From Scenedesmus sp. ARA3 (taxonomy: Eukaryota; Chlorophyta; Chlorophyceae; Sphaeropleales; Scenedesmaceae): a stretch of DNA of 64,000 nucleotides. Positions 1 through 64,000 of this stretch are shown here, piece after piece; positions within the stretch are counted from its first letter, which is position 1; each line of letters starts with the position of its first letter. The stretch is taken from positions 64,406 through 128,405 of the forward strand of contig RWJK01001032.1 in assembly GCA_004335835.1 (NCBI GenBank), in the 5' to 3' direction. Made by a program: the position numbers and the translations under genes. Under the pieces are notes generated by a model that was not told the origin of the DNA, made no database searches, and saw nothing but the letters and a program-made list of their open reading frames with translations.

Positions 1-850
1 CATGCCCACCGCCACCTCAGCAGCCAGGCACAGCCGCAGCCCGGGAGCCACATGGGCCAGCAGTTCCTTGTCACTGTCATCATCGAGCCATTCCTTGCGC
101 AGCATCTGCCGCACATCTGCACTGAACAGCTCATCTTCATCCCCTGCTGCTGCTGCCCCTGCTGCTGCTGCCTCTGCTGCTTTTGCAAGCCGCGCCTCAG
201 CTGCTGCCGCCCTTTGCAGCACAGCCCTAGACAGCTGTGCCTCCCCGCCAGGCTGCCTCCTTGCTTTCTCTACCTCCCACAGTGCTTCTGCATCTGCCTC
301 TGCATCTCTTTGTGTTTGTGCTGCTGCTGCCAGCTGCCGCAGCTCCCCTGCACAGCTGTGGATGGCTGGCACTGCTGCATGGGCGATGATCTGGCGCAGC
401 TCAGGGAGGGCCTTGAGCCGGGCCATGCTGTGCGGGCGCAGCGCTAGGCACTCCGCCTCGCGCCACTGCAGCAGCACCAGCAGCAGCAGCAGCAGCAGGA
501 GCAGCAGCAATGCAGGAAGGCTGGGTGGTGCAGGCAGAGGCCAGAGAGAGGTGACGGCTTGGGTTGAAAGTGCCGCAGGGGGTGCATCAGCGAGTATCAG
601 ACAATCCTCCCTGCTGCTGCTGCTGCTGCTGCTGCTGCCATTGCTACCACTGCTGCTGCTGCTGCTGTTACTGCTGCTGCTGCTGTTGCCACTCACCAGC
701 TCCAACGACCTGGTGGCTATTGCCTGGTCACTGTCATGAGCAGGGCCGCAATGGCGCCACTGCTGCTGCTGCTGCTGCTGCCACTCACCATCTCAAACAA
801 CCACTTGGCTGTTGCCTGGTCGCTGTCGTAGGCAGGGACGCAATGGCGCC

Positions 851-896
<46 letters not shown>

Positions 897-963
897 CTCA
901 CCATCTCAAACAACCACTTGGCTGTTGCCTGGTTGCTGTCGTAGGCAGGGACGCAATGGCGCC

Positions 964-1006
<43 letters not shown>

Positions 1007-1309
1007 CTCACCAGCTCCAACGACCTGTTGGCTATTGCCTGGTCGCTGTCATGAGCAGGGCCGCAATGGCGCCACTGCTGCTGCTGCTGCTGCTGCCACT
1101 GCTGCTGCTGCTGCCACTCACCATCTCAAACAACCACTTGGCTGTTGCCTGCGTAGGCCGGGCTGCTGCTGGTGCTACTGCTAACACCGCTGCTGCCACT
1201 GCTGCTGCTGCTGCTGCTGATGCCGCTGCTGCCAGCTCACCAGCTCCAGCAACCTCCTGGCTGATGCCTGCCTGCTGTCACAGCTGGAGCTGATGCTGCT
1301 GCTGCTGCC

Positions 1310-1351
<42 letters not shown>

Positions 1352-1515
1352 AATCTCACCAGATCAATGGACCTCTGAGCTGTTGCCTGGTCTCTGTCAC
1401 AGTTGCTACTGCTGCTACTGCCACTGCTGCTGGTGCTACCGCTCACCAGCTCCAAAGACCTCTTGGCTGTTGCGTGGTTGCTGTCAAAGCTGGAGTTGAT
1501 GCTGGTGCTGCTGCC

Positions 1516-1554
<39 letters not shown>

Positions 1555-2308
1555 AAATCTCACCAGATAAATGGACCTCTGAGCTGTTGCCTGGTTGCTG
1601 TCACAGTTGCTAATGCTGCTGCTGCTGCCACTGCTGCTGCTGCTGCATCTCACCAGCTCCAAAGACCTCTTGGCTGATGCCTGGTTGCTGTCATGGGCAG
1701 GGCTGATGTCATCCTTAGTTATTCCTGGCACCAGCTTGTGCAGCTGGGGGTACACGGCATTGTGCTCCCAGATGGCTCCTGCACAGCAACAGCACAGCAG
1801 GCACAGCACAGCACAACAGAAATGCTTAGATGCAAACTGCAATCTCACTGTCAACAACACAGCATGACTAACAGTACAACAGCACCAACATAACGCCCCT
1901 CGCCCCTGCGCTGCTGCTTGATCAGCCGCGGCTCTCCTATTGCTTTGATGTTGCTCAGCACTTTGCGCAGCTCCTCGTCGCATTTCCAAGTCACCACACA
2001 AGGCACAACACAGCCACCAAATTTGCACCCCTCACCTCTGCGCTGCTGCTTGATCAGCCGCGGCTCTCCTATTGCTTTGATGTTGCTCAGCACTTTGCGC
2101 AGCTCCTCGTCGCATTTCCAAGTCACCACACAAGGCACAACACAGCCACCAAATTTGCACCCCTCACCTCTGCGCTGCTGCTTGATCAGTCGCGGCTCGC
2201 CTATTGCTTTGATGTTGCTCAGCACCTTTCGCAGCTCCTCCTGCGCGTGGCGCTGCTGCGCTGGCGAGGCGTCCCCCACCAGCCGCAGCTGCAGGTACAC
2301 CGCCTTAA

Positions 2309-2347
<39 letters not shown>

Positions 2348-2804
2348 TGGGTTGGCATTGGTGGTGTAGGTGCGGCTTCGTGTGCTGTTGCTGCACGGTG
2401 GTGCGTGGAGCAGGGTTGCAATGCAGGAGGGCCTTTGCTGTTTGTTGACCTGGGGCATAACACAGCAGCATGCCAGTACTCTGCTGTGTGCAGCTGCTGT
2501 AAGTAGTGTGCGGAGTTGGTGTCTTAAATTCGTCTCAAAGAAAGACAGTCACATCTGTTAAATGTGCAGCTGCTGCGTGCGAACATTGCAAGCTTTTGTG
2601 AATTGAAGAACACTGTGTGCTGATCTGTATTGCATTTGTCATATATTGATCATGTTCAGTTGGCTGCCATATTTGCAACGAGGCGTGCCCTTTGATTTGC
2701 CTGCTGGTGCAGGCAGCAGCAGTAGCAGCAGCAGAAGCTGCAGCAGCCTGGGCACGGCCCACCTTCTCCTCTAGAAGGTCCCTGTCCTCCGCCTGGTACG
2801 CCAT
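1..2804 (-). CDS. Unrecognised charged, Ala-rich protein (3' end outside window)
   Basis: I do not recognise the family. Reading the minus strand from ATG 2804, exon 1 begins MAYQAEDRDLLEEKVGRAQ and runs into an Ala tract. A second exon (acceptor after a CTG tract near 2313) encodes VKAVYLQLRLVGDASPAQQ, then EELRKVLSNIKAIGEPRLIK, ending at an AGG|GTGAGG donor near 1906. A third (about 1770-1650) encodes IWEHNAVYPQLHKLVPGIT. The last visible exon (below about 470) encodes LALRPHSMARLKALPELRQI, a charged Ala/Glu-rich helix and an acidic DEDELFSADVRQMLRKEWLD segment running off the window. Composition suggests a helical, partly coiled-coil cytoplasmic or nuclear protein. The exon 2 end and exon 3 end are each followed by tandem decayed copies (separate entries), so the exon chain is uncertain. 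No usual GT donor is seen close to the end of exon 1; a GC donor (AG|GCAAAT, about 2702) is possible. Confidence 0.5.
690..1770 (-). repeat. Ten-copy exon-3 donor-end array with CTG spacers
   Basis: Copies of the end of exon 3 of the first gene (coding core like DSNQASAKRSLEL followed by a GTGAG donor) begin, on the plus strand, near 691, 782, 892, 1003, 1113, 1233, 1353, 1441, 1555 and 1647. Spacing is about 87-120 bp and the copies are separated by (CTG)n tracts. Only the copy at about 1650-1770 has the complete exon upstream. Sub-types alternate: CACCAGCTCCAACGACC (695, 1007), CACCATCTCAAACAACC (784, 894, 1115), CACCAGATCAATGG or CACCAGATAAATGG (1354, 1557), CACCAGCTCCAAAGACC (1443, 1649). 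This gives higher-order A-B-B-A-B and C-D-C-D patterns. Confidence 0.9.
1909..2242 (-). repeat. 132-bp tandem duplication of exon-2 end plus intron start
   Basis: Units start at 1909, 2041 and 2173 with an exact 132-bp period. Units 1 and 2 look identical over the full 132 bp. Unit 3 is the genuine exon and differs at a few bases, then diverges after the shared core. Each unit carries the coding piece EELRKVLSNIKAIGEPRLIK and its AGG|GTGAGG donor, so the duplicated segment straddles an exon-intron boundary. Confidence 0.95.
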
Positions 2805-3414
2805 GATGTTATCTCTACGTTTTAAACTACAATAATTGCTAAATTGTAGAGTCTTTTAGCTTGAACGGCGTCCATCTGGGCACGCTTCGTCACTTGTGCC
2901 ACTACTGCCCACGTATGGCCACGTCCCGCAAATTTCGACGCGGCATCAGCGAAAGTTGGTCATACTGCCAGTACAATGCGGGATCAGCAGCTAGCCACTT
3001 CTCTCATGTCGGTCATAACTCTGGAGGCAGTTACATGTAACACACACTCACACCCTTAACTCAGACACTTCCATCCTTCCAAGCTGCTGCAGTGCAGTGC
3101 CCACAACTCTCACTAGTTTGAGAACAGCCCTCAACCCATCCCGCTCAATCAGCGGCATGCATCCCAGCACATCACGTCCAAACCCTGCTGCACCATCAAC
3201 CGCCATCAACTGCCACACACCTCCCGTATCCCTCATCAAGTGCTAGCATCACCCCCACTTCTGCTGTTTGAATACTCCTGCTTTCACCTCGACCGCTGCT
3301 GCTGTTGCTGCCCGCTTGGGCTGCAAGCTGCACCCCTTGCCATGTCACATGGTTGAGTCAACTGCTCAGCTAGATGGCAGTGCTATCTCAGTAACAACTG
3401 CTGCTGACATCAGC
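2805..3414. other. Intergenic, between two minus-strand genes
   Basis: No convincing coding exon. It holds the presumed promoter of the first gene and the 3' flank of the small heat-shock gene. A palindromic GTTACATGTAAC at 3030-3041 contains TGTAA on both strands and could serve as the polyadenylation signal of the heat-shock gene. Confidence 0.5.
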
Positions 3415-3605
3415 TCAACTGCTGATGCTAGCCTTTTTCGGCACAGTGATGCTCAGCACGCCACATGCCACCTGCGCAGTAATCCCCGCACTGTCAGCAT
3501 CGTCAGGCAGCAGCCAGCTGCGCAAAAAGCGCTGGAAGCTGCGCTCCTGCTGCTTGAATGCAGCTGGCAAATCAGCATCAGCATTGTCAGCAGCAGCAGC
3601 ACCCT

Positions 3606-3661
<56 letters not shown>

Positions 3662-3722
3662 CTGCCCGGCACACTGCCGGCTGGGCCCCTGCGCTGGCCG
3701 GAGATGGTCAACACAAGCCGAG

Positions 3723-3757
<35 letters not shown>

Positions 3758-3842
3758 GGTTCTGGTGTTGACCGCGGGTCAGCCTCCTCAGTCGAGTGGT
3801 GCTGCAGTTGCCCCTGCTGCAGCTGACTCCGGGCCGGTCCCA

Positions 3843-3880
<38 letters not shown>

Positions 3881-4105
3881 ACATTTGTCTCAGGCAGTTG
3901 CTCTGACAGTTGGATGCTCAGCTGCTCAGGCCACTCAATGCCAGGCACATCAGCATACAGCAGGTAGGCTGCTGCTGTGTCCACCACATCAACAGCCAGC
4001 AGCTGCTCAGCACTGCCGGCAGCAGCAGGACTGAGAGCGGCAGGGGCAGCAGCATTTTGGACTCCTAGTGAGCATTTTGGACTCCTAGTGACTAGGCCAC
4101 CGCTG

Positions 4106-4158
<53 letters not shown>

Positions 4159-4948
4159 CTTGGTGGTGGAGGTTGCTGGGTTGTCTGCAGTGACAGGTTG
4201 CTGCTGGCTGCTCTCTGCTGCTGCGGAAGCCTGCCCCTGACGATGTTGAATGTTATTGTGGGCACGGTTACACTGTTGATCATGGTGCTGCTGTGGAGCC
4301 TGCTGCTGCTGCTGCTGGTGGTGGTGGTGGTGCTGATGGTGGTGGTGAGGCCTGCCGTGGTGGCTATGCTTGCTGCAGCTGCTGCTGGCTGAGTGCCTGC
4401 CCTGCAGGCGCCGCTGCTCCTCCGCTGCCTGCTGCAGCTGTTTGAAAAAGTCATGGATGAAGAACTGCAAAGAGTGAAAGCAACAGCAGGCGCATGAAGT
4501 TTTCGGCACACTGTGATAGCAGCCAGGAAATCTTTGCAAGGAATGCATCAGCTGTGCCCTGTTGGACAAGAGTTGAACTGGACAAACCGGCATCACTTGT
4601 GTTTGTTGCTTTCGTTTATGTCTTACTCAACTATTTAAAGGCATCTGCCACTGCAAGCAGTCCACTGGTAGCGACTATCAGAGCAGCAGAAGCATGCCAT
4701 GCACCAGCAGCAGCAGCAGTGTGCTTGTTCTTGCCACACAGACAGCACTGATCGCAAGCCTATCCTCCGCGACTGCAAGCTTGCTGAAAGGTCACCTCCA
4801 AGGCGCCCTGCGAGTCGTTCTTCCATGTTCGGCATGTGATCGTGCGGCGAGCAGGGCACCTGCTGCTGCCACGGAGGACGACAGCAGTCCGGAAGCGAGC
4901 AGGCACGCTGATGGCACCTGAAGCGCCAATAGTCGTTGTATAGTGCAT
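3415..4948 (-). CDS. Small heat-shock protein (Hsp20/alpha-crystallin domain), possibly organellar
   Basis: Small heat-shock proteins are ATP-independent holdase chaperones. Exon 2 (acceptor CTTTGCAG near 4468 to stop 3415) encodes FFIHDFFKQLQQAAEEQRRL, His/Gln/Ser-rich linkers, and then a split alpha-crystallin domain: AAYLLYADVPGI, later LVLTISGQRR, later SFQRFLRSWLLPDDADSAGI and finally GVLSITVPK at the C-terminus. The core is interrupted by poly-Ala (about 10 and 18), poly-Gln (11) and poly-Ser tracts from CAG/CTG repeats, so it is far longer than a usual sHSP. A likely first exon (about 4948-4796) encodes an Arg/Thr/Ser-rich N-terminus beginning MHYTTTIGASGA and ends GGAG|GTGACC in a phase that fits exon 2. 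An in-frame ATG at 5026 is an alternative start. The N-terminus resembles a transit peptide, but this is inference. Confidence 0.75.
4051..4090. repeat. 20-bp tandem duplication inside the sHSP exon
   Basis: AGCATTTTGGACTCCTAGTG occurs twice in direct succession (4051-4070, 4071-4090). The unit is not a multiple of three, so the two copies are read in different frames (SPKC then LGVQNA) within the same open exon. Confidence 0.95.
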
Positions 4949-5026
4949 GGTAAATGATGTAATCAAAATGAGGCAGATAGCCAGCGGAGGGCCGCAGCAG
5001 CTGGCTTTGGGGCAGCTTCGGAACAA

Positions 5027-5591
5027 CGCGAGTGTCCAAGGTACTTACGCCAGCACGAATCTCGACAGTGATCTATGGGTGGGAGCGATCTTTCGAGGTA
5101 AAGCGGTGTTCATGCTACAAGTTGCCAGAAACCGCAGGGGTCTATTAAGCAACGGCACAGCCTATCAGGAGCCACCCTACGCAGGAGAATACAGACCGAC
5201 ACTGCAGCTGCCCACCATCCCAAGTGCATGACTTGCAACCCAAGCCAGCTGCGTGTTTCAGCAGTCGCCAATTTACTCCATGATGCATACTTAACTCCAC
5301 ATCAATGCCGTGATATCCGCATGTCAGCAGCACCAGGCAACTGCGGCCACGCTAGCTGACAATCTTGATGGTGAATGAACCTGCAGCACACAGAAGCAGC
5401 AGCAGTGGCAGCAGTAGACCGCGGATTAATGATGCAAACACCCACAAACACCAACTTGTACATTAGCACGCTGTAACGCAGTGTTGCATCTGCTTGGCAT
5501 GGCTGCCGGTTTGACCAGGTTTGACTGCAGCTCACGGTTCATGACTGTTCTCAAGGTAATGCCTGGACAGCACCGAGGCAGCGTGTATCAG
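5027..5591. other. Intergenic (sHSP upstream / TRAPP 3' flank)
   Basis: No coding exon supported. It is the presumed promoter of the small heat-shock gene. I looked for a heat-shock element and found only the partial CTTCGGAAC near 5029, not the canonical alternating GAA/TTC spacing. Confidence 0.4.
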
Positions 5592-8372
5592 TCAAAGACA
5601 CCACTTACAGCTAGGTAGGGAGCGCGCGTCACCCTCCACAGTGCAGTTGAGCCCTAGGTGCGTCAGCGCGCCTGGCAGCAGCAGCAGGAGCAGCAGCAGC
5701 AGCAGGAGTGACAGAGCTCAACTCATGTATTACTCAACTCATGTACTACTCAACTCATGTACTAGTGGCTGACGTAGTTGAACAGAGGCAGACGGGCACA
5801 CAAAGGGAGCAGGTGCTACTGCACACCATCCACAGAGCCGACACTGCCATGTCTCTGGTTTCCTGCTCACATCTGCTGCGTGTGATGATGCTTACAGCTG
5901 CCAGCACCAATTTGCCACAAGTGTGAGGTGTCACTGCTATCAGACCAACTTGATGACCAACACTGCCAGTGTGTTGGCATCACAAAACCACGATGCTGAC
6001 AGAAAAAAATTTTGCGCAACACGTACCTCGGATGATGCCGCGGGGCAGCTCCAGGTAGGGCGCCGCTGCTGCTGCCAGCTGCAGACCCACATGAAGGTCA
6101 ACCCTCAGCCCATGAAGCACACTGGACAGTGTCCAGTGGACACCACAAAACAACATTCGACAGAGTAACGCACCGCGTATGATGCCGCAGGGCAGTTCCA
6201 GGTAGGGCGCCGCTGCTGCTGCCAGCTGTTCACTAGGGCTGCTGCCGTCAGTGGGTGCTGCTGCAGGCGCCACGCGCAGCAGCCAGCGGAAGTTGTTGTC
6301 CTGCAGCATGTAGATGCCCTGCGGCAACCAAACACAACAAGTTACAAAGATGTCACCTTGCATTGTGACAGGTAGTGATGAAACGGGTATCATGCACAGC
6401 AGCCAGCGGACGTTGTTGTCCTGCAGATGCAATGTGACATGCACAACACACAGCACACAAGCATCCAGCGCTCTTCAAACCAGCACAAAAGCACAAGCAC
6501 AAAAGCAGCAGCAGCCCGCCACGCCTCGCCCGGTGGTGGGTCATCACGTTGTCCACCTGCTTCTTGACCATTGGCAGCCTGCGCTGTTGCAATGTCTTAC
6601 AAACAATCTGCCACAGAATATCGCTGCTGCGCACCCTGTGGATGGTCTTCAGGTTATCCTCCTACTACTTGGCTGCCTGTGCCTCATATCAACCACAACA
6701 AGCATTTGCCACACATAACCCCACGCACGCACCCTGTGGTTGGCCTTCAGGTTGTCCACCTGCTTCTTAAACACCGCCAGCCTGTGGTATATCAACCATG
6801 ATACAAAGTTTTTGCCATGAAATGTCATTGCTGCGCACCCGCTGGCCCAAGCTAAGTCAATTCTGAAAACACCTGCCACACAACAACATATCAGACCAGC
6901 GGAGCAGGAAGCAAACACCTATCTGCAGCAGGAGGCCTGCTGTTGTTCTCACCCTGTGGTTGCTTCTTGAACACCGCCAGCCTGTGCTAGTGAAACAGTG
7001 TACAAACAAATGTGCCACGCAATGTATTTGCTGCGCACCCTGTGGTTGGTCTTGAGGTTGTCCACCTGATTCTTGAACACCGCCAGCCTGTGGTATGTTA
7101 ACCATAAAACGATAAAAAGTTATGCCATGAAATGTCTTTGCTGCGCACCCGCTGGCCTAAGCGAAGTCAATCCTGAAAACACCTGCCACACAACACCATA
7201 TCAGACCACAGAGCAGAGACCCAACGCCAGATTTGCAGCAGAAGGCCTGCTGTTGTTCTCACCCTGTGGTTGGTCTTGAGGTTGTCCACCTGCTTTTTGA
7301 ATACTGCCAGCCAGAAGTCTTTGCAGATGAACTTGATAACCTCCAGCGTGTCACCCAGCCGCGGCTTGTCGCGGCTGTACCTGTGAAACAGTTCGGAGAT
7401 ACAGCAAGTAACAAATTGACAATTGGGCTTCATTGAACTCAATCACCTCGAGGGTGTCACCCAGCCGCGGCTTGTCGCGGCTGTGCCTGCAGGATTCAAA
7501 AAAGCAACAGCAACAAAGTAACACACCAGCAGATGTGTGAGCCAGAAGTCCTTGCAGATGAACTTGATCACCTCGAGGGTGTCACCCAGCCGCGGCTTGT
7601 CACGGCTGTACCTGCAAATCACGTAAAAGAACCTCAACAGCAACAACATGACACGCCAGTTCTGTACACATGATCGCCTCCAGCGCGCCACCCAGCCGCG
7701 GCTGGTCGCGGCTGTACCTGTCGTGGGGATTTGAATGACAGAGCGTAACGTCAGTTGTATGTGCTGTGTTGTACCAGCGCTCCAGCTTGCTTGTGACATG
7801 TTCATGTGCTGCTGCTTACCAACAGCTGCAGTCAGCTGCGTTAGTATGCCTTTCTTGTACCTGAAGCATCCGTTTCATAATGTACACAACAAACTGACAC
7901 CACAGAAGTGGCATACAGTCCCTTGCTACATGATATACTTTGCAACCCCCTTGTGCTCCCTTGCACACCTCTCTGCCAGCTGCCGCCCCACTCTGACGCT
8001 GCAACATGTCTACACACATAAGGTGCCATACAAGTGAGGCATCAGCAGTGCCGTCATCATCTTCTCATTAACATTGCCCCATGTTACCCCTGCGCACCTC
8101 TCCGCCAGCTGCCTCCCCACTCTGACGCCTACTGCCTGCAGCGCTGCCCCAGCAGCAGGGCCGTAGTGCTGCTCAGAGAAAAACTGCACTGCCTCAGTAA
8201 ACAGCAGGTCCATGCAGACCTCTGCGCACTTGCGCGGCCTTGCAGGATTGCTGCTGCTGCTGCTGCCTGGAGGGCCTTGCAGGAGCTGCTGCTGCTGCTG
8301 CTGTGGTTGCTGCTGCTGGGCTGGCAGCTGTGGGTATGGGGCCTGCAGCTGCAGCCGAGGGCTTGCAGCCAT
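5592..8372 (-). CDS. TRAPPC6: TRAPP complex subunit 6 (Trs33/TRAPPC6 homologue)
   Basis: TRAPP is the multi-subunit tethering complex and Rab exchange factor of the secretory pathway; Trs33/TRAPPC6 is a small core subunit. Exon 1 (8372 to about 8090) has a Gln/Pro/Ser-rich extension, then [19 protein letters not shown] and [13 protein letters not shown]. Later exons give [19 protein letters not shown] and [19 protein letters not shown] (best copy about 7386-7271), then [14 protein letters not shown] (about 6320-6272), [11 protein letters not shown] (6232-6172 or the copy at 6080-6030), and a last exon 5671-5592 reading [14 protein letters not shown] to KWCL-stop. Order and spacing match TRAPPC6B (FICKDFW, FKKQ.DNL.TNH, GIYVLQDN.FR, GLIRGGL..LG). 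The phase at IIRG|ALTHLG joins exactly. Nearly every internal exon has decayed neighbours, so alternative exon choices exist. Confidence 0.9.
5717..5768. repeat. 16-bp tandem repeat, three units
   Basis: ACTCAACTCATGTATT / ACTCAACTCATGTACT repeats three times in the last intron of the TRAPP gene. Confidence 0.85.
6030..7720 (-). repeat. Exon-piece arrays inside the TRAPPC6 gene
   Basis: Partial copies of four exon segments: YLELP.GIIRG at 6030-6080 and 6172-6232; [10 protein letters not shown] at about 6272-6320 and 6396-6430; FKKQVDNL near 6549, 6749, 6960, 7055 and 7279; [14 protein letters not shown] near 7325-7382, 7436-7490, 7537-7616 and, more decayed, 7669-7720. A decayed copy of the exon 1 end ([13 protein letters not shown]) lies at about 7970-8005. 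The copies keep adjoining splice-site sequence (donor GTGAGAAC or acceptor CAG). Confidence 0.85.
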
Positions 8373-9260
8373 GTCTGCTTGCAGGAAACTGTTTCGTGAG
8401 GTGATGCCTTGTGCTTTGTGTGGTTTCTAAGCGGTCGTTTGCGCTTTACACAGCTGAGGAGCAGCGCCAGCGACGTTGCTCTGGCGCTGCTGTCGCTTTG
8501 CGATGCAGCTGCTGCTGAGCACTGAGCTGCCTGTCTAGGCTGTCATATTCTTGGCTGTTAGGCTTATATTCATACGAGGTTGCCTTATCAGGTGCAGCAG
8601 TGTATGCGCAGAGCAAAGCTTGCCGTTTGTGTGCTTGTCACAGAGGCAGTAGAGTTGCTGCTGTGCTGGTCAGCTGAAATTGCAGCAGGTGAGTAATCAT
8701 GCTTACTGACGTGCTATCTTGCAAACAGCAACGGTTTCTACATGAAATCAAGAGATGTTGGGGCAGCAACAGCCGTGGAACCCTTGAGCAGAACAGCGAG
8801 GTCTTTGCTGCTGTGTCAGTGCCGTACTGCCTATGGCCGACTGACCCTCGTTTGGACCAGAACGCTGCTGATCATCTAAATGGTGATAGTGGCGCGCTTG
8901 TTCCTTTTGATCAGCTCAGACCCGCACGTGTTGATGCTCGTTCTCTCACGTCCTGCCAAAGTTTCAATTCCTCGACATTATGAAACCCCAATAGCATCAA
9001 ACAAACCTATTAAACCGCCGGTTTTTTCTTGTAAAGCTCCTACCACTGGTGCGTCTCCGCTTCATACTGGCTCGGACTTGCCGGGACTCCAGTGCAAACC
9101 TTCCTTTCGTCTCTAAGCCACCTCCGATGCAATCGCTGCAGGATTGAAGCTAAAACGTGCTGGCATCACAGCAGCCGGTCAAAGGGCAGCTGCTGCAACA
9201 TCAACAACAGTGGAGCAGCAGAAGCAGCAGCCTCTGCCACATCAGCAGTGCCAGGTCAGC
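8373..9260. other. Divergent intergenic region, TRAPPC6 / raffinose synthase
   Basis: No recognisable gene. It must hold promoters for both flanking genes. A possible 5' exon of the downstream gene ends before the CTGCAG acceptor at about 9141. An open stretch at 8699-8983 looks non-coding in composition and matches nothing I recognise. Confidence 0.4.
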
Positions 9261-10802
9261 ATGGCAAGAAACAGCAGCAGCCCTGGCAGCTTTCCCGGCC
9301 TCATTCAGCTGCATTTGAAAGAAAACAGCATCTGCAGCAGCGATGGCACCACAGTCATCAAGAACCTGGGCCAAGGGGTGGCCCTGTCTGCGCATCCCCA
9401 CCTACCCAGCAGCACCAGCAGCAGCAGCGACCTGCATTCGTCACATCCAGCTGCACCAGGGCTGCTGCTTGACCTCAGCAGCAGCAGCAATGCAGCTGCA
9501 GAGGCATCGGTTCTTCTAGGGGAGGTCTGCGGCAGTGCTTTCCTGGCATGTGCCCGCATCAAGCTGTGTTGGATGAGCCCCTACCATTCAAGCAGCATTG
9601 CAGGGCTGCCAGGTCACATCCAGTTCATGCTGGTGCAGCTGGACGGCACTGCTGCTGCTGCTGCTGCTGGTGTCAGTGAAGGCAGCAGCAGGCAGCAGAA
9701 AATGCAGCCGCTGTATGCGACAATCCTGCCGCTGCTGCCGGATGGCTGCAAGGCTACACTGCAGCCCGCCAAGTGAGCAGCAGGGACGCGCAGAGATATA
9801 CGCCTGATGCACTGCTGTAATACACGCATTGGCACACGCATTGGTACACACATTGGTACCCGCATTGGTACACGCATTGATGCAAGAAAGTGCAGCATTG
9901 GCCCTGCCGATGCTGCCGGATGGCTGCAAGGCAACGCTGCAACCCGCCAAGTGAGCAGCAGCAATGATGCGCATTGATAGTAAGGCAATGCATTTCACGT
10001 ACCTGCAGCTGGCACTGCTGCATGTACTCCGATGCTGGTGTCAAAATGAAGTCGCCTGTGCATTCCTGCTAGCGCAAGCCTCGAGCAAGCAGTGCACTAG
10101 CGGCATAAGAGCGAGCAGCTTTTCCTTGTTGCATCTGCAATGAGGGCTGTCTGCTGCATTAGATTGCAGATCTGCCTAGATCGATGCCTTGTGTGTTGCC
10201 TTGCACGTCTGTGTCTGTCTCCTGCTCCTTGTCTGCCCATGCTGCAGGCAACAGTCAGCCTCAAAGAACGCCCTCGCGCTGCATTTTGACAGCGGTAACC
10301 CTGACTTGCGCCGCAGCAGCTGCCCTGATCGCTGCATGCTGCTGCCGTCTTTTGCATTTGTGCACCTGCCCTGCAGGCAGCAGCCAACCTCAGGCAACGC
10401 CCTGGTGATGCACTTTGACAGCGGCAACCCTGACTTGCTCCTGCTGTCTGCCCCTGCTACTGCTGCTCTGCTGCTGCTGCGTGTCTCACCACCTGCTCTC
10501 TGCAGGCAGCAGCCGGCCTCAGGCAACGCCCTCGCACTTCATTTCGACAGCGGCAACCCGGACCTGCTCCGCAACAGCTGGCAGCAGGCTGTATATATTG
10601 CAGCAGGCAGCGACCCTTTCGCGCTCGTTGATGCCTCGGTGGCAGCAGCAGCAGCCATTGCAGGTGAGCGCTGCTGCCCAGCAGTTGCCATTCTTTTATC
10701 CTGTGGAGTAGTGACAGTAGGTACTGCGTACTACATGTAATTGTAGGTTGATCGTGTGCAACGCACTCGGGGAGCAGTTGCATGCCTCAAGATCAACATC
10801 AA

Positions 10803-10897
<95 letters not shown>

Positions 10898-12638
10898 GTA
10901 TACAGGTGGTGCGCGCCCCCGCTGGGAGAAGCAAGTGCCGGACATCTGCAGCAGCCTGGTGGGTGCAGCTGTGCCGTGTACATACATGGCCCAGCAGGCA
11001 GCACCGCCACAGCAGTAGAAGATCAGCGCACACATCTAGCAGTCCTGCCCGCATGGCGGCTTATGTTTCTCCGATTTGTCAAACGTGTTTGTTGCGGCTG
11101 GCTGACCAGTTGTCAGCAGGCAGCATTCGCAGCAAACACATGTACACAGTGCACTCGACAGGCAAGACGGCTTAGTGCGTCATGCCATATCACAAATCTT
11201 CTTTGTTCCTTCTGTGTTCCTGCTGCAGGGGTGGTGCACCTGGGATGCATTTTACCACGATGTGTCAGGGTTAGGGCTGCAGCAGGGCCTGGAAGGGTTC
11301 ATGCGGAATGTGCTGTGTGATCCACTACTAAGTGAGACACTTTTATGGTCTGCTGCAGGGTTGGTGCACCTGGGATGCATTTTACCACGATGTGTCGGGG
11401 CTAGGGCTGCAGCAAGGGCTGGAGGGGTTCAGGGCGGCAGACCCTGCCCGGGTGCCCCGCTGGCTCATCATAGACGACGGCTGGCAGGTGAGTGAGGCGT
11501 GTGTAACATGTAACAAGCATGTTATGTCTGTTACTTGTGCGAGGTGGCAGACCCCGCCCTGGTGCCCCGCTGGCTCATCATAGCCGACGGCTTGCAGGTG
11601 AGGCACATGTAACATGTTATTAACATTTCGGTCCGTTATATAAACAGCGCATGGTAGCAGGTGTGTGTTACAGCTGCGATGGCTCATCATAGACGACGGC
11701 TGGCAGGGGAGGCGCATCACACTGTGAAGTGTCGTCAGTACGTTGTGAATTATGTGTTATGTAGGTCCCTTGTGTGTAACATGGCAGCAAGTATGTTACA
11801 AAGTTGCTGGTGCTCGTGATGTCAGAGCCAGAGCCACCTTACTAGGCTGCATGCCACATGACATGCGTGAAAGGCTTGTGACTTTCCCCCCGGTCAAGTT
11901 CGTTGTGAGCTTGATGCTGCTGCCTCCCGTGTTGCTTTTATGCATCCATGCAGCGCACTGGACTGGACAACGCAGCGCGGCAGCAGCAGCAGGTGCTGCA
12001 CAGCAAGCCGCCACCACAGCAGCAGCAGCAGCAGCAGCAGCAAGCCGGCAGTGGGCCGCACAGCCACCCCCTGCCAGACTCCTCGCTCGCCGGCAAAGAC
12101 AACAGCAGCAGCAGCAGCAGCAGTAGCAGCAGCAGCAGCTACCGCAGCAGTGCATGGCTGTTGAGAGGTGTGAGGAGGGTGCTGCAGGGCTGCCAGCGGC
12201 TGGTGCTGAGTGGCGTGGGGGCAGTGGCTGAGCGGCTCAATTGGTGGTGAGTCACGTTTGATTGTCTGCTGCTGCTGCTGCTGCTGCTGTTGCTGTTGAT
12301 GGATAACCACAGCTGTAGCTGAGGGGCGTGGGGGCTGTGGCTGAGCGGCTCAACTGCTGGTGAGTTGACGCCATCAACTAGTGCTGCAGCAATTGTTTTT
12401 GCAAGACAAATGGGTTGGAATTAATCAGTGCCTGGCAACCAAATCTGCAGGCAACACTCTTCTGGCATGTTGCGCACTGCGCGGTCGTTTTGCTGGAGCA
12501 AGGTCCTGCAGGAACTGACAGCCCAAGCAGCAGCAGCTGTTGCTAGACCAGCTGAAAGTGTTGCAAGGTATGGTGGGCTGAGCTGATAAGCTTCGACCGA
12601 CCAGCTGAGGACCTTGATTATAATTATGAAACACAATG

Positions 12639-12678
<40 letters not shown>

Positions 12679-15600
12679 ACTTTGCTGCAGGCCGCTGCTG
12701 CTGTCGGGGCTGCGCACGCCGCTGCTGTGCGGTGTGCTGACCCGCTGCCTGAAGGCCTTCAACGTAGCCACCAGCGAGCACTCCAAGCGGCTGCTGTCGC
12801 CAGAGTTCAATGCAAAGTTCAGGTGCGAACAAAGCATATCAATCCCTTTGTATAGTGCGTGGCCAGCGGCAGTTGGGGCTGTTGATTTGTTGGCATCACA
12901 AGCACAGCGTGGGCAAGATATGACTTGGGTATAGGGTACGGTGGCTTGCTCTGCGGCAGCTTTCTACACATCAGACTCAGAGCCTTCAACCTTGCCACCA
13001 GTGAGCAGTCAAAGCGGCTGCTGTCGCCAGAGTTCAACGCCAAGTTCAGGTGAGAACTTCACACGTTGTTCCCTCCTGTTGCCGCACCAGTGGGGCTCAG
13101 GGCCGATGGCGCTTGATGCTATGGCTTGATGATTAATGTGATGATGACGGTGTTCGTGTGTCTACATGCATCTTGCGTGCTGTGTCACCAGATAAGCTTG
13201 CTGAGTTGGGGCATGCGCCTCTTTGTGGAATTGTTTGTGTTTGAAGGCTTGCACTGTGCAGCAATGCACAAACACACAGTGCTGGCTGCTCTGCCGGCAA
13301 ATTGCACCTGAGGGTTAGGCTGGTAGCAGCTTACATGTCTTGTGCTGTCCCAAGCATGCCGACACCTGTGTGTTGCGCCTGCTCTTGCTGCAGCAACTTG
13401 ACTGTTGGGCCGACACTCGACACAAGCAGCACTGCTAGCGCAGCGGATGTAGCAGGCGTGATAGCAGCCGTCAAGCAGCGCTACAACCTGAAGCATGTGT
13501 ATGCATGGCATGCAATCTTGGGCTACTGGTCTGGGGTCAGTCCACTAGCTACACCAGCAGCAGCAGCTGCTGCTGCTGCCAGTGCAGCCAGTAGTGCAGC
13601 AGCTGCTGCTGCTGAAAGCAGTGCTGAGGCAGATGCAGAGGCTGCTGCAAAAGAGCTAGCAGCGGCAGCAGCAGGCATAGCAGCAGGTGACAGGGTCGTC
13701 AGCAGCAGCAGCAGCAGCAGCAGCGGCATGGCGAGCAGCATTGTGCTGCCTCGTGTCAGTGACGCAATGACAGATCTGGAGCCGCCTTGCAACTGGAGCC
13801 AACTGGTGAGCATGACAAGTTATTGAGTTGCTTTCATAACATGTAAGTATTCTCTCGCTTGTAACAGATCTTGCCATGTCAGTGACGCAATGACCGATCT
13901 GGAGCCGCCCTGCAACTTGAGCCAGCTGGTGAGTGTGAAAGGGTTCAGCAAGGGCAGCACAATGAAGCTTGAGACATTATTTGCAGCCCTTGTAGCACAC
14001 ACTGCAAGAGTTGTAGCCTGCTGCTGCTGCTGGTGCTGCTGCTGCCGCTGCCCCTGCTGCTAATTCCGCTGCTGCCAACACCATTTGCTGCCTGCATCTC
14101 CGCATTGCAGGTGCTGGCAGGCGTGGGCCTGCCGCATGATCCCGCCTCATTTTACCAGCAGCTGCACAGCTACTTAGCTTCACTGGGCATTGATGGCGTC
14201 AAGGTGGACGTGCAGGTGGGGCTGCTTCAGTTTTTTTTGTCCTTGAATGTTGCTCACCTTACTTCACCATGTTAAACATGATTTAAGTTGTTGCTTTTGG
14301 CTGCTGATTAGTTGACTGTTCCAATGACAGCACTCATTGGCTGCCATATGCTGCAGAGCCAATTGGAGCTTGTCGGCTCAGCAGCAGGCGAGCCGGGCAA
14401 ATAGATTGCCAGGTGGCTACTTCCACCCACTTGCTGCTTTTTGTGCTGCTGCACCGCTGCGTACGATCTTGCAGAACCAGCTGGAGCTTGTCGGCTCAGC
14501 AGCAGGCCAGCCCGGGGGGCAGGCCCTGGCAGCTGCTTGGCACGCACTACAGGCCTGCGGCTGTACTGCTGCTGCATCTCTGCTTTCACTCACTGGCTGT
14601 GCTGCACATATGCTCTGCTGCTCTTGCTCCCCGGCTGTGTTGCTGCATTGCTGCTTTTCAAATGGCTGTGCTGCACCACTGTTTTTGTTGCGCTGCAGAA
14701 CCAGCTGGAGCTTGTCGGCTCAGCAGCAGACCAGCCCGGCGGCCAAGCCCTGGCAGCTGCCTGGCACGCCACACTTGGTTTGTTGAACTGGCAATGCATA
14801 TGGATAAGCTACTGTGCTGCTGCATTGCTGTGTTACTCTGCTGCAGAACCAGCTAGAGCTGGTTGGTTCGGCAGCAGGCCAGCCCGGGGGCCAAGCCCTG
14901 GCAGCTGCCCAGCACTAGAGGCCTCCGGCTGTACTGCTGCATCTCTGCTTTCACTCACCGTGTGCTGCACACATGCTCAGCTGATCTGGCGCACCGGCTG
15001 TGCTGCTGCAGCCTTGCTGCTCTCCTTACAGACTAGCTGTACTGCTGCTCTGTTGCGCTGCAGAACCAGTTGGAGCTTGTCGGCTCAGCAGCAGGCCAGC
15101 CCGGGGGGCAAGCCCTGGCAGCTGCCTGGCACGCCACGCTTTGACTTGGTGACCTGAAAATGCATGCACATGATGGACAAGTTACTGTGCTGCTGCACTG
15201 CTGTGTTACTCTGCTGCAGAACCAGCTAGAGCTCGTCGGCTCAGCAGCAGGCCAGCCTGGCGGCCAAGCCTTGGCAGCAGCCTGGCACGCAGCACTGGAG
15301 GCGTCTGCTGGGCGCCACTTCCCAGGCAACCAGCTCATCAACTGCATGTGCCACAACACCAGCGTGAGCGCCAGCCAGTACAGGCAAATCATGACTTGAG
15401 TACAACAAAACAGAAGGCACAGCCTTCTGCGACTGCCACTTGCTTGCAACTGCATGTGCCACACCAATGTGAACCGCAGCCGACATCATGCGGTTTGTTA
15501 AGAAAGACAGAGCCTCCTGTGACTGCCACTTGCAATGACCAGCAGGAATCCCATAACATCCCATCTCATCCCATCCCATAACATTTTATAACAATCCCAT

Positions 15601-18600
15601 AACAGGCGTTGTGGCGGGGGTGCTCACAATTTTGGCTTGTCTTGGTGTTTGCCACCACGCAGAACCTCTACCGCATGGCTGCCACCAACCTGGCGCGTGT
15701 CAGTGTTGACTTCTACCCGTGCTTGCCAGCTGAGGTTTTGTGCTTGTTCTTGGTCTGCTGTTTTGTCAAACAACAGAACCTGTACCGCATGGCTGCCACC
15801 AACCTGGCGCGCGTGAGTGATGACTTCTACCCGCGCCTGCCAGCCAGCCATTGCGGCTGACTCAACTCTTGCTAATATCTTTCTGCTGCTTGTGGGCTGA
15901 ACCCCTGCCGGTGCACAAATCACACTGCAAGGCCACAGTGTGGGCCGTATACGTGATGACGCCAAATGCTGCTTGACAGCCAATATTATGTTCTTCACGT
16001 GTTCTTGTTTACCCGTATTCCACCACACAGAACCTGTACCGCATGGCCGCCACCAACCTGGCGCGTGTCAGTGATGACTTCCACCCGCGCCTGCCAGCTG
16101 AGGTTTTGTGCTTGTTCTTGGTCTGCTGTTTGTCAAACAACAGAACCTGTACCGCATGGCCGGCCCCAACATGGTGCGCGCGTGTGATTACTTGCTTCTT
16201 GTGACCCAACAAATGTTGCCTTAATTGCTGTCGTTCAACAACAGAATCTGTACCGCATGGCCGCCACCAACCTGGCGCGTGTCTCTGATGACTTCTACCC
16301 GCGCCTGCCAGCCAGCCACGCGCCGCACGTGGCCGTGTGCGCCTTCAACAGCCTGTTCATGGGCGTGATTGTTACGCCAGATTGGGACATGTTCCACTCG
16401 CGCCACCCAAGGTGAAAGGCTGCACAGCATACTGCTTAGGTATTGCTGTTGTGTGCAATAAAAACACAGTGTTTTCGCCTGTTCATGGGCGTGGTTGTCA
16501 CACCAGACTAGGACAGTTCCACTCGAGCCACCCGCGGTGAGATGCGAGTGGGAACAGCGTAAAGTATAGGGCTTGCTGCGCCTAACATCATGTCGCCAGT
16601 CCAGCCTATAGCAACCGTCCTGCCAATCCCGCTGACGTCCGCCGTGCTGCTGGGCCTCTTTGCCTGCTGCGCACTGTACCAAGTGTTTGCACATGCTGCA
16701 GGGTGCTGCTGCACGCCACTGCGCGCATGCTCAGCGGAGGCTCCGTGTATGTCAGTGACAAGCCGGGGGCGCATGACCCCGCACTGCACACCAAAGCAAC
16801 AACATCACTCTCCAACCGCCTGTCTTCAACACAGCAGACTTGTAAGTTTTCTGCACTCGTGCTGGCCATGCTAACCCTGCTGCACACGGCTGCCACCCCA
16901 GTTTTTTCTCCCCCGTGTTCACTTGTTTCCTGCAGGGCGCTGCTGCACGCCACTGCGCGCATGATCATGATCAGCGGAGGGCCGCGCTGATCAGCGGAGG
17001 GCCCGTGTACGTCAGTGACAAGCCGGGGGCGCATGACCCTGCACTGCACACCTAAACAACAACATCACCGACTGCCATCAACAAAAACAAACCTGCAGGT
17101 GTTCCGCACTTGAGCTGGCCATGCTAACTGTGCTGCATTCGGCTGCCACCTTCTTTTTGGTCCATGTTTATGCGTTTCCTGCAGGGCGCTGCTGCACGCC
17201 ACGGCGCGCATGATCAGCGGAGGTCCTGTATATGTCAGTGACAAGCCCGGGGCGCATGACACTGTGCTGCTGGCGCGGCTGGCGCTGCCTGGCGGGCTGC
17301 TGCTGCAGCCGCTGCTGCCCGGGAGGCCCACACGGGACTGCCTGTTTGTGGACCCCTGCAGGTGCGGCACCCTTGTTGCGGCAGTACATGGCACGCATGT
17401 GTACAAATGCTGCCTGCATGCAGCTGCTACGCTCCCTACAGAAAGCGCAGCTGCCAGCTTGGCGTTGCCGTTGCCCTGCCCTCTGTTGCTGAAGCTGCCG
17501 TGCGCCTTACGCTTGCTGGTGGCTGTGTGCTTGCAGGGACGGCGTGAGTGTGCTCAAGGTGTGGAGCAGGAACTGCTGCAACGGAGTGGTGGCAGCCTTC
17601 AACCTGCAGGTGGGCTGGCTGGCTCGACATTTGCGTGCTTCTGGATAAGAACTTCACACATGCCTCTGGTGATGTGTTGCGGCGGCTTGCACAGCACAGC
17701 TGCTGGTATTCCAGCCAAACTGTGTTGTCTAACAGGCATGTTGTGTGTGTTTCGGGATCCATCGCTAGGGCTCCTGCTTGTTCCCTCCGGTCATACGTAT
17801 GATCAACAGTCATGTCATTAACATGTCATTCTGCTGTTGTTGCTGTTTTTCCCGCCGCCAGGGCTCCTGCTGGTCCCGCTCCAAGCTCAAGTTTGTCACG
17901 CATGACAGCTCACCAGCAGCGCTCAGCACGCTCATTGCACCAGCTGATGTGGAGGGCCTGCTGCACTGCCTGCCACACAACTGCAGCAGCAGCAGCAGCA
18001 TTTGCAACAGTGATCCAGCAGGACAGCCTGCAGAACCCACCGCAGCAGCAGCAGCAGCAGGATGCGTCTTGCATCACTCTGGGGAGTTTGTGCTGTATCT
18101 GGACAGCAGCAAAGCACTGACAGTGATTGAGGATGACGGCATTGCACTGGGCAGGCAGGGCCAGGGTGAGGATGCAGAGGGGCTGTCTGTGCAGCTTGCT
18201 GCTGCTGGCAGTGATGTAGTGACTGTAGCTCCACTTCTGGAGCTAAAGGGCAGCAGCAGCAGCAGCAGCAGCAGCGGCAGCAGTGATGTGAAGTTTGCAG
18301 TGATAGGGCTGACAAACATGCTGAACCCCGGCGGTGCAGTGAAGAGTGTATCGATTGACAGCAGCAGCAGCAGCAGCAGCAGTAGGGAGGCAGGCAGTGA
18401 CGGCGGCAGCAGCCAACACAGCAGCGGCAGCTGGGTGGTGGCAGATGCAGCAGCAGATAGCACAGCAGCAGCGGCAGCTGGTGACGGCAATGGAAGCACT
18501 GAGGCCGCTGCTGCTGCCGCCGCGCCAGCAGCAGCAGCAGCAGGATGCAGTGCAGCAGTGCGTGTATCTTTTGTGGGGTGTGGTCAGCTGCTGCTGCATG

Positions 18601-18773
18601 CATCCTGCAGGCCAGCTGCTGTGCTGCTGGATGGTCAACCTGCACAGTTTGAATATAACAGCAGCAGCAGCAGCCTGGTTGTTGATGTGCCTGAGCCAGC
18701 TACATCTGGCAGCTCTGCACAGCAGGAGGAGGCAGCTGGGATGCAGAACGAATTGACCATCAGGTTTGCGTGA
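9261..18773 (+). CDS. Raffinose synthase / alkaline alpha-galactosidase (SIP) family, GH36
   Basis: This family transfers galactose from galactinol to sucrose, or hydrolyses alpha-galactosides. Many exons read in order: N-terminal [22 protein letters not shown] (9506-9572); [15 protein letters not shown]; the hallmark [14 protein letters not shown] (11354) and [10 protein letters not shown] (11460); [16 protein letters not shown] (13491); [20 protein letters not shown] with the presumed nucleophile Asp in KVDVQ (14201-14215); the [11 protein letters not shown] exon; CMCHNTS (15344); [20 protein letters not shown] with the presumed acid/base Asp in SDDFYP (about 16276); [18 protein letters not shown] (16356-16410); [14 protein letters not shown] (17217); [11 protein letters not shown] (17317); and a C-terminal beta-domain with Ser/Ala tracts ending TIRFA-stop. 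ATG 9261 is the first Met of the open exon; an upstream coding exon is possible. Nearly every exon has duplicated edges. Confidence 0.9.
9727..10580 (+). repeat. Raffinose synthase exon-piece arrays, 5' part
   Basis: [14 protein letters not shown] followed by a GTGAGC donor occurs at 9732-9779 and 9908-9957. A segment encoding a [19 protein letters not shown] peptide occurs at about 10246-10310, 10374-10440 and 10503-10570, each preceded by a pyrimidine-rich CAG acceptor, with a period of about 128 bp. Confidence 0.9.
9821..9882. repeat. 12-bp minisatellite, about five units
   Basis: Units of the type ACACGCATTGGT, with single-base variants, lie in an intron between two copies of the same exon end. 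Confidence 0.9.
10804..10896 (+). repeat. (CTG)31 uninterrupted triplet tract
   Basis: Thirty-one perfect CTG units in the sense strand of the raffinose synthase gene. The tract lies within the intron upstream of the exon that begins after GTATACAG (about 10907), so it acts as part of the region in front of a splice acceptor. It is the longest perfect triplet run in the window. Confidence 0.95.
11216..11708 (+). repeat. Duplicated GWCTWDAF and WLIIDDGWQ exon segments
   Basis: [20 protein letters not shown] is encoded at 11226-11302 and again at 11357-11432, the second continuing into the full exon. The WLIIDDGWQ end with its GTGAG donor occurs at 11432-11488, decayed to LIIADGLQ at 11542-11598, and again at 11670-11708 with a GGGAGG instead of a GT donor. 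Confidence 0.9.
12190..13935 (+). repeat. Further duplicated exon ends in raffinose synthase
   Basis: Three two-copy sets: [20 protein letters not shown] at 12205-12250, decayed at 12313-12365; [14 protein letters not shown] at 12788-12825 and 13017-13052; [22 protein letters not shown] at 13756-13810 and 13877-13935. In each set the copy carries exon end, donor and a few intron bases. Confidence 0.85.
14350..15310 (+). repeat. Six-copy array of the [11 protein letters not shown] exon start
   Basis: Exon starts after CAG acceptors at about 14358, 14475, 14699, 14847, 15064 and 15220. Each encodes [18 protein letters not shown] or a close variant. Only the last copy continues into the complete exon ([20 protein letters not shown]). 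The first copy stops early (GEPGK-stop) and others lose frame. Here the duplicated edge is the acceptor side. Confidence 0.93.
15547..15606. repeat. CCCATAACAT-type minisatellite
   Basis: Imperfect short repeats of CCCATAACAT/CCCATCTCAT lie in the intron before the next raffinose synthase exon array. Confidence 0.7.
15655..16545 (+). repeat. Five-copy array of the [15 protein letters not shown] exon, plus a copy of its end
   Basis: Copies start after CAG at about 15662, 15777, 16031, 16144 and 16245. Only the last continues to [18 protein letters not shown]. Variants at the catalytic motif: copy 1 VSVDFYP, copy 2 VSDDFYP, copy 3 VSDDFHP, copy 4 decayed. A further copy of the exon end ([10 protein letters not shown] then a stop) lies at 16478-16540. 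Confidence 0.93.
16699..17270 (+). repeat. Three-copy array of the [16 protein letters not shown] exon start
   Basis: Copies at about 16699-16790, 16936-17045 (with an internal second duplication of ATGATCAGCGGAGGGCC) and 17184-17270. Only the third runs into the complete exon. A smaller duplicate of the next acceptor (GGGCTCCTGCTGGTCCC) lies at 17767-17783 and 17869-17885. Confidence 0.9.
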
Positions 18774-19482
18774 TGCACTGCCACAGGTGCAATCTGCCCC
18801 AGAATGGCTGCGTTGACGTGGGTTATGCCTGGTTGCAGCCAGGTTGCAGCGGTTTGACAACTGTACCGTGGTCAAGTTGCAGCCAGGTTGCAGCTGGGTT
18901 ACTACCGGGTAGCGGCCGGGTTGATGCAGCTGTCAGGGTGAACTGCAACTGTCTACAACGGCTGGAGGTGTTGGCGCCAGGCGGTGCCTGGCACTGTTAA
19001 GTTGTGAGATTTGGCATGGCTGGGCAGCCCAGAAGCTGGAATTTTCAGCTGATATCTCCTGCCTGTAACAAGTTGAGTTGTCCGGTGAGGATGTCAGCGA
19101 GCACATGGTCCGTTAGGATGCAGACTCTTCATGCGAAACTTTGGCAGCCAATGCACATCACAACTTGGCATGAACCGGGGCAAGAAAGTGCCGTCAGTGT
19201 TGCAAACTGGATCTTCGTGGATTTGAATTCCTTGGATCTGCGCAGCGCGTTCAGCGCGCAATGCCCGTTTGATGTGCTAGGGTTCTCTAACTTGAACTTC
19301 ACGGTGTGGGTTGTGAGATGCTGTCTGAACTCGACGCCGCTGCATGAATCACACTATTAGCCGGGTAAATGACCGATCGGGCGCGCATGAGGCTACTGGT
19401 AGCGGCCGTGTCTATCGGTGAGCATCAGCAGCAGTAGCAGTAGAAGTGCAGAGGAAAAGTGAACGCAGGCCACCCCAAGAAC
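18774..19482. other. Intergenic between raffinose synthase and acetylesterase genes
   Basis: No gene supported. It holds the repeated motif TTGCAGCCAGGTTGCAGC at about 18832 and 18877 and a possible polyadenylation signal at 19064. Confidence 0.5.
19064..19068 (+). terminator. Candidate TGTAA polyadenylation signal (raffinose synthase)
   Basis: TGTAA lies about 290 bp downstream of the stop codon, on the sense strand. TGTAA is the usual chlorophyte signal; function here is inferred. Confidence 0.4.
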
Positions 19483-20001
19483 ATGAGCACCATCCGTCAA
19501 TGCTTTGAAGCATTGCGTATGCTGCTAGCTGAGCCGCAAGCATTTACTGCATCTCCTGATACGCCTGAAGAACATGTGCCTCAGAGGCGCTGCTGTCACA
19601 GTGTGACACAACTGCTGCGGGCAACTGTCTCCTCACAGCCACTGGCGTGCATCTTCACAATCAGACCCTCTTACTGCTGCGACGCAGGGCTGCTGCAACT
19701 GCTGCTGGTGTTTCTACTGTCATGCCTGAGCCTTGCACAAGGCAGGCTGAGCTGTGCAGAGGCTATGGTGCCCCTGAGCACACTGCTGCTGCTTGAACTG
19801 AGCGCAGCAGCAGCGCTGGCAGCAGCAGCCACAGCGACCTGGGCAATACACCACGTGTATTGCAGCTGGACTAGCAGCAGCAGCAGCAGCAACAAGGGCA
19901 GCGGGTGTGCGTGCCCTCTGGCAGCAACACTAACAGATGTGGCAGCAAAAGCAGGTTGCAGCATCTGCCTGCAAGCAGTTACTTGTTGCTCTGAGCACAC
20001 T

Positions 20002-20037
<36 letters not shown>

Positions 20038-22792
20038 CATAGATCCTCCACATTTCATGCCCATCACCTGCAGCAGCTGCATCGTCCACAGCACAGCCTG
20101 CACCAACACCGTGATGACTCACCATCACCAGCAGCAGGAGCAGCAGCAGCAGCAGCAGCAGATGCATATGCAGCCGCAGCAGGCCCGTCATCTGCTCCGC
20201 TGGTTGATGTGTGGATCCTGGCTGGTCAAAGTAACATGGTGGGCTGGAACAAGGCTGACGGCCAGCCAATGCCGCAGCTGTGTGCACCATGGCCCGGAGA
20301 GATCCTTGCCTTCAACAGCACAGGTGCAACTGGATGTGGATGTAGATAAGGTATTCGTAAGCAAAGGTGCACGGGCGTTGTGATAGGGGAGAAGGAGGAG
20401 CTGGCTAGCAGCAACGAGTCGAGCGTTGGAGCATTGATGTGCATGTACCAGACAGTGTGATGGTACCAAAGCGCAATGGTAACTGGTTTGGCACCTTGTC
20501 AATGAAGTACACTACAGCGGGGGTGGAGTGCTGATGTGTCAGGTGAACAGCAGCTGCTGTCACGTGGGCAGTTGGTGGCACCCTCTGTGATGCGAAGCAG
20601 CTTGATGCCCTGTGAATGCTGACTGCAGAGCTGCTGCTGCTGCTGCTGCTGCTGCTGCAATGTGACATGGCCAGGTGAGTGGGTGGACGCTGTGCCCAAT
20701 GTGCACACCGGCATCTACGACTACCCAGACCAAGACAGCTGCGGGCCTGACATGGCTTTTGCGTGCACTCTTATTCAAATGGGAGCTGCAAGGAAGGTGG
20801 GCAGGAGTGACATATGTGCTAAATAGCTGATGAGCTATATAGCTGATGATGCAATGTAATGTAATGTATGTATGCAACATTCACATCAGTTCTAAACTTT
20901 GTCTAGATGTTGGTGGACAATGGTGGCCAGGTGCCAACAGCTGTGCACGGCACCAACCTGGCGCAGCATTCACACCACACATGTAGCAGCTGCCGGAAGC
21001 ACTCACATAACACTTCAGCCCACTGCGTACATGTTGTAAACTGTAAACTCTCTTTTTGTAACAATCAGACTACATGTGATCTGCGTATTGGCATACAGGT
21101 TGGCCTGGTGCCGACTGCCATGGGTGGTACCAACCTTTTCCAGCACTGGGCGCCAGGGGGGCAGCTGTGGAGTAACATGGTGGGCCGTACACAAGCAGGC
21201 ATGCACCAGCTGGCGGGACGAGGGCGGCTGCGCGGCATGCTGTGGATACAGGTGTGATGCATTTGTGTTATTTTTCATGTTATATTGTTATGTTGGTGTG
21301 TTTTGCTGCACCGCCCGCGCGGTGCCAGCAGCTGCAGCGCTCCTACCAGTGCCACCGCATGCTGTGGATCCATGGGCGGCGCACAGTGTTATGCTTGTCA
21401 TGTTGTTACGTTCATATGTTACGCTGTGTCGCCAGAATGCCTGACTTCAACAGGGATCCCACTTCCTGTGCACCTAACGGTGCGCTGCGGCAGCGCAAGC
21501 AGTAGTTGTCGCACATATGGACACCTTTCCTCACTTGAGCAACTTTAAAAATTTGGTCAACGCTGCACGGCATTGCTGCCTGCTGCAGGGAGAGGCTGAT
21601 GGGGCTGGCAGCATGCAGCAGGCGTTTGACTACGGGTCAAACTTCACTGCCTGGCTGGCTGCAACCAGGTGAGCTCATGACATTTGCCCTTGCTGACGCT
21701 TGCAAAAACGCTGCACTTTTGTCGTGCGTTGCGTCTCTGCTGCAGACTAGTGTCCTTTTGTCACCTCCGCAGACTACAGCGGACACTGGCTGCATGCAGC
21801 AGCGTGTGTGGATGCCAGTCAACTTGACTGAGGCCTGAGGCCTTGTTGTGATGGATGCTCAGCAGATGGCTTCATGAAGGCTTTATACTGTGTGGTGCAG
21901 CTGCTGGCAGACTGCATGTTGTGCACGCCTGCTTTGCTCAGTAGGGTACAACACTGCTGTGCACACCCTGCTCTTGTTCCTTTCCCCTGCCATGCTCAAC
22001 CAGGTCTGCTCTGTCAGCGCTGCACCCACAGCTGCCAGTGCTCATGGTCATCATGATGATCACGGCCACACGCCAGCGGGACATTGCCTTGCCGCAGCTG
22101 CTGTATGCCACTCAAAAGGCAGTGCAGCTGCTGATAACCTGCATGCCGTGGACTCAATGCGTGACGCCGGCTTTGCTCTGTGACGCAACATGGCTGCGAC
22201 TTAGCCTGCTTGAAATCCTGTTGTTTGTCACGTTCCCCTGCCATGCTCAACCAGGTCTGCTCTGTCAGCGCTGCACCCGCAGCTGCCAGTGCTGATGGTG
22301 GTCATGGCGACACGCCAGCGCAGCATCGCCTGCCCGCAGCTGCTGCATGCCGCTCACAAGGCAGTGCAGCTGCTGGTAACCTGCATGCTGTGGACCTAAC
22401 GTGTGACACCGACTTTGCTCTTTGACGCAACATGGCTGCGACTTAGCCTGCTTGAAATCCTGTTCTTTGTCACAACCCTCCTGCCCTGCCTGCCTAGGTC
22501 TGCCTTGTCAGCGCTGCACCCACAGCTGCCGGTGCTAATGGTCATCATGGCGACACGCCAGCGCAGCATTGCTTTCCCACACATCGACATCGTCGCAGCG
22601 CAGCAGAAGGCCCTGCAGCTGCCCGGCCTGTTCAAATTGGAAATGACAGGATTTGAATTCTACCCCATGGATGTTGGCCTGCCTGGGGGAGAGGCAGAGC
22701 TGGTGCATTTGACTAAGGCTGGGTGTGCAGCGCTTGGCGTGGCGATGGGATACCTGGTGGCCAGCAAGGATGGGCTGCAGTGCAGCAGCTGA
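19483..22792 (+). CDS. Sialate O-acetylesterase-like carbohydrate esterase (SASA/SGNH domain)
   Basis: This family removes O-acetyl groups from sugars. Exon 1 (ATG 19483 to about 20322) has a long Cys/Ala-rich N-terminus, hydrophobic segments (LLQLLLVFLLSCLSLAQG and an Ala-rich one) that could be a signal anchor, Ser/Ala/Gln tracts, then VDVWILAGQSNMVGWNKADG with the block I GQSN nucleophile serine at about 20230. The donor in AACAGCACAG|GTGCAA joins in phase to the exon at about 20671, GEWVDAVPNVHTGIYDYPDQ through FACTLIQMGAARK. Further exons give LVPTAMGGTNLFQHWAPGG (21109), GEADGAGSMQQAFDYGSNF (21590), and the last exon from about 22500 ending in GFEFYPMDVGLPGGEAELVH and LQCSS-stop. The late HLT motif (LVHLT) supplies a plausible catalytic His. 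Probably secretory or membrane-anchored. Confidence 0.82.
22000..22570 (+). repeat. 247-bp tandem array of an esterase exon start, three copies
   Basis: Copies of SALHPQLPVLMVIMATRQR after a pyrimidine-rich acceptor begin near 22002, 22250 and 22498. The flanking intron (GACGCAACATGGCTGCGACTT etc.) is repeated as well. Only the last copy continues into the full terminal exon. Confidence 0.93.
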
Positions 22793-23271
22793 CAGTGTTA
22801 TATGACTACAGATATTGTGGGTTGGCGAGGTGTTTTTGAGCATTTTGTCGTGCTTTACAAGAAAAGTGCTTCCAGAAAATGCTGGTCAACTGGCAGCCTG
22901 GCACTGCCTGTCAATGATTGTATGGCCAGTGGGCTGACACATATATTCTTGCAGGGTGCAGCTGTGATACTGCCTTAAATGGAGAAAAGTATGCAAGCAT
23001 TGTGACATCGCACGTGCTGACATGCCAAAGCTGTCAAAGTTGGGTTGGCCTGAAACCTGAAGGCTGGGAGTAAATTGGCACATTAGGGTTCTTGCAGACA
23101 ACGAAGGAGGCTTGCCAGAGCACTGCACAACCGCATAGAGTGGTACGGAGGTAGTATGTTTTTGCTGGTTGTCTCATCAAGCACAGCTGCCGTTTATCAG
23201 GGGAACACAAGGATCCTGCACACGGGCATTCAGACCAGCAGCAGCAGAAGCAGCAGCAACGGCATCCCAAC
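22793..23271. other. Intergenic, no feature recognised
   Basis: Sequence between the esterase stop and the first plausible exon of the SET gene. I see no convincing coding segment or TGTAA signal in it. Confidence 0.4.
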
Positions 23272-23438
23272 ATGCGGAGCTTGCTGCGTGCAAGGCGTAT
23301 ACTATGTAGCTCGGTACAGGCTCGTACAATACACACGGAGAATGAGATATACAAGCCAGCGAAGGGCGGCACCATCCCGACGATGGTTGGCGAGTTGATC
23401 TGCGCCATGATGGAAGGCAAGCTGCAGCTGCACATGAA

Positions 23439-24210
23439 ATGCCTGGCTCTTCCAGCGTGCAAATTAACAATGTGCCACGTTGGTGCTGGCGTTCGGCCTG
23501 CCTACTTGCAGATAGTACTGCCACTTCTGCTGCTGCTCCCACTGTCCTGCTGCTGTCCTCAACTGCTGACCTCAGAGTGCCAGGATCGCAAGAGCAACAA
23601 TGTACATCAGCAGGGATAGCTACTGCTGCTTTTTTGGGTCTGAACGTATCTCTGCTTCTTCTTCCACTTGCAGGAAAGGGCAGGGGCGTCATAGCCAGGC
23701 ATTCCATTGCAGCAAGTGACCTGCTACTATGTGCCAGGCCTGCAGTAGTGCTAGAGGGGCCTCCAGACCCAGAAGGGGCCCCAGATGCTGCACGGCTAGT
23801 GCCAGCACTAGTGCAGGCGGCAAACGCGCAGGATGTGCCACAGATACGTGCAGCGCTGCAGTACCTGTACGATGGAACAGGTGTGTGGCTGCACTCGCAG
23901 TGCAGGCGCTGCACAGCATTGTATGCCAGGAGTGGGAAGCTACAGATAGCAACTGTTTGCCTGCAGTGCACAGCAACTCAGCTGAACTGGCAACACAGAT
24001 GCACTTCTGTCAAAGGGCTCAGTCTTTTTCAGCGTTCACTGTATATTCAGCACAAGGAATGCTTGCATGCTCCCAATGGATGTGACATGTACTTGTGCTG
24101 CAACCTGCCCTGCCTATGCCGCATACTTCGCCTGCTGCTGCTGCTGCATGGCCAAGATGCATCCAGGCTGCAACTGCCCGACATACGCACCATGATGAAC
24201 CTGGCTAAGC

Positions 24211-24242
<32 letters not shown>

Positions 24243-27200
24243 TTGCAGGAAGGCTTGCAGGAAAGCTGCTGTGACCATGACCACAGCTCAGGCCATCACC
24301 ATCATCATCATGACAGCCACTCCCACAGTGCAGCAGAACCAGCAGCAGCAGACGCAGACAAGTTGACCGAGCAGCAGGCGAGCCTGCTGGTCAAGTATAA
24401 CGCTTTTGCGGATGACTATGAGGACCTGGCAGCAGCTGCTGTGCGGGGCGCAGCGATGCCGCACAGCCATGTGGGACTGTGGCCGCAGTTTGCGCTGTTC
24501 AACCACTCCTGCCTGCCTAACAGCGTGCACTACCTGGTGGGGCATGCTATGGTGGTGCGCGCTGTGGAGGATGTAGCGGCAGGTGAGTCTGCACCATTAT
24601 AATGATAACTTATCACTAGCATTACATGCTTGTCATGATCATATCGTATTGTTGTGTTGTGTACAGCCTGCCTACCAGTGTGCACTGCCGTGTGGGGTAT
24701 GCCATGGTGGTGCGCGCTGTGGAGGATGTAGCCGCAGGTGGGTCTGCATATGTAATCACTGTTATGGTTACTGTTATGAGTGCTTGTATTGAACTAAGTG
24801 TTACTACAGTTCTGGTTGTCATTGTTGATGTTGTTTGCATGTGTGGCCTGCCTAACAGTCTGCACTACTTGGTGGGGCATGCTATGGTGGTGTGTGCTGT
24901 GGAGGACGTGGCGGCAGGTCAGTCTGCATCTATCAACATTGTTTTCCTTTCCACTGATGTCATCATGTTGTATTGTTATGTTCAACCACTCCTGCCTGCC
25001 GAATAGTGTGCACTACTTGGTGGGGCATGCTATGGTGGTACGGGCCGTGGAGGATGTGGCCGCAGGTTGGTCTGCATCTATTACTTATTGTTGTTCTTTC
25101 CACTAATTTCACCAAGTTGTATCGATATGTTCAACCACTCCTGCCTGCCTAACAGTGTGCACTACTTGGTGGGGCATGCCATGGTGGTGCGCGCTGTGGA
25201 GGACGTGGCCGCAGGTGAGTCTGCACTGCTTTTCATTGTCGTGCCTGTATTTATAGTAGTGCTGATGATAATGTGCGTTATAGCTGTATGGTGGTACGCG
25301 CTGTGGAGGATGTCGCAGCAGGTAAGTCTGCATTTGTTGTCACTGTTGTAGTCACTGTTATGAGTGCTTGTATTGTACCAACTGTTACTACGATTATTGT
25401 TGTCATTGTTGATGTTGTTTGCATGTGTGGCCTGCCCAACAGTGTGCGCTACCTGGTGGGGCATGCTATTATGGGGCGCACTGTGGAGATAAATAGATAG
25501 AGGGGTTGCACGATGTGTTCATGCAGCATACGCCACGACAGACACCTGGTAATCTAGGAAGCTGCAAGCAGCTTAGCTAGGGCGCTGTGGAGGACGTGGC
25601 CGCAGGTGAGCAGGCTTTGTGTGTTTGGTGCTATTGATCAACGTGCTGGTGCCCTCTGCTGTGTTTGATCTGGCACGCGCTTTCAGCAGCGGCGCACGTA
25701 CATGGCATGCATACATGGCATTCACAGGCGGCATGTAAGGCTGCCGGCAACCGCTGCATCACATTAGCAGTGCACTTGGCACGACACCTTTCTGCTTTGT
25801 CCCATATGCTGCTGGCTGCGCTCCGGTAGCGCAGGCGAGGAGCTGACAGTCAGCTACCTAGCGCGCTCACCATCAGCTACCTAGCCCGCGAGTTTCAAAG
25901 CCTGTGCTGCTTGCTGTGTTGTGCTGCAGGCGAAGAGCTCACAGTCAGCTACCTAGGGCGCGAGGAGTTTGCACCTGCAAGGGCGTGCCAGGCGGTGCTG
26001 CAGGAGCGCTACGGCTTCGCCTGTGCCTGCATCACATTGGCGGCCCACACATGCTGCCACCATCTGTCTGTCTTACGTCACACCCTCTGTCGCGGCCTTT
26101 CTTGCTGCGCTGCAGGCAAAGAAGCTCAGCATCAGCTACCTAGCACGCAAGGAGTTCCAAGTATTAGAAGCCTGCGCTGCTTATGTGTTGTGCTGCAGGC
26201 GAGGAGCTGACAGTCAGCTACCTGGGCCGCGAGGAGTTTGCGCCTGCGGGGGCGCGCCAGGCAGTGCTGCAGGAGCGCTACGGCTTCGCCTGCGGCTGTG
26301 CACGCTGCCAGCTGGAAAGCCAGGCGCCTCGGCAGCTGCAGCAGCAACTGCTGGACACCTACAGGCAAGTCATGCAGGTGCGCGGCTGCTGCAAAGGGAA
26401 AGTTTTCATGTTACAACATGTAAGCAGGGCTGGGTTAGCTGCTGTGTCGTGTGAATGGGTGTGGTGGTTGACACGAGGGTGAGGCGTGCCGCAGTCATGC
26501 TGATGTTGCTGCGCCTGTCAGCAGGACAAATTGGCTGCTGCAAATGTGGTTCCGCAGAAACAGGGGCCAATCAGCCAGTTCATTGCTGCCAGCTGGAAAG
26601 CCAGGCGCCGCGGCAGCTGCAGCAGCAGCTGCTGGACACATATTGGCAGGTCATGCAGGTGCGCGGCGTTGCTGCTGTGTGGTGTGAATGGATGCGGCAG
26701 TGGCCAAGGGTGAGGCGTGCAGCAACTGTGCTGGTGTTGGTGTTTGTTTGCACGTGCCAGCAGCTGGAGAATTCATCAAGCTGGCCATGGCCTGTGTCAT
26801 TGCGCCATGCCACCTACCATTGCGCAACCTTGCACTGCTGTGCCGCTGTCTGATACTGCAACAATCATGTGTGTATTTCCCCTTGCAGGACCTCAAGCCG
26901 CGCTTCTTAGAAGCAGTGGAGCACCAAGACCAGTCAAACCTCGCAGCAGTACAGGGGCAGCTACACACCCTGCAGCACTTCCTGCAACCACCACAGGGCG
27001 CAAATTGCTGTACTACTGCGCTGAAACTGTTCTGCTACCTGACACTGCAACAAACATGTCTGCATCCTCCCTCTCTTGCAGGACCTGAAGCCGCGCTTCT
27101 TGGAAGCAGTGGAGCACCAAGACCAGTCAAACCTCGCAGCAGTGCAGGCGCAGCTCCAAACACTGGAGCACTTCCTCAGCGCAGCACTACAGCAGCACCG

Positions 27201-28585
27201 CGCAGTACTCAGCGACAGTGCAGTACTCGTCCTGCAAGCAGCCGTGTACGATTTGTATGAGCTGCTGCTGTTCTGCGAGCAGCTGCTACCTCAGGGGAAT
27301 GAGGCCGAGTCAAAGCATGCTGCGCTGGCGTGCATCGGGCGCTGCCTCGCGATTTTAAATTGCGTCAGCAAGGGAGCAGAGCTGCATGTGTTCCTCGCGT
27401 CGAGGCTGCTGCAGCATGCGGTTGACCTGCGGGGCCCGGACTCCGCACAGGCTGAGGCAGCAGCGCAGCTCTTCCTGGAGGCGCACAGGCGAGCAGGAAC
27501 AAAGCTGCTGTCATGTTGTGGATGTTGAGAACAGTGCACTGTTTGGCTATTTTCTTTGCTGAGGCAGCGGCACAGCTGTTCCTCGAGGCGCACAGGTGAG
27601 CAGGAAGCGTCTGTTATGTTATGGATGATGAGAACATTGCAGTGTTTGGCTTTTTTTCTTTGCTGAGGCAGCAGCGCAGCTGTTCCTGGAGGTGCACAGG
27701 TGCGCATATAGTTTCTGTTATGTTATGGGTGATGAGGACATTGCACTGTTTGGCTTTTTCCTTTGCTGAGGCAGCGGCACAGCTCTTCCTGGAGGCGCAC
27801 AGGTGAGCCTCGCCGCCAAGCGCTGATGTGTTGACGACACTGCCGCATTGTGGACTTTGTCGGCTGTGGTGGAAAACAGTGGTGTTCTTATATGGTGTTC
27901 TTACATTAGTACTAATGATAGTCTTCTTGTAAGCCATACCTTGTCATCGGCATCGGCAACTGCGCCCCGTGACGGAGCGGAAACTGCGACTATTATTGCC
28001 TCTCTATTGGTGAGCGGGAGACCACCCAGACCCCCTCACCGCCTTCGCAAGGCAGCAGGTGGGGATCACCCATACGGTTGGCTGCGTGCCTGGCAGTGGT
28101 GTTCTGATCTTGCAGTGTGTTGTCTGGCTTGCGTTGCTGTACTACTTACAGTGACGCAGGCTGAGGCAGCGGCACAGCTCTTCCTGGAGACGCACAGCTG
28201 AGAAGGAACAAGCTTTTCCACAGGGTTGGCGAGGCTAGTGCCCTGTGACACCTAATCTTTGTGACCTCCTGTAGGTCTGGTGGATAGCAGAACGGCAAGG
28301 ATATGCTGCAGTGTGACGTGTCTGCAGACACACCAGCTGGTGTTCTTTTGCTTGACACACCGCCGCTCCTGCGCTCACTTAGTGTTTCTCAGGCTTGTTG
28401 CTCCGTGTTCTTCTTACTGGCTGCTGCTGCTGCTGGCTGCTGCTGCTGCTGCTGGCGGCTGCTGCTGCTGCTGCTGCTGCTGCCGCTGCTGCTGCAGGAT
28501 GCGCTACGGCTCACAGCTGGAGCAGGAGGTGCAGCTGGAGCTCATGGAGGCCAACAAGCAGGCGGCAGAGGAGTTCCTTATGTGA
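23439..28585 (+). CDS. SET-domain protein methyltransferase (SMYD/SET-I type) with helical C-terminus
   Basis: Likely lysine methyltransferase. An open exon (about 23439-24580, with a probable intron about 23881-24110) encodes AGKGRGVIARHSIAASDLLL (start of SET), LQYLYDGT, and a large insertion with Ser tract and SGHHHHHHDSHSH. Then come YNAFADDYEDLAAAAV and LFNHSCLPNSVHYLVGHAMV, the NHSC.PN cofactor/active-site motif. After the array at 24498-25606, GEELTVSYLGREEF (26199) leads to YGFACGCARC, a post-SET CxCxxC zinc cluster. C-terminal helical exons follow: DLKPRFLEAVEHQDQSNLAA, AVYDLYELLLFCEQLL, ELHVFLASRLLQHAVDL, AEAAAQLFLEAHR and MRYGSQLEQEVQLELMEANK ending at 28585. This is typical of SMYD-like TPR tails. 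No MYND zinc finger is seen. A start at ATG 23272 (MRSLLRARRILCSS) in another frame is possible. Confidence 0.82.
24498..25606 (+). repeat. Eight-copy array of the SET NHSC exon end and donor
   Basis: Copies end at about 24583, 24740, 24918, 25067, 25215, 25322, 25488 and 25606. The core VHYLVGHAMVVRAVEDVAAG is followed by a donor plus the conserved intron start TCTGCA. Donors vary: GTGAGT, GTGGGT, GTCAGT, GTTGGT, GTGAGT, GTAAGT; the seventh lost its donor. Copies 1, 4 and 5 keep the complete FNHSCLPNS motif. The intron stretch 24773-24862 is also repeated at 25358-25449. Confidence 0.95.
25822..27175 (+). repeat. Duplicated SET/post-SET and C-terminal exon pieces
   Basis: GEELTVSYLGREEF-type segments lie at about 25835, 25868 (partial), 25929, 26115 (KKLSISYLARKEF) and 26199. 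The copy at 25929 continues to RYGFACACI, with one Cys spacing lost. QLESQAPRQLQQQLLDTY occurs at 26309 and 26591. DLKPRFLEAVEHQDQSNLAA occurs at 26890 and 27082. Confidence 0.9.
27449..28200 (+). repeat. Five-copy array of the AEAAAQLFLEAHR exon end
   Basis: Copies begin at about 27451, 27558, 27662, 27765 and 28160. The first four have a period of about 104-107 bp. Each ends CACAG followed by GTGAGC, GCGAGC, GTGCGC or CTGAGA, so only some retain a GT donor. Confidence 0.93.
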
Positions 28586-29211
28586 ACTCACATAGCTGTT
28601 TGCACACAAGAATTGAAGCTGTTAAGTTCAAGCATGAGGCCAACAAGCCGGCGGCAGACTCTGAGAGGAGTTCCTCTAGTGACGCGCATCAATGTTGTCA
28701 GTGTAGTGATATACTGCAGGCAGTCAGGTGCGCTCAATTGCTGTGTATGGCTAGCCACTGGCAGTTGGCATTCCCTCGCCCTGGTAAAAGCGATCATTCA
28801 GGTCATATTTCTCCTCATTCAGGGTGTTTGGTTGACATGTTGTCGCCATTGAGGCTGATGTCGTGGCGGTCCGGGATGGGGCGTGCAGGATCAGAACACC
28901 AGAGGCAGCATCGCTGTCACTGCTAGCGGTTAGCGGCGCTTTGTGGCGTGCGGCGGCCGCCGAACATCGCTGCCAATGCATTGTCATTGAACATGTGGTT
29001 CGCTAGGTTACACCCTCCCACACCACAGACTGGAGCTTCTGCAGTTCACAGCCACACGTCAGTTGATTTCATCATCATGCTTATCCACAGTCACTGTCAC
29101 GGTGTTGAACGGTTGCCGTCGCCAACTGCCCTGCAGCACACGTTACTGCTTTGCACCACACACGCAACGTGCAATCTCGTTTTAAACAGTAAACAGCCAC
29201 AGCATCGTCAA
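28586..29211. other. Convergent intergenic region
   Basis: 3' flanks of the SET gene (plus) and the GDSL-type hydrolase (minus). A decayed copy of the SET gene's final exon (GAGGCCAACAAGCCGGCGGC, 28636) lies here, showing that terminal exons are also affected. No other gene recognised. Confidence 0.55.
29008..29012 (-). terminator. Candidate TGTAA polyadenylation signal (SGNH hydrolase)
   Basis: TTACA on the plus strand, i.e. TGTAA on the sense strand, about 200 bp past the stop codon of the minus-strand hydrolase gene. Confidence 0.4.
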
Positions 29212-31415
29212 TCAGTCCTCCGGCTCAGGCACGTCCTCCACAAACTTCTCCACGGCCAGCAGATGATTCTTGTTAAATAACAGCCGGGCCGGCAGGCCGG
29301 ACGGCACGTCGTCGGTGTACGCCGACAGCGCGATGCCGTTCAGCCGGAACTTGTGCCCGCCGAAGCTCGACGACTCGTCGAGGATCTCGATCCGTATCAT
29401 GCATTTTGCGTGGCTGGAAACCTGCGGCGGCAGTGGAAAGTGAGGCAAGGGCAGGAGCAGTTGGGGTACGTCACTGGCAGGAAGTGGCAACCTGTTCTGC
29501 GTGACTGGCGGTGTGCTGTGTGCTTTGACGGGCGTTGGCGTGGCTGTGCCGTTGTCTGATATGCATGATGCTATCCGGAGCTGACGGGATCTGTAACTGT
29601 TACTTCAGCAGCTGTGATCACGCAGCGTGCGGCGCACACAAAAGTGCCCACTCTAGCGCGCTGGCTGTCCACAACCAATTGAAAGCATTACTTCCGTCAC
29701 GCCGCCTGCGTCCTTAGGCTGTCCAGCTGCAAAGACCTGTCAGTGTTGACTGCATCGATCTTCAGTGGCTCACGGCTGGATACAGGCCCGTACCTTACCA
29801 ACAACAGCAACAGCACAGCATGCACAAACGCATGACCCAACCCGCCGCACCTGTGTCCTCAAGCTGTCCAGTTCCGATGACCTGTCAGTGTTAACTGCAT
29901 CGATCTTGAGCGGCTCGCACTTGCAGCCGCTGATGCAGCTCACCAGCGCCACACCCATGCCCCGCTGCGGGCCCTGCAGGCAGGCAGCAATTGCGACATA
30001 ACGGTTGAATAAGCGGGCACCATGGATTTGCAGTGGTGCCGGCGCAAAGACGCACCTCACTAGCGCCAACCCATGCCGCGCTGCGGGCCCTGCAGTAGTT
30101 GATTTGAAAGATGAAAGATAACAACTATTTGTAAGGGTGGCACTATGGATGGGCAGTGCCGCCGGCACAATGTGCGTGAATGTTTGCTGAACGCATTTGG
30201 CATGCTACGCTACTTGAGCAAAAGCTGCTGCTTGCGCGGACAAGCACATGCTTGCACGACAGTGCAGTGCAGCATCACTGCAGCTCATGTCTTTTAGGTT
30301 TCCTCTCATTATGCTGACTTATAATGCACGCTCAACGCTCGGTCAGTCATTGCTACTGTCCTCCATAAAGCCTGTCCTTATCTACTGCAGCCACAGGCAG
30401 CAAATAACTCACCTGCTCCCGCTCAGGGTTGTTCATGTGGCTCCGCAAAAACACAATCACCAGCGCCACCTTGTAGCCAGCCTGCCGATCCTCCTGTGAC
30501 AGCACCTGGCTGGTGTCCAGCTCGAAATCAAGGCTGGCACCAACTGTCTTCGTTGTCCAACCATATTTGTGGCAGCCAGGAACCCTGCAGTCAGACCTGC
30601 CCTCATCCACCCACTCCCAGCCGTTATTTGAAACCGGGCGGTGCTTCAGCGCCAAGCCAGCGTAACAGATGTTATCTCTGTCCAGCTGCTTAGCTGCAAT
30701 CGGGCTCACAAACGACGGCAGCGGCGGCGGAGTAAGGTCTTCTGAAACTTCGCTGCCAGCAAATGAAGGTGGACTCCAAGACAGCAGCTGCCGCCGCCGC
30801 ACCACGCGCGAGTGCTGCAGCAGAGGGTGGCTGTAGTGATGTTGGTTGTGCAGCAGCGACAGCGTCACCATATGGCGAACACCCCAGGCCACAAAACCGC
30901 CTCCATACATTTGAGCTCCGATGAGTTTTGGATGGATTGGGTCGCCTTTCAGCATCTCCTCCCGGGTGAAGCCGAGCTTCTGCTTTGCGAGCGTATCGTT
31001 ATATAACACGTCAAATAACGCATCCCGCACGGACACGTACGGCACGCCGTAGCGCTTGGCAATGATGGCGTGTTGATCTTCGCCTGTCAACAAACAAGGC
31101 AGGGCAGGGTTTGTCACACACACAGCATGCAGCTGCAGCTCAGAGGCATATCTGGAGGATGAGTCTTGTCACATGAATCATGTGGTTTGCTGTGGTTTGC
31201 TGACTTGAGGAGAAGTTTGGAGCCCAGGGCGGTGCATCATGCTGCTGCAAATGCAACGCCCTTGCAGCAAAGCCCGAGCTCAATGGCTAAGGATTCAGGA
31301 CAACAACTCAAGTAGTACCGCTGCTGAGCTAGTGCTTGGCTGCTTGTGCACCTGCAAAGCGCAAGCTGGCTGCATTCAAGGCGGCTGCCGGCTTATGTGT
31401 GTGCGCCGCTGCTGC

Positions 31416-31469
<54 letters not shown>

Positions 31470-32133
31470 AACTTGCGACAAGCTCCTGCTCACTCAGCAC
31501 TGCAGAAGACCTGCCGCAGCTGCTGCTGCTCTGTGCAACTCCTCAACTGGCGTACCTGTGCTGAAGTAAGCATTGGGGATCTCCACCCCTTTATACACAT
31601 CTGTCCGCCAGTTAAACACCCCCAGAGATATCAGCGCTGCCTCTGGCGCCCGCAGCATGATGTTGCGCAGCAAGTTCTCATACCCCGCAACCTCCGGCTG
31701 CGAGGGACGCATGCACTGCAGCGCTCCGCAGCCTGCAGCAAGCAGTAGCAGATGGCACATTTCACTTGCTGCTGTTTGTTTTAGGTGTTGCCAGACCAGC
31801 ATGGCCTCCTGTGTACATTGCTGCGAAGAGACTGGCAGACAGTCTCTTAGGTGCTTGCGGCTGGATGCAGTGCTCCGCAGCCTGCAGCAGCATGCAGCAG
31901 CATGCAGCAGAGGTCTCTTGCTGCTGCTGCTGCTGTTGCTGTGAGGTATGCTATTGATCTGGTCTCAAGCAAGCACGATACAGAACGGCTGATGTGTGGA
32001 TGGCGGGATGCAAGCAACTTCTGCTGCTGCTGCTGCTGCTGCTGCTCCTGCTGCTCCTGCTGCTGCATGATTACACGCTTACCATTGATGGAGTACTCCA
32101 CCATCACTAGATCTGGGTTGGGTGGCATGTCCT

Positions 32134-32202
<69 letters not shown>

Positions 32203-33248
32203 GCAGCAGATGGCACAAAGCTCATGCTGGTAGGCGCTCCACCATATGCGTTGTGCTGTCCCAGCAACGCTGCTTCCGCTGCTGCTTCCAGTGTTTTGTT
32301 TTTCAGCACTGCCATTTCACAGCCGCTGCTGGCGTCGATACGATACGCCAGCTTTCAGTTGCCTGCTGCCTTGCGCCGAGCAACAGCTGCAGCTGCTGCT
32401 GCTGCTGCTGTGTACATGCCAGGCAGCAGCAGCAGCAGCAGCAGCTGCTTTTACCAACACGCACACCATCTCCCTCTGACATTTGCACTCCAAGCTGCCT
32501 CTGTGCTGCACGCCAGAGACCTGGCAGCAGTCGCTGCTGCTTTGCTGCACCCCACCTGGTAATAACACAGCGAGGCGATTGCTGCTGTTGTCGCGCCGTG
32601 CCCCAAGTTCATCAACGTAAACTCCACCTCTGGAAACGCTGCCTGCATCCATGCCACTGCCTCTTCAGGCCAGCTTGAGTTTTCGCTTGTAGCGTAGTGC
32701 CCCACTGTCACGCTGCCGCCAAACGCCACCACTGTTACTTTGCTGCCTGGCGTGGCAAGTTTCTTTGTCAGCAGGCGCCAGTTCCTGCCCTGCAGCTCAT
32801 ACTTAAACCCGCTGCGTAGGATATGGTCTGCATCTGCGGAGTGGAGACCTAGCGGTGCTGCCCACATGCTCTGCAGGAAAGATGTGCATGCAAGTGGGAG
32901 GCCTCCCATCAGTGATGGTGAAGGCTCAGCAATGCTGGCCAGCGTACCAACAGAGAACAGCACCAGGCATGCCAAACATGATGCATGTGTTCAGTCGTGT
33001 ACTTAAAGGATCGTCGATGCGGTGCATGCGAGTGGGGTCATGGCGCCACTCACATGCAGTACTTGCTCGCGCCTGCTGCTGCTGCTGCTGCTCAAGCCCC
33101 TGCCCGCCTGCACTGACTGGAATGGGCGGAAAAGCTTCGCACTGCATTGTTGAGCTGCCAAGAGGATGCACAGTAGTACCGCCGTGCTACACATCCGGCG
33201 CGCCGAGATGTCCAGCATCGCTCTTTGGCGCGGTACCCCGCAACGCAC
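29212..33248 (-). CDS. Secreted SGNH/GDSL-type hydrolase domain protein
   Basis: Probable extracellular esterase. Exon 1 (ATG 33248, or internal Mets at 33218 and 33194) encodes a signal peptide core, MCSTAVLLCILLAAQQCSA. Next comes an exon with RNWRLLTKKLATPGSKVTVV then AFGGSVTVGHYA, where the GGS serine (about 32713) is the likely nucleophile. Following exons: LMNLGHGATTAAIASLCYYQ (Gly block); DMPPNPDLVMVEYSING (from about 32134, acceptor after a CTG tract); YENLLRNIMLRAPEAALISL and GVFNWRTDV; then YGVPYVSVRDALFDVLYNDT and GDPIHPKLIGAQMYGGGFVA, with the DxxH catalytic pair near 30943. The C-terminal part is a beta-rich region with conserved Cys (GWTTKTVGASLDFELDT, LVIVFLRSHMNNPEREQ) ending DVPEPED-stop. 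Related multi-domain algal/plant proteins exist, but the substrate is unknown. Confidence 0.78.
29716..30095 (-). repeat. Duplicated exon pieces of the SGNH hydrolase
   Basis: Segments for IDAVNTDRSSELDSL lie at about 29853-29905, with a decayed copy at 29716-29765. GPQRGMGVALVS lies at about 29945-29982, with a copy at 30055-30095. Same exon-edge pattern as elsewhere. Confidence 0.8.
32135..32209 (-). repeat. (CTG)n acceptor-side tract, once interrupted
   Basis: Plus-strand CAG tract (sense CTG) directly adjoining the CTGCAG acceptor of the DMPPNPDLVMVEYS exon of the minus-strand hydrolase. One CAA interrupts it. Confidence 0.9.
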
Positions 33249-33599
33249 AGCACAGGTGTCTACAGCGCCACCTTGTTCAACATCGAATAGTTTTTAAGAT
33301 GCAAAAAAGATCACCTTCATGCCTGTATCATGCTGAGAGGCAGCAAAGGATGCAACGAGCGATGCTCTTCTGCTTGCGCGTGAAGTTTTCGTCCAAAACG
33401 CTGGCTAGATAGTCTGCACTCCGCATGGCGTGTTATGTCAATTAGGACTCCCATGATTGCATTTGCTCCTGTACATACCTGTCAGGGAGTGAGTCACTGA
33501 CTGTGTCACATTTGGGGATGGTTGGGCGTACACATGTGTTGATGTTTCAGCTTACTTTCAGTCAAGCTGCAGCTGCGCTGCTCTCAAGGGAGCACTGTA

Positions 33600-34990
33600 C
33601 TATCTTTTTAACAATCTTCTACGCATGGGGTGCCTGTGCTGACCTGATTGACAGTGAGCCTGTAATAGCCGCAGCTTGAGTTTTAATGGTGTCAAGCAGC
33701 ATAAACCGCCAGAACCTGCACTGCAACACTGAAACCGCTGCAAGCCATCGGCTGTATTGGTTGAACACCAGTTCACAAGCAAACCTAGGGCGATCTCTGG
33801 CAGCAGGGCTGTACATATTACCCTGATCAACTGTAACCTGCAGATTACATGCCACTTCATGTCCAGCTGCAAATACAGTACATAACGTTACATTACATAA
33901 ATACCTGATCAGGTCACGTGTACTGGCCTGGCGATGATGAAGCAGCACACTCTTCATCCGTGGAAGCAATCTGGAAAACATACATCAGGACGCATGATAA
34001 CGTCAAACATGTGGGCTGTATATGAATTGCCCTGACACCAAGCAACAGCCGCACACACACCAACACAAACCCGCCCGAGCACCTTTTCAAATTGCAAATA
34101 GATAAGCTGCCTTGTCAACCCACCCACCTAGTCTAATTCTACACTTTTTCACCAGCACAGAGCTGTTCTGTGCTCAAGCGCAATCGCTGAAGGCACTGCG
34201 GTCCTGAGAACGCAACAGATCTAGACACCAGAACATAAGCTGCCCCTAACACCAGCCCTGCCAGCAACACAACATGTGCTGCTGTACAGCAGCTGAAGCT
34301 GTCTCAGCATTGGCTATGTTGTGTAGAGACGCTGTTTGCAGACATCTGCATGCTACATGTAGGTGTAACATCATTGAAATAATATGACGGAGACACACAT
34401 GGCACCATAGTTTGCACTGCTGTGGCTGGCACAAAATACATGCACTTTGCAGGCGCAGCTGCACAGCTGTCCACATCAGTAGCATCGGCAACAAATGACA
34501 CTATGCATATGAATTGCAATATAACAAACTTATTCAGCAGTTAGGTGCAAAGAATGATGTCAGTTTGACACATCCCCCGCTGGGAGGCCTACTGCATTTA
34601 GGAACGGGCACAACACAGTATGGAGTGCTGCCACAACAGATGGTTGTGGTGAAACTCTCCCATGGTACAGACGTACGTGCAAATTGTGCAGTGGTACTGC
34701 ACATGCACTGCTCTGTACACACACACTTCAAACCACAACAAGCGGTTCACCAATAACCGCAAGCCAGGGCTGGCCAAGCAAGGCACGTTTCTTGGCACCA
34801 AAAGTTCAGTGCATGAATGTTAGCAGCACCTGCACCTAACCCCCACAGCATCACTGTGCCTGGATGGGATAGAGCAGGGCAAATGTGATTCGTTGTGCTG
34901 CACCAGCTTGATATAGCCAGGGCGCACCAGCTGCTGCATGATCTGCAGCATGTGTCAAAGAGAAGTGCAAGCTGCCACAGGCTGCGCCAG
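33600..34990 (-). other. Exon-like segments, possibly the 3' part of the Cys-rich secreted gene
   Basis: Minus-strand open pieces with protein-like composition: QIMQQLVRPGYIKLVQHNES (about 34955-34900), a Cys-rich piece with TPYCVVPVPKCSRPPSGG (about 34632-34580), another with ATDVDSCAAAPAKCMYFVPA and YYFNDVTPTCSMQMSAN (about 34485-34330), and RPRFACELVFNQYSRWLAAV (about 33805-33745) after a CAG-flanked boundary. The Cys spacing resembles the gene upstream (35049-38152). I could not join them in phase, so they are listed as possible exons only. The rest of 33249-35048 shows nothing recognisable. Confidence 0.35.
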
Positions 34991-35048
34991 GAGCACTGCC
35001 TTCAATACTTGCAGCCTGACGTGGCATAACTGTGCCGTAGCAGCACCT

Positions 35049-38000
35049 TTACACCAAAGGCACAATAGGCTGACCCAGATTCATACTCTGGATTCCATCC
35101 GGCATTGCTGGCGCCACGTCCACAATCACACGCAGCTTTTTCAGTGACACAAACGCAGCACGGCAGGTGGCGATCGTCGTGCAGCCACTGCCTGTGCTGT
35201 TGCTGCTGAGCAGTGGCAGCCTGGGCAAGAGAGGCATAGCAGCTGCAGGCAGGGGTGTTGGCAGCGGCCCAGAAGCTGTAGGCATGGGGATTGTGGGCAT
35301 TGTGCGCGGTAGTGCCAGGCTTGCCAAGGTGCTGAACAGAGGCGGCAGGTTGCTGGTCCAAGGCGCTTTGATCGGCAAGGGCGCTGGCGCGGACTCCCGC
35401 ACAACCTTCTTGCGCGATGCAACTGCCAGAGGAGCTGTGACCTTGTTGGAAGTCATACTCTCGGCAGCCAGGCCAGCTTCCACTTGGCCATCACCCTTTA
35501 GAGCCGCGCTGTTCTGAGTAGGTTTGCTGCTGCTGTTTGTGGCTGCTGCTGCAGTGTTTGTGCCTGAGCCGCCGTGCTCTGCAGCATTGCCGAGGTGCAG
35601 GAGTGCTGAGGGTTCCATCTGCGCCCAGGACACCACAAAAGTGTTCGACCCAGCACCAGCTGCTGCATCAGGCTTGGGCACTGCCGCTGCATCGCCTGTT
35701 GCCGGCTTTAAGGGAGTTTCGGATGCCTTGTACAGCATGGAATCCTTCAGTGCGCTGCTGCTGATGTTGGCTTTGCGCTCAGTGCAGTTGGCCTGGGTGG
35801 TTGCCATGACGCACTTCTTCTGTGTGCCAAAGACGGCGGCTGAGAAGTTGCTGTTGACTTGCAGGAACACGCTCTCAATGGGGAATCGGGTGGTTGACAG
35901 TAGGCAGGGCTTGGTGAAGTTGAGCGGGTTGTTGGCCACCTACAGAAGTCACGAGATGCACCCAGCAGTTTGCTGAAGCTTGCTGTACTTGTCCGACAGA
36001 CAGTAATCTTGCCGACTCATGCATGGCATGGCATGTGCTTCTGCTTCTTTTGAGACAGGATGTCATGCAATGAACGAGGCAATGCTGTCCTTACCTCAAT
36101 CTCATACTCATTGATGTAGTGGCAGTTGCGGTCCAGCTTGCATGCCTCAGGTCCGTGGTTGCAAATGCTGCTGTAGCTGCGGTACAGCTCAGTGCCAGCA
36201 CAGCTGCCCCAAACAGCCGGATCCGCAGTGTGTACCTGTTCAAGCAACATAGCACAGGAAGCCGCTGTTGGTTCATGGTCTTCTGATGGCACTTTGTGCA
36301 AACGCAGCTGGCTTACAGACGTTTGGCCACTAAAGCACTTGTTGCCAGCAGTTCATGAAGCAGCTGCAGCCCGCTGCTGCTGCTGCTCTGCCTACAACAA
36401 TTGCGATATGCACACGGTAGCCGCCCATCACCTGTCGCTTGAAGGCGGCCAATGTCTTAGGCTTGCTGATGATTGGTGCATAGAACTTTGGGTAGCAGGT
36501 GCCTTCAGACCAGGTGCATCCCTTCAAGCCTGCACATTCCTTCGCTGAGGAGCCATAGCTGCAGGCAACAATTGCTGCCACTTTGGAGCCTGCAGGAAAA
36601 GAGCACAAATCATGCTCAAGACCTGCTGTAGCAGCAACCGTTACTGCTGTGCAGCATGCAGGAGGCTCGCAAAAAGCCAGCTGCATGCGTACCATCCAAT
36701 ACAGGGCATGATGCATGCAGTTGATACTGCAGCTACGCTACACAGCGGCAATTGTTGCACTGGACAGTCCGTACCACATATCGTACATCTGTTCACTGAT
36801 GTCACACCATAATTGGCGCACACTGTGCAACGCTACATGTTGTATCAACAGTGGTGTACTAGCCACATGCTGCTACCACGGCTATGCCGCTGTGATGCTC
36901 AGCAGCCACCTGCAGTGCAGGTGGCATGTGAGACTGCTGTGCTTGCAGGAACTGCTCCGGCAGATCTGTATGTAATGCTATGCAAAGGCAAGGTTGGCTG
37001 TGGGTTTTTGGAGGCTAAACTGTCTAGCGGCCACTGTGTGGGACCAGATTGCTCACTGTTGCATGCCACCTTTGTGCCAGACCACAGCATCAAGTGCACG
37101 AAGTCTGCATCATCGTAGTACATGCCGCAGCGGCGCGCCTCTTCGTGCCATGTACACCAGTTGGACTGGTCGGCGGCGCAGGTGGCGAAGGTTGTGTGGT
37201 TGACGCACCCGTAGCGCATGGCTGTGATCTCCAGCAACAGCCTGCAGGAAAGCATTGTGCCAAGTTGCAGCATGGGCATGATGCAGGCAGCATCAAAACC
37301 ATGGGCTGCTGCTGCCTGTTGCAGTTTCAGGTAGAACACCTTTCTCCAGTATCAACAGGTAGCCATACACAATCTGTGTGCGCTTGCTATGTGTGTAAGC
37401 ACATTGCTAGCTGGCTTTGACTGCACAGGAGTGACTGTTGCGCCAGCACTGCCAGCGCATGTACTTCTGCCAACTCACCTTTCGCTGTCCAGGTTGGGCG
37501 GTGGGAGGCTGAAGAGGTATGAGGGGTTCAACGAGCATGCCACCTTGGATACCACTGTTTTGTTGCCGCTTGCGGATGCGTTCGTGTCTGCTACTGCTGT
37601 TGCCTCTGATGCTGAAACGACTGCATCCTCAGTGTAGTCTGCATTGTCAGGTGCACTCTCAGTTGTGGCTGATGCTGAGGCAACTGCTGAGGCAGATGCT
37701 GATGCTGTAGCAGTGGCGCTGGCCGAAGCACTTGCTGATGCTGATGCTGATGCAGCAGCGGTGGCGTTGGCAGAAGCACTTGCTGACGCTGAAGCGGTAC
37801 TGGTGGTGTTTGCTGCAGCATTTGTTGATGCTGCAGCAGTACTGGTGGTGTTTGCTGCAGCACTTGTTGATGCTGCAGCAGTAGCAGTGGTGTTGGTGGA
37901 AGCTGATGCTGAAGCAGAGGGTGTAGCTGTGGAAGTTGCTGCAGTTGCTGGCCCCGGGGTAGCTACTGAGCGGTTCCAACTCGTCCAAAGGCATTCATGT

Positions 38001-38152
38001 GCCACCCAGCTGCTGTCTCCGGGTTCCATGGCATTGACCTCGCCCGACTGCTGCAAGGACCGCGAAAGCGGAACATGCCGCGCTCGACCTGGCACGGCAA
38101 GCACAAGGAAGCCAAACCACAGCAAACTAAGCAGCATTTGCAGCCGCGACAT
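35049..38152 (-). CDS. Secreted Cys-rich protein with Ala/Ser/Thr linker (family unknown)
   Basis: Not a family I recognise. ATG 38152 starts a clear signal peptide (MSRLQMLLSLLWFGFLVLAV). After HECLWTSWNRS there is a long low-complexity Ala/Ser/Thr/Asn linker (about 37960-37640) of near-repeats such as ASTNAAANTTSTA, then ACSLNPSYLFSLPPPN. Exons near 37250-37080, 36560-36420, 36235-36095 and 35940-35050 carry repeated Cys patterns: CVNHTTFATC then NWCTWHEEARRCGM; CAGLKGCTWSEGTCY; CAGTELY, CNHGPEACKLDRNCHYI; KKCVMATTQANCTER. The loose consensus is C-x(5-7)-C-x(4-6)-C-x-W/Y-x(5)-C. The last long exon has a Pro/Ala-rich stretch and ends in DGIQSMNLGQPIVPLV-stop, unless splicing at GG|GTCAGC continues the protein downstream. 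Likely an extracellular-matrix or cell-wall protein of a walled alga (inference). Confidence 0.6.
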
Positions 38153-39325
38153 TACTGAGCTGCGTCTGGTGCTAATCTGCTCGGTAAAGGCGGGATGCTG
38201 CCAGGCAGCGATGAGAGGCGTTCGCGGCCCTTGTAATAAAGCTCAAGTAGGCATACAGACTATGATATAATGCTGTACATGTTGTTAGGCCAAATAGCTG
38301 CAGTGCATACCGTCCAGGTCCTTAGGATTTCGAAATGTAACATGTGTTTAGGGTTTGACCGATCTGACAACTGTGACGCTCATGGGGGCGCCCCAAGGCA
38401 GCCCGTTGATGCCCCGCGTATTGGCCACTTCAACTCCATGTTTAGGTCATGAAGGTAAGTTCAACCAGCTAGCCAACATTTACAACACAAGCGCACAACT
38501 TGTGTACTGAGCACGAACGCCTGCAAGCAATAGCAGGTGCGCAGCACTTGTAATGATTAAGTAAGCCAAGCAGTCAGCCGCCCGGCTCAGCAGGCCCAAA
38601 GCCTCAATGCCGCAAGGTCAAGATGTTGCTAGGCTGAGGTCATGCTTGCATACACACCACAGCGATGACTCATCTGAAAGGTCTTAGCAGTTGTTGAGAA
38701 CACCACTGAAGGCAACACCGACAGCTGCCAACTCGTGCACGTTTGCAAAGCATTCAGCTATCGTGCAGTAAAGTACAATGCACATAGTATATGCTCAACA
38801 CATACAACGTTGTTAACAACAGGAGCAGGCATACAGCCATCTTGCTAGCGTGCTGCAAGGACACAACGTTGTGTCCTTTTGCTAACAACAGCTAGCCTGT
38901 TATACACCTGTCAATCCAGACAACCTCATCTGTCCTGACAATCCAGACGACCTCATCTGTCCTTGTTGCTACCCCAGACTAGGCGCTACTAGCAGCCAAC
39001 AAGCAACAGCAACTCAGCACCTGCGCTGTTCGGTGCCGGCCTAGCACTGCGCATGCCGCCTGCCAAGTGCTTCCAAAGCAACACAGCATCAACACAGCCA
39101 CCACCTAAGGGGTAGCACAGCTGCCTTCAAGCAGCCAAATGAGCTATGTGCACAGCTGCATCCATGCCACCCACCAGTCGTGCCATGTCTTCCATGCCTC
39201 GCCGTTTTACACCACATCAACAAGCATACCAAGCAAGCGTCAGCCTAACACGCAGCATGCGCGAAACAGCAGCTGCAAGCTTGCCGCCTGCTGCCGCTGC
39301 GGCATGCACAGCTGCAGGAAACACC
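38153..39325. other. Intergenic with palindromes and a 27-bp repeat
   Basis: No gene supported. It contains a perfect 22-bp palindrome AAGGACACAAC/GTTGTGTCCTT at 38857-38878, a 12-bp palindrome GTTGTTAACAAC at 38809-38820, and a 27-bp direct repeat beginning CAATCCAGAC at 38912 and 38939. Confidence 0.6.
39207..39211 (-). terminator. Candidate TGTAA polyadenylation signal (haemoglobin gene)
   Basis: TTACA on the plus strand (sense TGTAA), about 115 bp past the stop codon. Confidence 0.45.
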
Positions 39326-42151
39326 CTACGACAGCATGTTCAGCTGCAGCTTTTGCACCTCCGCGTTCTCCTCAGCTGCTGTTGCCCCAGCAAAGGGGCA
39401 CTTTGCCTCCTCACCCTCCTCTGGCACAGGCATGGCTGCAATGTTGGTGTGTGTGTACTCATTTTCTTCCCCAATCGGCACAAAGTAGTGCTTTGTGGCA
39501 TGCACCGAGCGCTTGGCAGTCTGCGTGCATCACAGCAGCAACAGCGGCGGCAGCCAAGGGTGGGCTTCTGAGCCATGTTTGGCTTGCTTGGTCAAGCCCA
39601 ACAACCAGAGTTGTTCCCACATGCTTCAAGATATGCATAGGCAGTACGCAGGGTGTGTGGCTGGATGCTCAGCTAAGTGCAGGAAGCGCACGCGTCAGCA
39701 TCAGCATCAGCAACAGCAGCGGCAGCAGCAGCGGCAGCAGCAACGTACCTCCCGTGTTTCCAGTGGTATTTCCTTCTCCAGCTGCTCCAGCGTCTCATCA
39801 AACAGGCCCACAAACACCTCCCAGTGCTCCTGCAGCGCAGTAACGGTGGCGGCAGCAGTAGCAGCAGCAGCGGCAGTGGCAGCAGCAATGGCAGCGGCGG
39901 AGCACTTCAGAATAACAATAAGCAGATGCTGCGTCATAATACTGTGGCACAGGCAGTTGATGCAATGCGCTCGCAAATCTTTGAAGGCAGCTGCTCCAGG
40001 CCTTGCAGGACTCACCCCTGGCACGCATGTGGCACTGAACCACTGTCTCTAAGAGCCAGCTCATAGCATTGCCCTTGCTCGCTGGCTTCTGCTGCTGCCG
40101 CTGCTAATGCTGATGCACATCTTGCTACGCAACCTTGCCGCTAGCATCGCCTGTCATGTGACCCTCCCTGCTGCTGCTGCTGCTGCTGCTGCTGCTTGCG
40201 CCTTGCTGCATCTATTCACACGCACCAGGCTGAGCCCCTTGTCGCGTATGAGGTGGTAGTGGATGCGCCGCAGGTTGAGGTTGGGGTCCTCCTCGTTGAC
40301 CAGCTCCTTGCCGCCAAACGCCAGCCCCATGAAGCGCAGCTGTGTATGCCACAATGTAGCAGCAAGAGAAAGTGAGACACAGCAGCACACGTGCAGCTTC
40401 AGTAGCACTCCTGGCAACAACGTCACATCTATGAAGCGCAGCTGTGGCACACTAGTCATGCAACAGCACCAGCAGCAGCAGCTGTGCTTATGAATCTTGC
40501 ACCACAATTTCATGCGCCCAGATGCAGAGCCAGCAAGGTTTGAAGCCGCTGCCACATCGTAAGAACAGCACATACACAGACAAACAGACAACAGAGCCGC
40601 ACCTGGTGCCGCTTGAGCTTCATCATGTCGATGCCGTTGAAGTAGTGCCCGATCTGCTCGTGCGCCACCACCTTGTCATAAAACATGTCCAGGATCTTCT
40701 TCAGGCTGATGCTGTTGGCGCCAGAGTAGGACCTGTGGCCCTCTGATCCCGCGGAGGGGCGTGCGCAGTTGGTTGATGACAGGATCAGCAGCAGCAGCAG
40801 TATGTGGTTCAGCGTCAGCAGAGGGAACCGCAGCCGGAGAAGAGGCAGCGCTGGAGGTTACTAACTGCCACGCTGCAGCCGCTGGTGCGCATGTGTTGTC
40901 GTCAAGCTTTGGACTAAAAGAGTACAATGTGCACGATGGCGTTGATTGGCGGATCCTGCTGCTGCTACATGCTCATGACACAAGCAGGCCAACGTGTGCT
41001 GCTGGTCGCCACCTATCCATCTCAACTATGCTCGGCTGGCTGCACCATGCTGCACAGCCAGCACAAGCTCCCCAGCATTTTAAACATCCTCACCTAACTC
41101 CGGCGCGTCTACATTCACTGAGAAGCCCACATGCAGCCGTGACTGCTACAATGTATGGCGTGGCTGCACACTGCAGCCAGCACAAGCTGCCCACCATTCT
41201 GTGCATTCTGTACATCCTCACCTGACTCTGGCGCATCCACATTCACTGACTCACAGACGCCCATGCAGCCATCGCTACGATGTATGGCCTAGCTGCACAA
41301 TGCTGCAAAGCCAGCACAAGCTGCCAAGCGCTCTCACCTGACTCTGGTGCATCTACGTTCACTGAGAAGCCGACATTCGACATGCCACTGGAGCTGCGTC
41401 TGCTGTACTCCGACCTGCAGCAGCAGACATACACCGCAGCAGCGGGAACAATGCCTCAGCGCTCACCAGCAAAGACAGACAGCAGGACCTAGCAGAATAC
41501 ATCAGCAAGCAGGACCTAGCAGAATACATCAGCAAGGCGCATGGACTCTAAAAGGTTGCTGCTACTGCGAGCCAGCAGCAACAGACTTCCAGGGCGGCAG
41601 CTTAAAAGTTCCATCGTGTTTGTTTGGTCAAGTACGTAGTAAGTAACAGAGAGACTCAATAGATGCAAGGCAGACAGAAAGCACCCACAGCAGCTCCAAC
41701 GCACTTGTTTGTGTCTGACGTGCGCATGGCGCTCCTGAACGGCTTCTCAGCTGAATTGTAAATGTGCGCCTGCAGCAACACAGCACCAACACCAGTGAGC
41801 ATGAGCAACAGCAGTAGCAGCTACACTTGATGCTTCTCTGGAGGTGAACAGCAGATTGCAGCGAGCATCACTTACTGGTGTCTCTACATCAGCGTCAGCG
41901 CCGCTAGCTGCTGGCTGGGGGGTCGCAGGCTCAGCAGAGGCGGCATCCCCTGCTGCAACTTCCGGATCTGCTGCAACCTCAGGATCTGCAGCCTTGACAA
42001 TGCTGGATGGCTCCTCCACTGCTGCTGCAGGGGTGCCAGCTGCTGCTACTACTGTTTCATTCAAACTAGCCTGCTTCTGCTCTGCTTGCTGCTGAGCTGG
42101 ATCGCTGCTTAAAGCTTCAGGTTTCTTGTTTTTGCTGTTGCACACGCCCAT
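39326..42151 (-). CDS. Truncated haemoglobin with N-terminal acylation motif
   Basis: Seven exons join in phase: 42151-41876, 41769-41705, 41414-41338, 40742-40603, 40339-40226, 39829-39749 and 39520-39326, giving 315 aa. Exon 1 starts MGVCNSKNKK, a Gly2 myristoylation plus Cys4 palmitoylation pattern, followed by a disordered Ala/Glu/Pro-rich region. The globin core is in exons 4-6: SLKKILDMFYDKVVAHEQIG (A-B helices), YFNGIDMMKLKRHQLRFMGL (C-E), LNLRRIHYHLIRDKG (F helix, His of RRIH as likely proximal ligand) and LEHWEVFVGLFDETLEQLE (G-H). This follows the trHb order (FY..V, D...LK.HQ..F, LR..H, L...HF/HW). Exon 7 adds a C-terminal tail, HYFVPIGEENEYTHTN to LQLNMLS-stop. Trhbs bind haem O2/NO; a membrane-tethered NO/O2 sensor or dioxygenase is inference. 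Exons 3 and 5 have duplicated edges. Confidence 0.88.
40330..41536 (-). repeat. Duplicated exon edges and a 27-bp repeat in the haemoglobin gene
   Basis: The exon 5 start CAGCTGCGCTTCAT occurs at 40329-40342 and again at about 40429-40442. The exon 3 end (VNVDAPES with a GTGAG donor) occurs at about 41338-41375, 41225-41260 and 41092-41130. A perfect 27-bp tandem duplication starting CAGGACCTAGC lies in intron 2 (41483-41509, 41510-41536). Confidence 0.88.
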
Positions 42152-43975
42152 TCTGCTCTGCCTGCGATACACGACAGTGCAACACCTCAGGAACAGCAGC
42201 AGCTCGATCGCGAGTCTTGAGCAGCCCCCATTGACACCCATGCCATACCAACATGGACCAGTGCACTGCTGTTGCAGGAGCATGTGCACACGGACCAGTC
42301 CTTCTTCCCAAATGCTCGACACAACCAGCATTGCCACCGACACGCACGTGCGTGAACTGCTGAAGCGCCTGTGCACGCATCTCAAATGCGACACTTGATG
42401 CACGAATAGACGATGCTCGTGCTGCGCCCCACCGGCCAGTGAGCTCCCTCACCTGAAAAAGTCCCGTCTTCAGCGTAAGAGCAGGGCCGTGCTCAGCCGT
42501 GCTTCATCATACACAAGATGAATTTTATCGGCTGAAAATTGCGCTTTGAGACCAACACAACGTCCAGGCTTGAGCAAGTGGCAGATGGCAGTAAGCGAAC
42601 AGTACCCCTTGGTCCCGGGAGATGTCAGCCCACAGAGGTGTGCAACACAGGCATGCAACATGTACATTGATGTCTGCACTCGCTGGGAGCTTTAAAATGG
42701 CCATGAGCTTTGGTGTCACCCTGCTGGTGCTGCCTGTCATAACAGCTGGCTGGACGATGGGCCATCAGTGCTGGTTGATGGGGAATGTCCTTGTTCACAC
42801 CCAAGCAGCCAAAGACACTCTAAGTTGAACAGAAAATACCTGAGAACAACCCGCCTTTCAGACGTTACACAGTTCATGCCAATGCAATGTTAAGGAGCAG
42901 TTCCTGAAACACACTTTGAGGCCGTGCCAGTCACCTGCGTGCTGCCCACGTGTTGGTCACGTGTTAAGCTGGAGTTAATTTTTGGCACCTGGGCCACCAC
43001 CGCGGTGCGATTGAGGGCAGCTACTCCCCAGCGTGCACACCAAAAGTTTCAGTGCACACACCGGCCCTGCAGGGCACCAGCTGGTGCTGCCGCTGCGTTG
43101 CTGCAGGAGACAACAGATACGGCTCGACCACAGAAGCAGCTCAGAACATGATTGTCATGCAAGTCCACAGCAGCCCTATAAATGAAGTCAAGCACCACTT
43201 GCATGTCGCCCATAACCCTTGACTGCCAATCTGATGCGCAGCAAGCTGTGTAAGCAGCTGTGTGCCCTCACACAGCTGGCCCAGCACCTCAGCCTGCTGT
43301 GTGATGCGGGTTGCACAACCCAGCAGCAGCTCCAAGAACGACACAACGTAGCAGCTGCAAAACACCAAGTTCTTGCATGCAAACAGTCAATTAAAACAAC
43401 AACCTGTGCCGTGTAGAGTTCAGTCACTAGCTGCAGCTGCACGACAGCCTGCTGGTCCCAGCTGCAGCGTCATCCCTTGCTGATGTGAAGTTGCGCATCT
43501 GCACAGCATGCCAGCAACACAGCATGGCCAGCATGAGTGGATGGCACATTACTACTAGGCAATCTGCATGCACTAGCAAAGTGTGATGATGTGCATCAAA
43601 GCAATCCTGCATGTCAGCTGAACATGCACTGTGCAGGCAGCGCCAATGTCTGCCCCTAGGTGAAGATGCCTACCCAAACGTGCCAGCTGACAAATTGCAT
43701 GGTGCATCCTCAGACCCCATGCGAACCAGATAAGCTTTAGTAAGCGAAACAGTACAAGGACGCTGCCGTTTACGCACAGATGCCTGTGATCAAAGCGCTG
43801 CGTCACCAGACACAGGAATCATCAACAGAAAGCCCGGTTGCTTGATCCCGCAAGTAGCGACATACCGCTGTGAGCATCCTGCAAACACCATTCCATTCGC
43901 AACCCCATTACCACCACATCTGCGATTCCCCACCCCCACACACTCTTCGCCTCGTTCCGACCCCTTCAACAGCCT
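42152..43975. other. Intergenic or unresolved minus-strand exon pieces
   Basis: Between the flippase stop and the haemoglobin start. A few minus-strand pieces look protein-like: RITQQAEVLGQLCEGTQLLT (about 43310-43250), LKAQFSADKIHLVYDEARLS (about 42555-42495) and RASSVAFEMRAQALQQF (about 42395-42345). I could not join them or match a family. They may belong to a small unrecognised gene or be chance. Confidence 0.3.
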
Positions 43976-46900
43976 CTAGGTTGCTACCGCCGGCAAACCG
44001 CCGGCGTCCTGACGCTGTGAAGGCCACTGACGCGCCTCCTCCCGCTCTGCCAGCCACGATGAGACGCTCACGCGGCCTCCACCCTGACCACCAGCGCCGC
44101 CATCACTCCCCACACCCCCGCCGCTGCTGCTCACACGACTGCTGCCCGCACCTGCTGTCATCGCCAGGGCACCCATCTCCAGGCTAGGCACAGCCCCGCC
44201 TGCAGACCCGACACCAGCGGCGGCTGGTGCTGCTGCTCCACGCCCCACGCCCCTGCTGCTCCTTGCTAGCTGCGCTGCAGGTGAGTCGTCGTTCGCGCTG
44301 TCGCTGCCGCGCCGCTGCTGGTGCATGGCTTCCAGGTTGTTGGCATTGAGGAAGCCGCCTGCGCCGTGCGTCTGCCGCCGGTGTGTCGCAAGGTCAGCGA
44401 CTGCCTCCAGCACCTCAGCTTCCTGCAAGCAGGCCAGCAGAGCACAGGACACGCAGGTCATGCATGTTAACTTACACAGAAGCCCCGCCACAACGTTAAT
44501 CTACAACCAGTGGATGAATTGGCTGCCAATGGCTGACCTCTGCTAATATTGGCACAAAGTGGCGCTCAGCCGCATATGTCGCACCTCTCCCTGTGATCCT
44601 CACTTTCCGCTGCTCTCGACCTGGGCCACAGAACAACAACCCACCTGAAGCAACGTGACCAGGTCTGGCCGCAGGTAGCGCCTGAACAGCATGACGGCGA
44701 TGTCTGGCAGCAGCGCGATGGCTGGCGCGCCCACCAGCGTTGTCAGCCAGAACACAGGACTGCGGCAGGCAGGAGCAGCAGTCACATAACAATGCATCTG
44801 AGCTGTGTGCTTTTGTCTGTCAGGCAGGCGTCACTCGGCTGAGCACATCCTCCTGCAAGAAGTCGGGTGCCTGCAACCTGCAAAACAGCTGCCGCACTGC
44901 TGCAGCCACCTGGACGAAGACTTGCAACAGCTTCCTGTCTGATCAGGCAGAGAGGCGTCACAAACCTTGATGCAGATGGCTGCAGCTAGGCGGCAGCTGC
45001 TCAGCAGTCTGGTGGTTCCCGGCTTTGCGCAGAAGAAGGTGCTGGTGCAGCTGGGTGACGTCATGACTGCGGCATGGCTGAGTGAGAGAGAGGCGGTTTT
45101 GCTGCCAAACCCGACAACAAGAGCACCCAAGACCCAATTACGCAGGAACATTTGCAAATGCATGGCAGCTGCCAGGGCCAGCAGCCTCTCTGCGATCCCT
45201 GGCATCCTCACTTTGTGAACAGCCACGCGCCAGTGCCTGCCATGTCTGCCACGCCACTGATGGAAGTGCTTGGCCACAGGATGCTGACAACGTACACGAA
45301 GGGGAACAGCAGCGCCAGCGACAGCCAGTACACCAGGTGCGTGATCCAGTTCCAGCTGTGTGTGCGCAGGCACAGCTTGAAGGCCACAGCGAACGTCAGC
45401 GCGATGAACACAGCAGTGCCGACTCCTGACAGGTCTTGCGCAAGGCCGTTGCGGTCGGGGGTGGTCAGCGTGTACCATGGCAGGAAGTAGACCGGCAGGG
45501 AGTGCCACGTGCCCGCCACAATCCACAGGAAGAACAGCCTGGCCAGGTAGCAGGCAGCAAACGGTTGCAGCACACAAGCGAAGCAGCACTAATAAGAAGC
45601 GAAGGCTGCCATGACACACAGAGATACTGCAAATGTAACAGAGCTTACACTTGGGCTGTGCTCTCCTCAAACACCTGGCAATCACACTTGGAACTCTCTG
45701 CTGGGGACCTTGCTTCCAGCCCGCTCACCAGAAGAAGCCTCCACGTGTTGCTGTACGCGTCACTGCATACGAAGCAGGGTTGGCCAGCACGGTCTTCACA
45801 TGCATGTCCTGCTCCAGGACCGCGTATGCCACAATTGGGCAGGCTGTGAAAATCATGTTGAAGCTGCTGATCATCAGCGTGGTGAAGATGGGCACAGCAG
45901 AGAAGCCTGCAGGGGGCAGCCACGTCAAGCATGTTGCGTCAGCAGAAGCACAGTGACCCGACACTAGGCGCCAGCCTCATTGCACATCTCGTTTGCGAGA
46001 GCAGCCTCGCGGCTGTTGGGGGCTAATCGAAAAGCCTTTAATTGGTGCACAGCATGCGCAGCTACTGCAGGTGCACCGACGCTGTGAATCAGATGCGGAA
46101 AGGCCTTACCTGCCACAAACTGCAGGTAGACATAGACCATGACGTAGGCCCAGTTCTTGTAGAAGCTGTACAGCACCACCTCACGGTTGCGCAGGAAGCT
46201 CCAGCGCCCGTGCAGCAGCAGCAGCCGCGACAGGTACCTGCAGCCACATAGAAGTCGTGTACTGCTGGTTGCCTGCCGAGTATGAGGTTTATATTTGTCA
46301 CAGTACGTGACACGCTTATGAGTGCAGTCATAGCTGCACATCTAACGCCCTCAGCCTCTAGCCACACTGACCTGAACTGCGCAAACGAGAAGTCGGATGC
46401 CAGCACAGCCGCGCGGCCCTCACGCCCGCTGATGCCAACACCGATGTGCGCTGAGCGGATCATGCCCACGTCATTGGCACCGTCCCCAATGCCCAGCGTG
46501 ATAGCCTGGGCCTTCTGCTTCACCATGCCGGTGACCTGGCAGCAGCAGCACAAACACACACCGCAGCAGGTCAGACAAGGCAGGATGGGAGTGAGGCTGG
46601 GGGGCTAGGCAGCTGCAGGCCAGCACCCAGCGAGCTGATGAGAGCCAGCTGGTAAGGACGGTGCATGCTTGCTGACCATACACTAGTGCTGGTTTCGACC
46701 TATTAGTCAAAAATGCCTCATCGATAAACAACGCTCACCTCTGCCTTCTGCTTTGGCGTCACTCTGCAGCACACCACAGCCCTGCACTCCTTGCACAGGT
46801 CCATCAGGGCATCCTGGCAGGCCTTGTGCAGCGCGTAGTGCAGCGCACCACCCTCAATGACAATGCCGCAGTTGGTGTGGCCCTCCACTACCTGCATCAG

Positions 46901-49900
46901 CTTGTTCTGCTGCCTGACCTCTGCCAGCTTCTTTGCGAGCACCTGCAGCAGCAAGCAGCGCAACAAGTAGGCAAGATATCAGGGAACTCAAGATACAGCC
47001 AGCAGATAGGTCAGGGAAGCACCACAACTGTGTTTTTAATGTTCGAACTTTGAAAAGTACATGTGTGCAGCACACGAAAAGCATGCAGGCGTGGTTGAAA
47101 AGCCACCTTACATACTGCAGGAGAGGCTCCAGCAAACGCAGTTAAGCAGAGACTGGTACAGCAGCGCACCTGCTGGATCACGCCCACGTTGGGGTGCTGA
47201 TCATCCTCCCCCACAGCACCAGCCAGCTCCGCCTCCCTGAACTCCACCAGGCCCATGTCCTCTGTGAACAGCCTGCAGCTGTAGGCAATGCTGATGGCAG
47301 TCTCCACCTTGTCGCCAGTGAGCACCCAGACCTTGATGCCTGCTGCGGCCAGCGCCTGCAGGCACTCCGGCACGCCGTCCTGCGACAGCAAACCAGCAGA
47401 AGCAACGGCAGCAGGTTGACATGCAAGCCTCGAACCTGAAATCTGCAAGCACAGGGGCGCGTCATGGCTAGGCTACCCACACACAAGGGCACCAAACGCA
47501 TGGCAGGTAATGTGTTCAACGGCCTAAACAGCATGCTAGCTGTGAGCCTACCTGCAGCTTGTCTTCCACTGCAGTAGCTCCCGCTAGGTGCAGGCCCCGC
47601 TCAATGCGCTCCTGCTCTGCTGCCATGCGGCCTTCCCTGTCTACCATGGACACCTGAGCAGCAGCAGCAGCAGCAAAACCAGCAACAGCCAAAAGAACCT
47701 CATCTTAGGCTGTGCCCGGACGCAGCAGCTCCACAAATAGTTGCGCTGTCAGCTTGTTCAGACACATCGCACTACTGCTGTGAAGAGCAGAGGTTACGGG
47801 CAAGCGGTGGCGCAGGGCTCACTATCCATCATGCAGTGTTTCTGCCGCCATGCAGCGTTTCTGTGGCCACGCCTGCCCACCTGTGCAGCAGAGTAATCAG
47901 CCTCCCACTGCTCATACTCCTCCCTGCTCAGCTCGCGCTGGGCCACCAGCAGCGTGCGGTAGCCAGCATGCGCCATCTCGTCCTGCAGCAGCAGCGGCGG
48001 CACCAGCAGCAGCACTTAGCGGACATGGCGGTACAAGATTTCTGTGCTAGTGACTGTTGCATCGCCACTTATGAAAGGCATGCGCCTGCTCCATGTTTGT
48101 GTGCTGCTACCTGCCCAAGAGAAACCGATTGAACACTGTACGAACTGTGAACAACACCAACTTACCAGGTGCTGCTTGACTGTCTCCACGCCCGGCTCTC
48201 CAGCTGCCAGCCGCGACAGGATGATGCTGTCCGCGCCCTTGCAGAACAGCATCAGCCTGTCCTGCGGCGTGCGCACAATGATGCTCATGCGCTTGCGGTC
48301 GCTGTTGAACTCCAGTGTGGCCAGGATGTCGTAGGTGTGCAGCGCGCCGCGGATGTCTACCTTGACCTGTTCGGTGGTGCGGCTCACCAGGCGGTGGCCC
48401 AGGTAGGCTGCGCCCTGTACCAGCGCCTCCTCATCTGGAGATGAGGCCTGCAGAGTTGAGTGGGCAGGCAGCACGTGTGTACAGTTTAATGTGCAGTTAC
48501 AAGATCAGGCGGTGGCCCAGGTAGTCTGCGCCCTGCACCAGCGCCTCCTCGTCTGGCGATGAAGCCTGCAGCATTGAGTAAGCGTGGTGGAAGCGGTGAC
48601 ATGTGAACAGATCAGATACGCAAATAACAAAATGAGGCGGCGCCCAGGTAAGCAGCGTCCTGCACCAGCGCCTCCTCATCTGGAGATGAGACCTGCAGCA
48701 TTGAGTGAGCATGGGTGGAAGTGGTGACAGGTGAACAGGTCAAATACGCAAATTACGAAATGAGGCGACAGCTCAGGTAAGCAGCGCCCTGCCCCAGAGC
48801 CTCCTCGTCTGGAGTTGAGACCTGCAAAAAGAGGGCAGCATACGGCTGTGACTGCTCAACTAGGAACAGAAAGAACACAATATCCACACTAGAACTAGCG
48901 CGGTCAAGCGCAAGGACTAGAGCATACATGAAGGCAGCCCATTGCAGCCTTGCAAAACTGTGATCTGCTGAACACAAAGACCACTCCATCAGCAACACAC
49001 GGTATGCAACAGGCGTGGATTTGCGTCAGATCTTGACGCACCTGGTACAACAGAGAGCCATCAGGGTTGACCGAAGGCACCACTGTGTTGCACACTGCCA
49101 GGTTTGTGAGGAAGTCCAGCAGCGCTGGCTGTGGCTGCCGGTTCTTGTCCGACTTGTCCTGCCTGAAGCACAGAGCCTTCTGCACGCCGTCATCCAATGC
49201 TATCGAGTGTGGCGTGTTGGCTGGCATGCCCGCTAGGCGCTTGTCTTCGCTGGCGTGCTGCCCGTACAGCACACCACCCACACTGGCCCATACAAAGCCC
49301 ATCACGTTCTGCGTGAGGGTGCCTGTCTTATCACTGAGCACGTACTGCACCTGCAGGGGGGACAGACGGCAGCACATCCCAGCTCAAGTTCAAGAGAGCA
49401 TTGCGTGACCAACGCTCAGCTATGCTATGCATACCGTGTGAAGCCGGTTACGCTGTCCCACACTACATGCGCTCTGCATCATGTAGCTGCACATACATAC
49501 ATATAATTAGCCGCAAAGCCCAGTCCACAGCGGGCCAGCACGCACCTGGCCAAGCTCCTCATTGAGCGTGGTGGTGCGGCACACAAAAGGTGTGTCAGTG
49601 TCCCTGTGGTACATTTGCCTGTCGCTGTTCAGCAGCAGCGTGCACTGGAACACCTTGACCACCTCCAGCGACACGTACAAGCTGATGGGGATCATGTTGC
49701 TCAGCAGGATCAGGAAGCGCAGGAACTGCAGCGCAGGACAGGCGCAGGCAGCAAGCAGCACACAGAAGGGAGAGTCAGGCGCACGGTGCTTTGTTGGCTG
49801 CAGCAGCTGAACTCAGGCACACCTAAAATCGCATGCCAGCAGCTGCCTGTGGCGTGCATTGCCACTTGCATAGATAGATATGCTCCGTACTCACCGAGAT

Positions 49901-52168
49901 AAAGAAGGCAGCGACGCCTGGCGGCAGCTCTGGGTACACGTTCTGGCTCTGCAGGTACCACCATGATGGCGCGCTGTGCCGCGCAGCCCACCACTGGTCC
50001 AGGCCTGCCAGCACTGCGCAGAACACTACTAGTGCTGTGAACTGCACAAACACCAGCACGTTCATGTTGCGCTCTAGCTGTGTCACCTGCAACAGGCACA
50101 GCAGTGCGGCGCACAGGCGCATGTCAGGCGGCATTTCCCAGAACAGTGCCGACACCCACCAAGAAAGCAGATGAACATATTGCTCACACGGCCAATGCTG
50201 GCTGTGACGCAGAAACATGGCAAGCACTTGTGTTCAATCAACATCCCAGGCGAAGCACGCAATGCACCAGTGCTGCCGTGGACGTACCTTGCGTGGTGCC
50301 TTGGTCATGTTCCTGACAATTTTGCTGTCCTTGCCCACATTGAGAGCTACGCCAATCACCCACTCCGTCTTGCGCAGCACGCTGCCACGCAGCAGCAGGT
50401 TGTTGATGTCCAGCGGCTGCTTGCCAACCTTTGCGCTCTCAGCATAGCCATCAAAGACGTACAACCTGACAGGCGAAGGAAGCAGCAGCAGAGCAGCTTG
50501 CCACAATCAGCATAAGACCCACCGGGGCCCTTCTTGCAGAAAAGCTGATGGACCTGCTGTAGCTGCTTGATCTGACTTGAGCAGAAAGCCACGGCAATCA
50601 ATACGGTGCAGCGGGCATACAATGATGCACCAGCCATGCTGATGGAGTGCTGCTGCCTGAAAAGCACCCCCATCCTCTGCGCACTTTTCGTTTGGCGCCT
50701 CGTAGCCGATCGTCCAGTCCTGTGCAAGGTCCTGGAAGTGCTGCGCCTCGCGCCCAGCAGTAAACATGCTCCAGCAGTACTTGATCTTGAGGTTTGTTTC
50801 GCCATCCAGGTTGGCTGTCTCAACATAGCAGAGGTTGTCCGGGTCTGGTGATGACAGCAGCAGCAGGTCTGCTGGGACCTCCTCATCAGCCCTCACCTGC
50901 GAATGTGTGAAGCAGCAGTTGCAGGAATCAACCCACATGAGCTGCTGCCAGTGGCAACGCAAGGGACGGGTGGCTGCCGCAGCTGTTGTGGCATGACATG
51001 CTTCTACATGCAAGCTCCAGCGGTGGAAAGCAGCTGATTGCCCCTATGTGCTGCTCCCTGCCAGCCAAGTGCTGTCCTGCAAGTATGACCAGGGCTGCTG
51101 CAGTTGCTACCGATCCAAACGCCTGGTATCCTGCAAGCCCTGCCCTTGCTGGCAGTCCAGCATGACCCAGGGCTGTCACAGCAAATACTGCTCGTGAACC
51201 CGGGCCCCAAGTGGCTGCAATGATACACTGCCACAGAGCATTGCACTGTGCTGCGCTGTGCCAAAGAGCTTGACAGTCACCTTGAGGAGGTCGCCAGCGA
51301 CCACGTCTTTCCAGGTCACCTCCTGCTGCTGATCAACATCACCCTGCTGGCTCAGCAGGATGACCTTGCGGTTGTTGACCTGGTTGTCGTTCCTGCAAGC
51401 AGAAGGGTGCACAAGCAGGTGAAGCAGGTACATCTCCCAACGAGTACTGCTGCGCGTGATGCATACAGCAGATGGTGGTTGATGCTACGTGGTGCAGGAA
51501 AGCATGCGACTGCAGTCCTGGCTGCATATATATAAGGACAAGCGTAGCATGCTGGTCGCTGCTGTGCCATCAGCTGCCACCATCCGCTGCCAACTAAGCG
51601 TTGCTGTTCAAACACACCTGTGGCGATGCACATCGTCATAGCCCTCCTTGATGGCATTCACTGCCAGCACAAACACAAGCGGCGCCACTGTTGTGAACCA
51701 TGATGTCGGCGACAGACCAGGAATCAGCTGCAGGATGGCCATGAGCAGGAAGTACAGGTTTGCCACTCGCAGGAACTGCTCAAAGAGGTTGACTGGCACA
51801 AAGGTGAGCACCGTATACTTAGCGGTGGAAACCTCGTTAGTCACTACATCACCCTGCAGCTGCACGCCAAAGCCTTTGGCAAGGTGATGCAGCAGGCTGC
51901 GGGACACAGCTGGCCTGCTGAGGTGTGCCTTGATGTGGCGCGCTGCTGCTGCTTCTTTCCGTGATGGTGACAGCTGCTCCTGCTGCACTGGCACATGCGT
52001 GCCCTTGCCATCAGCTCCTGGCACTTCCACAGCGGCAGGAATGGTGCCTGTTCCATTTGCTGCTGATGGCTGCCTGATGTATGCTGGCGCTGCCACCAGC
52101 TCGTCCTGCTGTTGCTGCTGCAGCTGACGCATGGGCACTGCGCGCGGCTGGCTCAGCGAGGCGTCCAT
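43976..52168 (-). CDS. P4-ATPase, phospholipid-transporting ATPase (flippase)
   Basis: P4-ATPases flip aminophospholipids to the cytosolic leaflet. ATG 52168 begins a Gln/Pro-rich N-terminus, followed by [20 protein letters not shown] and [15 protein letters not shown] (TM1). Ordered exons then give the actuator motif DGETNLK (50806-50786), [17 protein letters not shown], the membrane motif [12 protein letters not shown] (from 49689), the phosphorylation site DKTGTLTQN (49332-49306), N-domain [18 protein letters not shown] (about 48450) and FCKGADS, P-domain [12 protein letters not shown] (about 47320) and GDGANDVGM (46487-46461), then [12 protein letters not shown] and the last TMs (about 45900-45230, 44760-44645). 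The C-terminal exon (about 44425-43976) is Gly/Ser/Ala-rich. All family hallmarks are present and the length is normal. The SPDEEAL exon has four copies. Works with a Cdc50 partner (family knowledge). Confidence 0.93.
48376..48830 (-). repeat. Four-copy array of the SPDEEAL exon start
   Basis: The genuine exon runs from about 48447. Copies lie at about 48568-48506, 48690-48630 and 48822-48765. All retain a CTGCAG-type acceptor and a peptide like [12 protein letters not shown]. The fourth reads [18 protein letters not shown] and the third loses frame after QDAAYLG. Confidence 0.92.
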
Positions 52169-53724
52169 GCTTCACTGCCTGCCAGCTGCACACCTGCACA
52201 CGACAACATGCAGGACGAGGTTGCAGCAAACTGATTGTGGGGATCAAGGGGATACACATGACCCCCCGTTCAGCTATTGATATACAGTTGTTCTGAACAA
52301 ACAGCCTGTTGCAGTGGACCGGGCTCACACTTCCATACAGTAGGGCTATGAACTGTTTCAGCAACACTTCAACACAGCGCTGCTGCTGTCCTGCAAGGCT
52401 GGCAATGTTGAGATTACTGCTCAAAGCGGCGATATCCTTGACAAACTGCATGAACAAGCATGACACACATGTTGCATGCGCAACAGCTGCTGCTGCTTCG
52501 CAAGGTATCTGCTAATCTGGGTCAACTACTGCTCACCCGCACCTACTCGTCAGAGGCGTACAGACTACCTTAAATATAATAAATTGTGGTTACTCTTCAT
52601 TTTTTCTTGAACGTATGCAGGCGCGAGCAACAAAGAAGCAACAAGCAGGACGGCAGTGCAAAGTAGCAGGCAGCTCGACCAGATCAGCTACGAGCTCGCC
52701 AACACTCTGCAATAATGAGCAGCAGAACGACTGCAGCAGCAGCATCGCTCTGCCAGGGGTGTCACCACATGTTAGAGGCCAAGTGGATGGTCACTTGGAA
52801 GGCCATGCGCAGGTTAATCGCCCACTACCAGCACGTTCGCAAACGATAAAGGAACATGCCAACGAGTGCTGAGTTTCAATGTAATGCTGCATGATTTTGC
52901 AGCGTCACGGCACCACGACATAAGCCTGGTCCAAGGAATGGGTGCTGGTCTGCACCCCATTGCTGTGCGCCCGTTTCACTGCAGTGTATGAACAATTGCA
53001 GTGTCACCCCTGCTGGTGTGTTATTAAGAATACAAACATGCAGTTTGCAATAGTACATTACATCACATTGGCAGCTTGCCGGCACAGCCCAAGCACAGCA
53101 GAACATCACAAGGTGCTGCAGTTGTACACAGACAGAGATATGCCTGCCCTTTCACAAGCTTTTTTGCTGTCATCAACACCGCCCTGCAACCTGCAGGACC
53201 ACCNNNNNNNNNNNNNNNNNNNNNNNNCCCCGCCAAGGACCCTGCTGCGCCCACCCCTTACTCCCCGCCAACCCACCCAGCTCTGATGTACCAAAATTCA
53301 CATATCCTACACATAACATGCGCAGTGCTGCATCTGCGTCTTCAGCAACTCTGGCCAATGTGCTACCTGGTGCACTGCCGCACAGCAGCAACCCCAGACG
53401 CTTGTTGAGCACCTGCTGCCCCATAGCCCCGCTCTACAGCTGCAGTTGCTGGCCAGGGGCTGACGTTGATAGATGCACAGCAACAAAGCAACACCAGGAG
53501 GGTCATTGCCTCGAACCGCAACACATCTCGAAGCTAGCTCCAGCAACAGCGGCACATCTGCTGCCAACGCCAGAGCCCCTGCACCCCAACGCTGGGAGTT
53601 GCAGCCAGCCGCGCCGCACTACCGCCATGCACTCGCTGCTTACGCCGCAATCGCGGTGCCGCTCCTAGGCCAGTTGCTGCACGGCTTGCAATACTGCCAT
53701 TTACCCGCAGATCATCTGTGCTGT
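52169..53724. other. Intergenic between flippase and eIF3f, with an assembly gap
   Basis: No gene supported. It holds the flippase promoter side (an A/T-rich TTAAATATAATAAATT at about 52571 is the only TATA-like stretch noticed) and the eIF3f 3' flank. Confidence 0.5.
53204..53227. other. Assembly gap (24 N)
   Basis: Run of 24 undetermined bases; flanking sequence cannot be assumed contiguous. Confidence 1.
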
Positions 53725-56697
53725 TTAGATCAGCGGCAGCGCTGCCGTGCCCAGGCGCTCCGCCAGCGAGACTTGGCTGCGCACCAGGTGTGCAAAGTAG
53801 CTGAGCAGCAGGTCGTCCTGCACGCCCTCGTTGAACATGCGCTCAAAGGCAGCAGGCTCCAGGTGCGGCACCACCGCCAGCGTGTCTGCCAGGTAGCGCC
53901 CAACAGATGCGTCGCCCTCGCGGCGGCCAGCCTACGTATGCAAAAGAGTATACTTCAGTTGATGAGGAGTTCCATGTTAACATTGTGTAAGTGTGTCAGG
54001 AAGGTGAGTGTGAACTGTGATTGTGTTTAAACAAGCCAGTCGAGCAGTGCAATTGAAATGGCTGTTTCAAGGACAAGCAGCAGCGTGCGTGTGAAGGAGT
54101 GAACCCAGGACCATCCATCCGCGCTTGCAGCCCCCAGGATCTGCCCGCAAGCAACGCACTGCATTCACACCAATTCAACCTACACATCTGTGCCAGCACT
54201 GCCAGCGACTCGCTGCTTGTGACATCAGTGCAGTCCACATGCAGCCGCAAGGACACAAAGCTAGCACACAACGCTCACCACCACGTCCTCCACGTAGGCC
54301 TGCGCCTTGCCCAGCAGCGCGGTGAGCTGCGTGATGCTGGTGGCACACAAGCAGTCACAACGCATGCAACACCTATGTGCACATGGAACCACACAGTGCA
54401 GCAGCCAGCACACCGACCACCACGTCCTCTGCGCAGCCTTGACTGTTGTCCAGCAGCACACAACGCACACGGATGCAGCACCGACACTAAAGTGAGCCAC
54501 ACAAGCCAACTACAGATGCGGTAAAAGATTGTAACTCACCACCACGTCCTCCACGTAGGCCTGTGCTTTGCCCAGCAGCGCGGTGAGCCGCGTGATGCTG
54601 GTGGCCAGCGTCTCCTGCTCGGCAGTGGGCTTGCCCTTCTCGGGATCGCCAGACACCAGCAGGCTCACTGCGGCAGCAGCAGCAGCAGGACAGTTCGGCA
54701 CAGCATATGCAAACAGCGGCAGGCACATACTGCTAGGTGGCTGGCTCCCAGCACGCCACGCTCGACAGCCGCACTGCACGATGTTGCGACGCTGCCTCTG
54801 CTGTCCACGAGCTGACTGGACTTGCCGATAGAAGATGGGCATGTTGCAACTGTTGTTTGCTCTCAGCTCACCTCCCACGCGCTCCACATTGCTGTATGCC
54901 ACATCACAAGGCACCTCCACAAACTCCATGCCCAGCGGCTTGTCGCCCAGCGCCAACAAAACTGCCATGCCCAACGCCCGCTGGCACTTGCTGCCCTGCT
55001 CAACACCATCAAAACCTGCTGCCAGCACCTTGCATGAAGGCTATCATGGCGCACTCTTCAAGGATTCCTGATCTGTAGATTTGCAAAACAGCTTAGTCTC
55101 CTCAGCTCACCTCCCACGCGCTCCACATCGCCGTATGCCACGTCACATGGCACCTCCACAAACTCCATGCCCAGCGGCTTGTCGCCCAGCGCCAGCCCGC
55201 GGCTCACAAACGTGCTGCAGGGCAGCTTGTCCTGCTGCAGGCTGGTGTCCAGGCGCAGGTGCACCTGCAGCAGCAGCAAGAGCAGCAGCAGCAGCAGCAG
55301 CAGCAGGGTGCGGTTAGGGGATGCGGTGGGATGTCAGCTGTGTGGTGCTCTGTCGACCACGCCTGCTGCCTGCGGCGTTCACACTATGTGCTTTGAAGAC
55401 GCTGCTACTGTGGTAGTAGAGCCATGCGGTTTTTCATAAGAGCTTTGTCGAGCTGGCTGTTGCAGAGCCGGGCGGCACACCACCAGCCAGCTGTGTGCGC
55501 ATGTTGCCATGCAGGCCGACTCATTCCGGGACACAGAATGCAATGCCCGGTGCTAGAATGGTGATGCCAGCTGGCATCTAGCAGGGCTGCTGTTGCTGCA
55601 ACATCCCGCGGCTGTGTTGCCGCCACAGTCACAGCTGCAGCAGCTGCTACACCGTGCTCTCAAACTTCCAAACATGCTACTCACTGGCCCATATGATGCT
55701 GTGACCTCCTTGGAGTAGTGCTCCTGTATGAGGGCATCGCTGCTGTTGAGGCCGCCGCCTGTTGTTGAGAACCTGCAGCAAGCAGTGCAGGACACAGCAG
55801 TGTACAACAATCGCATGGTAAACCTGCAAGTAAGTAGCTGCATCTGTGTCATGCATCCCTGGGCCGAGTTGCTGCTGCACTTGGAGATGATTGCAAGCTG
55901 CTGTGGTGGTGTGAATGGCTGGCAGCGGCCCAAGTCAGGGGCCAACTGCATGTTCCCTCAACGTGTAACTGCAGGAATGCTGCTGCGTGTTCTACACTAG
56001 CGCGCGCTGGCTGGACATATGTACTGCTACCATGTCAACACATCAGGGCAGAGACAGCATGAGACTGATGCATAATCCCGCTGGCCTGCAGAGCACTGCC
56101 GCCACCACCCACATGCAGACTGGGAGCGTTGAAGCGAGACAAGGTTACCCGGTGCACGCTGCTGCTGATCATTGCTTGCTGCTGCCAGCTGCTGCTGCTA
56201 GCTGCACTCGTAACTGCTGTACTGCCTGGACTGCCCATGCACAGGTCATCCAGTACTCACCAGCCCACAATGATTTGTGATGGTGCTACCCGCTGGTGCA
56301 GCTCGTGCATAGTCTTGTGGTGTACTATGTCCACAGCTACCTGCGGTTACAACACACAGCAGAGGCCCACAGAATGCTGGATGTGTTAGACGCCGTCTGC
56401 CGCCGCATGCTGTTCAAACGCTGCTGACTGGCTGGTGCGCTGCTGCATGCAGCAGAGCCTGCCCTGGCTGCTGATGGCATAGCTGCTGACCTGATCTGCG
56501 CTCTCAGTGTGTGGCACCACGTAGCAGCGACTGACAGTCACGACGCCCTCTGTTGCTGTGCCCAGCAGGGTGCCAATGACACGGTCCTGCTTGTCGTTGC
56601 GCCTGATGTATGCATCACAAATCTGAAGAAGCACTACTGGGTGAACTTTGACTGTGATGTTGGCCCCAGTCAGGGGCAGCAGCAACGAGGCAACCAT
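53725..56697 (-). CDS. EIF3F: Eukaryotic translation initiation factor 3 subunit F (MPN domain)
   Basis: eIF3f is an MPN-fold subunit of the eIF3 complex. Six exons join in phase: 56697-56491, 56340-56261, 55772-55706, 55264-55111, 54667-54540 and 53931-53725, giving 280 aa, close to plant eIF3f. Exon 1 reads VKVHPVVLLQICDAYIRRND then DRVIGTLLGTATEGVVTV, the MPN start. Exon 2 gives HQRVAPSQIIVGW, exon 3 FSTTGGGLNSSDALIQEHYS, exon 4 LALGDKPLGMEFVEVPCDVA, exon 5 LATSITRLTALLGKAQAYVE and exon 6 DDLLLSYFAHLVRSQVSLAE ending TAALPLI-stop. The JAMM zinc ligands are not seen as a complete H-x-H-x(7)-S-x(2)-D set, in keeping with a non-catalytic MPN. A longer start (ATG 56841) is open but unlikely. 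It shares a short upstream region with the divergent Brr2 gene. Confidence 0.93.
54270..55200 (-). repeat. Duplicated exon ends in eIF3f
   Basis: The exon 5 end (TALLGKAQAYVEDVV with donor) is at 54540-54600, with a copy at about 54272-54345 and a decayed one at about 54410-54440. The exon 4 end (GDKPLGMEFVEVPCDVAY to GG|GTGAGC) is at 55111-55200, with a copy at about 54870-54955 reading NVERVGG instead of DVERVGG. Confidence 0.9.
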
Positions 56698-57104
56698 CTG
56701 ATGGCGAACGCAGGTCTCTGTGCTGGTGCAAGCAACAACTGGCTTCAGCAGCAGACAGCAAACTGCAATCGATAATCGTGATGTTGCTTTAGCTGCTCGA
56801 AGGATCGCAGCAAGCCGCCTAGATACAATGCACTTGAGCACTGAGCCCTGTACAACCCTGACAGCTCGGTGTCAGCTAGAACTGTTTATCCACTTGGACG
56901 CTTTTGATAGTTTGTCTGTTTTGTAAGCCTGCCAGGGGCGCGTATACTTGAAACTCTGGCAAAGGCCGAGAGTGACTGTGACCGATCCTCACCAGACTCG
57001 GCTTATACGCTTGATCTTTTGCTATCACAGCCATCTTGATAGGTCACCCTCATTGAAGGCCGCGTTGCGGCACACCTGCCCTTGAGGCAGTAGAGTGTGG
57101 CAGC
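56698..57104. promoter_or_regulatory. Divergent promoter region, eIF3f / Brr2
   Basis: About 407 bp separate the two start codons, so both promoters and 5' UTRs must lie here. I identify no TATA box or other defined motif. Confidence 0.5.
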
Positions 57105-60100
57105 ATGGCTGAGAAGTATGGAGGAGGAGCGGAGTCATACGCCCGCTTCAAGCAGTATGATTACCGAGCTGTGAGTTTCGTGCATGGGCAGTGTGTGGAG
57201 CAGCCCGTGCTTCAGCATGCTAAGAGAAGCCTAGTGCCGCTGCTGCTGCTGCAGTCTCATGTACTGTACAGCATGCAGAGCAGCTAGCTCCTTGCAAGCC
57301 ATCTCAAACAGCAATGCACAGCCATCGGTAGCATATGGCAGCAGGCTGTGTCGATCAGCAGCAGCTGCACACAGTGCCGGATGATCACACATCCTGCAGT
57401 CTCAGCCCCAGCTACAAATACATCATGCATATAGTGGCAGCAACATCAGCTTCAGTTGGTGCATGGAGCTGCAAAGGCATCCGTGTAGCAGCTATGGCGC
57501 AGTGCTATGGCAGCATATGCACTGATGCAGGGCTGGCAATAAGAGCGCCGCGTGCGCTTGCAGCGTGCACAAGCTCAGTCAGCCTTTACCCCTGCTGAGC
57601 AGCCTAGCAGCAGCCTATGCTCAGCGGAGAGCAGTCGCACCAGCAGTAGCAGCAGCAGCAGAAGCAGCTGCACACTGCCATGCCGCACACTCCCCTGCCG
57701 CCCCTGCTTTGCAAAACCCTTGTATGGTGCTGCCCTCCTGAAACGCGCACACTCACGCATGCGCTGGCCCCCTTGCGCTGTGCCTTACTCTTGCTGCCGC
57801 ACACTGCCGTGACTGTTCTGTGTTCTGCAGAACTTGAACCTTGTGGTCACCTCAGAGAACCGCACACTCACTCACGCGATGACCCTCTTGTGTTTCCCAC
57901 TCGGTGCCGCCGCTCTGCCTCTGCTCTGCCCCTTCTGCTGTGCAGAACTCGAACCTTGTGGTCACCTCGGAGAACCGCACACGCGATGCTCACGAGCCAA
58001 CTGGCGAGCCTGAGACGCTTGCAGGACGCAAGATCGCCAAGATGGGCGACCGCGCGCAGCAGCAGCGGCCCGAGGGGCTGAGTGACAAAAGCAAGGCCAA
58101 GGGCAAGTGAGTGGGCAGTTGAGCAACAGCAGTGCTTGGACTACAACAATGACAACTGGCACCGCTGCAGCCGCAGACCGCCTGCGGCTGTTATAGCACA
58201 GGCAGCATTCACAGCTGTCAGCAGTGGTACGGTCTCGGTACTGTGTTACTCCCGTACAACAGTGGTGCGCGCATGCAACTTGACCCACTGGTTTCGTGCC
58301 ACCCCTGCTGCCTGCTGCCTGGTGTGCATCACTGTTTGCTTGCAGGAAGCGCGAGGCTGGCAAGTCAGGCATGGACTTTGTCATGCCAGCAAAGCGCCGC
58401 ACAGGAGGAGCGGGTGAGCAGCAGCAGCAGCGGCGGCAGCGGCAGCAGCGGCAGCGGCAGCAGTGCAGCTGTAAGGATGCAGCAGCCATGGCGGCCGCCG
58501 CCGTTTCCGCAGCAGTGGTTTAGTTGCTATGACGCACCTGACGTGGCAATCGCAGTGGCAGCTGTGACGAGGCGAAGCACAGGACAGTGCATGGCAGCAG
58601 CAGAAGCAGCAGCAGCGGGTCGGCAGCTGCAGCGCTGTGCTGAACTTTGCAGCACAAACTGGCTAGCTGCATCATTGTGTTGGGCTCTGCAGCAACGGAT
58701 CTTCAGCCGGGCGGGATTTTGTGCCCTGTTTGGAACGGTTAATGCTCAGGTCAACAGTTGGGTTTCGATGCTGTACATGATTGTGATTTGCATTTGCTTG
58801 CAGGCCCCAGCGTGCTAGACATGGACACAGCAGGCCTGTACCGGCCCCGCACCAAGGAGACACGTGCTGCCTATGAGGCGCTGCTCAACACCATCCACGC
58901 CACCTTTGGGGACCAGCCTGCAGACGTGCTGCGCGGCGCAGCAGATGAGGTGCTGGCGGTGCTCAAGAACCAGCACATGACAGGTGGGAAAGCATGCAGG
59001 CGCGCCCTGCGCCGCATGCCTTGAGCGCAGCTTGGGCAATGAGCGCAAGATGTGACGCATGCTGCGCTACTTCTGCTCACACCTGATATTTAGTGTCCAC
59101 GCTCCATGCTCCGAAGACCCTGAGAGCCGGTGCGAGTGCGAATAAATCGCTGGGCAGCATCAGCAACGAGCGCTTTGCCAAGCTGGCGGCCAAACTGTGT
59201 TTGCCATTGCTGACTATACCTTGCTGCTGCTGCTGCCGCAGACCCTGAGCGCCAGCGGGAGTGCGAGTCGCTACTGGGCAGCTTCAGCAACGAGCGCTTC
59301 GCCGAGCTGGTGGCTATCGGCAAGCTCATCAGCGACTTTGTGGGCGAAGGAGAAGCAGTGCCTGGTGGCGATGGCGAGGGCCTTGATGAGGACATCGGCG
59401 TGGCTGTGGAGGTGAGGAGGGGAATGCTGGTTGATCATGATCATGAGCATGATAATTTCAAGTCTTGGCGGCTGGTGTCACTTCATGAATGCGGCTGGTG
59501 AAGTTGAGGAGCAGACGCTGCTGCTGCCGTCCGCCGCACTTGCCCCACCGCTGGAGAAGGGGTTCACTGCTGCTCCGTGTTGCCGCTGACCTGCTGCCGC
59601 ACAGTATGAGGACGAGGAGGGAAAGGAGGAGGACGACAAACTTGCTGAGGTTGAAAGTGATGAGGACGAGGAGGCGTCTGACTTTTGTCATTGCTGCTGC
59701 TCCTGCTGCTGCTGCTGCTGCTGTGGCGAAAACACCATACAGTTTGAGGACGAGGAGGAAGAGGAGGACGATGAGGTGGCTGAGATCGCTGAGAGCGATG
59801 AGGACGAGGAGGAGTCTGATGAAGAAGCAGCAGCGAAGGAGCGCGGCCTGCAGGGCAACGCAGACATGGACGTGGATGCCGAGGCTGCAGGTGCGTGCTT
59901 GCCTGTTACGTGACAAAGTGACAGGTGTTGTGACACATCTTGGTTTTTACGCGTGCGGTCATGGCTGTGTAAGTACTAGACACATTGCGTCAGGCAGGTT
60001 GCAGGGCACTGCAGACATATACGAGGACGCCATCCAATGTTTGGCCTGCAAGGGCAGTATCGCTCTCATTGGATTACAAATGGCTTTGTTTGCAGCAGCA

Positions 60101-63100
60101 CAACCGCAGCGAGGCAGGCGAGGATGGCAGGCTCAGGGTGCAGGAGATTGATGCGTACTGCCTGCAACGCATTGCTTTGCGCACTTCGGATCGGATGCGC
60201 TATCATGCTGCTGTGTGCTGCTGCAGGCGAGGATGGCGGGCTCAAGGTATCGGAGATCAATGCTGGCTGCAGCGCATTGCTTTGACGGAAATCTGCTGCA
60301 CTTTTGTGCTGCTGTGTGCTGCTGCAGGCGATGATGACCGGCTCAAGGTGCAGCAGATTCATGTGTACTGGCTGCAGTCTCATTGCTGTCTTCTTCGCGC
60401 GCTTTAGATCTGGTGCACTTTCATGCTGCTGTGTGCTGCTGCAGGCGATGATGGGGGCCTCAAGGTGCAGGAAATTGACGCGTACTGGCTGCAGCGCCGC
60501 ATCAGCACCAGCCTGGGCGGCATGGAGGCGGCAGCAGCGCAGCGCCTGGCGCAGGAGGTGTTCGAGGCCCTGCAGGTGAGATGATTAAAGTATCACAGGG
60601 AAGGCAGGCTGATGAACACATGTTTTGCTGATCAAATGCGTGTTGGGCGCGCTGCTGGTGTAGTGTTCTGCCTTTTGCAGCAGCTGATGTGATGGGCACA
60701 AGCGCTGTAGCTTGGCGGGTGTGTTGGCGACGTTGCTGTGGTGTGGATTACTGGCTGGCTTTCTTTGCGCGGCGCACAAATTCGTCTGCCAGAAGCGCGT
60801 GGTGCTTGTTGTGCCACTGACGTTGTCGACTGCCTCCATCCTTCACGCAGGGCGAGGACGCGTCTGCTGTTGAGACGCGCGTGGTGCAGCTGCTGGGCCT
60901 GGACCATTTCCTTCGGCCAAGGAGCTATTGCACCCACCCACCTTGCAAAATATTGCTGTGACATCGTGCACCATCCTTCACTGCTGCCCTCTGCGCAGGG
61001 CGAGGGTGTGGGTGCTTCTGACATGCGCGCGGCGCCTGTCGTACCGCCCCCATCACTGGCGGCCTCACTGTTGTTATGTGATCTGTCTGCAGGGCGAGGA
61101 CGCGTCTGCTGTTGAGACGCGCGTGGTGCAGCTGCTGGGCCTGGACCACTTCGACCTGGCCAAGGAGCTGCTGCGCAACAGGCTGAAGATCGTGTGGGTG
61201 TCCAAGCTGCGGCAGGCGCAGGACGAGGCAGAGGTAAGAGGGGCAGATGCCTGCATGGCATGTGTGGCAACAATTGTGTTGTGGTTGCTCAGCAGTTGCT
61301 GCGAAACTGGCACAGAGCTGCGCTTGGTCCAGCAGCGTGCCTTTGTGGTACCTTGTGCTGCAGGCAGCAGCAGCAGCAACAGGCGCCAGTGCTGCGCTGT
61401 GCTGTGCTGTGTGTTCCTGTGCTGTTGATGAGCGCCCACTGCTGCTGTTGTTCAATACCGCTGCTTTGCTGCTGTGCTGCTGCTATGTTCTGCTGCTGCT
61501 GCTGCTGCTGCCCACCAGACTGCTGCCGTTGAGGATCAGATGCGCCAGGACCCAGCAGCAGCTGCCATCCTGGCTGAGCTGCACGCCACACGCACCAGCG
61601 CCCGCGACAGGTGCGCCGGCATGCCTGCTTTGCTTTCATAGCGTTGTGCGTCTGTTTGACTTATTTGTTGGAGCAAAACAGATGTTGAGTGCAGTGCAGG
61701 GACCAGTGCCATGCTTCTTTGGCATGCAAGTCTCACACCATGCACTGCATGTATTGCGCCGTCAGGAACGTTGGTCCTTCTATCTAAAACCTTCAGCCTG
61801 CTATACTGCATAACCCACCCTGCAGGCAAACAGCCATGGAGCGCAGCATTCGTGAAGAGGCGCGCCGCCTGCGCCAGGGTGATGGAGCAGCAGCAGCAGG
61901 CGATGAAGCAGGTGCAGCAGCTGGAGATGAGGGCAGGGCGCGGGGCAGTGCTGCAGCAGCTGCTGCGGGCGCTGCTGCCGGGCGCTCTGTGATTGACTTG
62001 GATGGGCTGGTGTTTGGCCAGGGTGGGCACTTCATGAGCAACAAGGGCTGCACACTGCCCCCAGGCTCCTACAGGTGAGGCGGAGCTTGTTGTGCTGTTC
62101 TTTTTGTTGCAATACAACTCAAAGTGCATGTCTTCACCTTATTTGTGTGTGTTTACATCTTATTCATGGGTGTGCCACTGACTTCAATACCTGATAGATG
62201 TTTAGTATTGTTGGGCCAGCATGGGTGCGCTTGTCACAGGCAGCTGTCGACACACCATTTGAATAGTGTTACATGACTGTTATTATGGTATCATCGTCCT
62301 TTTGCGTGCAGGACCACCAAGAAGGGCTACGAGGAGGTGCACGTGCCCGCGCTCAAGCCCAAGCCGTATGCAGACGGAGAGAAGCTGGTGGCCATTGGGG
62401 AGCTGCCGGAGTGGGCGCAGCCGGCCTTTGGAGGCATGCAGAGCCTCAACAGGGTGCAGAGCCGCGTGTGCGACACGGCGCTGTACAGCAGCGAGAACAT
62501 GCTGGTCTGCGCGCCCACAGGTGCGCCGGTGGTGGCAGTTTGAAGGGTGTTTGCAGAGTTTAAGGTTGTTTTATCTGTCGCAATAGTGCAGAGCCGCGTG
62601 TGCGACGCGGCGCTGTGCAGCAGCGATAATATGCTGATCTGTGCGCCCACAGGTGCGCCGGCGGCGGCAGTCTCAAGGGGTATTTGCAGAGTTCAAGGTT
62701 GTTTTTATCTGTCGCAATAGTGCGAAGCCGCGTGTGCGACACCGCGCTGTACAGCAGCCAGAACACGCTTGCGCCAACAGGTGCGGCTTACTCAGGGTTC
62801 CAGCGCGTTGGTTCCAGGGACACGTTTTACAGCCGGTGTGGTTCTTGTGCTTATGACGCTGCAATGGTGCTGCATTGTATTCATTTTTCACATGATGTAG
62901 GTGCCTTGTGCTCAGGTGCCGGCAACACCAACGTGGCCATGTTGTGCATCCTGCAAATGCAGTTCAGGCATCCGGTATTTCAATTAGCATCGACGTCTTC
63001 TTGCTTATCTGCCGTTGTGTCATACGCTCAATCTATACAGGTGCTGGCAAGTTCAACGTGGCCATGCTGTGCATCCTGCATGAGCTGGGGGGCTGCACAG

Positions 63101-64000
63101 ACACCTGGCCTGTAGCAACAGCGCTTCTTGAAACTATTGCTTCACTTCTGCTGCAATCACCCACACGCAGGCGCCGGCAAGACCAACGTGGCCATGCTGT
63201 GCATCCTGCATGAGCTGGGGCTGCAGAGGCACCTGGCTTGTAGCAACTTTATCAAAACAACATGTTGTGCTGCTGTTGCACTGATCCCTTTTGTTGCAGG
63301 TGCCGGCAAGACCAACGTGGCTATGCTGTGCATCCTGCACGAACTGGGGCTGCACCGCCGTGCTGACGGCACCTTCGACATGAGCGCCTTCAAGGTGGTG
63401 TATGTGGCGCCGATGAAGGCGCTGGTGGCTGAGATGGTGGGCAACTTCACGAAGCGCCTGGGCGAGGCGTACGGCCTGCAAGTGCGCGAGCTGACGGGTG
63501 AGGGCAGCAGCTTGTTGGATTCTGTTGTGCTGTGTTGTCTGCTTGCAATGTGTGAATGCGCAGCCTGCAAATCTATTTGGCTTGGACAATGGGCTGGTGC
63601 ATATTTGGTTCTGTTAGACGCGTTTGGTGGTGTATGTGGCGCCAATGAAGGCGCTGGTGGCTGAGATGGTCGGCCACTTCACAAAGAGATGAGGGGAGGC
63701 TTATGGGCTGCAAGTGCGCGAGCTGACGGGTGAGCGCAGCAGCTTGTTTGTGGCTTTGTGTTTGTCTGTGTTGTTTGCTACAATGTGTGAATGCGCAGCC
63801 GGCAAACGTGTTTGCCTGGTGCATATTTGGTTTTGTCAGGGGCTGTTGGTTGTGTATGTGGCGCCGATGAAGGCGCTGGTGGCTGAGATGGTCAGCAACT
63901 TCACGAAGAGATTAGGGGAGGCTTATGGGCTGCAAGTGCGCGAGCTGACGGGTGGGTGGAAAGGCCTGCGGCTGCTTGTTTTGCTGCAATTGTGTGCTGT
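57105..64000 (+). CDS. BRR2: Brr2/SNRNP200-like U5 snRNP helicase (N-terminal part, continues past window)
   Basis: Brr2 is the Ski2-like DExH helicase that unwinds U4/U6 to activate the spliceosome. Exon 1 (57105-57170) reads [20 protein letters not shown] then RA|GTGAGT, joined in phase at 57946 to [20 protein letters not shown] and EPETLAGR, the conserved Brr2 N-terminus. Later exons: [40 protein letters not shown], an acidic Asp/Glu stretch, [100 protein letters not shown], then the first RecA domain: [22 protein letters not shown] (Walker A, 63300) and [20 protein letters not shown] (motif Ia, about 63396). The rest of the helicase cassettes lies beyond the window. Most visible exons have duplicated edges. 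Confidence 0.93.
57820..60580 (+). repeat. Duplicated exon edges in the N-terminal part of Brr2
   Basis: Copies of the exon 2 start ([12 protein letters not shown]) at 57830 before the genuine one at 57946; of [10 protein letters not shown] / DPESRCECE at 59245 and 59115; of the acidic exon start at 59604 and 59743; and of [20 protein letters not shown] segments at about 60117, 60230, 60330 and 60448, the last being the complete exon. All are acceptor-side copies with a CAG boundary. Confidence 0.88.
62437..63955 (+). repeat. Duplicated Brr2 helicase exons ([11 protein letters not shown]-loop, motif Ia)
   Basis: [19 protein letters not shown] ends at 62520, with copies at about 62585-62655 and 62718-62782. 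The P-loop exon starts at 62915, 63041, 63171 and 63300, encoding [24 protein letters not shown] and GAGKTNVA. The motif Ia exon [14 protein letters not shown] occurs at about 63396, 63630 (with an internal TGA after FTKR) and 63852 (open). Confidence 0.95.

Follow-up and report, generated by a model that had tools for sequence, protein, structure and literature searches.

Arrays of repeated exon edges lengthen many introns in the window, the 64,000-nucleotide stretch of Scenedesmus sp. ARA3 DNA analyzed here (contig RWJK01001032.1, positions 64,406 to 128,405). We give about an even chance to the reading that these arrays are old tandem duplications that crossed an exon border, and that the exon piece and its splice signal are still recognizable through recombination with the real exon, which is under coding selection.

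Form and extent of the arrays

Direct repeats in the window were collected as 116 pairs lying at most 4 kb apart and holding at least 30 unmasked bases. Exon maps of Brr2, raffinose synthase and a globin-like gene were obtained with a self-trained gene finder and spliced alignment to Tetradesmus and Scenedesmus proteins, and that of a flippase gene with the gene finder alone. In these four genes, 35 arrays with 67 spare exon-edge copies were found in 29 of 62 introns (Table 1), which confirms the initial annotation in its claim that exon edges with their splice sites recur in adjoining introns. Every repeat pair within these introns was part of an array that reached an exon border. The count covers pairs of 45 bits or more; pairs below this score, such as one of 44 bits in a globin intron and one of 43 bits in Brr2, lie outside it. 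The arrays lay on the donor side in 14 cases and on the acceptor side in 21, the repeat unit was 85-249 bp (101-156 bp in 26 arrays), and there were 2-7 copies per array, the real exon edge included. Each spare copy sits inside an existing intron and has one splice site, and its GT or AG was intact in 66 of the 67 copies. One whole-exon copy was seen, at another locus (L019).

The match of the outermost copy ran 3-13 bases past the splice site into the intron in 29 arrays, 17-20 bases in two, and 39-103 bases in four. Inner copies repeat the whole unit, its intron part included, and the outermost flank is only weakly homologous. Since the outermost match mostly stops 3-13 bases into the intron, the form of an array is an exon piece plus a filler, repeated, and closed by one more exon piece.

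Arrays had been claimed for nearly every gene. They occur in many, but the flippase gene has arrays in one of 16 introns, the globin-like gene in one of seven, and eight 10-kb stretches among 22 other sequences (loci L001-L008 set aside) had no repeat pair. The load is uneven, some genes being full and their neighbors nearly free, and it counts against the preferred reading that it gives no account of this. The division into donor-side and acceptor-side genes also needs correction: Brr2 and raffinose synthase have arrays on both sides, and six introns carry both. Introns with an array had a mean length of 578 bp and those without one 241 bp; when the array was subtracted, the former measured 242 bp. 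A mean intron of 462 bp is given for T. obliquus in an excerpt of PMC5966456. Introns can thus more than double in mean length without mobile elements, and the arrays would both enlarge introns and supply latent splice sites.

Table 1. Positions of arrays along the window
Gene	Positions	Strand	Feature
First gene	1879..2240	-	Youngest array; 132-bp unit, three copies of exon edge and donor
Raffinose synthase	9725..9961	+	Donor-side copy (9903-9961) of exon 9234-9772
Raffinose synthase	10242..10580	+	Acceptor-side copies of exon 10506-10663
Raffinose synthase	11220..11431	+	Acceptor-side copy of exon 11359-11487; 6 synonymous, 0 nonsynonymous differences
Raffinose synthase	11433..11717	+	Donor-side copies of exon 11359-11487
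Raffinose synthase	12755..13057	+	Donor-side copy of exon 12691-12822
Raffinose synthase	14349..15305	+	Five acceptor-side copies ahead of exon 15220-15363
Raffinose synthase	15630..16318	+	Four acceptor-side copies ahead of exon 16245-16411
Raffinose synthase	16351..17270	+	Donor-side and acceptor-side copies in intron 16412-17184
SET-domain gene	24496..25488	+	Array in a gene mapped by gene finder only
Globin-like gene	41017..41376	-	Donor-side copies of exon 41338-41414, with homology still visible in the flank
Flippase	48388..48826	-	Three acceptor-side copies of exon 48166-48447; sole array in its 16 introns
JAB/MPN-domain gene (eIF3f by resemblance)	54274..54605	-	54274-54344 copies 54535-54605; 96% identity, offset 261
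JAB/MPN-domain gene (eIF3f by resemblance)	54862..55194	-	54862-54955 copies 55101-55194; 96% identity, offset 239
Brr2	60847..61169	+	Acceptor-side copy 60847-60926 of exon 61093-61233; 94% identity
Brr2	62454..62785	+	Donor-side copies of exon 62312-62520
Brr2	62904..63355	+	Acceptor-side copies of exon 63300-63497; intron shared with 62454..62785 array
Brr2	63394..63954	+	Donor-side copies of exon 63300-63497

Brr2 runs beyond the window into locus L009, where more arrays are found.

Repeat-block ends cluster at splice sites

Breakpoint clustering at splice sites, which the initial annotation had proposed as a check, was evident. Among genic repeat blocks of 30-140 bases from non-overlapping pairs, 57 of 107 ended 0-12 bases past a predicted splice site, against 12.8 (sd 3.3) expected after shifting; the other 50 did not end at one. 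Outside this contig, 18 of 46 block ends fell at predicted splice sites (5.6 expected). Geometric placement alone would bring 77% of arrays into contact with a border, and contact was observed in 35 of 35 (probability 2.8e-5), so either detection or the process is biased to borders. Simple placement chance is ruled out by the block-end excess and by this contact. No purely intronic array was present in the 62 mapped introns, where ∼23% would be expected if all arrays were young and randomly placed, and this absence counts against the preferred reading. Young repeats wholly within introns were found at other loci (L018:1852-1961 and L026:6798-7019).

These results could also be produced by copying that stops at the splice site, for example by template switching at exon-intron junctions or by RNA-templated repair, which would place the exon edge and splice core into the adjacent intron with unrelated filler from birth. 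The block-end excess and the universal border contact speak for such a process. In addition, identity of terminal copies falls from 0.98 at intron bases 1-2 to 0.28 at bases 9-12 (chance, 0.25; the 25 of 31 copies that were in register), and several outermost exon pieces are 94-98% identical beside random-looking flanks. For the latter, the preferred reading would need exchange confined to 50-90 bp, which counts against it. However, the same arrays keep residual homology in their flanks. Over 50 bases in 31 arrays, the outermost flanks scored 1.53, against -1.18 (sd 0.62) for permuted flanks (p<0.0002), and the likeness held in comparisons inside the same gene and role (n = 30, p between <0.0001 and 0.0035), with acceptors alone giving a weaker signal (p 0.006-0.06). 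The four arrays whose blocks extend 39-103 bases into the intron were kept out of the flank tests and the identity profile, and they too speak against splice-bounded copying, as does the duplication of filler together with exon piece inside arrays. We consider such copying possible but rather unlikely. Given the residual flank homology and the young intron-internal repeats elsewhere, unequal decay accounts better for the splice-site edge, and the border-recognizing process suggested at first is not needed.

Divergence of exon pieces and fillers

Within arrays, in pairs of at least 75% register identity, divergence between copies was 0.186 in fillers, and 0.095, 0.089 and 0.229 at first, second and third codon positions. 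Third positions therefore keep pace with the fillers, and first and second positions run at about half the filler rate. The coding-type evolution of the spare copies is not explained by pure neutrality, which is disfavored by this codon-position pattern. Age with saturated flanks is insufficient on its own, because third positions of the outermost copies (0.212) match the within-array filler divergence (0.202) at which fillers are still alignable; hence exchange in the exon piece was added to the explanation.

Exon pieces, unlike fillers, look reticulate, which may reflect such exchange. Four-gamete conflicts affected 36 of 57 site pairs there and 15 of 149 in fillers, or 15 of 26 and 15 of 149 in the three arrays giving both, the exon pieces having few informative sites. 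Filler and exon-piece divergence were uncorrelated (rho -0.07, 49 pairs). First- and second-position divergence amounted to 0.5-1.0 of third-position divergence in the 20 nt next to the exon-side edge and to 0.15-0.29 of it deeper, the low ratio away from that edge being expected if contraction hands the splice-proximal part to the real exon. Third-position identity did not drop beside the splice site, being 0.78 over the last 10 bases of the exon. Such a drop would be expected if non-homology set the limits of exchange tracts, and its absence goes against the preferred reading.

In the youngest array (1879..2240), the fillers are identical over 56 of 56 bases, the outermost copy has GC in place of GT, and the real exon piece is set apart from the two other copies by four third positions, all synonymous, and by two bases at the exon-side edge. 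Private synonymous differences beside an identical filler could point to an origin of the copies in diverged haplotypes or in a hybrid partner, brought together by unequal exchange, so that the divergence would be allelic and for that reason of coding type. But fillers are alignable at equal third-position divergence, and allelic introns should be so too. All 27 Brr2 matches listed for this genome (best 21 of 409 candidates scored) lie on contigs C725 and C336 and can be read as one split gene; none of them represents a second Brr2 copy as a source. An allelic origin seems quite improbable.

Spare copies and mRNA

The spare copies might instead be functional, as alternative or regulatory splice sites or as edges used in some mRNAs, and be kept in frame for that reason. 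Retention of GT or AG accords with this, as do a pN/pS of 0.18 between spare copy and real exon and of 0.31 between copies, and four stops in 1286 codons. Shared changes are counted repeatedly in these pN/pS values, so the sums overstate constraint, and alignment of at least seven copies required gaps of six or more columns. Against a function, unit lengths are spread 12/11/12 over the classes modulo 3 (35 arrays), and of the 30 acceptor-side copies on the plus strand in the junction list, only 2 are followed immediately by a GT. P0018, a relative's protein whose name marks it as transcript-derived, lacks insertions of six residues or more. As to the proposal of decoy or mutually exclusive exons, the unit lengths and P0018 give no evidence that spare copies enter mRNA, although pure neutrality does not explain their coding-type evolution; a function of the spare copies is improbable. 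A combined scenario, in which splice-bounded copying is active and the copies are constrained in coding and splicing as latent edges able to replace the real one by recombination, would make the arrays a gene-wide reservoir of spare exon ends, and we judge it unlikely.

Fillers and the assembly

When 35 fillers were compared with 283,595 bases, they matched their own array, low-complexity sequence or short scattered segments, and no common filler family emerged. On this ground a mobile element or introner is rejected, and the result bears out the claim that the repeats derive from the neighboring exon and not from a dispersed family. Four fillers were searched genome-wide with simple repeats skipped: three matched only themselves, those of the JAB/MPN-domain gene arrays included, and one had a single 63-base partial match. 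Local inverted or direct sequence gave no consistent source of filler.

An artefact of assembling mixed haplotypes or repeats had also been suggested, and the assembly is fragmented (87 Mb in 1567 contigs, with a contig end inside Brr2). But both spare copies checked recur in predicted proteins of T. obliquus, P0002 and P0122, from the OEZ85 (longest contig, 5.2 Mb) and UTEX 393 assemblies; the UTEX 393 protein P0122 holds a full extra copy of raffinose synthase exon 12691-12822. Because of this recurrence and because the copies, up to seven per array, have diverged, an artefact is highly improbable. Tetradesmus gene models can thus include repeated exon pieces.

A model for the arrays

In the preferred reading, local tandem duplications of ∼100-250 bp would arise in and around genes. 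Those inside an exon would be purged by selection unless in frame; those crossing a border would be tolerated, as the spare exon piece would leave with the spliced intron, the copy joined to the exon body being presumably the first for a donor and the last for an acceptor. Border arrays could then persist, and their exon pieces may recombine with each other and with the real exon, by unequal exchange or conversion. A contraction would convert a spare copy into the real edge, so that copies with a broken frame or splice signal would be selected against. The outermost intron flanks, free of such pressure, would fade, and the recognizable remainder, an exon piece with its splice consensus, would mimic border recognition.

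If so, the arrays form a natural record, on the scale of a genome, of duplications across exon borders, a step that, to our knowledge, is otherwise known from single cases. The spare copies would also offer a clean test of purifying selection that acts on non-expressed sequence solely via its possible promotion by recombination.

Comparison with known systems

Among the literature matches listed, none describes genome-wide exon-edge arrays, nor do excerpts of PMC10487979, PMC7617258, PMC7955037 and PMC5966456 mention them. Introner elements, as excerpted from PMC9860276, likewise change intron content genome-wide, but there one element is copied across genes, whereas here each repeat comes from its own exon. 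The nearest case is the single-gene potato RdRp (excerpt of PMC4974935), also a tandem duplication over an intron-exon border with 3' intron signals and exon start; it was a single event that made a new intron, whereas here many arrays per gene lengthen existing introns, and no new intron made by arrays was seen. In the Rogers model of intron gain by tandem exonic duplication, the duplicated segment crosses or lies in an exon, leaves the mRNA as it was, and supplies both GT and AG of a new intron. All 35 arrays have such a position, and P0018 from a relative shows no insertion of six or more residues, but each copy in the four mapped genes has one splice site. In plants, staggered breaks that are filled in give rise to short tandem duplications, which are likewise local direct repeats of moderate length. 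We know of no relation of these to exons or splice sites, and the fillers and multi-copy form would call for additional steps. Tandemly duplicated mutually exclusive exons also place repeated exon sequence beside the original, each copy having both splice sites and an interchangeable frame; the arrays here are mostly of partial exons with one splice site, in units free of frame constraint.

Results

Twenty-nine of the 62 introns in the four mapped genes (Brr2, raffinose synthase, a globin-like gene and a flippase) carry arrays, in which an exon edge with its splice site (the exon piece) and intronic filler form a repeated unit. We counted 35 arrays with 67 spare copies, 14 of the arrays lying donor-side and 21 acceptor-side; exon pieces measure 17-104 nt, fillers 51-165 nt and units 85-249 bp. 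Every intron-internal repeat pair in these introns, as judged by reading the pair list, was part of an array reaching the exon. The copy running on into the exon was the first at the donor side and the last at the acceptor side, which is what local duplication requires. The splice dinucleotide was intact (GT in 20 of 21 donor copies, AG in 46 of 46 acceptor copies); one copy of the youngest array, in the first gene of the window, has GC. With the array subtracted, array-bearing introns averaged 242 bp, versus 241 bp for array-free ones (medians 220 and 227).

The window is G000:C725:64406-128405, in an assembly of 87.27 Mb and 1567 contigs. Of the 1367 residues in the partial Brr2 model, 1364 are identical in T. 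obliquus OEZ85_005838, and the globin-like protein is closely matched by T. obliquus OEZ86_013620; hence, the source is either T. obliquus or an alga very closely related to it. Exons were predicted by a self-trained hidden Markov gene finder (final round: 304,891 bases, 567 introns). Since it also labels many spare copies as exons, the Brr2, raffinose synthase and globin-like maps were corrected by manual inspection and by spliced alignment, with proteins of T. obliquus or Scenedesmus as guides; for the flippase, the exons are those of the gene finder alone. Pfam supported JAB/MPN (eIF3f-like), P-type ATPase, SET and HSP20 domains in the window, the globin-like protein fell slightly under the cut-off, and the first gene had no Pfam match. 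C725 breaks off within Brr2. CAG/CTG-type triplet runs are dense across the whole window, and make up ~3% of the joined contig.

Eight 10-kb stretches of the same genome (L011, L012, L021, L022, L024, L025, L027 and L032) had no repeat pair, with similar predicted intron number and length; L022 carries another flippase by resemblance, and a pair is absent from all of its 21 predicted introns. Repeats of other loci are listed in the table.

Array-bearing introns and features with coordinates
Feature	Position	Introns with arrays	Unit	Identity	Remark
Brr2		18/27
Raffinose synthase		9/12
Globin-like gene		1/7
Flippase		1/16
Youngest array, first gene	window 1879-2240 (-)		132 bp
HSP20-family gene model	window 3415-4626				long poly-A and poly-Q stretches
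Brr2 matches	C725 end and C336:4710-11794				divided between contigs
Brr2 donor array	L009:741-878			98%	filler matches C1558 over 63 bases, 87%
Whole predicted exon (77 nt) plus 8-9 intron bases per side	L019:3398-3491 / 3551-3644			91%	duplicated in adjoining intron
Young repeat wholly within predicted intron	L018:1852-1961		55 bp	100%
Young repeat wholly within predicted intron	L026:6798-7019		27 bp	100%
Young tandem repeat wholly inside predicted intron	L018:3188-3421		115 bp	99%	last copy ends at predicted acceptor

Inner units repeat both exon piece and filler, and in the outermost copy, farthest from the real exon, the match usually covers no more than the exon piece with its splice core. 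In 25 outermost copies, identity fell from 0.98 at intron bases 1-2, partly because both sequences are splice sites, to 0.28 at bases 9-12, where 0.25 is expected by chance. The initial annotation had asked whether duplication ends cluster at splice sites relative to random positions, and they do: in 23 sequences (283,595 bases, part N), 57 of 107 non-redundant genic blocks ended 0-12 bases beyond a predicted splice site, versus a mean of 12.8 (maximum 25) in 1000 random shifts, a test only partly independent because predicted sites include spare copies labelled as exons. On contigs other than C725, 18 of 46 blocks did so (5.6 expected).

The main rival to ordinary tandem duplication is a splice-site-bounded copying of exon edges into the intron, on which both these ends and the outermost flanks bear. 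With four arrays of obvious flank homology left out, the 50-base flanks were more alike than permuted flanks (p<0.0002, 31 arrays; donors p=0.0002, acceptors p=0.0064, or 0.06 with 12 bases skipped). The likeness held on permutation within gene and role (p=0.0001, 30 arrays) and in single-spare-copy arrays (p=0.0021, n=16). The flank alignment of the youngest array scored 13.0 versus 9.6 for shuffles (sd 1.9, maximum 17), which alone is not significant.

Between copies, divergence was 0.186 in fillers and 0.095, 0.089 and 0.229 at codon positions 1, 2 and 3; between real piece and copy it was 0.202 and 0.082, 0.069 and 0.238, and between real piece and outermost copy 0.073, 0.073 and 0.212. 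Third positions thus keep up with the fillers, and the other two codon positions evolve at roughly half that rate or more slowly. Summed pN/pS was 0.18 (real versus copy) and 0.31 (between copies), values overstated by repeated counting of shared changes. Divergence at first/second positions was 0.5-1.0 times that at third positions within 20 nt of the exon-side edge and 0.15-0.29 times deeper in; constraint on copies grows weaker toward that edge.

Four-gamete conflicts affected 36 of 57 site pairs in exon pieces, which offer few informative sites and include some poorly aligned copies, versus 15 of 149 in fillers; in the three arrays yielding both kinds, the figures were 15 of 26 for exon pieces and 15 of 149 for fillers. 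Filler and exon-piece divergence were uncorrelated (49 pairs). In the youngest array the two fillers (56 bases) are identical, as are the two spare pieces, and the real piece differs by four synonymous third-position changes and by two bases at its exon-side edge. Such a pattern would not easily arise by point mutation after duplication; exchange of the real piece with an outside allele could yield it.

Spare pieces recur in predicted proteins of other assemblies. A spare Brr2 piece, its amino-acid change included, is present in P0002 (T. obliquus OEZ85; longest contig 5.2 Mb); P0122 (UTEX 393) has a raffinose synthase spare piece identical to that of the window. The assembly artefact that the initial annotation had entertained is therefore unlikely. 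P0122 also repeats a full 44-residue exon of which the window (12691-13057) has a 68-nt spare piece only, a hint of variation between strains. P0003 (Scenedesmus sp. NREL 46B-D3) lacks one exon body and resumes precisely where the five-copy Brr2 array has its exon-side edge, a hint that this array may be shared.

Discussion

The simplest account of the arrays is ordinary tandem duplication across exon borders, combined with exchange of exon pieces under selection. A duplication spanning the border would be tolerated since the spare piece would leave with the spliced intron; arrays would survive long, with exchange restricted to the exon piece, and spare copies would be under selection, since any contraction would turn one into the real edge. 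Such a history would account for the edge at the splice site, for the intact GT/AG and for divergence that is coding-type and graded, as well as for reticulation and for flanks that have faded. On its own, it leaves unexplained why the mapped genes have no intron-internal arrays, why exon pieces can be very similar beside faded flanks, and why arrays crowd Brr2 and are almost missing from the nearby flippase.

Among the matches listed from the open-access literature, most subscription papers lying outside it, none describes border-crossing duplications that pervade whole genes and whose spare edges are conserved. Border-crossing tandem duplication is already known from potato RdRp (PMC4974935), a single-gene case, whereas the arrays described here are pervasive and gene-wide.
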